Part shown: positions 1-64,000 of the stretch, one piece after another
Numbering within the stretch: the first letter of the stretch is position 1
Layout: every line of letters begins with the position of its first letter
Assembly: GCA_947179485.1 (NCBI GenBank)
Contig: OX359247.1
Coordinates: 8,833,060 to 8,897,059 of the forward strand
DNA: 64,000 nucleotides
Origin: Allacma fusca
Taxonomy: Eukaryota; Arthropoda; Collembola; Symphypleona; Sminthuridae
Direction of reading: 5' to 3'
Position numbers and translations under genes: made by a program
Notes under the pieces: model-generated
What the model was told of the DNA's origin: nothing
What the model saw: only the letters and a program-made list of their open reading frames with translations
Database searches by the model: none

Positions 1-280
1 AATGCTCAAGGTGCATGGAATGATAGGGAGGAGAAAGTAGGGAGTGAGTCTTGATATAAATAATGGGCGGGTAGAGAAATCCTTTCAGGTTTGATAAAAG
101 CAGTAAATAAATACTTTTTTAATTAAATCTAATTGCCCCAACGCTTGCTTAGAACAAGGCTTTCCCCTCCGTGGATGTGCTGTTATGATTTAAATAATAA
201 TAGGGTCCTGTCCTCACTCCTCCTAAAACTCCGGGTTTTATGAGACGCTAAATTTCTTGTTTTTTTTGTATTTATTCCAG
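1..280 (+). other. 3' end of an upstream intron
   Basis: No coding signal is seen. The stretch ends in a T-rich tract and the acceptor TTTATTCCAG at 271-280, just before the first coding exon. The intron is phase 1, because the exon needs one base from an upstream exon. A GGAGAAAGT word lies at 30-38. Confidence 0.75.
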
Positions 281-416
281 CCGTGCCAGAAATTCAAGTT
301 GATTCCATCCTTGGAGGCCGAGCCGAGTTTCCATGCGATTTGAGTCTAAATCGAAGAGACGATACAATTCAAATGGCGCTATGGTTACGAGATGGTTTTG
401 CCAAGCCCATTTATAA
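281..416 (+). CDS. Side-like exon A: first half of Ig1
   Basis: The exon encodes [12 protein letters not shown], then EFPCDLSL with the first Ig cysteine, then [14 protein letters not shown] with the core tryptophan. The acceptor is TTTATTCCAG and the donor AA|GTAAGT. Two bases at the start finish a codon from an upstream exon, so a signal peptide exon must lie outside the window. The exon ends after two bases of a codon (phase 2) that completes as Asn in the next exon. 'LGG.AE.PCD' and 'LW.RD' are as in Ig1 of Side proteins. Confidence 0.9.
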
Positions 417-1043
417 GTAAGTGCAAATTATTCCCATCCATGTCACTTCTGATATAATGTCCTTGTGTACTCTCAACAGCCAAATTTCCAGTGGGTAATA
501 TACCTATTTAGTATGTACATACTTCCGCGGAGCCTTTTTACATCAGCCACTGCCTAGAGAGCGGGGCTCTCCATGCAGACACCTTCCCTCAACATGGCAC
601 TGGCCAACACAGCACGTCCCTCTACTATCTTGACTCTCAACGACGAGATATGCCCAAATATGAAATACTACAGGAGAGCGGAGTAAGAATCATTAGAGCC
701 ATTGCGCTTGGCTAGCTCGGAAATCCATTGGGAAAGTGCTCTCGAATGTTGTTATGAGTTCTTGATGATCCACGTATGTAGGGATGTACACACGTGTGTT
801 GGGCTATACTCTCAGCATATGTGATTCCATCCTATGTCCCACTTCAGCCCCATCCAGATCCTATAAGCTCCATATATGTACTCACATATGGAGATGTATA
901 TTACACGTTGAAATGATCAAACAACTCGTCATATTTCCACTAAGGAAAATCCTCTAGGGAATTCCGAATTTGAAAGTATTTCAAAAATATAGATCTGTCC
1001 GAATTCTCTTGTATATACCGGAGGGATTGGGGTGGTGAAAGTC

Positions 1044-1081
<38 letters not shown>

Positions 1082-4000
1082 CTGTTGTAAAAAATGAGGA
1101 GGAAAATACATTGATTCAATAACCGCAGTCACATCTGCTCTTTGAAGCAGACGTGACATTCCAATGCGTATCCTCACTCCAAGTTTGATATTGTTGTGGA
1201 TACTAAATTTCCTAATTCTCCCTCAAAAACTTTCTCCGAACATTCATCAGGGACTAAAAATTGCTTTTAAAATTCCTCAACATAACCCATGACGGACCAC
1301 AAGGCTGAAGTATTTAGAGAATTCCAACGTGACTTACGGAGTCTCTCTCTCTCTCCCTCTTTCTCTCGCTTTCACTCCTACAAAAAAAATCAACAAGCCC
1401 ATATGGTAACTTCAAAGGTTGACGATGCAGATATGTACGGGGGGAAATCGATGGGTTTATTTTTCAGTAATGATCCTTCCGAGTCGTACTGGTAAGAGTA
1501 CCGTGGAACGCTGCTGTGGGTTGTCAGTTACGGAGTCAGGTTAATTTCAAGGCTGGACTGCACCTTCCCTGCAACTGTCTATGTGCATATTGACATTACC
1601 GTTAAATGGACTAGTCCGTGTACCTTTGAGTCCACCGTGCTCTTTATGACTAATTGAGAATTTAAGCTGGGTGCCGGCTTCCATCAAAAGTATGGATTTT
1701 CCTTCCCTCCCCACGCTTCCCCGTCTACGCTGGCATCTACTAGAGTCACTCCAAGCATCCCATTAAGCGTCCCCTGGCATTGACATGCAATTGTATGCAT
1801 CACATGAAATCGAATGCGTCGGGGAAGGTGCCCGCACGCACTACATTATATACTACTTCCAGGAGGGATTTTGAAGCACCTTTATGAAATCACCAGGAAT
1901 AATTGGATTTTCCCGTGCATTTACCTGATTGCATTCTAATGGCCGGTGACTGGGGGGTTAAATGTTCTCAATGAGTTCCTTTGCTAGTAGTATTTCAGGA
2001 GCATTGAACACATATTACTCCTGGTGATTACGACTTGAGCTTCTCCTACTACTCCTGGGACTACAACTGGTATATAGGTTAAAAATCTAGGGAGTCAATT
2101 AAATTTTTTTTAAACAATTACCAGATGCACTCACGTATGCACGTGACGTGGGAGAGACTCCCCAAGGGGAATTGTTTATTCCACAGTGCAGGGCTTTATG
2201 AGCCAATGTTCCTTGAGGCTTGCCAGCTTTAGGGTTTAACTTCGTGGTAGGCTTTACTACTTTATTTACCGGGAATTAATGGCAGGAAGAGTCATGCGGA
2301 GAGACATTTACTGCACTTGCATGACATTGTATTTATCATTACACGTGCATATGTCTACAGTGGAAACCCTTCATTAGCACCAGCGGAGTTCTCTATAGCT
2401 TTCTCTTTGGGTTTTAATTTTAAAATAGACTCAGACCCAAGGACATTCCTACGTACGACTCCACAGTTCCTGCTTAAATGTAATTGAGTAATTACATATG
2501 CTAAAATGTATAGATACTTCTTGCTAGACATTGCTACAGTAGGCCTATTATTGGACGAGGGTTTATCTATAGTCTAGACCCATAATGTGTCACACAGTCC
2601 TATTAATCCAATATTAATTTCTCTCGTGACAAAAAATCTTATAGCTACAAGGCAGTAGCTTTCTCCTTTTTGAGGATCTTTACGAAAGAAGGGGTACAGT
2701 CAGCTGGAGTTTTGCTACCCACTGCACTGCCATCACAGCAAGTTTGCACTGTTTTCCATGGGAAATATGTGTGTCTACAGTCCCTCCCGGGATCAGCAAT
2801 AATATCATACAGGAACATATAGATAAGTTTAAGTGTAACTGGAACCCGCATGTTTGCAACTATGTACGATCTCATCTCATAAATATTAAAGCGCTCCAGC
2901 GGGGTCGTATGTAGGAGAAGGACACTCACATAACTGGAAAGTTGCTCCGTACATGCACGCGTGTAGGCTTGGAAGGTATATACAAGTGAAAGTCCCAGAG
3001 ATGCACATAAGGCAGAGGGAAGCGTATCCCCAGCCTGTGTATTATATGACGGTAATGAAAACACCATTGAGGACAGCAGATGAGACATAAATCTTGGAAT
3101 CTTAACGTCCTCCATGCTAAAAGTTGCGGGTGGTTGGTCTGGAACAAAGTGCATGTGTATACAGCTCTCCCTGACGGGGCTCCTCGTTGAGATACATACA
3201 TATAATTACATGGGTATTATGGGGATGTCCATACGGTTCTGCCTGTACGACTGGGGGCCTACATCCCAGCCAGTGCTGCGATCGGGTCAAGTAATTTCAA
3301 AACTTGACCATGAACTTGACTTGACCACGAAACTTCAAGTAATTTTCAAGACACAACTTGAACTTGATAACTCGCGTTCGTGTAATTACTTGACTTGTCA
3401 AGTTCAAGTAATCAAGTAACTTTTGTAAGACCCGAACTTGATCAAGTAGTTAAAATACCAACCTTGACTTGAACTTGACTTGACCATGACTTGAACGCGA
3501 CTTGAACTTGATAATTCAAGTAAAGTATCACAAAAAATTAAACATGGCCACAATAGTTCGAACTTACATCAGCAAATTATTTCCTTCAGACTGAAGACCA
3601 AAACGCATTCAGAAAACAATTTTACTACTACTTTTTATTTGAAACCATTAGAGGACAACTTTGAGCGTGTACTGAATACAGTAAAAGTTCGATATAAGGG
3701 ACTATACAATTTATAAAGAAATTTCCCTTATACAAAACGTCTAAAGCATTGCGTCAATGAAAGTTGGAGTCAAACAAATGCATCCCTGATATCGATATTT
3801 CCTTATAAGCTAAGCCCTTATAATGGACTTTTACTGTATATCTGACGAGTTTTACATAGTATCAAGTTTTATTTAATGTTCATATACATATACATATACA
3901 TATTTGAGCATAGATAGCGAGTACTCTTAATTTAAAATTTAATAAACTAGTATTTACTTATTTATTAAATTCTTTTTGTAAAAAGCCATCCAAGCTCATT

Positions 4001-7000
4001 TTATACTGGAATTTATTTAAACAAGTTGAAACAAATAATAATTCTAAGCAACATTATGAATTATCAAGATAATTCCTTTATTTCATGGAGAGGCCACTGC
4101 AACAACTAACAATGAGCAACGTCTGGTAAGCAAGACCTTCATAAAAATGACTCTGATTTTGAATTTTGTCCTTTGATTGATGGCATATGCAAATAATATA
4201 CCCTGGACACGACATGAAATTGGATTGTGATTTTGAAATTGCTTCCGTCCTTTATGGCATGCGCAATCTAAAGTTACTTGAACTTGACCATGAAATCTCA
4301 AGTTCATGGTCAAGTTTTTTCTTTCCATTACTTGACCCTGAACTTGACTTGAGATTCAAGTAAATTTCTCTTACTTGTACTTGAACCTGACTTGTCTTAG
4401 AATGTCATGGTCAAGACGAGTACGTACTTGAACTTGACCCGAAAGATTCAAGTAAAAAAATTTACCTACTTGAACTTGACCCGAACTTGAACTTGACTTG
4501 AAAACTCAAGTATTACTTGAACTTGTCCGCAGCACTGATCCCAGCCAGTATCTGTATGTGTTTGCCAGGTCCACGTTTTATTTAGAGAGCAAGCCCACAT
4601 AAAATAGGAAAGGTTGACGCAGTTGAGGAGGTAAAGTTCTTGCATTAAATTCTGCTTGTTCCTGATCTCCGTCTTCTTTCGTATTCTTTACCGAATGACA
4701 GTTTGGATGTCCGTGGAAAGCCGTTTAGTGCTGCGCGTCATTGGTCTTCCCCCACTATGTTTGCCAACCGGGCACATTTCCGGACAAGCTCTGAGCCCGC
4801 CTGCCTCGTCATCGAGAATGTCCATTTGACCGATGAAGGCGTTTATCGGTGTCGGGTTGACTTCCGGAACTCACCAACGAGAAACTTCCGCTACAATCTT
4901 ACAGTCATTGGTAAGTGTGTATCTTTTCGTTTGATTTGATCCCCAGTGAAAGTCTATTTTTATAATGTTCCTCCCAATATGAACAAACCGTATACAATCA
5001 CTTGTAATGGAGGCTTGTACTGGATAGACACATAAAACCTAAAAGAGTATAATTAGCCCAAAATTTAATATCCGCCCGTCCTCCGGCCCTGCTCAGTCTC
5101 AACGATAGGAAATATACTCCAACCCGCCAGCAGTTGCTAGTCATAGGGGATATACATGGAATGCACATTACAGATTACAGCCATCCATAAATATACCCCC
5201 TTCCCTGGTCGTGCATACGTACAATTTACACTATTAAATTTCAAATGGTTCCAAGGCATTGGAAAGTTCTGGAACAAAGATGAGTCCAGGATCGATTCCT
5301 GGAGGAATCCAATATTGAATAGGATGATCAGCGTCCTTCCTCATGAGATGAGGAGACAATCTGTAAGTTACTCTCGGAAACGCACAATAAATTCCGAGGA
5401 TTGAGGGGAATCTTCCATCTCACCGACGGCTCATCCAAGTTTTGTATTCCGTTGATGGTGGCATAAATATCAGCATTACCATTCCTACTTCCATAAATGC
5501 CTCAATATAGTCAGATGATAGCGTTTATTTTATCACCTTATGTTTGTCATATATATTTTATGGTACGTTTATGGAAACAATTTCCTCGCCAGATTTTCAT
5601 CTATTTTTTTTAGTGCTCTTGTTTCCCCCTAAGTGAAAGTACAAGTACATTGTTACACGATGCATTATTCTCCCTCCTTCTCCTCCTCCCCTCTTCTAAG
5701 AAGTGAACAGAAACAAATAAAGTTTTCCTCTTTGACTCTCCTTCTCATCCTATTTACTTTTCCAGGAGAAATTTATGTTTACCCCTACTGGCGTCTATAA
5801 ATGTATTGATAAAAAGTATGGAGACAGCAGGGGAAATGTACGAATCTGTTGAAGTTACTTCACAGTACACAGTAGTTTCCTCCCATTAGTTAGGCATTGT
5901 TCCCGACAGCAAATACTGGAGGCCCGCAAAGTCAGCATCGAGTCTCAGTACATACTGTCCAACGCTAACTTTCTCCACATACTGTAGATTCTATGAGAAC
6001 GAGTTGCTGCATCTGTGTTATGTGTAGGTTCATATTTGTGTATGTTTTTCTGCTCAATAGCATCATGTAGGATACAAAACACAAGCAATCAGGATCATAT
6101 ACATAAATTTGGTTGTACATTGGCATAAAGTTTCCTTCCTGGAACAAACTGCATATGCAAATGCTTATTAGGAGTTGAGACACCCGAGTTGTTCTCTAAT
6201 GTGCAAGGGAGCAAAAAATTAGAGAAGTTCAAGGAAGAACGATGAGCCCACTGCAATTTCACCTCTTTCACTCCTGAAGGCATGAAAAACTCATGAGGAA
6301 GTATCCACTCAATGTTAGTAAAAACTTATTTTTTGTGTACTCATTCAAACATAGTGGGCAGGTATACGTATGTATGTATCTATTCATAAAAAGGAAACTT
6401 GACCGGAATAGAAGGTCTTGCAGTTCAAGCTTATCCTCACAAAATCTAATTTTTTAGCCAAACGTATATCTACGCATAGCAATTACATTAAATATACATA
6501 CAGGAGAAAGCACTATTTCACTTGGATACACGATTAGATACAACTCTCCACACAATATCGAAAGTACGGAGAAAGCATCATTTCCGCCCGATAGGATTCT
6601 TTATGCGTGTTTTTATTTTGAAGGTAAACAAACCATAACATGTACTAATAGAATAATATTGAACATTACTGTCTGTAATGAGATACGAATCGCTCATATA
6701 TGTAGTGAAAGCTTTAGGAATTCAGACTGACTGTGGCTCGGGGGGTAAACGATCGAACGGAGTATAATTTATATGTAGAGCCTATGGATTGTAGGAAAGT
6801 GAAGGGACAAAACAAATATATTCAATTGTATAAACAAAAGATAGGCTGACACATCACTTTCTCCTAATATCTGGAGAAAATGAAATGGAAACTGACTGAG
6901 GGTGTATGATCAAGTGATGACACATTTGTCGTTTTCTCCCAAGACACTTACATAGGAATTATGTCAGGGACTATACTCACTCGAGCGGGCTATATTAACA

Positions 7001-10000
7001 ATAAATTCTATGAGTATAACCCTAATATTTGATGACATGCCTACAGGAGCAATTTGTAGACTGACTCTTTACCCAGGCTCCAATATTTACATACACCGAC
7101 GCGTGAAAATAATGGAAGGCAGGGAGAGTTTTGAATTTAATATTATCCTTTATTTGGCCTATCTGTCTGTCTGGGTTGCAGTGCCTCCGGAATCGATAAC
7201 AATCCACGATGCGAGTGGGAGATTACTCACGAAAGTTGTGGGGCAACTGCGGGAAGGATCCGATTTGTCGCTCACTTGCAAAGCTCGGGGAGGTAAGTGA
7301 AATTACTTTTTCATGTTGAGCATAAAAAATTAATTAAAATAACAACCTCCAAGTAAATACAAATGGGGGACTAGAAGCTGGGACCCCTGAGGGTAAAAAT
7401 TAAAATGAAATGGACTTTGACTCCTAGATATGAAGACAGGTTAGCCAGTCCCACAAGACTGTTCTACTTTTAATCAAATAAATGCCCGGATCTTAATAAT
7501 TCTCAGGAAGTGAAAGCACAATAATGGAATGTCCTCCGAAAAGAAAAATCCTCTAGTTCTAATTCACTTTGTAAATGTGCCAAAGTCATAGTCTGGACCG
7601 TTAGGGTAAAATAGTACCAAAGCTGGGGACCAAACCAGTGCAAATATATCCGAGTTTATTTCACATGAGCAACTTCAAGTCTTTATCCCCATCAAGAGTA
7701 GAGATACTCATTTGGGCCCAGGCAATAAGTATTATTCATTTTCTATTGCCTTTCCTATTTGCTTCTTTAATGGGTCTTTATTATACATGGTCATATACAT
7801 ACAGAGTATAAATATATATTGCCATAATTATTAATCTTTTACACAAATGCGCAATTGTTTCTACGCATATCTACATATGTATAATTATGTACAACAGAAT
7901 CGGGAGTCCAGAATAGGCATGGATTCAAACCAATGAATTCTCCTCATGGTGCCATATACTCCGGGAGTACAGACCAGTACTTGGGGACTTAAGAATTATA
8001 TTGGCACAAAGCACAACAAAATAATGCAATGTATCAATTTTAAGGATAATTTTATGAGCGTCGTTAATAATCCTTCCTAACATGGCCAACAGGCGGAGCC
8101 GAGGCAATTGACCAAAGAGGTCCTCCGTTGGATTTCATAATTTATTTTGCATGAGCTCATTCCAGATCCCCTATTTATTCCCTTTAAATAAATAGAAAAG
8201 CCTGGCCACATTCCATGTCAAGTTTACTTTGGATAGTCCTCCTTTTGGAAAATCTAGTTTTGGACTGTGTGACAAATTAAATCGATTAATATCACTGGGA
8301 CCGATGTCCTAAACTGAAGGAAGCTTTTCATTCCTCCTAACTATGCACACTCATCACAAAAGCAACTCCGTCCGAATGCACGACACATGGGTGGAATACC
8401 TAATGTAATATTAATGGAGGCGACATTCTACTTTCTCCTGATATTTTTCCAATAGTGCAGTCTCCCCAATGGATATCTATCCTTACATACAGTATGTACT
8501 TAAAACCAAACAGATGAAACACTAGAGCTCCAATGGGACGATGTTGGGAAGGAATGTTTACATCATCCCCCCGTTGAGGATCTAATGGAAAACTGCACTT
8601 TATGAGAATCGATACCATTGATTCAAAACATGTGAATGCATAGCCTCACTTTCAATCCTAGTTATCAAGGAGAGATTTGCAGGTGTGCAGGTTTTACTCA
8701 CATTAGCGACAAATGTGCTTTCTCCCAGGTCCCTTAAAGTTATTTATAATGTGACTCCCTGGAATGAAAAATCCTTCAGGGAAAAATTGAATGAATTTTA
8801 ATACAGTCACAATTATGATTGTATACATAGATAGAAAATTCAGAAAAACCTGTCTGAGGTTAAAGAGCATTTAATTCCTGATGAGATGTTGGTAATTACA
8901 TTCCTATACATATCCATAATTTATAGTCTTTTCACCTTTTGTCAAAGTCAAATAGACAGGGACGTCTTAGGAGGATAAAGGCTTGAGCCTTGAAATGTAT
9001 GTTGGCAGCGTTTGCATCCTTCATGGTGCATGGTGCGGTTGGGATGATTTCTTGGAGAAAGGAGAAAGAAGACAGGAATGAGAAAAGCATGTGGGGAGAT
9101 GGTCTCAAGAATTAAAATCACTCATATTTATATATGGGCCTTGGAAATGGTGTAAAGATGGGGAAATAAAGCCCCTACTGATATTATGAGTGTTAGTGTA
9201 CTAATGCGGAGCTGAAGCCCTTCCTTGAGTGACTGCATGGTAACTCCAACCATAGAGACAGAGAGAGAGAGAGAAATATGCTGGGTGAAAGCAGGAGAAA
9301 ACTGGAGATTTTTTCCCCCGCTGTAATAAAACGCCCATGAATAAGTGTTGTCTGGATGTTAAGTCATGTTTCCCAATTCTGCATCTCTTATCATCTCATA
9401 CATCCATTAAGCCCGGGCGGAGCTATGCATATGCACCGTATGTATGTGTGCCCATGGAGGCTGAGACCCTCACATAGGGGGTACTATATAGGGCAACTCG
9501 CATAAACAAAGAAACAAAAGGAGGGCTGGGAACAAGCTTTGAACAACAGCGATGAAGTCAAGTCACTCAGCGTAAGAAGCTTGGTTGTTCGTTATGCAAA
9601 TGAAAAGAGGATGCTTTTAGGTCATAAACTTTAATAAGCTTAGCGTTTGGCCGAGGTCTCCCACTGTGTCATTGTTGATGTTTCAACTCCTCGGAGAATA
9701 CTCTCTTAAGATTAAGACAAGCGAGAGACAGAGGAAGAAAGGAGGGGAGTAGTAAAAGATGAAAATAACCAACACGGCATCGTATTACAACTATGGTTGC
9801 ATTTCAGAGACGCAACTCCCCTCCTCTGTATATGCAAGCATACAAGGCCTACGTACACTATACGTATAGATAGATATGTATGTCCATGCTATCATATGAA
9901 ACCCGCCAATGTTTCCATATACAGAGCAGCAACCACACATACATTGCCTTGACTTCCGACTGTCACCATAGCCCTGCCCAAGTACAACTAATAGGCAGGG

Positions 10001-13000
10001 CTGTGTCTCAATTCAAGTGAACTATCAAAAAAGTTGAAATTTGCGTAGTGAAAGTTTACAATTCTTTTACTGCCCTCGGTCTCAGTATTATTTCCTTCAG
10101 TCCCCCTCCCGACTGTCTGTTTATGTCGGCTCATATCAGTCAGCCCTTATTGTCACAATTTTATATCCTCGCCCTCCCTCACAAATGAGCCTGGTGTAAT
10201 TACCCCCGCGGAGAAATTAAACATCTCTTGAATACATACCAAAAATCTTCCCAGCCCGGAACAAAACCTTAGAAAGAAGGATTACAAATTTTATATGATA
10301 AACTCCCATCACAAAATATTTTATGTCCCCGAGCAAAACTCTTAAAATAGTGTCTAGCACAGATTTGAATTTAAAATAACCTACTTCCCATGCTTTTCGC
10401 AAGTGATAAAATGTCTCCTGAAGGAAGTTCCAGAGAATAACAAAAGCATTGCTTCAGAAATGATTGAAAGGAGACAGGTCTTGATGCCGGGCTTGAATTT
10501 CAACACAATTGTTACCTTTTACCAAAGTCATAGTTCCGTATCTGGTAGTCCCTACAGCTACTATTACTGCTGCCCGGAGGGTGAGTAATCTCCAAGAATC
10601 TTGAATAACAGCCTGTCAAAACTCAGATGTTGTGGAACCAAGGGGAAAGTACAAAGCACAAAGGGAAAGTGCTTCCTTTGTGTTTTCCAGAAGGAGCTTC
10701 CTTGCCCGAGAAATTTTCTCCAACTTTCACTCAACTTTTATAAATGCCAGAGTGAAAGTGAAAACCCAGTTCTCAAAACTGTTTCAGTGCTAATTATAAA
10801 CCTCGTGCGTTCAAATAGTATACTCTTTTCAGAAATTTCTCTCAAAACCATTCAATACTTAGGATATTCTTTCCCCCCGCAGAATTCTAATGCTGGGAAT
10901 GTATTGTCTTAAATATTCTACGCAAAATTCCGCACGCACAAAATATAATCCTTGAGATTGCTTTCCTATTAGAATATGCGGAACCGCCGGGGTCTCATGA
11001 GTATCAACTTGTAATATCCATTTAGTTAGTTTCCCTTGGATATTCCAATCCCCGGTTGGCCTAAAAATATACTCATGTATTGAGATCCTTGCCAAAACAT
11101 ATATGTATGTATGGATGAGGTTGTAAAGGAACATGAGACGTGATGAAGCGTATGAAGACTTTCTGGGCCTGAGATGAAGAGTGAGGAAAGAAAGCAGAGA
11201 TGAGAGAAACTTGTTATTTAGCTCCTTTACATACTGCTCGAGTGAGGTACATATGTAAGACAGGATTGAATATGGCGGAGCTAGAGAGAGAGAGAGAGAC
11301 AGAGTGAGAGTGAGAGAAAGGGAGAGAAAGCTGGAAGATGAAGGCAATTTTTGTTGTGTCAAAACCACAATATTGATCAGAATATAAGTAAAGAATTTTG
11401 GGGGCTCTGGGAAAGGTAAGGTGTTCATAGCACAATATCAACTTTTACGACCAGAAAAGAGAATCAAGACATCAAACCCTGGTGCAGGTAGCTGGTTTTG
11501 TAGGAGAAAGTCTCCGTATGTACATATCTATAGGTATTTGTGTATCTACCTATACCTGTGGAAGTAGAGACTGGATGAGACGTGAAATGTTGGAGACAGG
11601 GAAAGGGCCAGGAAGGAGAAGATGCTCCTTATATTCAACTATTCTGTCAACCTCACTCTCCGTCCTCCACACGTACCAAAGGAAACTTACAATAGGTTCG
11701 GAGGCTAGAGAAAAACTCGGAAATCCGACGCCAAGATCTCACACCAAAGTTTACACTTATTACGTCTGAAACCTGACACTGCTTTAGAAGTAATAAAATT
11801 CAACCTATCGTGACAAAATCCTTACGGTGACAATAACTTGATTTATTACCTGCGGCAACACCCGGCTACCTATTGTCTAACAAAATTTCCTTCTTTCTCA
11901 TCTCCCTTCCCTTTCATCTTTTCATTCCATCTCTGGCCATGGACTTTCTCCCTACTCCCGATGAGGTGTCCTGACCCCCTGATCCTCGTTCCTGGAAACC
12001 CACAGTGAACAACAAGCCTGGCTTTGACAAACAATAACTTATTTAGACCCTCCTCAAATTCAATTCCCATTTCTAGGGACTACTTTGAAGAAAATTGGGT
12101 CATTTTTGAAGCTTAAATTAAATTTCGAAAATTTTGCATGGGTAATTTGACGTAACTATATCTCTTAATTCCTCCATCAAAATTGAAATTAGTCGTAAGC
12201 GTGAGTTCTTGGCGTTCCCGTCAACGTCAAATTGCCTCGGGTTGTGCAGGTAGGAAAAATCCGGACCTAGTGTAACTCTGGGAAATTAGAGCTGGGAGTC
12301 GTAAGAACTGCCGGAGCGGGGCTCCTCACTGCATAAAAGGGGACCACACGAAAGCTCATAAATATAATCTTAATAATCATGTGTTGTGGGTGTGCGGTTC
12401 ATTACGTTGGGAAGTAGGCTTTTGTAGGGGTTGACATCAATTTATACCAGGTCCGTATAGTAGTTATCACTGATGTGGAAGGAAATTAAGTTGCCTTTCT
12501 TCATGAGCTCGCATAATTATTCAAAGCTACTGTTTAAAGCTATTACCATCCTCGGCCTGACTACGCCTACGGAGAGGGAATGGTCAAGTCAGTTCGGGGC
12601 TGATGGAGTTGAGCGGCTCGGGCCTGGGAGTTCATTTACAAATTGTAGTAGCTCTGGTTGTGTCACACATTGCCCATTTTTGTTCCATGTCCGTTCCCTA
12701 CAATTATTCTCTAGACTGTATTTATCTCTGCAATAGCTTCTCCCCGCTGTAATGCACCGCAAATAAATTCTAATGTACGTCATTATTCCATTTCCAGTGA
12801 ACACGAACACCTGTTATCGCAGGAGAAGCCGCTCTTTTGTCATTTGTCTCCTCTTTGTGGATTTACGTGCTAAAGTATGGGATATCGTAATTTATTACCT
12901 TGCATACTGTACTCCCGGGTGTGTTTGCATATTCATGTTTGTGGTACAGTGGGTCATGCCTTGCATAAGATTGGGAGGAATTATTTCCTAAAAGGCTTTC

Positions 13001-16000
13001 GAACCCAGTACAGCCCTTTCATCTCGAAATATTATTTTCTAAAAGGGAAGATTGTGACCAATCTTTATAACATGATAGTAATTAGTACACAGGACTAAAA
13101 ATACTTTGTGGAATGGAATAGTAATTAATTACTGGTAAGTTACCATTGATCATACCATCGGCAACCCGATTCGAACCTATGTATTTGAGCCTTGGTTATT
13201 GGGTCACCCCCAGGGAGCTTAAGCGCCCCATTTGAATTCACTCAGTCAGTGAATTGCATTTTTTGAGGAACTGAAAAAACCTGTGAATTTACCAATGTAT
13301 GAGTTAATTCTGTGGCGGCTTGGAATAACCATTTTAATTTCCGGAACCAAACAGTGAAATTGGATTCCACTGTAAATCTCAGATGAAGTTAGATCTAACC
13401 AGAAAAATTTACTTAAATTAGGAAATAGTTAGGGAACTTATTGGGACTAGCAAATAAGAACCGTGCGGTTGGAAATGAGAAAGGGAACAAAATACCAACA
13501 GTACTTTCCAAATGATTCCCCTGCCGAATCAACAACGTGGCAAATGTGAGGCGGAGAGGAATCGAGAATTGGATAGGTATCTATAAGAACGCTTGTGTGT
13601 ACTGTCTTATGGAATATGTAAGTATGTTTTGTAGTAGACACGGAGAAAGTGCATGAGAAAGTATAGGAGAAAGTATAGGAGAAAGTATAGGAGAAAGTAC
13701 AGTAGATTTTTTTTCAAGTTGGAGAAATACGCAGGGGGTCACAAATCCTTTTCTCCTCTCAACTTAGAATTACATCTTTGGCCTAGGCAAGTTAAAAGAT
13801 AGACAAATTCAGTTTGAGTGAACGTTCTCCCACTGATTGTAAATCTTACGTTATTGACCGCCCCTAAAAATAATAGATTTGCAGCCTCAGTGATCAAAGA
13901 AATATTACAAGTAAAGAGTTTTTGGAAGAAAGTTGCTTTAAATTTGTATGTGTCGGCACCACATTTCATATTTTAAACTTAATCAATTTTTCCTAAATTG
14001 CCCACACGTTGAAATATTTGATTGAGTCACTCATTTCTGTAACCCAACGTAATTATTCCTGGAAAATAAGGAAATTTCCCTTTTCCAACGTTCCTTACAT
14101 CCACATGCGACGTCAGGTTGAACCGTCCGAAGCACCCTGTACAGAGGTACAGAAGGTGTTGGCTCCATAAATAGACATGCCATGAGCCTTGGCTCCAGCA
14201 GGACGTGCATTGCTGACTTGTGTGTGTATGGGAAGGTGAGGTTGTACGTGGTAGAACTGCCGTTCACCAACTGATTAAACTTACAAAGAAAAGCCATGGG
14301 AAGGGTGAGAGAAAGACTCGTTTATACTCAGAGGGCGCGTAGCAAATGTTATGGACCGATTTACGACTCTATTATCCCTCCTTCTTTACACATTTCACGA
14401 GTGAAGCAGAAAAATGTAACGAAATTGGGACCTCATTTCCAAGCCTTATTTCCAAAGCTGGGTTCGCTGCCTCACTTCCGTCTTGTACAGTGTTTAAGTA
14501 CATGGGACGAGTATGTACGCAAGTGGAAATGTACGGGTGCGGACGCGGAACGAAGGGTCCATCCCGGGCCTAGATATGTATCCACACGTATTTAAACAAT
14601 TCCACACACGTGCATTGTTGGGACTGTTATGGGTGGCAGTGTGAGGGGGCGCAGGAGTGTTAGGACATATAACTGAAATCCCCTGTCCACGCGGAGATGC
14701 AAAGTGATCTATGTATAGATACCATTTTATATAGATATTTAGTATGACTATACGCACGCTCATAATAGGTACGGAGAGACAGACGAAAATGTAATGAAAG
14801 GTTATAAAATCTCCAATTTCATAACTTGTTCCATGACTCTGGTCTAAGAGTGTTTTTTTAGGTGGTGGAATTCTGCAGCAGATGTGTACCGCGTAAAAAT
14901 GTCTCGATGGTCTATGGCCTAGTCCAAACTGAGCTAAAAGGACAGGGCTGGAGTTACGAAGTGAAAGTACTATTATCATCCAGGAAATGAGTTAACAGCA
15001 AATTTACACTCTCATAAATACCACTAACAACTCCCAACCATTTTTCTACACTCAGGCCTGAAGGGACTAGAAGCAAAAAAACCCAACCATTATATGTGTA
15101 AAATTTTGAGTGAAACAAATATGATGACATGGGTGGAAAAAAATCAGTTTTGTTTACAATTTTGAATTTATTAAAATGAATTTATTTTAAAATTGTAAGT
15201 GCCATACAAATTAATTTGTAACTGCTGCAAAACATTTCATCCAATTTTTAAAGAGAATCGTGATGGACTGACAAAAAGGAAATTTTGTTTCGAAATATGA
15301 ATTATTACGTTGGTGAAAGCTATAGGAAGGGTTTCTATGCAAATAAGTAAAGTGCTTTCATTTCTTTCATCTCTGGAACCTGAAAAGTTTTGTCTGAGGG
15401 AGAAAAATTGGTGGGGAAGTTATCCTATGGCGATGAAAGATATATTTGCCACTAATGCCAAGGCAAGTTAGTTGGGTCTGTGGAAAAGCAAGTGAATATA
15501 CAAATGCAACTTGACGTTTGTTTGACGTCGGGAGGATAACTGGTGGAGAGAGACAGGCACTGCGGACTATACAATCCCTCAGCAATATCCCAGCAATGTG
15601 GACCAGCTGCCAGTGGGAATACTTACAGATACTTGTGTACGCTGCAGGCATTTCCTTTACTATGTGCGTGTGCATGCGTAAATAACTATAAAATAGAGAT
15701 CCTCACGCAGCACCTCCGTCCAGATGCATGAGGGAGTACGCCGACAACGTAAAAATTTCTTTTACACCTTCCTTGTTAGTTTAGTCAGGAACGAGATTCC
15801 TTTGAACTTGCAGAATGCAAAGTGTTAAGTTTTTGCGGACAGCTTCCGAAGAAAAAAAACCGAATTCACTTGAACATACAGGAATTTCTCTTTGGTCCCG
15901 AAATGAAAATGTAAAATGCTAGCTGGGTACTTTCTCTCCTTTATCCAATGTATTTATATATGTATTAATTTAATTCACAAGAAGGGTTCATGAGAGTCAG

Positions 16001-19000
16001 GGAAGACTTGCAATGTTGCATTTTGTAGTATGAGGTTTTTGTGGTACTTTCACTGAGAGTGAAAGTAACGAATATTGCAAACTAAATCTTTGTTGGGGAT
16101 TCCTTTCCCTCCGTACCCTATAGTTTATGTTGCTTGCATTATTCAAAGACTTTCCTTGCATGTATTTGTTGTGCTCATGATTGCCGGGGAAAGGTGTGGA
16201 AAGTGACAGAGGGAACTCATTCTTTCCCTTTAAGGTTAGCCAAATGAAAAAGGAAAACAAACTTCAAAGGACATGAATTATTTGGAAATCTCTGGATTTT
16301 GCTATTTTTCAGTTATCCCTTTCAGGCTTTTTGGAGGAGCCTTTTTATTTTCCATCAATTTCCGGATCTGTGTGTTCCCTACATATGAGTTGAATGCATG
16401 TGCTGACGTCTGCTAACCGCAGAGTTATTTGTAGACTTCATCATGTTTACTTCGTCTCGTGCCCAGAGGAGCAAGTCATGATGATTTGATGGGGAAAGTA
16501 AGACATATATTCGTCGTGTTCACTTCACTGCTGCAGCGGAAACTGCATCAGGGCTGAAATTAGCAGAAGCAATGGAGGAGAGGCGGCTGAAGAAGTAGCG
16601 TATTTTACCGGAAACCTGGAGTAGACGCTGTACGTCCCTTTCCCTGACACTTACGACTTTCAAGTTATGAAGAAACAGGAGAAAGTCCTTTCCCCCTCGT
16701 CCCAGTAGATGCAATGCATCGGAGGGCTGTATATAATGAAATATTTGGTTGTATGTAGAAGCATATACAAATCCCTTCATTTAGTATCTATAACACGAGC
16801 CCCGGAATATGTTTCTCACAATGATATGCGAAAGGGGCAAGGATGAGAGGATAAGGGAAGTATTGGAGGGAAAAGGATGATGACAAAAGCAAAAAGACGG
16901 TTACATCTCATACAAGTCATATCTTTCTGTCTCATCCTCTCGGGAGTGTCGCTCGACATCTCACCATACATATCTATGTCATCTTCTCTAGGATTTCTCT
17001 TTTTCTAAGCCGCCACTGTCCTCTTTCTATGTTTCACTCAAATCCTCGTAGAATTGTTCATATATACTCGGGGATCTCGGATTCCAGTTGAGCACATCTT
17101 AAATTTCTTGATACGATACTGATACATCTCACATTTGTTGTTGACTCTGAAAATTTGCTTTTGTATGAGTAAAAAAAGCCAATGAATCCAGTTTATTTGT
17201 ATATGGCATGTACTGGATCAACATCTAAACAAAAATTTTCCCAGTATTTGGGCTTTTTTTCTGATTGACATATCCCATTATGATGTCATTGCTGACAGCC
17301 TTGTCTGAACGTACATGCATGGATTGATAGATTACCAAGCGTATAACGTTTTCCTCATGCTATCTTAAATAATTATATAAATACAAATGAGGTGCATTTT
17401 TATTAACATTTTATCAGTTTTGACATATGATTTAAGACATTACAAATTATCCCAGTGCTATTTTTGGTAAGACAATTTCAAGAACCAGTTGGCTAATTGT
17501 AGACACTCGTACAAACTGAACTGTCCCAGTTTTACCGTCTAAGTAAGTCGAGCTGGGAATATGATGAAGTCAATAGCAATTCCCTTGATAAATAAAGTAA
17601 ATTTAAAGATGGGGAGTTAATTGTGCAAATGAATCAAAACAACTATTCGCAAAATAATGTTCCAATAATTATTTAGATACTAAATTTCCAATGCGTGTAT
17701 CTATCTACATATAGACGCATGTATTGTTTAGTGATCACAATCACAAGCGCAAGTTGAAACATTTGGTTGTGACTGTAATTATTACTGAGACAGGTAAATT
17801 GGGCAAAGAACTTCAACGTTTTCATTAGTTGGGCAAAATTTGAAGACTTAGAGCCATTCGCACATTCTGTAATATTTACAGTATGTAGTTAGACCAGCTG
17901 AACTGATTGGCATGATACATGAAACTTAGTTTTATTGCTCACAATAACTACAAACATTCCATTGGTTAATTGCTACATCGTTGCTGAAGTTACATAACGC
18001 AAGTACTGTCGAATAACATATTTATGCTAAAGTGAACAACAACGGCCGAATGGGGTACTTTGTAAAGAGCTGAGCACAATAGATCCTGAGGATATACGCA
18101 TATGGTTTATTTGCATAAATACCTCTATGTATGTGTACGAATGTGGACACATACCCTGCGCAATGCTACTTTCATGCGTTGATTTCAGAACACTACCCCA
18201 CGCCAACAAACACAAAAATACTTCCTCCGTCTCCTTTCAAATCAAATCCTTCATAACGAAGCTATTTGTATTTTTTCAAGTATTTTGGTTTGAGTTTTAT
18301 GAGGTAGATTATGTGTACCATGTACGTACATTTGCAATTAGTGTACAAATATTCCAAGTGTAACTGTTTGAACGGCAAATCCAAGAACTTCAAATATGTT
18401 TCCTATACATGACATGTAATTAAAACTGGGAAACGTATTTAAGGAGTTACAATTAAGCCTTCTCTCAGCTCGCACTGTATTCCTAGAAAGGATAAATTCC
18501 TAATAAGGGTATAATTATATAAATTTGAGGGGATTGGAATTTAGAGCCCTTCTGGTTACCAGAATGTAACAAGTATTACACGCTTTTCATGAGAAGATTT
18601 GCTGGATACAAAGTGGACAGCTTCTTTTAACAAGAGATTATGTAATGCTAGTGTTATCTGTAAATTACTTTCTGCGGGGATTGTCACACAGCTCTGGATG
18701 TCATCATGGGTGAAAGTAGGATAGAAAAACTTATTTTTAAGGAAGAAATGCGTCTAATTTAAAAACAGGTCTGTTTTGGCACAACCATGTAATTTTGTTT
18801 GCAGTCAAAATCAATGAGTGACAAAGTAGAGGCGTGCTTATGGAATAGATGGAGAACTATGCTTATATAAGCACGTAAATACAACTTGTACAAAAAGAAA
18901 GCACTGATTTTCTCCCAGCCTTTCTTCACGCTGAAATTTAGTTGTACTGTTTACATACATACATACACATGGGTGTCTGCCTATAATACAGGGCTGGAAT

Positions 19001-22000
19001 CATATTCGACTTACAGTCGAGACCGTCAAAGTGTTCCAGTACTTTCTCTTTCCTGGAAATATTTCAATGCAGAAACTTCAAAACTCCGGGTAAACAAGTT
19101 GTACTTCAATACCCAGGTCTTTTTGTAAGAATCACTCCACTAATATTAAAAGGTGATAGGATTATTACTTTAATCCAACTAATTCAATTAGCTACTGATA
19201 AGTATTTTAATGGAAAAAAGCAGTGATATGAGCACCCTACAATTAACATTCCCAGGGCTGGAAACACCTCCGCCTGAGTAAGAACCTCACTTCTAGATAA
19301 CAAATTTCCTGTAAATTGTAAATTCAAAGGAGTACATTACAGCGTTCTGATAGCAGGAAAAAATTCGTTCGTAGAGATTTTATACAAAAAGGGGAAAAGG
19401 AGATAAATCTTAGCAAAGCCCTGTTTCATGTGCGTGGTAAGTCCTCATCAAATGTTACGCACAGGCCTGGAGAAAAGTTGTTTCTCTTATGCAAAATGAA
19501 AGTTTGTTGTGAGAAAATGGAATTACATTATGTGACACTCACGCACTATTAAAAATGTGACAAGCGAACTGCAAATCGTAATTAAGGAACAACTTTCTCC
19601 AGGTAATGATCATTATTTTACTAGATATTAGAGAAAATCTGTGCTTCTCCGAGTTGAACAACTAAGTTTCGGTCAAGAAACTTAGGAAAAGCATGTATCA
19701 CACTCCAGCATATGACAGATCCTTGGGAAGTAAGGTAAATTCATTAGAACGGAGAAAGTCATGGATTGTATTAACTTTCTCCAGTGAAAACATTACAGAT
19801 CTAAGTTTGGTCCTCATGAAAATAACCCGCTTTCATACTCACATCCTTCCAGACCTCATTTGAGTAGTACTCTATGCCATTGTACTCTTTGTACTAACGG
19901 GCCTGAACACAAGTGTATGAACGGAGAAATTTGTAGGAGCTGAAGTAATAAAATTTGAACATGTGATTCTCATGTAGCTGACATTTAAACTTGTGGGAAA
20001 GTTCGGAATATGTTCCTTTTATTATCCAATGTACAATATTAAGTGAAAGTTTACCAGGAAATCCCGACAGCGTAGGAAACCATCTTTATTAAAGATGCAG
20101 AAAGGTTACTAGGGAAGCCGAGTGAATCCGGTGACTAGTATCAAATTTTGAAGGAAAAGTGAAGGTACTACTATGACTATATACAGTAAGTCAAGATCGG
20201 TCCGTTGTACTCTTCCAAACTCAGTCTTGTGAGTTTCTTTGTTTTGCAAAGAACTTAGCCCGAAGCCAGAGGATAGTTTGAAGATAGAAGAAGATGAAAG
20301 TAGAAGGAAAGTTGCTCAAGCTCCAGATGCAAAAATAGTTTTGCTAATAATATTTCCACGATGTAACCATAAGCGTAGTTGGAGTTATTGCTAATGTATA
20401 TAATTATCCAGCCATGGCGTAAATAGAAATTTGAGGAGCGGATATGAAGTCTAGGCATACATACATAACTATAGTCATATATGCATCACAAATGTTGCAG
20501 AGATGGGAAAGATACAAATTTGAAATGTTTTGCAGGAAAACCCTTGCCTCAGATAGAATGGCGCCTTGGAGAGGAACCTATAGCTACTAACGAGGTCCTG
20601 TTCACAACCGAGCCTGCAGTTCTTGCCAAGAAGTTGAAATTGGTACAACTTCGGAGGGAACATCATGGTGCTAATTTGACATGCTTAACTTTCAATTCCA
20701 ATTTGACGGATCCATTAAGTGAGACACTTCGACTGAGTCTTTACTGTAAGTTGGAAACGACAGGTTCTTTACTATCTACATTTTCCTTATATTTGAGTAC
20801 CAGTTTTGTTCCGGGTCACAATTCATTCCTCTCCCTTTTTTCCCTGAGTCTTTATGCTATTTGATGTAATTCCACCCTATGAAATGATTCTCAGCTGTGG
20901 TTATTATTAGAACCTTTATCCTCAAAAAGGGAGCTGATGGAGACAGCGAGGAAGAGACATTGAGAGAGAGAGAAAGTGAGAGAAAGTGAGAGAAAGTATG
21001 AGGGAATCCTTAAAACTACTGTAAAAACTCAAGACCTTGTAATCACTTACCCAAAAGGCAGATGCCAAAAATTTAAATTGGATGTAAAGGTTGAGCGTGT
21101 CTTTGTGTCTAATAATGCTTAAGAAATTCCTGTCACATTTCCACTATCCCCATCTTGAACAGCTCTCTCTCTCTTTTCTCTCCCAATCTCAATCCTCCTT
21201 TCCACATTTAAACTTTCGCTATGCTCTTCGTCCTGCTTTAATCTATTGATAAGGAAAATTGAATGCCTTCAACTTCTCATTCCTCCTTGAACGTCAGCTT
21301 TACTCCTTTCCCGTATTAAGCAAGTGCCAATTAATACACACCTATCCTAGGCCGCCCTCTCTGCGCTCGCTCTCCTCCTTATACACTCTCCCAAAAGCCT
21401 CTTCCCAATACCTATATTCCGAATCTTCATTTATCCTTACAAATTATCCTCAAAATCAATATCCCTGCAAAAGGAAAATTTCAAGTGAAAGTCACATCCA
21501 GCCAGCCTTTCATACATGCATCCGTCAGAGGCACATTTCCTCCCTGAAGAGAAATTATTTTGTGCTTGAGATTTCCCTACACTCTCTTCAATTACATACT
21601 TTCACTCCTACTCTCAATAGTCAATCGATCTTCCACACATTCTATAGACCTTCCCTGGGAGATCCTTCTAATTAGAGCATTTCATTACCCCTTTTCCAGG
21701 TTTACTTATGCAAATGAAGCCAGTCAGATTGTAAACAAATCATGGGACAATTTCTCATTTAAATCGATATTTACATGATTTTGGTAATTTGTATGATCCA
21801 ATTATTTAATTCCCTCCGAGCTACTCCTATTCATTTCATCTCAATTTGCCTTTAATTTTTACATAATGAGATAGTTCAAAATTATTATTACATCTAATGT
21901 TTTGGATTAAATTTTCCTCTACTTTATGCATATCGTCTATAGTTTGAAAATGTAATTTCATATCTAAATATTTTTAGCTGTATCCCTTCATTATAACTCT

Positions 22001-25000
22001 CCGACATTCAATTATCCTCAGTTCCTCAGGACATACTTTAAGCGTTTAAAACGCTAAAATTTGACGAAGCTCTATTATGGGGATATCTCAATTAGGAAGT
22101 TCCCGTAGCATTAAAAGTAACATTTACATATGCTCATTACGTACGAGATAGGAAGTTCAATGTATTGTCCTATTAAACATGACTGGATATTATAGAAGCA
22201 AAAAATTGTAAGCAGCGTTTTAGGATACAAAAATATTTACAGGAGCTTTTGCACTTGCTAAATCCAACCAAGATTGTTTAAAACCATTAGGCAACGCCCG
22301 AGGAGATTTGGATTATTTGACAAACAACAGCTAAGTAATGAGAAGAATAGGATTGTTTTTAGAGATTCATAGCGTACACACACTTTTGTGCATGCTTGTT
22401 GCTTGTACACATGTTTTGAGTGATTTTTCAACCCAGATTTGTTTACTCATGATCCCATGAAATATTTATTAGTACGGGGGCTATTGAGGTGAAAGCATCT
22501 CCTGGAAATGACTGTCAGGAGAGGATGAGTAGCAGATATGTATGTACACATGTATATATGTACATACATAGGTGGTACGTGTACTCCCATCCACAACTGT
22601 ATACTGTAATTATATCTATAGGTCCTACCTGAATGAGAAATCTGGAGTGGTTCGGATGGATTTGGGATTGATTTCTAACTAGCCGAATCCCAAGTTTCTC
22701 ATGAGTCACGCTAAGTTGTTGGCCTCAAGTGAAGTCACTGGAGCAGTAATCTTGAAACTCAATTTAATTAAATCGATTGCTTGTTCGGGGTCTCATTCTA
22801 TCTCTCATTGGTGTCCTCCCCATGGAAGATATGAATGGAATACTAGAGCAAACCTCTGATATCTCCGGAGTGTATATTTCCTTATCAGCTCCCCGTCAAC
22901 TCAATTTCATCTTCCAGTCAAATTCGCACTCTGACATTTCCTTAATTATTATATGCACGGCTCCCCAGCCCAGCCTCATAGTCCTGGGAAGTTCCTAGAA
23001 ATTCACAACTTTTTTAATTACCACAAAGAATTTCACAGATGCTTTCTACGTGGAAGGAGGAAGAGGAACTTCAAACGAGTCCCACGTAGTTCATTTTTAC
23101 TTATTATGATTACAATCAGAAGGGAACTATAGATACAGGAATAATTGTAACTGCAAACGAGTCGTAATTATAAGGGAAGATATTTAATTATACTTTTTAC
23201 AGGGGATCGGGACTTCCAAGAGGAACTCCGGCCTTGAATGTTAATAATAATGACTTGGGTTGAGGGAACAAACTTGTCCTGTCCTTGTGCGGCGGACTCA
23301 TGTGTTAAAACTTGTCAGTGTCGGAGAGTAATGGTGTGACAGGGAGCGGGGCCGGCATGTACATACAAATGGCTCTAAGGCGTATTTTCGCCCTTTCGCC
23401 TCGCCAAGTCATGTCTGTCCGTGTACGGACGGACTGCATTGACTTCCCATTATTTACAGTCCAGATTAGAGCTCGTTGAACGTAACAAATGTGACTCTAC
23501 TTTGTCAGGATACCTTCGTCTCCACCCGTCCTATACAGAGTCTCCTGCCGTTTTTCTCCCTCCTCCTCTTGTGTCCTGCTTAAATATAATTCGGGCCTCG
23601 GGTCCCATAAGTATCTATACGTATCTATGCATTTGTAACTGCTTTCCTTTTCCACGTCCGTCTGGGATGAGACAAAGGGAAGACAGTGGCTACCCATTAC
23701 GACTCCTCCATCAAAACCTAACTGGGCTGTAACTACAGAGTATGCTATAGTTTCCATCCCTGTGTGTCTATGTATCAATCAAATGGATTTATACACGCAA
23801 GCAATTGTTTTAACTTGACAGTGAGGCCTCTAACTGCGCGGATTACCCAAAGAGACCGACTGGTGGCCAACCAAAGGCATGAAATCGAGTGTATTTCGAC
23901 AGGCTCGAGACCTCAAGCCATGATTACGTGGTGGATGGGCAGCCGACAACTGACTGACGTGACAATTCTGGTAAGGCCTCTCCATTACTTTCTCCACTTT
24001 CACCTAAATACAAGTAAACAATTATAAGTAGCATTTAGGTCCTTTCTGGGGTTCGCCAGTCACAGACCGACAACAGGTACAACTAATCGTCTCTCACCTA
24101 CTTTCCCAATGTTACCTTTCCTTCAATTCATTATTCATCGTTTAATTTCTTCTTTACGTCTTCCATTTGAGCAAACTTGAGTGTATTTCCAGGTAAAATG
24201 ACGGCAGTCCCAGAAAGAGATAATTGCAAGTTTTGTCTTCTGAAATTTGAAGTCATTGAACTTCACTTATTTTCTAGAACAGCTTTTGGAATTAAAGATC
24301 TCAGGCTTATATGAATAAAATCCGAATACTGGAAATTTATAAACATGTTGGTAATTACTGTTTTGTAGTTGTAGTAATAGCATTTCTGCATGTTACATTT
24401 ATTTATTATGACATTCCTTCAGTTAAACCTATATAGTGAAGAATGAGGGCTGATATTTTGACTATGCTCCTATGTATGTATGTATGTATGTAGATATGTA
24501 TAATTATATGTATGCATGAGCACGCCCGTTGGTCTATCGCTTGGCGAGCGTATCGGAACCCTCAGTCGGACATCCTGATCCAGACAATACATCACCCTTT
24601 TTTATCCCGTTTCCGAAAGCATTATCTACATACGGGGATGGTTTAAGTAGGACATTTACAAAAACGTTGCTCTTCCAGATCCCCTTCCCCAGCTAGGAAA
24701 TCTCCTTCGAAATAGACACTGTTTGAGCGACGCTGTGGCGGCTGTAGGCACGCTACTTAAAATTCCATCCCACGAGAAAGTGAAAGTTGGACTGGTGAGA
24801 TGCCAGACAAATGCTGCATTACTCCTTACAAGGCTGTTGTAAGGAAGCGGGGTGGGTGGGAGTTTAGAAAATTTGAGTAATAAATGCAAAAGAAAAATAA
24901 ACGCAGAGTTAACAGATTTTATGGCGTTTTTATGTAAACGAACCTGGAAAATGTCTTGAAGAGCCTTCTTAATAAAGCTAAGGTAGATTCCCTCCCTAAC

Positions 25001-28000
25001 TCCAGACTACATACTCAAGTAGAATTTAATTTATTCTGGGAGTATATACGGCATTATACAACGTTACATCATGATGACATCCACAGCAATTTTAGGCCTA
25101 CATGGTAATAATAAAAAGAATCTTGAGTTGTATGGATGCACGACGTCCACAGGAGTGAGCGTTTATACTCAAATGTACAAGGGCGTATTTATTTTCCTTC
25201 CTCGGTAGACTAGATTTGCGAGAGAGTGGGGACGTAAGATGGAGTCCCTCCAAAGGAAACGGGAATGGGGTAGTTAAGTAAATAACAAATGGTTAGTCAA
25301 AAATTGAAGACTAGCCGATTTACTAGAATGCTAAATGTTGCTCGGGGCTTTCCCTCATGGTTAGCATGCAATGCTGTTCTTTTTTTACGGCTTGACCCTG
25401 CTCTGTCCCCTTTGCTGGGACTTTTCTCCTGACACACACAATAAATTATTTGTGCTGACGACGATGTCTCTTCAGCACCGTGGCTTCTCTGACTCTTTGC
25501 TCACTTTCACTCTGCTCCTTTCTCTTTTAATCAAAATAAAAATATATGCGTGTGCTCCTATGCGTACTAGTAGAGCTGTAGCCCTCGCTCTGTCTCTCCT
25601 CAAGCTCTCCTTGGCTCCTTTCCCATCGACTGCTCCAGCTCTCTTCCACAGCTCTACAGCAGTCGTAGGAGCGGGACCGGCTCCTCCAACATTCCCGAAG
25701 TTAGGCAGGCGTGTGCGTGGGGTTTAGATCATTCTTTAGTTTTATATAAAAAAAACCAAATGTGACGTTCCCCGGCATTCAGTCAATTTAAAGACGTGGG
25801 ATGCATTTTTTCCTCGACAGTTCCACTCCAGCCAAAAACTCAGCATGTGGTTTCCAAGCATGTGGAACTCCTTCATTGCTCCCCCTTAACACTACAACCT
25901 TTTATCCATTACATGATACGCACGTCGCTGTTTATACATATCTACATTGGAATGTATGCACAAGCGGTTAGACCGTGTGGAGAAAGTCCTTGCTCCTGAA
26001 CAATGCTTTTATCCTAGGGGAGAAAATTCTGCTGTCTAAAAGCCAAATATCTAAACTGCAATTCTATGGGTAGACCCTGTTCATGTTTTATTGTTCGTTG
26101 GTGTTTTTCTACGAAAATACAATAGCGTTGTCAAATATTTCTTGGACCCATCAGGAAGGAAACTTGCTTTGACATGCTGGAGAAAGCAGGGACGTCCTCA
26201 GTGTATATTTAGCATAAATCTCCCATTAGAATTGAATAGGATGAAATTATGAGGAGCCCTATAATTAGGAGGTAAATAAATAAGCAGACCGTAATGACAA
26301 GGTAGGGTCCAGCTACGGGTAATTAGTGCTTTTAAGACCCAATTTAAAAAAAGGAATATCTCGGACTGCTTTCTCCACACGGCCCGAACCTCCAATTTAA
26401 AATAAAAGGTTAATGGTAGAGAGCAGGTAACGGACTACTAATTTATTGTTATTATGAACGATAAATAAAGCACTGGGGGTTCAAGCCGTCATAAATTAGC
26501 ATTTAGTTCCCAGCCAATGTACACATGTACAATCCCCTAAATAGATGTATGCCACAATTTTCCACCAACACCCTCAAACTGTCCTATTTGATGTATGAAT
26601 TCCTTCCCATGTCACAGGACCGGCGGATTAATGCTCTTAAGTTTTAACATTTTCCCAACAAGAAAATTAACCATTCCGAACCTCCCTCTCCCTACTCCCT
26701 TCACTCATCGTAGCCATTTATAGAGGGGTGTACAGTAGGGCTCCTATAGTCTCTATACTACCTATACATAAGGGCAGAGCTGCAATCATGCCAAAAACCA
26801 AACAACTATTCTTTATCCGGATCAAATCTTCCCTTCCACTCAAACTCCAACTGTTCATAATTGTTCAACTACTCAGCCATAAATTATCCGGCTGTGGGAA
26901 CGATCTCGGAATTTAAAAGGTTTTTTTTGGTGCCCACAAAAACAAATAGGTTTTTACTTTCAACTTCCACCTAAACAAACACACGCGGAAATAAATCAAG
27001 CTAATTAATGCACTTGGATGTTCTGCCTTCAAAGCAAAACTAAATGTAATTACTCATTCATTAGGATTGGGTTGAGGCGGAGGAGACTCAAATAAAAATC
27101 CCCCTTTGAGTGGAGTAATTTCTCCAGCATAATGGAATGTAATTGGAGAAATTGAATTACTCAATATTATTGCTTGTTTGTTCAGAAATGATATATCAAG
27201 TTCAAAGGCGTGCAAGAATGATGTTAACATGAAAGTAACTACGAGGGCTATTCATGTACAACGTATTTATCTTTTTTTACTTTCGGATTAAAGGAGTTTT
27301 ATTTGAGCCCTCACACACATGTAGACATGTATGTATGTATGTATGTATGTATGTATGTATGTATGTATGTATGTATGTATGTATGTGTGTGTCTGCATGT
27401 ACGCCAGTATGTGCAATATGCACGACTCTATTTAAGAACATTCAGCGTTGAATAAGCATAGGGTACAACAAATCCTGCAGGGTTCCCTTTTCGCACTAGG
27501 TCTGCTCAGGATATGTATCTTTTACCTACTCATTACTCCTAGGAAGCATTTATTGCCCGATGCATCATTCCCTGTCAACTTAGAGTTTGTTTGGCTCTGG
27601 GAGGAAAACTTATTACTGGGCTGGCTATTATATTGGACGACAGTCAGACTACGAAGGGAGCAGGGGTCGGGGCCGAAGCCAATTCATAAATGTTTATAGA
27701 CAGTGCATTCTCAAGGCCCTTGTATGTGTTCTTAGGGCCTACTACTGTAGAAGTAGACATGTGTCCAGGATGGTATCTCCACACAGCAGTAACTGGTGCC
27801 TAAAATCTTGGCTTTTGTCCCCTGAATGTGAGCTATGTGTCCGTGTGTGGGTATGTGAGCGTGGCTGTTAAGCTATATCTTCTTCTTCCTTCCCTGTTCC
27901 ACATTGCGCCTGCTGTAAATTTTCCTGCTGGCAGCTTCAAATCGCTTCAATCTGTCTCCGCCTTGAAGCTTTTCCTAAACTCCAGATTTTCAAGTTCCAG

Positions 28001-31000
28001 CGGGGAACTTCCTTCGAAACGGAATGTGAATTTTTAAAACTAATGTTACTTGGGATGGTGAAAGTGCTTTTGAATTAATTTATGCCTACTAAATCCCGCT
28101 CCTTCTCTGGCCATGTATATTTTTTTTTGTAGTCGTGACAATTTGTTGGGGAATTAGAAGGTCCTTGACTGCTAATGTAAACTTAGTGGGGAATCGATAT
28201 TTTCCTCGTAAATCTTCCCCCTCTCAGATTTTCCCTTCACATGCAATTTTTAAGGGAGCATTGGAAAGATTTAGACTGGTTTTGTATGCAAGACTGATGT
28301 TTGGACTGTGAATAGTGTTTGGAGTGAAAAAACGTTTGTTTACTTATTGAACAGTTGGCTTTTGTAGTTTGTTGCTATTTTCTATAGGATAGATCAATGG
28401 AGTCACTCCTGGGTGACGGATTGAGGGTCCTAGGGTACGGGGGTGAGACGTGTTGAGTGGAATTGTATATCTATGTATCTATAGATACTTATTGTATGTT
28501 CGGAGAAAGTAAGTGTCATCTGAAGAGTGGAGTCATCTATGAAGTATTTACACTGCTGTGTGTGTGTGTGTCTGTGTGTATGTTCCTCCGAACATGTTAT
28601 GGTGTAAACACAAATTACAAATGATAAAGATAAAGGATGATGAAGTTTATAATGGTTGTGGTGTAGTTGGTTGGAGGAGAGCCTAGGAGAAAGCTAGGCG
28701 TATGTGTGTATCTACGTATATGGCTATATTTATGGTGTACAGAGTGAGTAATGCCCTGGGTTGGACATTGCAGGATGAAGAAGAGACCATGGTCGGGCCA
28801 CGATTGGAGTCTGATGAAGTGGAAAACGTGACGCGAAGTAGTTTGGGACTCGTGCCGTCCATTGAGGATGACGGTGAAAAAATAACATGTAAAGCAGAGA
28901 ATCCTTGGGTGCCTCGCAGCTTTGTGGAAGACTCATGGGTTCTCCATGTCGTCTGTAAGACAAACCATAAATCTTGTCCTGAGTTGAACCAAAAAGATTT
29001 TCCAATTTGGCAATTCCTCTCTTTCTCTCTCTCTCTTTCCCCGGCTCTCGGTCTATCCCTACTCTTAGGAATCAGGCACACATGAGTGGTGCAGTAGCAT
29101 GTGGCGTGACAGAACATACTTAAGTATGTACTTTCTCTCATTATTTCAAATCTGTAAAAATGAGAGATGAAAACAAATCCTAGGAGGGGAAACTATACAT
29201 TTAACTTATTGAGACAATTGTCTTCATCCCAAGGAGAAAATTCTTATTTACCATGTCCAGATACGTACATTTTTCTAATATGCACATACATTGCTTCCAG
29301 GGACAAAATAGATAAATTATGTGAGAGAACACAAAATTACAAAGCAGTTAAGGAGCCGTAGAGGAGGGACTGGAAGCAGAAGATGCCATCTTCAGTGGAG
29401 ATGAGCACTGTGATTGGAGGGAGAGAAAGCGGGAAATGAATAGTCTCTGGCAAAGTCATAAATTTCAAATAAAATTCAGAAACAAATAACTCGTTTCAAA
29501 AGTGAAAGCTCAAAGAGTTTATAGATACGAAGACCTCCCTGGAAAAAGAGAAAGTATGAGACGGAGAGTCGGTCCAAGTTTTACGCACAATTCTATCACT
29601 CCGTTGTCAGCTAGTAGTTGCCACATTCCCGAGAAGCTCGGACTTTGAAGTATGTTTCCTCCTTGTAAGGACCCGCTGAGCCTTGAAAACGAAACTTGCT
29701 TCCTAGAGAAAGGGAAAGCAGGCCAAATCAGGAGAATATAAAAGGACAGTGACAGAGTAGAGTGCGTAGGTACAAAGAATTTGAGCAGGTACTCTCTTCC
29801 AATGTATAGCTTTCACTGGGTTCCCCTTTCGATCTGAGTCATGTACGTACATATATGGACATAAGAGGAGAAGTCTCTTTTCTTTTGGACATTCCTTGAG
29901 TGAAGAAATTCTGGATTTTTGAGTTTTAGACGACGGCCAAGTCTTCTTGTCTCTTTCTTTGAATCTTTTTTTTTCTCTATGTGTTCCCTCCATATGTCTG
30001 TATGGGGACAAAGTTGAGACTCCCTCCAAGGAGGTTCAACTATAAAGAGAAAGTAAGAGGGAAAGCCAAGGGAAAAAAGTCAGGGAGGAATTGAAAGCGA
30101 GAAAGAAAGAAATTACATTGATATGTTTGTCCCGGTGTCTTTTCTCATTCACAGATCCACCAATGGCTGAACTACGACTGGGCTCTGCACTTTTACAGAA
30201 TGGAATCAAAGAAGGAGACGACGTCTATTTCGAATGCCATCTGAAATCCAATCCCCCTACTCAGAAACTATATTGGATGCTCAATGTAGGTTTTGCTTCC
30301 TGCACAAATCTTACGCACACATTATTTATGTATGTCTGTGGATGCTCTTCCCCGTCCCATACACTCGTACCTAATTTGCTATTTGCCGGGAGTTCTGCAC
30401 TCGCTTGTCATGTGCCAGATTGTCCACTCATACACATTTCCTTACAAGAAACTTCACACAAATAAACTTGATACATTCTACGTATATCCCTATATGAACT
30501 CTACCCTTCTAAATACACAACTTCATTGTTTCTAAATCCCAATAGAGCCAATGTAAATTCTTCCACAGGAACTGTAAGCTCCTTTCTCATCCGCACATAT
30601 TTGCACACTCAGGTTACAACTTACCACTCTTGCGTACATGCTCAAAAAGCTTGAGATCAGCATGTACAACTTCCCATAACATAAATACTTAAGCAATAAA
30701 AATGCTAGATCCCATAGCTTGCAAAATACTTCCCAGTAATACATTGCAGCCCCGTGGCTTTCACCTTTTTCCTACATACAACAGCAGTGAAGTCCTCCCT
30801 TGCTCTACTAACCTTGCGTTTTAGCAGGGGATATATTAACTCAATAAAGTTTACTATCCACGTGCAGAGCTGACCTTTGCAAGTACGAAAGTAATAATTC
30901 AGGACGCTTTCAACATCCACCTCCTCTGCCTTTGAAATAAGAGTTAGCTATTTACCACAGATTTACTACACGGCAAAGCCTTTTCCTAAAAAAAATCCAG

Positions 31001-34000
31001 ACCATTGAACTTTCACCAACCTTTTTAATATCAGCAAATCTAAATCTACATGTAGATAAATACATAGATACATTTGTATTGTTGTACTACAATTATGATC
31101 AGAACATTCCTCAAAGATGAGCATAACTTTCTCCTGAGCAATAAGTTTTTTTTATACAGCCAGCCAATTAACAAAAAAAATTATACTTCACGAGGACGCA
31201 TTGTAGGGACCATAGTGGACGTATGAACATATGTATGAGTTAAATTTAGCGAGACTGGCCAAGTCTCGGTCAAATATCGATATTGGATTTACGTTAAATT
31301 TGAAAAATGGATTTGAAAAAGGAGCTGTATTTTTTGCCTCAAATGATAATTTATTGGTAGTAGATACTTATAAGCGGAGTAACGAGAGCCTATTTTCTAG
31401 AACAATTTTTGAAATAGTGCTGACTAAGCTACTTTATGCGTTTGCAGAGGGAGCTGGGAGGGAGTGTTCTTTAGTGATATATTTTTTTGGAGGATAATGG
31501 CCGGTTATCAAAGTCATTGTGAAGGGTAGGAAGGGTCTGGGAAAAAACTAAAGCCGTATTAATTCGGTGAAGAGTGTTGTGAGAAGTCGTGAGAAATTAT
31601 GGTGATGGATATAGATTGGTTTCCTGAAGGGTAGAGTATAATGTATCGGAAGGATTGTGTGTAAAGACGTCTGATTATTACCTCGTTCATCCATTAAGAC
31701 CCCTAAAGAGCGGTCTTTGTATCGAAGTTATTACGGAGCTCCGTAAATCCTTTTGTTCTTCTTTGATCACTTGGCTCACTCTCTCTATAAAAGTCTTAAA
31801 GTCTACATTACCACCCTATTTGCACTACTTATTTTGGCAAGTTGGGAAGCCGGAGCTTCCTCAGGGCTATGGGCATTTATAAGTTTGCTCCATTATAGAA
31901 CCCACTGAGTCGTTTCATCCCCAGTTGAATTCCCAGAGTTAGTATTAGCTACTTTCCCGATTACAGGAGACAGCTTCCGTTCCCCTATTAGAAGTTTCCG
32001 GAGCGGGTCCGTATGCATGTAGATAGTCGGACCCTACACCCCAACCACCTTTGTGTACATAGTTGATGACATCTGAGAATCTTCTCGCCTTCAACGGCTC
32101 TACAAGATTAGTATCTATTAATAGCGGGGAAAGAATCACATTTTTTCATGTGACAATTTTAATTTCCCTTTCCCTATTATGGGCCGAAGCCAATGGGTTT
32201 TTTTCTCTCTCTCATCCGAGAGGGCTTACTTAAAATCGAAGCCCTAATGCACTTCCTTTATCCTTGTCTGCGGAAGAGCATATTCGACGGGTATTTAATT
32301 CAAGGGTAGTTCCTCTTCTTCATATGTATATACTCCAACACGACTCCTTTCCCCCATTGGGCTGTACATACACATTTTCACCTTACCCATCTCAAAGGCC
32401 CGGCTTTCACCCAGCGGAGCGGATCAATACTCTAACCATAATGAAGAGAGCCTGACAAATTTACACTTGTAATTTATTTCCCCAAATTAAATTTTGGCAA
32501 AAACTAAGAGAAAATTTCAATTTTAGGACCGACAACTTCACCACAACGTTTCTGCTGGAATCATCCTTAGTAACCAAAGTCTAGTCTTGCAATTAGTCAC
32601 CAGAAAGTCTGCCGGAAATTACACCTGCGTCGCGAGTAATCCCATCGGAGCTACTACAAGTAATGTCTTCCAACTCCGTGTTCAATGTAAGTATTTTTTT
32701 TCGGGATGTGTTTGGATTTATAATAATTATTAACGTCCGAGTCAAGTAAGTATAGACTCTGTGCTACAATGCACTGGATTGCCTCCTCCAAATTTATAAA
32801 TAAGGAGAAAGTCTTTGGAATACTGTAGTGCAGGGATCGCAAGCCAGAAAATGATTTTGAATGGTAATTATTCCCTCTCCCACGGTCCAGACTCATTGAG
32901 GATCGTCGTGTGTGAGAGATTTGGAAGGAACCGATACAACCTTCCGAGAAGGCAGGTATCTGGAGCTCTAAACTGTCTCTTGATAGGGTCTATTTATCGA
33001 CGCACCATCTTGGGATTAATAAAGAAGGAAGGCGGGGAGGGGAGAAGGCTCGGGAACGGTTGAGGCATAAAATCTGCATGAAAAACGTGCAAAATTACGG
33101 AAGGGAAATAGTGTTATGATTTCAGGAGTAAAGTAATGCAATCATAAAGTTGGGTTAGTTGGCTAATATTCCCAGCGATTACCATTCCACATTAGTAGGG
33201 AAATGTTCTAGTTACAAAGTCCAGTCTCTCGAGAGACCCAAGGGAATATCATTGGATTTGGTTAGGGGAAAAAGCGTCCTTAAGCGTACTTACTAATAAG
33301 AGCAAATAAGGAGGTCGTAGATTGAGGAGTGGGATAGAGGCTGTAATAATAACCTGAGCCATTTCTTCTGCCCCTATACAGACAGGATCATAGCTACATA
33401 CATGGGAGACCGAATGCGGTGGAACGTCTATGAATTCCTGGGTATTTTGTAGCATTTTAGTTTTAGTATGAACCGTAACTTGTACCTAATACGAGGACGC
33501 TCGTGTATGCATATAATTATATATATGTAGATATCTATGTACACGTAAGAAAACATTTTTATACTTGTATTACTGCTAACGCCAACTCAATTAGCATATA
33601 CGCTGGTACCTTCCCATGCAGTACTTTCCCCGTCCATTCATGGAGAAAGCAGAGGAGAAATCTGGTCTTGTAGCCCTCTCTCCACTGAGAGAGTGAGACA
33701 CACACATTCAAATGGACAAACTCCTCCTGGCTCTAGGAAATGCAACACTGGAGAGTTAAATGCCCTTGGTTGATTTTAAGATGAGATAGGAAGAAAGTAT
33801 AGTGTATTTGGATAGGAGAAAGTCCAAGTGTGTCGAGAGCAGGACAGACAAAACTATAAGGAGATGAAACAAGAAACAGCCCAGAAACTTGTGCACGGGC
33901 CAAATTCCCTATTGCGTTTGATGTTATGCAAATACGATGCTTTAGTTTTCAATATCTATAATGGAATTTGTTCGTACTTTGCGGACCAAAGAGGAATAAG

Positions 34001-37000
34001 GCTGAGGGATATTTAAATGATGGGGATCCAACGCATGTTAGAGTGTATCAACAAACAAGTAATCAGGAGAAGTTCAACTCTGATTCCGTGAGATGCTTTC
34101 TCCCATTTGTCTCTTTCTTAATTTCCCTCTTTATACTCTCCTGCCTCATTCGTTAGGGTTTGCTATAATATTTTAAGGGTGAGTTGTGCTTTCTAAGGGG
34201 GGATTTTGACAATTTTATCTGTGGAAGCCATCGAGATAGGAATTGCGTGACGGGCTAATTTTATTTAGTCATGCGCTCCTCATATATCACTTATAATTTC
34301 TTTTTTAATTAGCAAAATAATTATGTGGTTTAGTTTCCACTGGAAATCAGCTCGAAATTTCACACTCCCTTTCTTTATTAGTACTGGATTGCTTGTAGTG
34401 TGGGAGGCCTGGATCCGCAATGGAATCGCCCGGATGAAATGGATTAAAATATAATCGCAAGTGTACATAGTAGATGCAGTATTGCAATATTAAATATTCA
34501 GCCTTGGATTCAGTTGTATTTACTTAATCAGGGAGGTAGACGTTTCAGCTGCATTTTCCCTCCGTGAGGAAGTTTGTATAAAATTTAGACGCCTCCTGTG
34601 ATTTCATGGTACAGTCAAGTTAATCGAATTGGATTTGTTGGTGAAAGTCGGAGAAAGTTAGGGGGAAGTTTATTTGTGAGAAATAAACTACATTCCAGAA
34701 GAGTAACGGCTTCTGGGAGGAACATTAAGCATTTTTCCGACGTTTGGGGTCACAAATGGTATTGTTATTGGCCTTATTTTTGTTGAAACTTGAGCGCAAT
34801 TTCTTCAAACCGACCCCCTGGAAATCTGCATGCATGAAAGCCCACTATTTAAATTCAGGCAAGAGAATTGAGAAATGGGATTAATTTGGAAACTCTAAAT
34901 TACTTTTTCTGCCAACTATCGCCGGCTAGGACACAGCACGATAAGAGACAAGTTGGATAATCAAATCACAAGTAATAGGATTTGTGTAAAAGTCAAATCT
35001 TCATTTTCAGAGACAACTTCCTATAAGTACAATCACTCTCCCCATTGTCCTCGACAGTCTTTTTCCCTTTCCTACATAAAAGGGATACTTTGGGAGACCC
35101 GGATTGATTAACAATTAATTTCACTGTCACTATTTATGTCGCAGTTCTCAGCAGAAGCTTGGAGCGGATTTCCTATTATTTAAAGCCCACGGATGTCCGT
35201 ATGATCTCACGCTCAGACTTATGCACACGTCCATACATATGTACATATCTTCGTACGTGGTGGCATGCGTGGCGTGCAAAAAGCCTGGCGTATTCTTAAC
35301 AAAGTTTTTATCGCAGTAATTTAATTCTGAACTGCAAAGACAATAAATTATCGTCCAGCGTTTCTATGTCACTGCAGTATAAAGTCTTACTTTCAACAGC
35401 CAGTGTGTTCCCCCAGCCTGTCCCATAGAACCATAGGGTTGTAATTGCCACATGCATTTTTTCCCGCGTGAAAAATTTATTGGAACACTCAAATGTAATT
35501 AAGATTCAAGTTTATTGTTACAGTGATGGATGCTTTTTTCTGAGTGACAATCTGTCAAATCAAGTCTCTTTTCTAAAAATACGAAAACTGCTACTGTTCC
35601 TTACTTCCTAATTTTCCTGTTTATCTACCTTTATAACAAATGTTGTTATCTAATTTTTTGTGGGCTTCTTTGCGGTGAAATATTTGCTGAATATGGATTC
35701 ATTTGATATATGCCTCGAGATACAAAATTTGCATGTAAGTTGTACTGTAAGCACTTAACGTGCTGTGCTCTCTGTGTAAAGCCCTCCAAAGTACAGCAAT
35801 GTTTGTCAGATTTTGTTACTGATCAGACAAAGCATGTGATAACATGTCCAATATTTTAAAACAGAGGCTCATATTCATAATTCGTGCATTATTCTCGTTC
35901 TATAATCCAAACAAGACGGTCGTATGTAGATTAGTTTTCATTGAGTCTTGTTTTTGTTTCTATTACATAAAACATGTTCAAATAGGAATTTCACTGTCTA
36001 AATTCTATTAAATTCTTTCTCTAACTGAATCCGCGGCAGTGTTTTGATTCCACTTATAATCCAAACAAGCTTTCCCGTTCAAATTGGTACTCGAGATTTT
36101 ATTACGTAGGTACTTGAGTTTCAATTTACACTGTTAAAGAGATGTTTTTAAAACAATGAATTCAGTTGAAATAGTATTTAAATGTTGGAAACCTTGAAAA
36201 TACAAAATAAATTGTACTATTGTTTTTCACATTTTCATTGGTTTCAGTGGAATCCATTCTTTATTATAAATAGATACATAGAAAGCTTTCGAGCAACAAC
36301 TGTGTTCATCTTCGGGCTATCTACAACTAACTGCTAAAACTATTCGAACTAACTTTCTTTTACTTTATGTAATTAAATAATCCAAACCAAAATGAATGTT
36401 TATAGATTCTTTGAGTTCTTTCCAACTACAACTGTAATTTATCTTTCGCATTCAAATTGGTTTTTGTGGTATCAATTCTTTATTATAAATAGCAAGCTTA
36501 TTACATCATTACTATTTATTATTACTTATTGTACAGATTTTAAAGTGTTTTAATCCCATATGGTTTTGGCTATTGCTGTCCGTGCACTTAGAAAAGCAAG
36601 CCGAGATTTTTGCAATATTTTTGAATGTGATCTCTTCTGTTTGACCGGATACTGCAAATACGAAATGATCTATATTCAAAGAGAGTGCTCATCAAGTGCA
36701 GTAAAAAATATAATGGAAATATTTTCATAGAATGGTAGCATTCCTCTAGGAAGGAATCGTCTCGTGAATATAGTAGCTTGCATTTGAATATAGTTATCTT
36801 TAATTAAACGAGAAAGCGGTACGGATAGGACACTCTTAGTATGTATGTATGTATGTATGTAGATATGTTTAGATATATATGAACTCCATAAAAATCCATG
36901 CACTCGCGCAGTTGGATTTCCAACGGTGCTTGAACATACAGAAGAGTTGTTATCTTTCAGGATATAGCTGGCAGATCATATATTTGGCGAGAATTGAACT

Positions 37001-40000
37001 CGTTCTTCACACGCTGCCGTGTTCTACATTTATCATTCACAAGTCTCATTCAAATCCCTACTCAATCTAAGCATCAGTCAGCTCCACCGTGTGCTTTTAT
37101 AATTGAGCTCTGTTGCTCTCAAGCATAAATATTAGATATGTTGGAATTCAAAACGTTCTTTCTTTTTTATTCTATTCTCTCTCTCTCTGTCTCTCTCTCT
37201 CTGTCTCTCTCTCTCACACACTGTCTTCACGCCACCGACCTGTACTCTTTCATCTTGGAGAAAAACTTTCTCCTTTAGTTTCCACCCCTCCCACAGTCAT
37301 ATGTTCTTGGGTATTCCCAGAGTCAGTTAGCACTGCCAGGACTTTGAAGGAATTTATGAAGACAGTAAATCTATTTACTTGACATAGTGAGACCGGAACT
37401 TTTTACCAGGATTTTCAAACTTGCTTTCCCCTTCCTTTTACCTTTTCGTATTTTGTCATAAACGATTATTCTTCATCCATTTTTAGGTTCCATGGTTTCT
37501 AATTAAATCTTCCTTCCATTTCCTTGTGCCCATTACCCCTTCATGTAAGAGACAAAAATGTTCTGGTAGATGTGAGGATGAATATTCTCATATAATTTTA
37601 CATCTCATGGAGAAAGTAATTTCAAGAGGAGTGGGATGAGATGGGATGTTAACAGCATAGGGGAATTTCTCAAGCTTCCAGGAGCAGTAACAACTTTATG
37701 AGAGCATTTCAACTTCCATAGACAGCTATGGAGAGGCTCCCGTACGGAGACCTGTCTGCTGGGAAGGAAGGTTTTCATTCATTTTAAAATAAATAATGCA
37801 TATCAATCGTTTCAGCTCCTGCCGCTCTGGATTCACTGAGTTGGGATATATGTAGATGCTGTATGAGGCAGTGGGAAGTGTCTGTGTGTGTGGGTTTCTT
37901 GTGAAAACTAGGAAAGGGAGTTTATTAGGTGGTATAACATCCTCACGGTTAATACTCTCAACAAGAAAATGGCAAATGGCAAAGGAAATTGATGTAAACG
38001 ACTTTTACAGTCTCTGCTGATACCATACAACAGGGGTTTTCAGGAGTTCATGCTTATACACATGGGATTGGGACTATTATTCAGGGACGACGAGTATGCT
38101 CAATTTTAGCTTTTTCCCTCTTTTTCTCCTTCCCACTAAAAACCACATACGTAGATACTCGAAAAATTTCCAGAGGAAAATCAAGAGGATGGGAAAAACA
38201 GACTGACGGAGCTTTCACTTATTCCTCATCTGTAATTTCTCCTACGATACATTATTATTCAGAGTCATGCATATGTATACGCACATATGTACGTATTGCT
38301 TTCCCTTGTACGTGGAAATGTTGTCAGTTGGACCCGTAAGCTTTTCACCCGCGTTTTTATTAAATTACACAACTTTTACTCTCGTCAGGCTGAGATTTAA
38401 AATTGAGGTAGGAGCTATGTACATATAGATATGCCTTTCATTTAAGGATGTTATTTTCTGAATGATAAGACAGTCCTGAAAGGATTATGAATTTTGCTTT
38501 AAATACTGCAGGGACTTCGCTCATCATTTATTGTCACGTTGGTACATATTTTCTTATTTAATTTTGGAGTGAAAGTAATTTTGTTGGAAATTTCGCATTG
38601 AATTTGAATAATTATGTATTTTATGCTGTTTTATTGGTTAAAAGAGAGGCTACTAAAAGTAAATTAATTGGATATATCAGTAGATCTGGTTACATGCGCT
38701 GAATTCGGTGCTGACCTATTTCTTAAGGAGAAAGTAGGCTGAAAAATAATAAATGCTCAACATATGGCAACTGGTGTTTGCAAAAAAGTAACGTTCGCTC
38801 CGATTTTGCATATTTTTCTTTCACCTACATTCCCTCTTTTTTAGAGGGAACTCAAAGGGTTGAAATTAAAGGGATTGCATAATTCGGGTGGAACATCTCC
38901 CGGGTAAATGTAATGAAGGAATTTTCATATCATTAGTGAAAGCTTGTTTACATGATGTATGGGATGTTTTTTTCTGATAAGAACAAGTTCCTGCCCGAGC
39001 AGTTGATGTAAAGGTTATTTATGCTGAAGCTGAGGACAGGAAATGGAAATGCAAAAACCGGAGGCTGGTGAAAGCAAATTGGATACATTATCAATCAAGC
39101 TCATAATTAAATCTTATAGAGAGTATGCGGGAGAGAAAGAGAAAGCGAGAGACGAGGAGTTCATGAAAAAGCTGGGAAAAGGGCAAATGGATTTTTTTTT
39201 CTTAGGGCATAAATTATACGTACCATCAACGGACATATTCCATACGCACTACAACTTTGAAGGCTAAGGAGGGAGAAATTGTTCTAGTTTGTATCAATAA
39301 GTCAGGAATCGATCCAGACCAGCATACTTGGAAAGTGTGAGTTTCAACCAAATGTAATGGATGAGTTAGACGTATCCTCGATAGTTGGGGAAAGTAGGTT
39401 GGTTTATTAAACGTGCGTGTACATACCCACACTTTCGAGTAAGGCAAGGGTCTATTGCTCAATGGTTGTAATTACAACGCACACATCAACTTCCTTTTTT
39501 ATTGCGAGTGATAAGATGGATGATCGGGCCCTGCTAATGTTACTTGGGATTATTGGTTTAGATGCTCCAGTCTGCAAACAAGCCATGAATGTGGTGGTTG
39601 GGGTGTCCAAAGGAGAGAGAGTATCAATTAAGTGTGAGCTTGAGGCTGATCCAGAGGATGTCAATTTTCGATGGGACTTGGCCACCTCGGGACAAATGAT
39701 TCAAGTATCTCCATCTAAGTTTGCCAACTCCGGTTCCACAAGTCTCATCCACTACTCCCCTGCCTCCACTCATGACTACGGCTCACTATTCTGCCGAGGA
39801 TCTAATGTTGTCGGGACACAGATGGCGCCCTGTGTGTTCCAGGTCGTTGCAGCTGGTGAGAATATTTTTAAGCAGACTCCTTAAACCGCATGGATAGCAT
39901 GTACGCATCCTGTACTTTCACTTTCCCATGCTTTCTCTTTCCTTCCACCCGCTTTGGAACTAGTTCAAATCTCCCGCCCTTACCGCTCTCCAAAGTCGAC

Positions 40001-43000
40001 ATAGTACGAAGTGTGGTTGCGAGAGGGCGCTTTATGTTCTAAAATACGCTAGTGCTTAGTCTTTTATATTTTCTGAAACTTACTTACAGAAGAGTAAAAA
40101 CTTTGTGTTGATGTTTCATGGGTCTAGTTTTAATTCGCTTTACTGCATTACTCCCGGGTAAAACTTCAATTTTGTTCCAACAATTTGTAGGGACCCCAAG
40201 AGTTATTTTATTGCTACTTTAGAAGCACCAGAGTGCATTAAAATATCCGCAGGACCTGACACTCTATAAAATACGAGATAGGTTTAAGAAAAAAGGCTTG
40301 TCTTTAATAGCAATTTGTTTGGATATCTACCATGGAAAAAATGATATAAGAAGCTTCCGAAAGAATAAGCCTCCTGTTGTGGCCAGAGACGATGGACGAG
40401 GCTAATGAATAAATCGATAGAACACGATCCATCAAACCACAAATTTCATACCTACAATGGTCCCACTACAAATACGACATAAATGGGTTGAGCTCCCGGT
40501 CCCTTGGGAACTTCAAGTATGTAATTATAATTTAGTAAGGGAAAAACAATTCAGGGCTTAGTAAGTCATTGGAGTAGGAGAGGATCCCAAGATCGTAACT
40601 TTTAATGGTAGTGTTGCAGGTGGGCTCTTCCCTCGGAATTTCTCATTTTCTACCAGAAATTACGTCAAAAAATACCAAGGCTTAACTTTTTGTCTGTAGG
40701 ATCTTCTACTATAGCATTTGGTCCTCAGATTCTCAGTCAGTTCCTTGTAGTGGGATTTTGCAAGTGCACCGGAGGAAAATGTTTTTACGTTGAACTTTTA
40801 TAGGGAAAAAGATTTTCTACAGTATTTTTTTTAATACAAACTTTTACACTGTACTTACTCTCAAGGAAAATTTAATGTAACTAATTAATTGCTTGCTAAA
40901 AATAGTTCCTCTAAATTAATTAAGCCTTCTAATTTCAGCTATTTGTGAATCTTCGTTTAGAATTTCAAAACTACAATTTGTAGTTTTGTGAAACATTTAT
41001 ATAAAACAGTGAAAACAATCTGAGTTATACTTGAACAATTATTGTTCAAAAATAAAGCAGATTGTTTTCACTTAAATTCATTAAGAATAATTATTTGAAA
41101 TATATTTTTGAATTTGTTAACTATTACAGAAAAACCTTCCCCAGTGACCAACTGTACTGTCTTCAATGAGACAATGGATTCCGTGGAGCTGAGCTGTGAT
41201 GAGAGTCATGACGGAGGACTTGTGCAACATTTTGTTCTTGAAGTGTTTGAGATTGAGACGGGTGAGCTACGGTACAATGCATCCAGTAACACTGCCGCCT
41301 TTCATTTGGGCAATCTGACGCCAATCGGGACAGGTTTCCGCGTCCTGGTTTACTCCGTCAACCCTAAAGGCCGAAGTGAACCCTTCCGAATTGACGACCT
41401 CATCGTTAGACAATCAGAAAAATCTGCAGGTACAGACTTCTTCCCTCTCCAACTCGTCCTTGTGTTTTCCACGGACTCTATATGGTCCACATACCTTTCA
41501 CCATTAATCAACGTATATATGTTCCAATGGAGCACATATAAGCATCTGTGTAGGTAGTTATCATGTAATTCTTCCTGACAACAATGTGCTAACGTGAAGC
41601 AACCTGAGAGACGGGAGAGCCATATACACAGAGGCCCTTCATATGAAGGAAGAACCTTTAAAGGGAGAAGCGCTTTATATGGAGAAAGGACCTTTAAAAG
41701 GGAAACCGTTTTATATGGAGAAAACATGTTATATGGAGAAAGCACGTTGTAGGGAGAAAGCACGTTATAGGGAGAAAGTAATACATGTACGATACTTACT
41801 GCCAGCTCGAGTTTACGCATAACTGAGGACATACATTGATTCATTTGAGAGTGTGCACCTCCTGAGAGCCTGGTTGCATCGAAAGTAATTTAGGTGGGGA
41901 GACTTATATGTAGCTTGCTACTATTGTCGGGACCATAGTTCACATTGTATTTATTCTTTGGCAATAGCTACTTTGCGTATAACAAGGATTGCACGGATTT
42001 TGATTCAGCTCCGTAGATTGACCTCATGCATCACAATGAAATACATTCACTTTCCTTTCACTGCCTCCAATGAAATTTCAACCGTTACGCATGTCATATA
42101 CTTAAGGTGAAAAGTGTGGGTACATTGTATATGCATATTATGCACTTCCACTTTACTCTCTCTCTCTCTCTCACTCTCCCTCACTACAAAAAATACCTTA
42201 GGATTTTGAATAGCACGCCCTGTGTGTACCCCAAACACAAAGATGATCCTTACATTGAAATAAATTCTAAAGGTTCCTGCACGACCGCTTTTTCCAGGAA
42301 CGTACATACGTCTTATACGTGTAGGATTGAAAAATGGAAGGGTGAATGTTCCCACTATTTATTACAGTCGTATTCACCACCACGCCATCATGTTATCTCA
42401 GTGTTAAGCAAACCCAATGTACTCACACCCCTACACATACTACAACTGTATAATATTCCCATATTTCCTCCCTTCCGCATTCCACAATCTCCCCCTTCAA
42501 AGGCACGCAAAAGCAAAGACACAATAAATGCAATTCTGATTTACCTGGGAAGGCTTCCCTCAAGATTCTACATAAGACGTAATTGCTTCTGAAGATAACA
42601 TTCTCCCTGGGAGCATCCCATTGCATAGGGAGACTGCTGCTGAGGTTTTTGCTGAGGGAAGGCTTCCCCACAATTTTATAATAATTTACCTTCAAAGACC
42701 ATTGTTTCTTCTTATATTTTATTCCTGGTGTGTACACAGGAATTGGGAGTTTGCAGAGGGACAGGAGCCCAGCGTATAAAAATTTATGAGGAGGAATATG
42801 CGGAGTGATTAGTATATAACCAAAAGAATCCCCCGTACTTGAGGGTAATGTGGGCATAATTTCCTGTTTTATCTCCCTCAACCTGAAGGCATGCGGTTGT
42901 TGTTTTCTCAAGTGAAGCAAATGTTGTAAAAGCAGAGATGTCATTAAAAATTAATACGGACAAGGAAGAAAAGGATCCAAGAGAATTGAGTTCCAAGAAA

Positions 43001-43801
43001 ATTAAATTCAGTTTATTCTCTCATGCACCCATGCTCATAATTTTCTTTTTGTGTACATGCTAACCGTGCGGAGGAATTTCCTTTCAAAATTTGGGAGAAA
43101 ACATGGGATAGTGCCCTTGTAGATACTACTGAGGCCTCCTCCACTCCGCTTATGTTTAGCCCATGTGTTGGCCCATGATGTAACTGTACTTTGAAGGGAA
43201 GGGAAGACACGTGTGTAACGTGAAAAGGATGTAATGGAATATAGTAGGCATTATTCTGAGCATTCATGCGTTTATTTGAAATTCCGGGCAATTGATATTC
43301 GGGTGCATAAGTAAAGCAAGCAGTATGAGTGAAAGGAACGACGGGTGGGGGGAAGTTTAGTGATGATCGTGAGAAGCATCCAGGTTATCGAAGCTTTTTG
43401 AAGTAGAACCTCACATTTGAGAGGGTATATTTAATAGATCATAAATGCAAGAGGAATTCGAAGGTCGGAGGAAATCAATGATGTTTTACGCATAGGGAAT
43501 CTTCTTATACTTATGTGTGTGTGATGGGACCAAGGAGGAATAATGCCAGTGAAAGGGAAGATCACTTTCATCTCTTCACAATTTCTATTACCTGCCCATA
43601 AACCACCCCCCCTCCCTCCCATGTACTCTTTCATCTCGTCCTCAACTTTCCCAACAACTCTAAACACAACAATATCCCTCTCCAATTTTAAAGTGAGCAA
43701 GTGCTTCGTCCCAGTCGTATCTCCTTACGATAAGGAACGACATGAGTTTTCATAGATCCTTCTTCGTCAGACCTGGAGGCAGAATACATTTCTAGACGCA
43801 T

Positions 43802-43835
<34 letters not shown>

Positions 43836-46800
43836 GTAGTACAAAGGGAAATACTATGGAACATCTGATGCTCATAATGTACAGATATCCCATCCTATTT
43901 TTCCATACAACATTAAATCCAACACTTCTGTCTCTGTTACCGGGGTATGAGCAATATGACACATTAAAGTAGGGAGGGAGGAAGAAAAATGATCCGAAGG
44001 AGGAGGTGTATGGAAAAATCGAAAATGCATCTGTATCACTCTTGCCCTTTTATTCCGGCACTCCCATCTCACACGCAATAGGAAATTTAAGGCAAATAAT
44101 CAACTCCATTTTTCAAAATTATCGAATTATTTCTCCCTCTCCTTTCAACTCCTCTCAGCTCGAACACTGCCGGAAGACATTTATTTTCATGGATGCATTC
44201 TCTTGTAAATAAACCTTCCCTTGCCACCCCAAGCTCTGAGTTCAGTCACGACTCATGCATAACATTCCAGGTTTACTATCTATGTCTAGTATAATTATAT
44301 GTGTCTTAGATATAACTTTTTGAACATCTATGAGGATACGCTAGTTACAGGAATGGCTTAAATCGAGTGCACGCACAATATTTGCACGGATTTATATGGG
44401 CTGACATCCATCTATGTAAGTTTTGTTGTAAGTTCTAGTTTTAAGGTGTATCCAAAAAGCATTCATTTGTTAACAAAATGGGAATCAGAAAAATCCATGG
44501 GGGACTGCGTTTGTGGAAGGAGTCAAAAAAAATTTATATACATCCCAAGTATGATGAAACAATTTCGTATGATTATTTAAATTGTTATGAATAATATCCC
44601 TTTAGTTGATTTCATGGCTACGCTTTGAACACTATGGTAGGTAATTGAGCTGGAGGGATTTCATTGGTCGAATTTTGTAATATTGTGTCACATGGGACAA
44701 ACTTTGTACTAATTGATTGAGACATTGTGGAATAACGATTGCACAAATCTGTAGCTGTGTCACCCGCGGACTACTCCTGGATTTCCTTCGGTCTCTCAGT
44801 GGCAATTGGAGGGGCTGCTGTATTCATCTGCGTTGGTGCAGTGGTGATTGCCAGGGCCTTGCATGTCCGGTCCCATCGCATGAAGCAGAGAGAATCAAAG
44901 AAGCATCAGCATCAAGATGATAGCGATGGGAAGAACACTTCTGGCAATATGACAAATCATGAAGGCCAATTTGAACTCAAAGATGGGATATCGACTGATG
45001 ATAAGGATCCCGATATTATCCCTTCGAATATAGGTACGTGACGGTATAGACCCAAACTTTCCTTAAGGTTGTTTGTATCCCAGTGAAAAGGTCAATTTTG
45101 GATTTGTTTCCATGCTGGTCCTACAATCTATAGCTATCTATAGATGTAGGTTGTTACCCTGTTGCAACACTAAATCCTTCCTCTCAAACAGTGCTTCTCC
45201 TCCTGATTCAATTATAATGTTAAAGTTGACCTTTTGACTTTTTATGATGGTATAAAATTACTTTCTCCAGGAGGATTTCCAAAGTTCCCTGTGATAACGT
45301 TTCTTTGAATCGCCCTCCATTATGCTCATTCCTATGTACCCTCCCGACTTGTCGATAACAGTCTTTTGGAATGGCCTGGCCATTAGTTTCATTGAAACGA
45401 CTTTCCGGTCGATTGACAATTTGACGGTATTTTTTATTATCTATTATCATTACCATCCAGGGGGAACAGAACAACACATCCAACAACACCAGTTTCAATA
45501 TCATCACCCCCACCATCACCAGCTTGTTGCTATGCAGCAGCAGCAGCAGCAGCAACAGCATCAACATCAGCAACAGCAGCATCAACATCAACACCAGCAG
45601 CAGCAGCAGCAACAACAACAACAACAACAACAACAACAGCAACCGTCAGCCCTGACGAATCCGTCGTCCAACCTCTCCTCAACTGCCATTCTCCTCAACA
45701 GCTCGGATCGGACTGGGACCAGTCGATATCACACTGCCACCTCTCCGACCTGCTGTCTCCAGCCACAGCCAAATGTAAGCCTGCAATATCTCCTCATAAA
45801 AATCTAATATAGAGACTTACCTCCCATCACTGTCCTACTACAACAAGCCTAACATGAATGATGGAACAAGCCACTCATTGGTTACTCAGGGAGGATTACA
45901 TGATCATCAAACTGCTTAAATTTTTCGGGGTTTTAGTGCCTCCCAGTTAGTAGCTCGACTTGAGTAGCTCCAGTAAAAACTAAAGATTAGGAGCCAAGTT
46001 AAGGAAAATGGATTAGCTCTGTGAGAGGAGGATGTCCTTGGTCTTAGGCATGTTCCACTCTCCGTGGCTTCCTCGCTAGTAACTTTCTCCTCACTCTCTC
46101 TCTCTCTCTCTCTCTCTGTCTCCCTTGCTCTCCGAAAGCAAGGAAGGAAGAACGTGAAGGGTAGGAAGAAAGGAAATGCTAATCAGGTTGAAGACATAGC
46201 TCGGTGAGTGGGATGATTTACATTGAGCAGACAGCTGAAGCAATTTAAAAAATTGGCTTTTCATGATGGATCCATGTCGTAAGAAGAGTGATGATATGAT
46301 GACGATCATGATAAACGGAACGAAAACCTGGCCACGCAACCTACATCAAAAGCCACCTTTCCCTATCTCTTATGCAGGCAGTAACCAGTAACCGTAAAAA
46401 ATCTTAGGTTTAGAACTCATACAACTGCTTTCACTTCCACCCTGGAAGGCTTGTAGTAATTCTGAGGCATCATTCCATGCTACATTTGCAATCTATATAC
46501 ACATCTATAGGCATGTATAAAAATACAGCCCAAAACTTTCTCTACCCTTGGATGGGGCTGGGTGAAAGGAAGTAGCCACTTTCTCCAATCCTCTTCCCAC
46601 TTGCCAGTTACTCTTGCAATGCTAAGTGTATCCTTTATAGACTCCAGTGCTAAGTCAACAATCAACTCTTTTTTAAGGGCACACATACACCATCGGCTAA
46701 GAAGCAACATTGAGTGCATCTCCAAGCAGTGGTGATAGATCTCGTGGACTTTTGCAGTATACAGTATTCAATGACCATTGTAAATAATGTATAATCATTT

Positions 46801-47526
46801 AAATAAAATCACATAGCCTCAGGGAGAAATTAAATATTCCTTCAGATTTCCTACAATTTTGCAAGTACTTTTTACTTCTTAGCCGACCACATGCTCATAT
46901 GTATGTACATACTCGGAGATGCATTCAGTTTGGATATGTGTCTGGGCTTGAGCCCACATAGTATACATACATGCAAATGTAATGCTGTCCTGAAAGTTGT
47001 ATTCTTCTTAATGGGAGTCGCCAGGAGAATCGGATTTTAATACTGGAATTCCGTCGCAAGTTCATTACGGGGAAAGGGCCCAGTAAAGTTAAAATATATG
47101 GGGTTTGATGATAGATGTTAAAAGGGTTTAAAATATGGGAGGAGAACCATATCAGACTTTGAGCTGAAGAATGCAGAGGGAATGCTAAATGATGTTTTAT
47201 TATGATTGCAGTTAGGATACCCAATGGATCACTTTCATCACACCCAGCCGCCGCCGCACCAGCAGCAGCCCCATCATTATGCTTATGGACGCTCGAGTAG
47301 TAGTGCAGGAGGAGTTGTGAGCGGTGATGAGTTTTTTGATGTCGTCGAGACTGCTTCCGCGACTTCCACATCCCTCCACTACCGCCAAGTGGGCCAGAGT
47401 TCCGTAAATGAGCTTGATAATTTCAGTACGTTAAATTCCCTCCGTCATTCAACTGATCCATACTTTGATACGAAGCTAATGAAGCAGAAATTACTGTCTA
47501 TCAATGTTCCTGAGAGTTGTGTTTGA
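281..47526 (+). CDS. side-like: Sidestep-family Ig/FN3 transmembrane receptor (whole gene, 13 exons, 5' end outside window)
   Basis: Coding exons are 281-416, 4702-4910, 7182-7292, 20536-20745, 23822-23970, 28774-28954, 30155-30285, 32527-32686, 39562-39855, 41130-41429, 44755-45033, 45461-45774 and 47212-47526. Joined, they give one frame of 928 full codons ending in TGA; every intron is GT-AG. Numbering from V at 283, the product has Ig1 (about 1-115), Ig2 (116-222), Ig3 (222-332), Ig4 (332-429), Ig5 (429-527), FN3 (527-627), a membrane helix (636-659) and a cytoplasmic tail (660-928). Each Ig domain keeps its cysteine pair and core tryptophan. This order and several motifs match the Side family as I remember it. 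Drosophila Side proteins bind Beat-family Ig proteins and guide motor axons; the same role here is inferred. Which Side paralogue this is cannot be told. The signal peptide and start codon are missing because they lie upstream. Introns span 0.4 to 13.2 kb. Confidence 0.93.
1042..1081. repeat. (GA)n microsatellite
   Basis: Nearly pure GA dinucleotides with one AA interruption, following GGTGGTGAAAGT. The reverse strand would read as a serine/leucine string, which explains a spurious frame there. Confidence 0.9.
3263..3270. repeat. Target site duplication, left copy
   Basis: ATCCCAGC directly before the element; the identical 8-mer follows the right end at 4538-4545. Confidence 0.88.
3281..3537. 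repeat. Left subterminal repeat array of the hAT-type element
   Basis: Many imperfect copies of CTTGAACTTGA and TCAAGTTCAAGT crowd this stretch in both orientations. The matching right array lies at about 4270-4527. hAT transposases are known to bind subterminal repeats, and the arrays are placed accordingly. They could also form long foldback hairpins in RNA. Confidence 0.8.
3679..3836. mobile_element. Pogo/Tc1-mariner-type MITE nested in the hAT-type element
   Basis: The left end, CAGTAAAAGTTCGATATAAG, mirrors the right end. The right end reads CAGTAAAAGTCCATTATAAG on the minus strand. The pair is flanked by TA at 3677-3678 and 3837-3838. TA duplications and CAGT..A..TCGATATAA-like ends are typical of pogo/Tigger-type mariner relatives. 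At 158 bp it has no room for a transposase. Because it sits inside the hAT-type copy, it inserted into that element or into its ancestor. Confidence 0.8.
4270..4527. repeat. Right subterminal repeat array of the hAT-type element
   Basis: Dense ACTTGAACTTGACC-type copies, broadly the reverse complement of the left array, run up to the right terminal inverted repeat. Confidence 0.8.
4538..4545. repeat. Target site duplication, right copy
   Basis: ATCCCAGC directly after the right inverted repeat, matching 3263-3270 exactly. Confidence 0.88.
4702..4910 (+). CDS. Side-like exon B: second half of Ig1
   Basis: The first base completes Asn with the previous exon. The exon then encodes [41 protein letters not shown] with the second Ig cysteine, and NSPTRN. 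'VRGKP...ARHW' and '[10 protein letters not shown]' are the strongest Side-family signatures in the window. The acceptor is GAATGACAG and the donor G|GTAAGT (phase 1). NLT near the end is a possible N-glycosylation site. Confidence 0.93.
4911..7181 (+). other. Intron 2 (2.3 kb, phase 1)
   Basis: AT-rich non-coding sequence. I see no mobile element or RNA gene. GTGAAAGT at 5633-5640, ACTTTCTCC at 5968-5976 and 6856-6864, and GGAGAAAG at 6503 and 6568 belong to the dispersed motif family. Confidence 0.7.
7182..7292 (+). CDS. Side-like exon C: first part of Ig2
   Basis: The exon encodes [31 protein letters not shown] with the first Ig2 cysteine, and ends phase 1 within a Gly codon. The acceptor is GGGTTGCAG and the donor G|GTAAGT. 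At 111 bp it is the shortest exon. The frame continues 13.2 kb away with KPLPQIEW, the standard G.P.P.I.W C-strand of an Ig domain, and this supports the join. Confidence 0.88.
13160..13235 (-). repeat. Possible degenerate tRNA-derived SINE or tRNA pseudogene
   Basis: On the minus strand, TGACCCAATAACCAAGG resembles an RNA polymerase III A box of tRNA-Arg type. AGGTTCGAATCGG, 28 bases after the start of that segment, matches the B box. The T-stem and acceptor stem do not pair and the spacing is shorter than in a real tRNA, so this is not a functional tRNA. No poly-A tail or target duplication was seen. Confidence 0.3.
13642..13698. repeat. Short tandem array of AGGAGAAAGTAT (12 bp)
   Basis: Three perfect GGAGAAAGT cores at 13666, 13678 and 13690 lie at 12-bp spacing, with a further core at 13642 and GAGAAAGT between. 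The unit is the same word that is scattered singly through the window. Confidence 0.85.
20536..20745 (+). CDS. Side-like exon D: remainder of Ig2
   Basis: Two bases complete Gly, then [15 protein letters not shown] with the core tryptophan, [21 protein letters not shown] with the second Ig2 cysteine, and [12 protein letters not shown]. The acceptor is GTTTTGCAG and the donor T|GTAAGT (phase 1). ANLT and SNLT are possible N-glycosylation sites. 'NLTC' in place of the usual 'YTC' is as in Side-family Ig2. Confidence 0.9.
20746..23821 (+). other. Intron 4 (3.1 kb, phase 1)
   Basis: Non-coding. A purine tract with three GAGAAAGT copies lies at about 20961-21000, and pyrimidine-rich sequence at 21160-21420 makes spurious frames. 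Nothing else is recognised. Confidence 0.7.
23822..23970 (+). CDS. Side-like exon E: first half of Ig3
   Basis: A split Leu codon leads into [30 protein letters not shown] and [18 protein letters not shown]. The first Ig3 cysteine is in IECIS and the core tryptophan in ITWW. 'GSRP.A.ITWW' is typical of the third Ig domain of Side proteins. The acceptor is AACTTGACAG and the donor CTG|GTAAGG. The exon ends in phase 0, just after the C-strand, the same place where Ig4 is split. Confidence 0.92.
23971..28773 (+). other. Intron 5 (4.8 kb, phase 0)
   Basis: Non-coding. ACTTTCTCC lies only 17 bp past the donor (23987-23995). ATGT repeats occur at 24471-24492 and 27327-27386, and a GT tract near 28559-28571. 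No gene or intact element is recognised. Confidence 0.7.
27327..27386. repeat. (ATGT)15 microsatellite
   Basis: Sixty bases of uninterrupted ATGT, followed by GTGTGTCTGCATGTACG. It is the longest pure simple repeat in the window and is likely to vary in length between individuals. Shorter TATG runs occur at 24471-24492, 36838-36861 and around 54700. Confidence 0.95.
28774..28954 (+). CDS. Side-like exon F: second half of Ig3
   Basis: In phase 0 the exon encodes [29 protein letters not shown], then [20 protein letters not shown] with the second Ig3 cysteine, and ends with DSWVLHVV. 'DDG..ITC.AENP' and the following 'W.L.VVYPP' junction are as in Side proteins. The acceptor is GACATTGCAG and the donor T|GTAAGA (phase 1). 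NVT is a possible N-glycosylation site. Confidence 0.93.
28955..30154 (+). other. Intron 6 (1.2 kb, phase 1)
   Basis: Non-coding. A CT tract at about 29016-29038 follows the donor closely. The 3' end, TTTTCTCATTCACAG, is a good polypyrimidine tract and acceptor. Confidence 0.7.
30155..30285 (+). CDS. Side-like exon G: first half of Ig4
   Basis: A split Tyr codon gives [13 protein letters not shown], then [17 protein letters not shown] with the first Ig4 cysteine, and KLYWMLN with the core tryptophan. '[11 protein letters not shown]...SNP' is almost identical to Drosophila Side as I remember it. The donor AAT|GTAGGT is phase 0 and directly follows the tryptophan motif. Confidence 0.94.
30286..32526 (+). 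other. Intron 7 (2.2 kb, phase 0)
   Basis: AT-rich non-coding sequence, with one ACTTTCTCC at 31126-31134. Open frames at 31231-31497 and 31655-31882 do not resemble known proteins. Confidence 0.7.
32527..32686 (+). CDS. Side-like exon H: second half of Ig4
   Basis: In phase 0 the exon encodes [22 protein letters not shown], then [18 protein letters not shown] with the second Ig4 cysteine, and ends LRVQ. '[15 protein letters not shown]' and 'AGNYTC.A.N..G' are family signatures. NVS, NQS and NYT are three close N-glycosylation sequons. The acceptor is CAATTTTAG and the donor T|GTAAGT (phase 1). Confidence 0.94.
35900..36500. repeat. AT-rich block with diverged local repeats; possible retroelement terminus
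   Basis: ATAATCCAAACAAG-like segments occur near 35902, 36056 and 36387. TTCAAATTGGT-like segments occur near 36078 and 36451. A longer pair, 36235-36273 and 36451-36492, shares ATTCTTTATTATAAATAG. Between them, minus-strand CCGAAGATGAACACAG and GCTCGAAAGC recall the ends of some Penelope-like retroelements. No coding part is present. It looks old and degraded, and the family is uncertain. Confidence 0.35.
37176..37215. repeat. (CT)n microsatellite with GT interruptions
   Basis: CT dinucleotides broken twice by TGT, followed by CACACA. Confidence 0.9.
39562..39855 (+). CDS. Side-like exon I: Ig5, the whole domain in one exon
   Basis: A split Tyr codon gives YAPVCKQA, then [18 protein letters not shown] with the first cysteine, [11 protein letters not shown] with the core tryptophan, [20 protein letters not shown] with the second cysteine, and CVFQVVAA. 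'Y.P.CK', 'C..ADP', 'DYG.L.C..SN.VGTQ..PC.FQVV' are family features. It is phase 1 at both ends and, unlike Ig1-Ig4, has no internal intron. The acceptor is TTGGTTTAG and the donor G|GTGAGA. Confidence 0.94.
39856..41129 (+). other. Intron 9 (1.3 kb, phase 1)
   Basis: Non-coding. The last 170 bp contains a cluster of inverted repeats (40962-41072). Nothing else is recognised. Confidence 0.7.
40962..41072. repeat. Cluster of three hairpin-forming inverted repeats before the FN3 exon
   Basis: AAAACTACAA and TTGTAGTTTT form a near-perfect palindrome at about 40967-40987. AGTGAAAACAATCTG (41009-41023) pairs exactly with CAGATTGTTTTCACT (41058-41072), and TTGAACAAT/ATTGTTCAA forms a smaller hairpin inside that loop. 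The outer stem ends 57 bp before the acceptor of the next exon. This could be a small foldback element or a structured pre-mRNA region. Confidence 0.7.
41130..41429 (+). CDS. Side-like exon J: fibronectin type III domain
   Basis: A split Glu codon gives [19 protein letters not shown], then [17 protein letters not shown] and [21 protein letters not shown]. 'P..V.NCTVFN.T..SV...C..G.DGG..Q.FVLE' and the 'YS.N..GRS' ending are as in the membrane-proximal FN3 domain of Side proteins. NCT, NET, NAS and NLT are possible glycosylation sites. The exon is phase 1 at both ends. Acceptor CTATTACAG, donor G|GTACAG. Confidence 0.93.
41637..41779. repeat. Minisatellite of about 20 bp, consensus TTATATGGAGAAAGCACG
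   Basis: Roughly seven diverged units repeat (T)TATATGGAGAAAG or TATAGGGAGAAAG with variable joints. The last unit contains GGAGAAAGT at 41771-41779. The minus strand reads as repeated [10 protein letters not shown], which explains an apparent repetitive protein there. It lies about 200 bp past the FN3 exon. Confidence 0.8.
43802..43835. repeat. (ACT)n microsatellite
   Basis: About eleven TAC/ACT trinucleotides, followed by GTAGTAC, which can fold back on the repeat. Confidence 0.92.
44755..45033 (+). CDS. Side-like exon K: transmembrane helix and start of cytoplasmic tail
   Basis: A split Ala codon gives VSPADYSW, then [20 protein letters not shown] and VVIA as the membrane helix. A basic stop-transfer stretch, [18 protein letters not shown], follows, then a hydrophilic acidic segment with [13 protein letters not shown] 'DPDIIP' element soon after the helix is, as I recall, common in Side tails. 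Acceptor CTGTAG, donor G|GTACGT (phase 1). Reading into the intron would stop after two codons (Gly-Thr). Confidence 0.92.
45034..45460 (+). other. Intron 11 (427 bp, phase 1), the shortest intron
   Basis: Non-coding, with a T-rich 3' end before TACCATCCAG. One ACTTTCTCC lies at 45260-45268. If it were kept in the mRNA, translation would stop almost at once (GT ACG TGA). Confidence 0.72.
45461..45774 (+). CDS. Side-like exon L: Gln/His-rich cytoplasmic segment
   Basis: A split Gly codon gives [20 protein letters not shown], then LVAM followed by eight Gln, mixed Gln/His and a run of 16 Gln. A Ser/Thr-rich stretch, [20 protein letters not shown], and CCLQPQPN complete the exon. Phase consistency with both neighbours supports the exon, although such low-complexity sequence is not a family hallmark. 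Acceptor TACCATCCAG, donor AAT|GTAAGC (phase 0). The precise ends are less sure than for the Ig exons. Confidence 0.82.
45535..45642 (+). repeat. CAG/CAA repeat coding for polyglutamine
   Basis: Thirty-six CAG, CAA and CAY codons in a row encode only Gln and His. The final 16 codons (45595-45642) are pure Gln, five CAG then mostly CAA. CAA interruptions make slippage less likely than in a pure CAG run. The minus strand shows a spurious polyleucine frame. Confidence 0.93.
45775..47211 (+). other. Intron 12 (1.4 kb, phase 0)
   Basis: Non-coding. A CT tract at about 46095-46117 sits next to ACTTTCTCC at 46082-46090, and another ACTTTCTCC lies at 46578-46586. Confidence 0.7.
47212..47526 (+). 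CDS. Side-like exon M: C-terminal tail and stop codon
   Basis: In phase 0 the exon encodes [19 protein letters not shown], then [39 protein letters not shown], a '[20 protein letters not shown]' stretch, and ends VPESCV with TGA at 47524-47526. The acceptor is ATGATTGCAG. The last four residues ESCV fit a class I PDZ ligand (S/T-x-hydrophobic at the C terminus). Tyrosines in YAYG, HYRQ and DPYF are possible phosphorylation sites. The tail is hydrophilic and probably disordered. Confidence 0.88.
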   Translation, partial: LGYPMDHFHHTQPPPHQQQPHHYAYGRSSSSAGGVVSGDEFFDVVETASATSTSLHYRQVGQSSVNELDNFSTLNSLRHSTDPYFDTKLMKQKLLSINVPESCV

Positions 47527-48007
47527 ATTCAATTATATTATACATCGATTCAATTGCTCCAATCTTTACAAAGTAACTTTATATAATCCTACTTTCTGTA
47601 CAAACTCTACTGTACATATATGTACCATACACATATAATAAGGCTCTTGTAACGTGTACTAAGCATTCCACTAAAATACAATCGGTAAGCCCTATCCCAT
47701 GGAGGGGAAAGGATGAATCCTACATGGTTTCAGAAAATTGTAAATTCTTATAATTAGTAATTATATAATTACACAGGTACACAGTTATTGTTTTCCACCA
47801 AGGAACTTTCTTACAGAGAAACTCGAAAACATTATTATTACATTTTACATGCATTCAGAAGATTATACACAGGGGGAGAGAGCCGTACAAACGAAGAGAC
47901 TCGGAGTGTTAAAAAACATTTTCTAAATTATCTCAAAAAGCAGTGGCAGGCATTTGAGCATCCTTCTTTTGAGTAATTAGGGATACTGAACAAAAAATTG
48001 TGAGAAA
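47527..48007 (+). other. Probable 3' UTR of the Side-like gene
   Basis: AT-rich sequence right after the stop codon. No AATAAA is seen in this part. The first canonical hexamers come in the minisatellite that follows, so the mRNA may run into it. Non-canonical AATACA near 47677 is an alternative. Confidence 0.5.
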
Positions 48008-48275
48008 AATTCTATGCAAAAATAATATTGAGCGGAATTCTGTACAAAATAAATATGAAGCAGAACTCTGTGACAAAATAAATGTGAAGCAGAATTCTGT
48101 GACAAAATAAATGTGAAGCAGAATTCTGTGACAAAATAAATGTGAAGCAGAATTCTGTGCAAAATAAATGTGGAGCAGAATTCTATGCAAAAGTAATCTT
48201 GAGCAGAATTCTATGCAAAAGTAATCTTGAGCAGAATTCTGTGTAAAACAAATATTGAGCAGAATTCCATGGAAA
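48008..48275. repeat. Minisatellite of 28-29 bp, ten copies, carrying AATAAA signals
   Basis: Units start at about 48008, 48036, 48064, 48093, 48122, 48151, 48179, 48207, 48235 and 48263, each beginning AATTCTGTG or a variant and ending GAAGCAG or GAGCAG. The central copies are nearly identical. AATAAA appears at 48048, 48077, 48106, 48135 and 48163, one per unit. Units abut with no unique spacers, so this is not a CRISPR-like array. Confidence 0.93.
48048..48168 (+). promoter_or_regulatory. Five regularly spaced AATAAA hexamers, candidate polyadenylation region
   Basis: AATAAA at 48048-48053, 48077-48082, 48106-48111, 48135-48140 and 48163-48168, about 520-640 bases past the stop codon on the coding strand. 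These are the first canonical signals after the last exon. Use in vivo is inferred. AATAAA at 48403-48408 is a further candidate. Confidence 0.45.
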
Positions 48276-51200
48276 AAAAATTAACCCTCCGTACTAAAAA
48301 TAAGAAGTGATTGCATATGTTCATACTGTAAGCTGACGCATGTATCTGTAAAAAAAGGAAGTAGCTGCTAATAAAAAGACGAAGCTACACTCATACTTTC
48401 GCAAATAAAAGTCTATGTTGAAAATGTGTTCACTTTAAAATTCTCATATAATTCTCACACAGATATTCCCATAGATACTTGGTTATTAAATGAAACTACT
48501 GTACTGTCCCAGATGTACACACGCCAAGGACTAAATAGTTGTAAGCTTATTAACAGATTTGATTTGCTCAAGAGTTTACAATAACCACATGTATTTTACA
48601 CCCTGATGTCTTTAATTACTCCAGCCTGGACGGTCCAAGCTGAGCCTCATGTGTCTACAAAGTTATTAAAAAATGAATCCCTAGGAAATCCTCATCGGAG
48701 GAAATTAGGCTGACCTGATTTTTGGACCTGGGAGCTCAACTCAATCGATAATTTTGTGATTATGGTTTCACCGGGATTTTGACCAGCCCCATCCATCCTA
48801 ACTTATACAGGGGCCGAGAGAAATGAATCCAGGTTGGAAGAAATACAAATCATTTTTAGGTTACCATAAGTACAAGATCCGTAAAGTATTGATTACGTAG
48901 AGACTGGAGTTGAAAGGAACCATCGGGTGGATTAAAACGGTAGTTTTTTATAGAGCTGAATTACCCTCTCCTTTATAGAATAACCCGGGACAACTAAGTT
49001 TCCCAAGTCATACCCATTGTGGTTTCATATTAGTCTCGTAATAATCCCTGTACATACAGTCGAGGTGCAGTTGACAGGATTTACTCTCAAACTCTCAACT
49101 GATCCCGGGAGCAAATCTATAACAACCTGACAGCATGTATTAACTCTCAATAAAAACCAGAGGGAAAAACCGAAGGATTATTTGTAAGCTGGAAGATCCA
49201 CAGAGCCCTTGGAGCAATATGATAGAGCCTGAAACGATTTAATTCCTCAATGACTCCTCCTTTAATAAGATACACCTTCAAAATTTTGATAAAAATCTTT
49301 AGCTAGAGCATAATATTGATTCTAGAATGCATTACTTTCACTTTAAGGTGAAAGCGTGCTTTCTCCATGAAAAATATGCGCTATCGAATTTGTTCTTATA
49401 TTTTAAGAAACAATTTGGAAGCACCTAAATCATTGGACGCGTGCATGTCCATATGATCTTAAATTTTTTAAACTATCAAATTATTGGTAACATTCATTAC
49501 AATGGTAACAGTAATTGAGAATACAATCCAGCAGTAAAAAAAATGAGTGGTACATATACAATGGGAGAAGGATTTGAATCAGAATAATGGGAAAGTTTGA
49601 AAGTAAAGGGAACTTTTGCCCTAGAAACACTCGGGACTGGTGCAAGTTTTATGTCACTCTCGACCAGGGAAAGTCGGATACGATGGGCCAATAAGTCCAA
49701 GCCTGAAAGGAGAGTTACCCATATAATTTGACTTCTAAGTTGACTTCTTAAGGACGGCAATTCTCTCCACCATCAGCCTCAACAAATACTTTTCTCCTCA
49801 AGTGTTTTTGCACTTGCTGCCCGCCTCAGACAATAAAGTTTCCCTCCTATTTTTAAGTCACGTACACACTCCACTCATTACGTTGGGTCCCGTCGCTGGT
49901 CATAAAACGATCCGGAGATCTAGGTCCCTTAAGCATCATAAAAATCTCGATTACTAGCGTAAAAGTTTGAAAATTAAATTCCTCTTTTCTTTCTTTCTAC
50001 ATGGCCGCTCCATGATTAAAACATCATTGATGATCCTTGCAGAGGCCCTGGAACAGCTCTTGTCCCCGCGATACTAATACGTGAATCAAAGGGTTATAAC
50101 AATCACATAAATACTTCAAATTTCCTCGTCAGTCTCCACCCATGATGGACATCCCATTTAATGGCTCTCAATTCCCGGGCCAGTTCAAGCGTGGGTTTCC
50201 AGTGGAATTTAATTGTAACGATAGACCCTGGGAACACAAGATGAAGAAAGAAATTCAACAGAACAACCCGATGAATTACTACAAAGGAGCAATAACGTAT
50301 TAACATTAAGGCATTTTAGGGATGGAAACCTTCCACTTTCCCGCACCTGGAGCTGGGCTCTTGTCGGGCCCCTTTTAAGAGTACAGAGTAACTTTGCGGA
50401 TCGGAATCGGCTTTAAAACATGTACAGAAGATTGGGGAGGATAAATGGGAGAATTAGACTTGCCTTGCACGTCCTACTTTAACGATCAGCTCAAGTTCGC
50501 AGTCCATAGCAAAGCATGGAATTTTATAATAGTCTATATTCAATCAACTGAGACAACCTATTGTCGCTCTAATTCCTTAACTTGCGGGGTTCATCCTCTG
50601 ATTTGCTAAGGCAGGGATCCATTTGAGATCTCGTTAAACTAGGGAAAACTAGATTTTGAGGAGGTTTCCAGACCCGGACACCGGCTCATCCCTGGCCCTT
50701 TCCTCTCCTCGCATGCTGAATTCCCTAGTATGTTAGATTTTATGAGAGCCAGGAGAAACAATAGTATTTTTGGGAAATTTGGACCTGGGCTAAATACAGG
50801 AAAAATGTTTTTCGGGTGTAAGTTTTACGCCGGTCAGGGACAGAAGTAAAAGTTGCTGGATTTTTTTCTTCTCTTAAGTGATTAAAGCCACACTAGACGG
50901 AGAGCGAGCTCATAAATAGTGGGAAAAGTTCATTGCAGACTTGACCTAATTATAGGATTTAGGCAGGAGGTGTAACTCACCCATATTTTTGTCAGGGATG
51001 TAATGTCCAATGATGGCATTAAATTAAGATTTAAGTTGTAAGCTATTATTTTTCCTTGAGCCTTTTCTTCCCTTTAGTGCTTTCTCCAGGAGGATCTTAC
51101 GGGGAGGTTGAGTCCCTGCTTTTGAACGCTCTTCCTCGACCCAGCCCAATTCCTAGGAAGGAATTGGTCTTTCTAGTTATTTGATTACTACAAGCATATA

Positions 51201-51508
51201 AATTTATTACAAAAGGACACGGGACTATAAGTTGTTCTCCTGGAGCTGGAAGGAGCAGGAGTGGGGACGACGGCGTTGGCGGCCGCGGAGAAAGTGGGAG
51301 CTTTTGTTCCGAGTTAATTGTAACAAATCATAATGTGGGCGGACTTCCTGGGTGTTCATCATCATCTTGGTTGACTTCTTATGGCAATAGTGTACTTGGG
51401 ATGGACGCCAGGAAAAGTTTGTTTTCACACTTGGACTCCTCCCGTTTGTAACAAATAATGTGGCTGTCAGTGTATTGCCCGGGAGAAATACTCGACTGTA
51501 TGCAAGGA

Positions 51509-51543
<35 letters not shown>

Positions 51544-54136
51544 TCCTTTCCCTATGAAATACGGACTGGATTGAGGAGCGTCAAGTGAAAGTCCGGAGGT
51601 TTGGGGAAGAATGGTGGATATAAAAACCTATTATGTAAGAGCCCTATCGTGGCTCAACATCAATGCCCCTAACAACTCTATTTCCTCCTGGCTACATAAA
51701 TCCGTGGGATTGGGAAGCCCGGCCTGAGCACAGTCCTATATACATACAGCCCGGTCAAATTTCATGCTCCGCTCGGCCGCCACTGACCAAAACCATAACA
51801 ATCATCGGAAATTTGATGGACAGCAATAGCAGGGTCATTTGTACACACACGGATTTAGATTTTCTTTCAATTTTTCATCCAATTGATCTTACGACCCTTA
51901 CTTAGGGTAAGTGTGATTTGAGCCTGCCCACCCCCATGAAACTGCTGGTTTAAACGGAACTGTACTACATCCATCCGGTCATGTGGATTCCCACAGTCAA
52001 AGTGTACTTTCCAATGCCATGTCTCCACCCATGTTCCGAGTCAATTCCATCAGGTGTACTTACGCCTATATCTGTAGAGGACCAGCCTGGATATTTCTCC
52101 AAGAGAATCTATTATTGTTGGGAAAGTGCTGTCTACCTCCACAGAGTAATAGGAGTACGACAATGGGAGTAGGAACTTGGACCAAAATAAAATCCTGCAT
52201 TACATGACACTCAAGGATTTTGACTCGGAGGACAATTTTCTTGGACAATACGGGGCTCTCCTGTGCGGTAAGCTCCGGAGGAGGGGAAATGGGTCAACGG
52301 AATAATTTTTTATTCGTAAGTAGTTGTCGATTTAATGAGTACGGACAAAGTTTAGGAGTCCCTTGGATATTTTTCAAGACAACGAGCAAGAAAGAAAAGT
52401 CCTTTCGTTTAGCAATTCAATGGACTGCGCCCCTGGGGCCGATTCCATGGCCTTTTCACAAGAACTTGGAAACCGTGCAGGAGGTTCGTTTGCCCCTCGA
52501 AAATAGTACGCACTTTATACAAAAGACACCTTCACACATCCCAGCCTATTCTATATCTATATCTTCCGAGGGATATGGGAACTATAGCGCATTACACGCA
52601 TGCAAATTTTCCCTTTCACCGTCCACAAACTATTCCTCACACTTTTGCATTTTTCCCTCCCTGAGAGGTGTAACGGGAAATTTACTTTTCATGGGAGCCT
52701 TACAGATCTTATCTATAGGTATTTCATCTCTACTGAGTACCTGTAGCATTCGTAGGAGCAGTGGCGTCTCCTTATACAAGCACCCAGTTTTACGGGGAAG
52801 GTAGCAGATTCAAAATCAAACGGCACTATTCCAAGTTCTATTGGACCCACTTGAATCCAAAGGGTCTTTATGCACTGGCTTGAGGAGGAATTCTTTTTGA
52901 CGGATTTTAAAGTCTGTGTTTAAATTCATGGACCTCTAATTTCATGCTGCGTGGGAAAATACATTTATAGGTTTACACATGAGCTTATAGACAGTCCCTA
53001 TACATTTTAAGGATATCGACAGACATTACAAGATAAAAGTGATGCCTTTCCCCTCCATTCCACCTGCATAGGGGGGACTATTTGACTGGATATGGCTTTG
53101 AGATGTGAACTCCTATTTGAGGAAGCAGTGCAAACAAGTAGGAATTTTAAAATTGGATTTTTTAAACATGGCCAGGAAGGAATACATATGGGAAGGTACT
53201 TTGCCACGGGAGAAGACAAAACATTGGAGGAATAGAACTGACTGCAAATGCATACAATGGGAGTAAACCGGAACGAAAGTTTAACAATAATATAAAGTTT
53301 GTGAAAAAAAACGATATTGCTTTAAGTTAGAAGACACGGTTGAGGAAGTTGTTCACAGGGCTTTTGTACTTTTTTTTTGGGGTAATGCAGTGTAATTTTA
53401 GGCGTCACTACACAAAAAAAAACCAAGTTGTTTTTGCTTTCTTTCCTCTATCTATCCTTATTTTTACTTTCTCTTTCCTTAAGTCATCTTCCGGCTGGGT
53501 TTCTCCTCACATGAGTCCCCTCCTCATACATCCTCCAAACTTGTGCTCCCAGAGCCATTCCCCTTAAGCCAACACGCTCAATTTTGTATTCCGTTTGTAC
53601 GTCTCCAGGAAATTGACACTCGCTCAGGAGGAATTGAAAACTATATCCGGGAGGGAAGAATACTCTTGAAAAAAAAACTTATATGAATGATAATCCAAGG
53701 ACTGTCTCTTTGATGTTTTTTTGTTTTGTTTTTCCTTCGGAAATTTATCCAACACTTGTATAAGGTTTCCCCTGAAAAGTTAATCAGTATCTTCCGTACG
53801 AGCGTATTGACATGGGCTGTCACAACCTCGGAAATATTTTTCATGATATTGTTTTATTTCCCAGTCGCAATTCTTCCCTTCCGTTTAAATTTAATACCTA
53901 ACTTACGTCCAGGGATTCTCACACATGTACACACTCAAGTTGTGAACTTTGGGGCCTCCATAGATTTGAGGGAATGTTCAAGTGTCGGGATGTGCCTAAG
54001 GTTCCTTTCTCTCAAGTCAGCTGAAAAATCGTCGACAGGACAACATGAAGATAAAGAAGAGGAAGACGGAAAGGGGGAGGAAAACATACCGTTCTGCCAA
54101 ATTTTATCAGCAACAACATCCATACACAGAGCTGAC

Positions 54137-54140
<4 letters not shown>
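48276..54140. other. Downstream intergenic sequence, first part
   Basis: No gene is recognised. The open frame at 52220-52804 (194 codons, plus) has no motifs or family resemblance. A GA microsatellite lies at 51513-51541. GGAGAAAGT at 51287 and a cluster of CTTTCAC, GTGAAAG and CTTTCTCC near 49330-49370 continue the dispersed motif. Signals of single exons from a neighbouring gene could be missed by eye. Confidence 0.55.
51513..51541. repeat. (GA)n microsatellite
   Basis: About fourteen uninterrupted GA dinucleotides before AAAATCC. Confidence 0.92.

Positions 54141-54172
<32 letters not shown>
54141..54172. repeat. (CT)16 microsatellite
   Basis: Thirty-two bases of pure CT following GACAATT. 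Confidence 0.95.
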
Positions 54173-54175
<3 letters not shown>

Positions 54176-56550
54176 CATTGGCTACTACCCCTCCTTTCTA
54201 TACGGACTTACTGGCATGGACGTCTACGTGCATACTTGATGAGTGATGGTACTCACTAAAGGCAAAGGAAAAAACAGCTGTGGACTGCTTTTGTTTGTAG
54301 CCCGATCTTTCAATCCTTTGACAATTTCCTTAACAGAATACACTTTACAGTTTTATATCAAGTGTAGTCACTTCCCTTGATTCCACTTTCCTTGTGTCTC
54401 ACATTCGGAAGGGGCCAGGGGTATACAACATTCTCCGTGAGTATGTACATATGTGGATACAGATAAGGTGCTCAAGGAGTCATAAGCTAAACGTAGATAA
54501 GTGACACGCGTTGATGTCATTTATTATTCAGGGACTTCCATAAAACCTTCATTGCTAGGAGGGTTTGGGATCGGATCGTCCATACGGTATAGACCACTGA
54601 CCGTAGTAATTACATAACCACATACTAAATTCTCCCTTAGCTTCCTTTCAATGGTCTTTGGAATATGTGAGAGGCAGAGCATTTAAATATGAATCCTTAT
54701 GTATGTATGTATGTATGAACGTATGTGTGTATATGTATGTATATAATCACCCAAACTGAATTCTATAGCCTTTGTTATCCCCACCATTGAAATCTCGAAG
54801 CAAGTGCTTTTCAAGGATTGAACTAAATTTCGCCAGTCCTATAACACTCGGACCTATGTCAGCATGGGATGCTTCTATATATGTACATAACTATCGTAGG
54901 TATAGAGATGCAGCGGACATTGAAAGCATACTGCGTAGGTATTGATCCTCACGTTAAATATTGCGTTGCAGGAGGCCGATGACATTCCCATCCAATGATT
55001 TATCATCTTCCATTTACTCGCTATGTTACCTCAACACTATTTTCTTTCACTTTGAATTGAACTTTCTCCCTTGGATTTTTCTCCTTTCTCTCCTTTGGAC
55101 TCCAGTATAGCATCTAATCACAAGTATTGTATCCACAAACGTGAGACTTCCTTTTCTTCCTCTGACTTACACATGCATTACGCTCTGTGAGGAGGCATGG
55201 ATACATGCATGCGTGGATGCTCCAACAGTTGGCATTAAGCTCATCTTGTTTTTTTTGTACCTGCTGAACGAGGAAGCTGTGGGAAGGACGCAACTGTACG
55301 TTTTGTTATGAGAGTGTATGTAATTAGATATGGATAGATACATATGTGCAATATACCCACAAGAAATCAACAATCCAAGCAGCAAGCTGTAAGTTTGGAG
55401 GGGAAGGTTTCGGAGGGATGCGGATCCAGTAGAGATGCATTCTCTGTAGATACTTATATTGACGTATATGTAAAAAAAAAGTTAGGGAGTATGTATCTAT
55501 CTATATGTAATACAAAGCATGTGTGTAGTCTCGGGAACTATTGCTACCAAAGAATTATATCACTTCTGCCTGAGAGAACAAAGAGAAAGAAAATGTAATC
55601 AGACAGTCTCATCCGAGCATGTGCTTCTGCATACATACTATGTAATCGCAATGAAATCTTTCCCGATTCTAGGTCAGAAGCACATCACATCTTCATTCAC
55701 CCATTCAATGTGTTCATATTACCTCGTTGAATCCCGTCCGCTCACAGGTATATATATGCATAGGGTTGTTCAGGGATTGGCGAGGCCCTCATTAAAAATG
55801 TACTATTAAAGAAACCTCTGCAGCTTTTTAAGTTCCATGGATCTAGGGGCTTACATCTGCTCCCTATCTTTATACATGGGGGTGTGCACGTATTTATTTC
55901 ATGTAGTTATAGAGGGAAATATTCCACCATTTAAAATACAAGCACTTCAATTTCAAAAGACAACCCAGTTCTACAAGTTTTTAACGTTTCACTGCTCGTC
56001 AGAGGAACCACAATTTTTCCTAGTCTCCTGCCTTTTCATCCCATAAGAGCATGATCCCGGCTTAACATAAATAATTATCTAAACTTATTGTAGTTTGAAT
56101 TAAAAGCTTAGTGTAAGGCTTCAATTTCATTTGGATACATGCTCAGCAGTTCGGTCAGGCGTTTAGGCAACCTTTAAATATATGGGTTGACTCCTGGGAA
56201 GAGATACTCATATTTCTGCGGAAAGTTACATTACGTTTGGTTTCTACTAAACCAGCATCCAAACTTACTCTTTAGGGATACATTTCATTTTCGTCTCCCT
56301 CCCTTTTGCGAAATTGTGTAGGTGCACAATTATGTAGTAAAATAAGGACCCGTGTCAAGGAATTAAATACAATTTCCGATGTTCTATGATGATGATATTT
56401 TTGATGTAATGTAACTAATGATGTTTCAGTGGGCAATACTTCAAGTTTGTTAAAATCGTTCAGAGCAATATAAAATGTAGTATTTGGATCCTAAGTACGA
56501 GGGCAAATAGGAACTTAAAACTTTTAAAAATTCCAAACCTTTTCAAAGTA

Positions 56551-56610
56551 AAAGAGATACATAGGTCAACAGTGGAGTTAAAAGAGATACATAGGTCAAC
56601 AGTGGAGTTA
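56551..56610. repeat. Exact tandem duplication of 30 bp
   Basis: The unit AAAGAGATACATAGGTCAAC plus ten more bases occurs twice with no difference. This suggests a recent duplication or, less likely, an assembly artefact. Confidence 0.93.
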
Positions 56611-56885
56611 AAAAGCAGTTCAGAATGGTAGAGAGTGAAAGTAGAGAAAATTCTCTGCTGTGTATAGCCTTACTTTACTTTTTTAAGCTGTATTGTAATT
56701 GTGTAATTATACATAGATATATGTAATTATGTAGAAGGGAAAGTTTGTGCGTCATAAAATATCATAGAGAATATAAACAGTTGTTTGTATTTTCCTGCCT
56801 ACTGTTCGCTACTTATACTTGACTTTATAAACCGAAAGTAATTTACTAGGACTTAAATGAATCAATAATTCATTAGGTTGAATGA

Positions 56886-56929
56886 GAGTGAAAGTTGGTG
56901 AAAGTTAGTGAAAGTTTGCTTTCACCTGG
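56886..56929. repeat. Triple GTGAAAGTT array with inverted copy
   Basis: GTGAAAGTTG, GTGAAAGTTA and GTGAAAGTTT follow each other at 10-bp spacing, then GCTTTCACC in the opposite sense, which allows a small hairpin. It is a dense spot of the GTGAAAGT word. Confidence 0.8.
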
Positions 56930-59236
56930 AAATATTATATTAATGAGACGCGGAAAAGCACTACACATATGTAGCAATTATTGCCCTACGATTTGACCAT
57001 CCATGGATATGAGGGGGAGAAAGATGCAGGAATTCCTAATAAGAGTTGCATTTAATTAAAAATGGATGGATTGACGGAGATGCAAAAGTTGAACTGCCAT
57101 CTATTGCAGCTGTGGATCTAGTTGGGTGAGCAATTTTTGGTAATTAAACTAAATAAAATACAAGATGTTGATTAAAACAAGACATGTAGCTAATGACAAT
57201 GGTGGGGTAAAAAGTGTGGAGTGCGTTTCCCCCATCCAATGCGACGACGGTATTGAATGACTGCAAAGCTACTCAGGCCATTGAAGTCAAGACTCCTGCA
57301 ATACAGCTAGTTTTAATGGGAAACTTAATTAATTTCCGGGTGAAAAAGAGCCAGTAGGGAAAAGAGAAAATTGTTCGTGAGGTACTTTCATTAGACATTT
57401 GAATCTCCGAGGGTTTGTCCCAAGGCCCAGTGTACATCCCGTAAAGTGTACAAAATTACACAAAATGGGACATTGAGGTGAAGTTAACGAACCTGATGAC
57501 CTCCTTAGTACTCATAAATTGGACAAAGTTAATGTTTGTTCAACTTTAGCTGCAAATGCTCCAGCGTAACTTTCACTTACAATTTTTCACTCCCCCACAC
57601 ACTCTTCCCCAGTCTTTCATGTCCACGTACTTTTCTTCCCAGTTTATGAAAGTCGAGGGCAGGCTGGGTTTTTTGGAGAGTAAAACCCAGAAATTTGTGA
57701 CCAACTTGATTAAAAATTGGCTTTTAGCCGTATTGCACAACTAACCAAAACTTTCTTTAGTCGTCAAATGGGAAAGTTTCCCCTGTTTCCAAGAGCCAGT
57801 ATTTATGTCAATAACTAATTAAAGCTTGCAGTTTTCACTTGTTTGTAATGCAAATAAAACAGACGTATTTCCACAAATATAGTTGATCTACTAGCTGTAT
57901 GTATGTGCATACTCGTGGTTCGAGGCTTCTGTTCTTACCAAGCAGATGAAAGAAGATTCGTCGTATTTAAAGTTGTGGAATAAAGTTAGGAAAAATTTTG
58001 ACCGCTGTAATAAATGTTAGAATGAAGTGAAAGTGCTCTCGGGTCTCGTCGTCTTCAAACTTTACATTAGAAGAGTTTCTCACTAGCAAATGTGGGACTT
58101 TCTCTTTGGATGTACGTCCCTGTAGCTTCTTGTAGAGAGACATGTGCTTTCATGTGGTGTCTTAAAAAATACGTTATGGACTGCTAAACTAGCTAGCGGG
58201 ATATTGGTGGACGTGCTTGTTGTTATAAAGGTTGTAGGTAGGTCGTTGGATGTCGGAGAAAGTGTCATCTTTGCGTGGGTAAGTAGTCGATTTTTCATTA
58301 AAGATAAAGCTATAGTAGCTTCGACATCTTTGATGAGATTAAATTGAAAGCCCCCATAATGGATGCATGAAAGAACTTTTTATTTCTTTTATGAATATTC
58401 AACCGGGTGGAAGGATATACTTTCACCAGCCAGCACTTTTCCTTCCTTAGCTTTTCCTTCCTCTCCGTCAAATGCGTACTCTATTATAGGGAAAGTTGAC
58501 GAATTTCCGAGTGCTTTTCCCGTTTCTCTCACACTCGTGTCCCTTCACACCATATCCCCTCTGGAAACATTGCTACTCTCCCAATTAATATATATGCACA
58601 TCAAACCAAGAAAAAAGCTCAAAATAATTTCAACTCAAAAAAACTTATTCGTTCGGGCTGGGTTGACGGAATATTTTTGGGAGGGAAAATTACATTACAA
58701 CGAATGGAATCTCCCCATCTACAATCTATGCATATGCACTTATTTAAATTCCATGTTTTACATGCAGTTCTCAGAAATCACTACACTTGAAAAAGCGAGG
58801 AGCAATCAATTCCACTTTTTAAAAACTTCTTTCTCCTTCACTCGTTTTTCTTTTGTCCCTCATTGCACATCGACCATTGACATGAACAGGGTCTCTTCCC
58901 CTCCATTTCTCACCCCCTACTGTGATCTCTTTTATTCTGCGTTCCAATAACTAAAAATACTTCCTCTTTCCACTCTACCTCTTGTCATATTTGATGAGCT
59001 AGGAGAAAGGCTTTAGAAATTCCTATGGGATATACACACGCTGATTTGAAATGTGAAATCACATGTGCATATCTACAGTCCCACTCAAACTAGCTATAGA
59101 TAGTTTAGAAACTGTAATTTTTGGATGAGGGTATTATGGTGTTTTGATATTAATAGGAAATGAACTTATTGCTAATTCCTCCTTGCAGTAAACTTTGCTA
59201 CTTTAATTAGATACTCAAGATATTTTTGTCCTTCCG

Positions 59237-59334
59237 TCAAGCCTAAGACTAGGGAAAAGGTACCATTAAGTTGAGCCTAATTCTAGGGAGAAAGGTACCC
59301 TCAATTGAGTCTAAGACTAGGGAGAAAGGCACCA
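59237..59334. repeat. Three tandem copies of a 33-36 bp unit
   Basis: Each unit contains a CCTAAGACTAGGGAGAAAGG-like core followed by (T/C)ACC. Copies begin near 59237, 59273 and 59306 and differ at several bases. The GGGAGAAAGG part relates to the dispersed GGAGAAAG word. Confidence 0.8.
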
Positions 59335-62300
59335 GTGGGGAACCTTACTGTGTGTAAATGTTTCAAGATATTTTAAACTGTTTGAGGGTAAACGAACAGT
59401 AGAGAGTAGGCTGTATATGAAGCCGTACCTTATTATCTATGAGCTCTAGGAAGGAAGGCAATACTCATGGAGAAATATTTTCCTCTTGTTCACCCAATCT
59501 GGGCCATTCAAATGAATGGATGCTTTGTTATTTCTTGCAAATCCAGTCCCAATATATACTCTGATAGTAGATGCATCAAGCATGAGTACAGATGTATATT
59601 TCGGCTTATTCATGGATGTACAAATGTGAGCTGTAGAGATGTGCTTGGAAGGGAACCGTGAGACTAAGAAAGGATGACATCCCAGCATGGGAGAAAGTAA
59701 AGTTGTGCTATATCCCCCGGGATTTTGTAGCATTGTTCAGACTGGGGCATGCATATGAGTGTGAGTAAATATACTGAGTATAGGATGTAGACTCTCGCTG
59801 ACCTTGCTCAGAGAAAGTTATTAAGTGTCAAAAGTTTCGCAATTCCCTGTCCTCTCGTCCTCGTAATTCTAATATTACTGTGCAAATTTTGAATAATTTT
59901 ATGTTGGAAGTATCCCATAGAGCCAGACTCTCCCAGTGGTCCTCACCGTTGAGGAATGAGATCGTCATCATAAATTACGCTTACATCCTAGCCTCGCGTG
60001 ACATTCCAACTAATCATGCGAATAAAAAAATAGACTTTTCTTCGACTTAATATTTCCAAGATTTTTTCCGATATAGCGGGGAGGAAAATTCGCTCAATAT
60101 AACCCTCGCGTATGATTAAGATAAATTGGTCGTATAAGTTGGAACGTGTGTTACCATACACGTAACTGACTTAGAAATAGATGGTTGACCCTCTGGTCGA
60201 CTGTCTCAGCTGGCTCTCGCTCTTTTCCTTTTGACGTCGGGGGAATATAAACGGCACTGGGTGCTATGTTCAACTGTCTCTCTCTTTCTCCCCGGACCGT
60301 TCAATTCCTGGATCCTACAGATGTAATAATGTCAGAACCGTAACATCTCCTCATGTGCTGGACATGTTCATCCATTCTCTTCATCCAGTAGCCTAGATAA
60401 TCAACCAGGCATAGCTTAGCTGTCATGAATCAAATTGTCGAAGGATTGGTGAGACGGGATTCTTAAACCACCATGTCTTCCAGCTCGGGAGGTTGTTTTG
60501 GGTTAAATTTTCTCCCGACCCTGCCCTTCCATATTGCTCCTTTTGGCTTTCAAGGAAAGCGTTACAAAAATTGAACTCCAATATTGTACATCCAGAGTTT
60601 CCCATAAGGACAAAAAAAGGTTGCTCGTAGCTGCCCTAGGTATATGGATCCTTGAAATATATGAGGAGGAATTTGATTCATAACAAGCAATGATGATACT
60701 GATGTAGACGACAATGTTCTTATATAGGGAGAGGATTATTCACCTAAAGATGCTCATTGTTGCGGCTGATAGAAAACTCGACGTGACGTAACCAATGACC
60801 AAATGATTCTGAAAGGGAGAGAGAAGAAAATGTAATTTGAAATGTCATTCAGGACAATAAATGGCTTTCATATTATGCGCTCGGAAAAATTTCCGATGAA
60901 ATAGAACCTCGGAACATCATCCAAATAAAAGAGGGATCTTTAAGCTCCCTCACATTCTCCCATTGTCCCTCTGCTCTCACCCATATGCCTTTGCATGCTA
61001 TTTTTCTGGTTTAGACTCGAAAAGAAGGGATGACAGACGTGAAATATGCTGTGTATGTAATTACAATGATTAAGATTTTATATGCAGGTAGCATGTAAAA
61101 TACCCGTAAAGTACTCCTTCTCACCCTGTTGCTGCGTGCCAGGGTTTACACACCCACAAGGGTTCATAGAATATCTTTTCACGTAAAATGCAAATGCATA
61201 AGAAATTCTCTCAAAGGATAATATACTTTATGAGGTGACGAAAATGTTCAAGATGTTTTCTCCCTACTTTCTCTTCCCTCCCTCCCTTCCTCCGTTGAAA
61301 CTTTCACTCCTTGAATAATAAACCATGTGCTTTTACCTTCCTTCTCAAAGTACTTACGGAGCCATGGGTGTTAGAAATAGTAGAGCGTACTTTCTTCAGG
61401 TTCTTTATGGAAATGCTATCTACGTAATACGCTGAGCTTGGATGTGACTATGTATATCTATACATATATCCAGTTGTAGATTATGCATAGTATGTATCTA
61501 GAGGGGAAAGAACTATGTATATGTAGAGTGCATAACCATGCTGAGGAGACAGGAGGGCTTTTCCAGCTGGCTTGGAGATTTTTACATTCCAGTTGCTATT
61601 ACTACTTTGCAAGTCAACATTTCATTTAAATTTAATTTATGATTAATAACACGGCTCTCCTGCAATGATTTCTTCCCATCATAAATGTCATTGTCATTGC
61701 AGTCTTTTTGTTGCACATGGCTGCTGCGGCAGTTCCCAAACAATTTCCTCCTCTCTCTGTCTCTATCCATCTGTGGTAACTTGGAATGCCCATTGAGGAT
61801 GCGAAAGCTCTTTCACCACCATTTCACATTAGATTTCAATTCAGAAATCCAGCCATCATCAACATATATAGTAATCACTTTCCAGGGCTTTGTTCCATGG
61901 GAAATTCGAGCTCAATGTACATACTCATGTTCAAATGTTCCCAGTGCTCTGGAAGGAGCTCATGTTGTGCATACCTGTGGGAGAGCTGGGACCAAGATAC
62001 TCCGGTCGTAGATATGCATCCGCTAAGGACCTGACGATCTTCCTATACAAAGATATGCATACGAAACCAACCACATCCACTCACAAAAGATAACGGTCTA
62101 ATGCTCATTTCATATTAAATAGTAATAGGTCTTGACAGGTTCCTTCCACACGTATAAATTACTTGAACAAAAGGCTGCTAACGCTAGAAGTCATCCCCTG
62201 GAGCTACAGAATTTACCCTAATTTTTATTCTAATGTCCCATAAAATTTCCTGCGTTCTTTCCAGTCCTACGAATCAAATTACTCCATAGGAGCTAAGACA

Positions 62301-64000
62301 GGGTAAAAGCTTCCTTTCACTTTCCAAGGAAAACACACGCACTTACAAACTTCAATAATAAGTAAATAAATGCTTTCTCCAGCTTTCACCTTTTAAAGTC
62401 CGGAATTGCATTCCCCGAGCGGATATCGGAAATTCGGATATCGGTTAAGCTTTTAGTACGTTTAGATGTGGTGCGTTGCTTTCTCCATACATTTTTGGGG
62501 TATACCCATTCTGAAGACAAATTGTAGCATCTCCATTTGACTCGTGTAATGAGAGTTGACATGATGTAAAAAGTTTGAAATAATTTTAGGACAGGAGGTT
62601 GAGAAGGAGGGGCTGATTGAAATTGGGAAAGACGAAGAGAGGTCGCTGACAAACTACTTGTATGAGGATATATAGAATGTGGATATGTTTACGGAAGTCA
62701 TCAGGGTTTGGAGAGGGAAGGTGGAAACTCAGATAGTGTGCATACAGGGACTGAGGGAAAATAATGGAAGGGAAGGGAATGGTATTAGGAAGGAAATCGG
62801 TGGGTGCTGGAATGAACAAAATCAACTTGATGACTACGAACCGAGACAGATGGGTTGATTGTGATAGTGATGAGCAGAGACGAGACTGTCGAGACGGAGA
62901 GAAAGGCATCCCGTTAACTTGTACGACAACAGCTGTCTGAGGATGTGGAACCTCCGGACTAGATACACACAAGTCCTCAAGGAGTAAAGGTGGAGGAGTG
63001 GGACGGGGAAAGCACGGGATGTGAGCCTTCAGGTAAGATGGGTGGGTAGTCGGGAGTGCGGCTTGGACTCTTAATTAGTGTCACCGAAGGGGAGAATGAT
63101 GGTTTCCGCATGACACTCTCTGAAGACAGAAAATAAAAGGCTATGAAACCTTAAATCACTCCTCTGGCGCTAAATTACCTTCTTTCTGTCATTGCAAATT
63201 CGTTTAACAATTTATGGTGAGAGTCAACTCAACTCAGCTTCACGAGACTTTCACAATTGCTGCATATGCTTCTTTTACATTTCACTTTCCCTCTCTCAGT
63301 AGCTATACTCCTTATGTGTCTATCTAAACTAACTATACAAGGACTCTTTCGGTACTATCTGTATATTACTCATCTAGACCCTTTGTTGTCATAAAGTGGG
63401 AAAATCTTTGCCAAAATATTTGCACCGGTAACTCTCACGGATATAAGAGCCCCTCTGCTTTCTCCCTCTCAAACAACTCAAGCTTCATTTTCTCCAATTC
63501 CATACTAAACTACTTTCGATGCTAGGTGCATTTCTCCCTTGAATTGTCAATCTTACTAATCTTTACTTCCATCAAATTTAGTTGGTTCCTCTAAATTGAA
63601 TGATATAAACAAATCCAGGACTGATCACTCCGTCCAGCTACTGGCTCAAGATACATAAAAAATTTAAGCTATAGTAATTCCATTCAACGTTTTCTCTTCC
63701 AGCTACATATGCAATGCAATCTTGCAAGGGTTTAGTTCTTCCTCAGTGAACTTCTCCTCCTGAGCTGTGAGTAATCTCTGGGAGGACATATATAGAATAT
63801 ACATATTATTATATGATTATATACCTATATCTACATATAATTATAATTATACATATGAAGCATCACATTCTGCTACACTATGACACTCTGGATTTCTCCT
63901 TCTAATTATATTTTGCCCAGTGTGTCTATAGTAAATAATATTACACACGCACGGTACTGCCTATTTTTGGAGTGTCACGATCCTCCTCGTACAATTAGTT

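Follow-up and report, generated by a model that had tools for sequence, protein, structure and literature searches.

A short motif, RGWGAAAGY, occurs at 116 sites (65 on the forward and 51 on the reverse strand, about one per 550 bp) in a window of 64 kb, the whole stretch of DNA that we analysed (1..64000), which belongs to chromosome 3, an autosome, of the springtail Allacma fusca. The first site lies at position 30 and the last at 63457, so this motif-rich domain may extend past both ends of the window. Judged from sequence, RGWGAAAGY is probably a half-site recognised by a sequence-specific DNA-binding protein of Allacma fusca. Sites occur about every 0.5 kb throughout selected chromosome domains, including at least the 64 kb of the window, and do not exceed background in the poor stretches that we sampled. 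Such a protein would bind adjacent copies side by side, probably cooperatively, and the even spread of sites would point away from single enhancers and towards an action on chromatin across the whole domain (silencing, insulation or coordinated expression), the sites being presumably held by selection or conversion drive. We infer that the motif most likely marks whole domains for regulation and is maintained site by site.

The motif and its excess in the window

The most frequent non-microsatellite 9-mer of the window is GGAGAAAGT, one form of the wider motif. An earlier note had claimed at least 33 copies, far above chance, and the exact count is 33, with 19 on the forward and 14 on the reverse strand, against 0.71 expected and a maximum of 3 in 100 dinucleotide shuffles of the window. 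Markov models of order 3, 4 and 5 fitted to the window with its sites included, and so already informed of part of the answer, predicted 2.4, 4.6 and 13.6 copies; with the motif family masked before training, the predictions were 1.5, 1.8 and 2.9. All lie below the observed count, and the claim withstood this test. Exact single copies were placed on the forward strand at 30..38, 11503..11511, 16678..16686, 25979..25987, 28502..28510, 32804..32812, 33815..33823, 37609..37617, 38727..38735, 51287..51295, 58255..58263 and 59690..59698, and on the reverse strand at 1229..1237, 5968..5976, 6856..6864, 8430..8438, 11943..11951, 19592..19600, 31126..31134, 37265..37273, 45260..45268, 46082..46090, 46578..46586 and 55061..55069. 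Every position given earlier was right except 59691, whose true start is 59690.

For the whole family, the 116 sites compare with 7.0, 9.4 and 11.1 expected at order 3, 4 and 5 when sites were masked in training, and with 10.7, 22.6 and 47.7 unmasked. Its z-score (41.24) ranked first among the 4000 commonest motifs that share its degeneracy pattern, just above GA-microsatellite words at 41.18. GA repeats nevertheless did not explain the word, whose excess survived this test too: the period-2 or period-4 context of a GA microsatellite was not found, the variant AGTGAAAGT is not a GA repeat, and in 2-kb bins of the window site density did not correlate with GAGAGA (rho 0.21, P 0.25).

The motif resembles a position weight matrix, positions 1, 3 and 9 being tolerant to graded degrees and positions 4-7 strict. 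Among 115 aligned window sites, the base before GAAAG was A in 66 and T in 49, and the form with C occurred once in the window. The single-base neighbours GGAAAAAGT and GGAGAGAGT were absent from the window, where the GAAAC form showed no enrichment either (RGWGAAACY per 10 kb: 0.62 in the window, 1.89 in islands, from few sites, and 0.5 in poor stretches). Near-misses over all positions were in excess (190 vs 129 expected), which counts against the proposed binding site; the core positions 4-7, in its favour, had no halo of decayed copies (59 vs 58.7 expected). Information in the flanks of the 115 sites did not exceed 0.12 bit over ±30 bp; the motif is therefore not a transposon, in agreement with the earlier view that the copies do not simply stem from one such element.

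Spacing and orientation of sites

Merging at 60 bp reduced the 116 window sites to 94, which were Poisson distributed (dispersion 1.05 in 2-kb bins, P 0.39) with exponential gaps (KS P 0.52); the over-dispersion of a homotypic enhancer cluster was thus not found over the 64 kb. Before merging, gaps below 30 bp were in excess (19 vs 6 expected), and tandem arrays carrying the motif core occupied six places in the window. On the forward strand, four exact copies of GGAGAAAGT recur with a 12-bp period at 13642..13698, three copies of AGAGAAAGT at 10-bp steps at 20969..20997, and 18-bp tandem units carry GGAGAAAGC, GGAGAAAGC and GGAGAAAGT at 41735..41779. At 56887..56926, AGTGAAAGT-GGTGAAAGT-AGTGAAAGT at 10-bp steps is followed by an inverted partner (11 bp start to start), and three sites of alternating orientation lie 13 and 11 bp apart, start to start, at 49334..49366. 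Same-strand pairs were found at 23987..24004 (GGTGAAAGTGGAGAAAGT, reverse strand, spacer 0), 34640..34658 (GGTGAAAGT-C-GGAGAAAGT, forward, 1-bp spacer) and 62372..62390 (GGTGAAAGC-T-GGAGAAAGC, reverse, 1-bp spacer). A divergent pair, ACTTTCACT-GAG-AGTGAAAGT, occupies 16046..16066, and a convergent pair, GGAGAAAGT with ACTTTCTCC 23 bp start to start, 19751..19782.

Genome-wide, facing pairs such as GGAGAAAGT-W-ACTTTCACY gave 188 matches, compared to one for the reversed control. Among the matches listed, 40 of 87 distinct pairs had a spacer of 1-2 bp (13.4 expected if uniform). Twelve of 27 facing pairs were fetched; by eye all 12 sat in unrelated flanks, and in 11 a second full 9-mer was completed. 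Adjacent copies stand about one helical turn apart, either in tandem at 9-10 bp start to start or face to face across a spacer of 1-2 bp. This geometry suggests that a DNA-binding protein occupies neighbouring copies side by side, probably cooperatively. Together with the matrix-like motif and the uninformative flanks, these inverted pairs lend good support to the earlier speculation that the word may be a protein-binding site. The other speculation offered, a simple mutational signature, is made less likely by the way the pairs are arranged and by the lack of a decay halo at core positions 4-7.

A part of the genomic copies, and of the facing pairs that are identical to one another, look like repeats.

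Distribution among chromosomes

Across the genome, GGAGAAAGT has 13,079 copies against 3,132 of its reversed form, very unevenly distributed. Seven 3-kb islands on chr1 and X1, found through an 18-mer containing the motif (8 loci among 53 matches), held 42 sites in 20.1 kb outside their arrays, a mean of 21 per 10 kb that is similar to the window (18 per 10 kb); one of the loci had a single site outside its array. Eighteen poor 10-kb stretches, 11 of them from chr1, had 9 sites in 180 kb. With arrays included, RGWGAAAGY densities per 10 kb were 18.1 in the window, 29.8 in islands and 0.5 in poor stretches. Islands are GA-rich, and GA repeats and TATAGAT are likewise denser in window and islands. 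CpG depletion was also seen in motif-free probes of chr3, chr4, X1 and X2 and is therefore not an island mark. Clusters of sampled matches suggest that a domain can extend over as much as hundreds of kb.

Loci of the 18-mer per Mb numbered 0.333 on X2, 0.136 on chr4, 0.108 on X1, 0.106 on chr3, 0.040 on chr2 and 0.012 on chr1, so X2 is the richest chromosome, X1 is comparable to chr3 and chr4, and chr1 is almost without islands. The sampled parts of chr1 were at background, as was one sample of chr2, another being intermediate. The "genome-wide use" proposed earlier is accordingly wrong as worded, since sites concentrate in islands. X1 and X2 together held 22 of 41 18-mer loci (11 expected, P 0.0003) because X2 is rich. 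The analogy with X-specific dosage compensation was not supported: the window lies on an autosome and the density on X1 does not exceed that on chr3 or chr4, although X2 ranks first. Random probes of 1 kb and 0.7 kb, too small for ranking chromosomes, gave no clean split into rich and poor: 12 kb around the window contained 9 sites, 3.5 kb on chr3 and on X1 contained 2, and 8 kb on X2 contained 1, even though X2 is richest by pattern counts. A composition classifier separated its training sets and gave no clear assignment for 1-kb probes.

Should the domains be read by such a protein, an animal chromosome-domain recognition code of a new kind, in which a protein aligned on dimeric RGWGAAAGY sites marks domains as large as hundreds of kb while selection or conversion drive actively keeps these sites in place, is conceivable but doubtful. 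In the Allacma lineage, males eliminate X1, X2 and one parental genome, and the mark, if that code were true, could serve chromosome recognition or domain-wide silencing. Here a word with dimer geometry is enriched 10- to 36-fold across a whole animal chromosome domain, which is well beyond what is known for transcription-factor sites and also counts against the binding-protein reading. The 19-bp facing pair is a concrete probe for pulling out the candidate protein, and the domain map can be set against chromatin, recombination and the elimination of parental genomes in globular springtails.

Known systems and competing explanations

Through the GAAAGY core, a PRDM1/Blimp-1-type C2H2 zinc-finger protein is a tentative candidate reader, though rather unlikely to be the right one. 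The PRDM1/Blimp-1 consensus, (A/C)AG(T/C)GAAAG(T/C)(G/T), is enriched here (1.09, 0.47 and 0.11 per 10 kb in window, islands and poor stretches), and the Allacma motif shares its GAAAG(T/C) core and rejection of GAAAC; however, where the consensus has a pyrimidine before GAAAG, the majority of the aligned sites have A, and tandem GAAAGYGAAA is rare. Passages of two papers describe PRDM1/Blimp-1 sites with a GAAAG core followed by T or C, and mention neither domain-wide density nor facing pairs (PMC4497732, PMC9220827). An IRF/ISRE element was rejected: this tandem reaches 0.78 per 10 kb in the window, 0 in islands and 0.28 in poor stretches, GAAANNGAAA is in mild excess (2.97, 5.21 and 1.17), and neither its direct repeat at 6 bp nor acceptance of GAAAC was found. 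Drosophila MRE/GAGA-type dosage-compensation motifs (PMC2848247) are likewise short dispersed words across whole domains, whereas the Allacma motif is neither X-specific nor a GA dinucleotide repeat. It resembles bacterial DNA uptake sequences and Chi in being short, hugely over-represented on both strands and unconserved in its flanks, but it belongs to an animal genome, is uneven across chromosomes and forms facing pairs. Homotypic transcription-factor clusters also place their copies, tandem or inverted, roughly a helical turn apart, but are enhancer-sized, whereas the Allacma sites, pairs and arrays aside, are Poisson over 64 kb. Among the matches listed, an exact-word literature search returned no title on a genome-wide motif and the springtail and paternal-genome-elimination literature no such motif; GAGAAAGT as a whole word with "motif" and "genome" had no match, nor had the window in Rfam at gathering thresholds.

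The islands could instead be gene-regulatory landscapes, ordinary regulatory DNA of long-intron cell-surface genes with many enhancers and a common transcription factor. We regard this as unlikely, although the window has Ig and fn3 exons, GA repeats and TATAGAT share the enrichment, and a sampled motif lies within 30 kb of 7 of 56 merged Ig loci, where shifting gives 1.5 (P 0.0008; P 0.04, 0.007, 0.02 and 0.01 at distances of 5, 15, 60 and 120 kb; five distances, uncorrected). From the motif side, 4 of 143 loci lie within 30 kb of Ig (P 0.07). Against it stand the unclustered, Poisson spread of merged sites and an enrichment factor that greatly exceeds the usual. Homeobox landscapes were rejected as site context, with no association among the 143 motif loci: none lay within 25 kb of a homeobox locus (1.9 expected) and four within 100 kb (6.6 expected), no significant deficit in either case. 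A meiotic or conversion drive, in which the bound protein skews repair towards copying alleles that carry the motif, leading to an accumulation of sites in regions of frequent recombination, is improbable by itself. The lack of a decay halo at positions 4-7 fits it, as does the fall of 18-mer locus density with chromosome length (Spearman -0.94; unique-tail densities about -0.77, hand-computed) alongside a GC content that rises as chromosomes shrink (PMC10427803 Table 2). But the trend comes from six chromosomes, chr1 and chr2 are poor in homeobox loci too, so gene content could produce it, and drive alone leaves the pair geometry unexplained.

A neutral origin, in which local slippage, short tandem duplications and a mutation bias towards purine-rich sequence produced the sites within GA-rich domains, appears very improbable: the six arrays, the short gaps and the GA-rich islands would fit, but slippage does not yield inverted pairs that share a preferred spacer and sit in unrelated flanks, and the missing neighbours, the non-repeat variant AGTGAAAGT and the lack of a GAGAGA correlation speak against it. 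Least credible of all is an ancient dispersed repeat whose decayed copies left the 9-mer, even though several same-strand chr1 pairs lie exactly 1,159 bp apart, a chr2 tandem repeat contains copies, and one facing-pair sequence recurs unchanged at five separate places, including a local tandem. Shared flanking sequence was found neither at the window sites nor in the 12 fetched pairs, and the 2% of the window that matches other fetched stretches is a hAT-like element without sites.

The Ig and fn3 exons, which span approximately 20490..41440 on the forward strand, belong to an Ig-superfamily gene, putatively sidestep-like, that has many sites in its introns. None of the 116 sites falls within the roughly placed exons (1,773 bp; 3.2 expected). 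A further Ig-like open frame lies at 4649-4936.

Abundance and definition of the motif

All 33 copies of GGAGAAAGT that the earlier note had reported were present in the window (19 on the forward strand, 14 on the reverse strand), with only the last forward coordinate corrected from 59691 to 59690. Dinucleotide shuffles of the window yielded a mean of 0.71 copies and a maximum of 3. Trained on the window, Markov models predicted 2.4, 4.6 and 13.6 copies at order 3, 4 and 5, the higher-order figures being inflated because those orders had learned GGAGAAAGT itself. When the motif family was masked before training, the expectations were 1.5, 1.8 and 2.9 against 33 observed, and the over-representation withstood the comparison with Markov models of order 3-5 that the note had proposed. 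Tolerant positions, read from the counts of neighbouring words in the window, defined a 9-bp family, RGWGAAAGY, that comprises GGAGAAAGT (33 in the window), AGTGAAAGT (24), GGAGAAAGC (16), AGAGAAAGT (13), GGTGAAAGC (9), GGTGAAAGT (8), AGTGAAAGC (8) and AGAGAAAGC (5). This family accounts for 116 sites in the window (65 forward, 51 reverse), compared with expectations of 7.0, 9.4 and 11.1 at orders 3 to 5 after masking and 10.7, 22.6 and 47.7 without it. Its z-score was the highest among the 4000 most frequent motifs of equal degeneracy pattern, with GA words just below. Beyond the nine bases, aligned window sites were nearly devoid of information (at most 0.12 bit within ±30 bp). The feature is real and strong, and its extent and structure go beyond what the note described.

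Neutral origin followed by decay of copies would leave many words one change away from the motif. Near-misses at core positions 4-7 showed no excess in the window (59 against 58.7 expected). Over all positions there were 190 against 129 expected, the excess lying chiefly at positions 3, 8 and 9 and slightly at 2, and partial tolerance at these four positions is a plausible source of it. A simple neutral model, with crude mutation assumptions, predicts about 1.25 single-change words for each intact site and thus an excess of roughly 136, against the 61 seen.

Gaps below 30 bp between window sites numbered 19 against 6 expected, reflecting pairs and arrays; sites less than 60 bp apart were merged for spread tests, leaving 94. 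The merged sites were Poisson-distributed in 2-kb bins (dispersion 1.05, P 0.39), their gaps were exponential (KS P 0.52), and across these bins they showed no correlation with GC, CpG or GAGAGA. A tandem array at 47987-48281 has a 28-bp unit that includes GCAGAATTCTGTG. The window also carries a hAT-like non-autonomous transposon at 3271-4537, with ends cagtgctgcg/cgcagcactg, an 8-bp duplication ATCCCAGC and subterminal ACTTGAACTTGA repeats; a chr1 copy matches it at 91% identity over 1291 bp. The element is the source of words like TCAAGTTCA and contains no motif sites.

Facing pairs and a candidate binding protein

Among the listed matches to a sampling pattern, GGAGAAAGTNNNNNTCAS (104 matches genome-wide against 14 for the control), a CTT directly before the match, which makes a facing GTGAAAG half-site, was found in 27 of 55 TCAC rows and in 0 of 45 TCAG rows. 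Twelve of these 27 facing pairs were retrieved with 25 bases per side, all belonging to the 19 in which A precedes CTTTCAC; by eye their flanks were unrelated in all 12, and the second full 9-mer, GGAGAAAGT-N-ACTTTCACY, was complete in 11. The pattern GGAGAAAGTN{0,12}RCTTTCWCY gave 188 matches, symmetric pairs counting on both strands, and its reversed control gave 1. The 100 rows listed, which span chr1, chr2, X1 and the first 34.7 Mb of X2, represent 89 distinct places, or 87 once a local tandem repeat on chr2 is merged. Among these 87, spacers of 0 to 12 bp occurred 5, 19, 21, 2, 5, 4, 8, 5, 6, 1, 4, 7 and 0 times, so that spacer 1 or 2 accounts for 40 places against 13.4 expected if uniform. 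An identical spacer-2 sequence, GGAGAAAGTTGACTTTCACT, recurs at five of them (one on chr1, three on X1, one on chr2), perhaps as a repeat; counting it once leaves spacer 1-2 at 36 of 83 by hand count among the matches listed. Same-strand neighbours favour 9-10 bp and 18-20 bp, partly through tandem arrays, in the window and in islands, motif-dense 3-kb loci found through the 18-mer GGAGAAAGTGGAGAAAGT. The half-sites of several pairs are different sub-forms, for example GGTGAAAGT-C-GGAGAAAGT, which argues against fresh duplication.

The strict core, graded edges, absence of conserved flanks and preferred facing spacing in unrelated sequence point to a putative DNA-binding protein with side-by-side binding, which would occupy RGWGAAAGY sites; judged from sequence, the motif is most likely a candidate site of such a protein. 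Its geometry gives a testable binding-site model. According to PMC4497732, PMC9220827 and PMC6448932, Blimp-1 binds the subset of IRF-like elements with GAAAG followed by T or C. RGWGAAAGY too has GAAAG and then T or C, and the GAAAC form was not enriched in the window. The Blimp-1 consensus has a pyrimidine before the core, whereas RGWGAAAGY has A or T there, and the Blimp-1 site was therefore rejected as a label. Because the sites are dense across the whole window and Poisson in spread, a chromatin role at the level of domains is more likely than one as single enhancers.

Distribution over the chromosomes

The genome searched comprises 392,743,791 bases in 91 contigs, with chromosomes chr1-chr4, X1 and X2, and the window sits on chr3 (66,084,411 bases) of Allacma fusca qeAllFusc8.1, at 8833060-8897059. 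PMC10427803 and PMC9630974 describe this species as a globular springtail whose male embryos drop one X1 and one X2 and whose males carry only one parental haplotype in their sperm. The window lies inside the span of a heterozygous chr3 inversion, ~5 to 45 Mb, described in the genome note (PMC10427803).

Genome-wide, GGAGAAAGT occurs 13,079 times and its reversed form 3,132 times. Its density is 516 per Mb in the window and 9.2 per Mb on chr1 (first 100 places listed, spanning 10.87 Mb), the latter near the reversed control's genome mean of 8.0. Among these chr1 places, same-strand GGAGAAAGT pairs exactly 1,159 bp apart at no fewer than four positions represent a dispersed repeat that contains GGAGAAAGT twice. 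Twenty-two stretches chosen by place (193,584 readable bases, 13 of 22 on chr1) held 9 family sites with 13 expected, and no GGAGAAAGT. Eight 3-kb island loci were obtained among the 53 genome-wide matches of the 18-mer (reversed control 0); L028 was left out for its overlap with L027, leaving seven, one on chr1 and six on X1. Outside the array these held 42 sites in 20.1 kb, with only one such site in L030; selected through the motif, they show the existence of islands, not their frequency. A poor set of eighteen 10-kb stretches (11 from chr1; L001, L002 and L020, which contain unreadable bases, and the short L022 left out) held 9 sites in 180 kb. GA repeats were commoner and GC slightly higher in the window and islands than in this set, and CpG was lower (0.41-0.64 against 0.66-1.00). 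In pooled small probes (3.5 to 110 kb per chromosome), CpG observed/expected was depleted on chr3 (0.61), chr4 (0.63), X1 (0.39) and X2 (0.58) and not on chr1 (0.82) or chr2 (0.96). As the depleted probes have few or no sites, depletion tracks chromosomes more than islands; the chromosome differences may reflect different germline methylation.

Merged at 3 kb, the 18-mer matches form 41 loci (chr1 1, chr2 3, chr3 7, chr4 8, X1 6, X2 16), whose density drops as chromosome length grows (Spearman -0.94, n = 6) and is the same on X1 as on chr3 and chr4. For GGAGAAAGTNNNNNTCAS, the 100 of 104 matches listed give 0.134 per Mb on chr1, 0.145 on chr2, 0.393 on chr3, 0.255 on chr4 (first 27.5 Mb), 0.288 on X1 and 0.603 on X2. 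Restriction to tails seen once kept 59 rows and dropped 41, including 26 of the 27 facing pairs, so that genuine sites were lost too; among the matches listed, densities were then 0.037, 0.026, 0.27, 0.146, 0.18 and 0.458 per Mb in the same order, with a genome mean of 0.036 for the control. Facing pairs listed reached 0.049 per Mb on chr1, 0.317 on chr2, 0.612 on X1 and 0.721 on X2 (first 34.7 Mb), which makes chr2 intermediate by this measure, not background. Small probes held 9 sites in 12 kb near the window (±0.03 to 2 Mb), 1 in 8 kb on X2, and 2, 2, 0 and 0 in 3.5 kb each on chr3, X1, chr4 and chr2, agreeing only loosely with the pattern-based densities. Sampled motif loci were clustered on X2 (54% of gaps below 200 kb against 20% expected), with the same tendency on the other five chromosomes. 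A large tandem repeat at chr2:72473621-72494315 shows the same motif context four times, spaced 6.6 to 7.4 kb apart.

Gene context

The window contains Ig and fn3 exons, which held 0 sites against 3.2 expected in 1,773 bp of roughly placed exons, too little to decide. Gene context was assessed genome-wide with a small sample of 143 merged motif loci; these were picked by hand out of the matches to three patterns, and their coverage of chr3, chr4 and X2 is incomplete. Scoring 150 of 510 Ig_3 candidates gave 149 matches in 56 loci (merged at 50 kb), 7 of which had a sampled motif within 30 kb against 1.5 expected by shifting (P 0.0008). At four other distances P was 0.007 to 0.04, uncorrected, and from the motif side 4 of 143 loci were associated (P 0.07). 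A tie between islands and Ig-type cell-surface genes is thus suggestive only. For homeobox genes (150 of 163 candidates were scored, giving 100 matches), no locus of the 143 in the motif sample had a match within 25 kb against 1.9 expected, and 4 had one within 100 kb against 6.6; given this lack of association, islands show no tie to homeobox genes. The homeobox loci among the matches scored numbered 2 on chr1, 5 on chr2, 18 on chr3, 29 on chr4, 24 on X1 and 8 on X2, and were thus rare on the two largest chromosomes.
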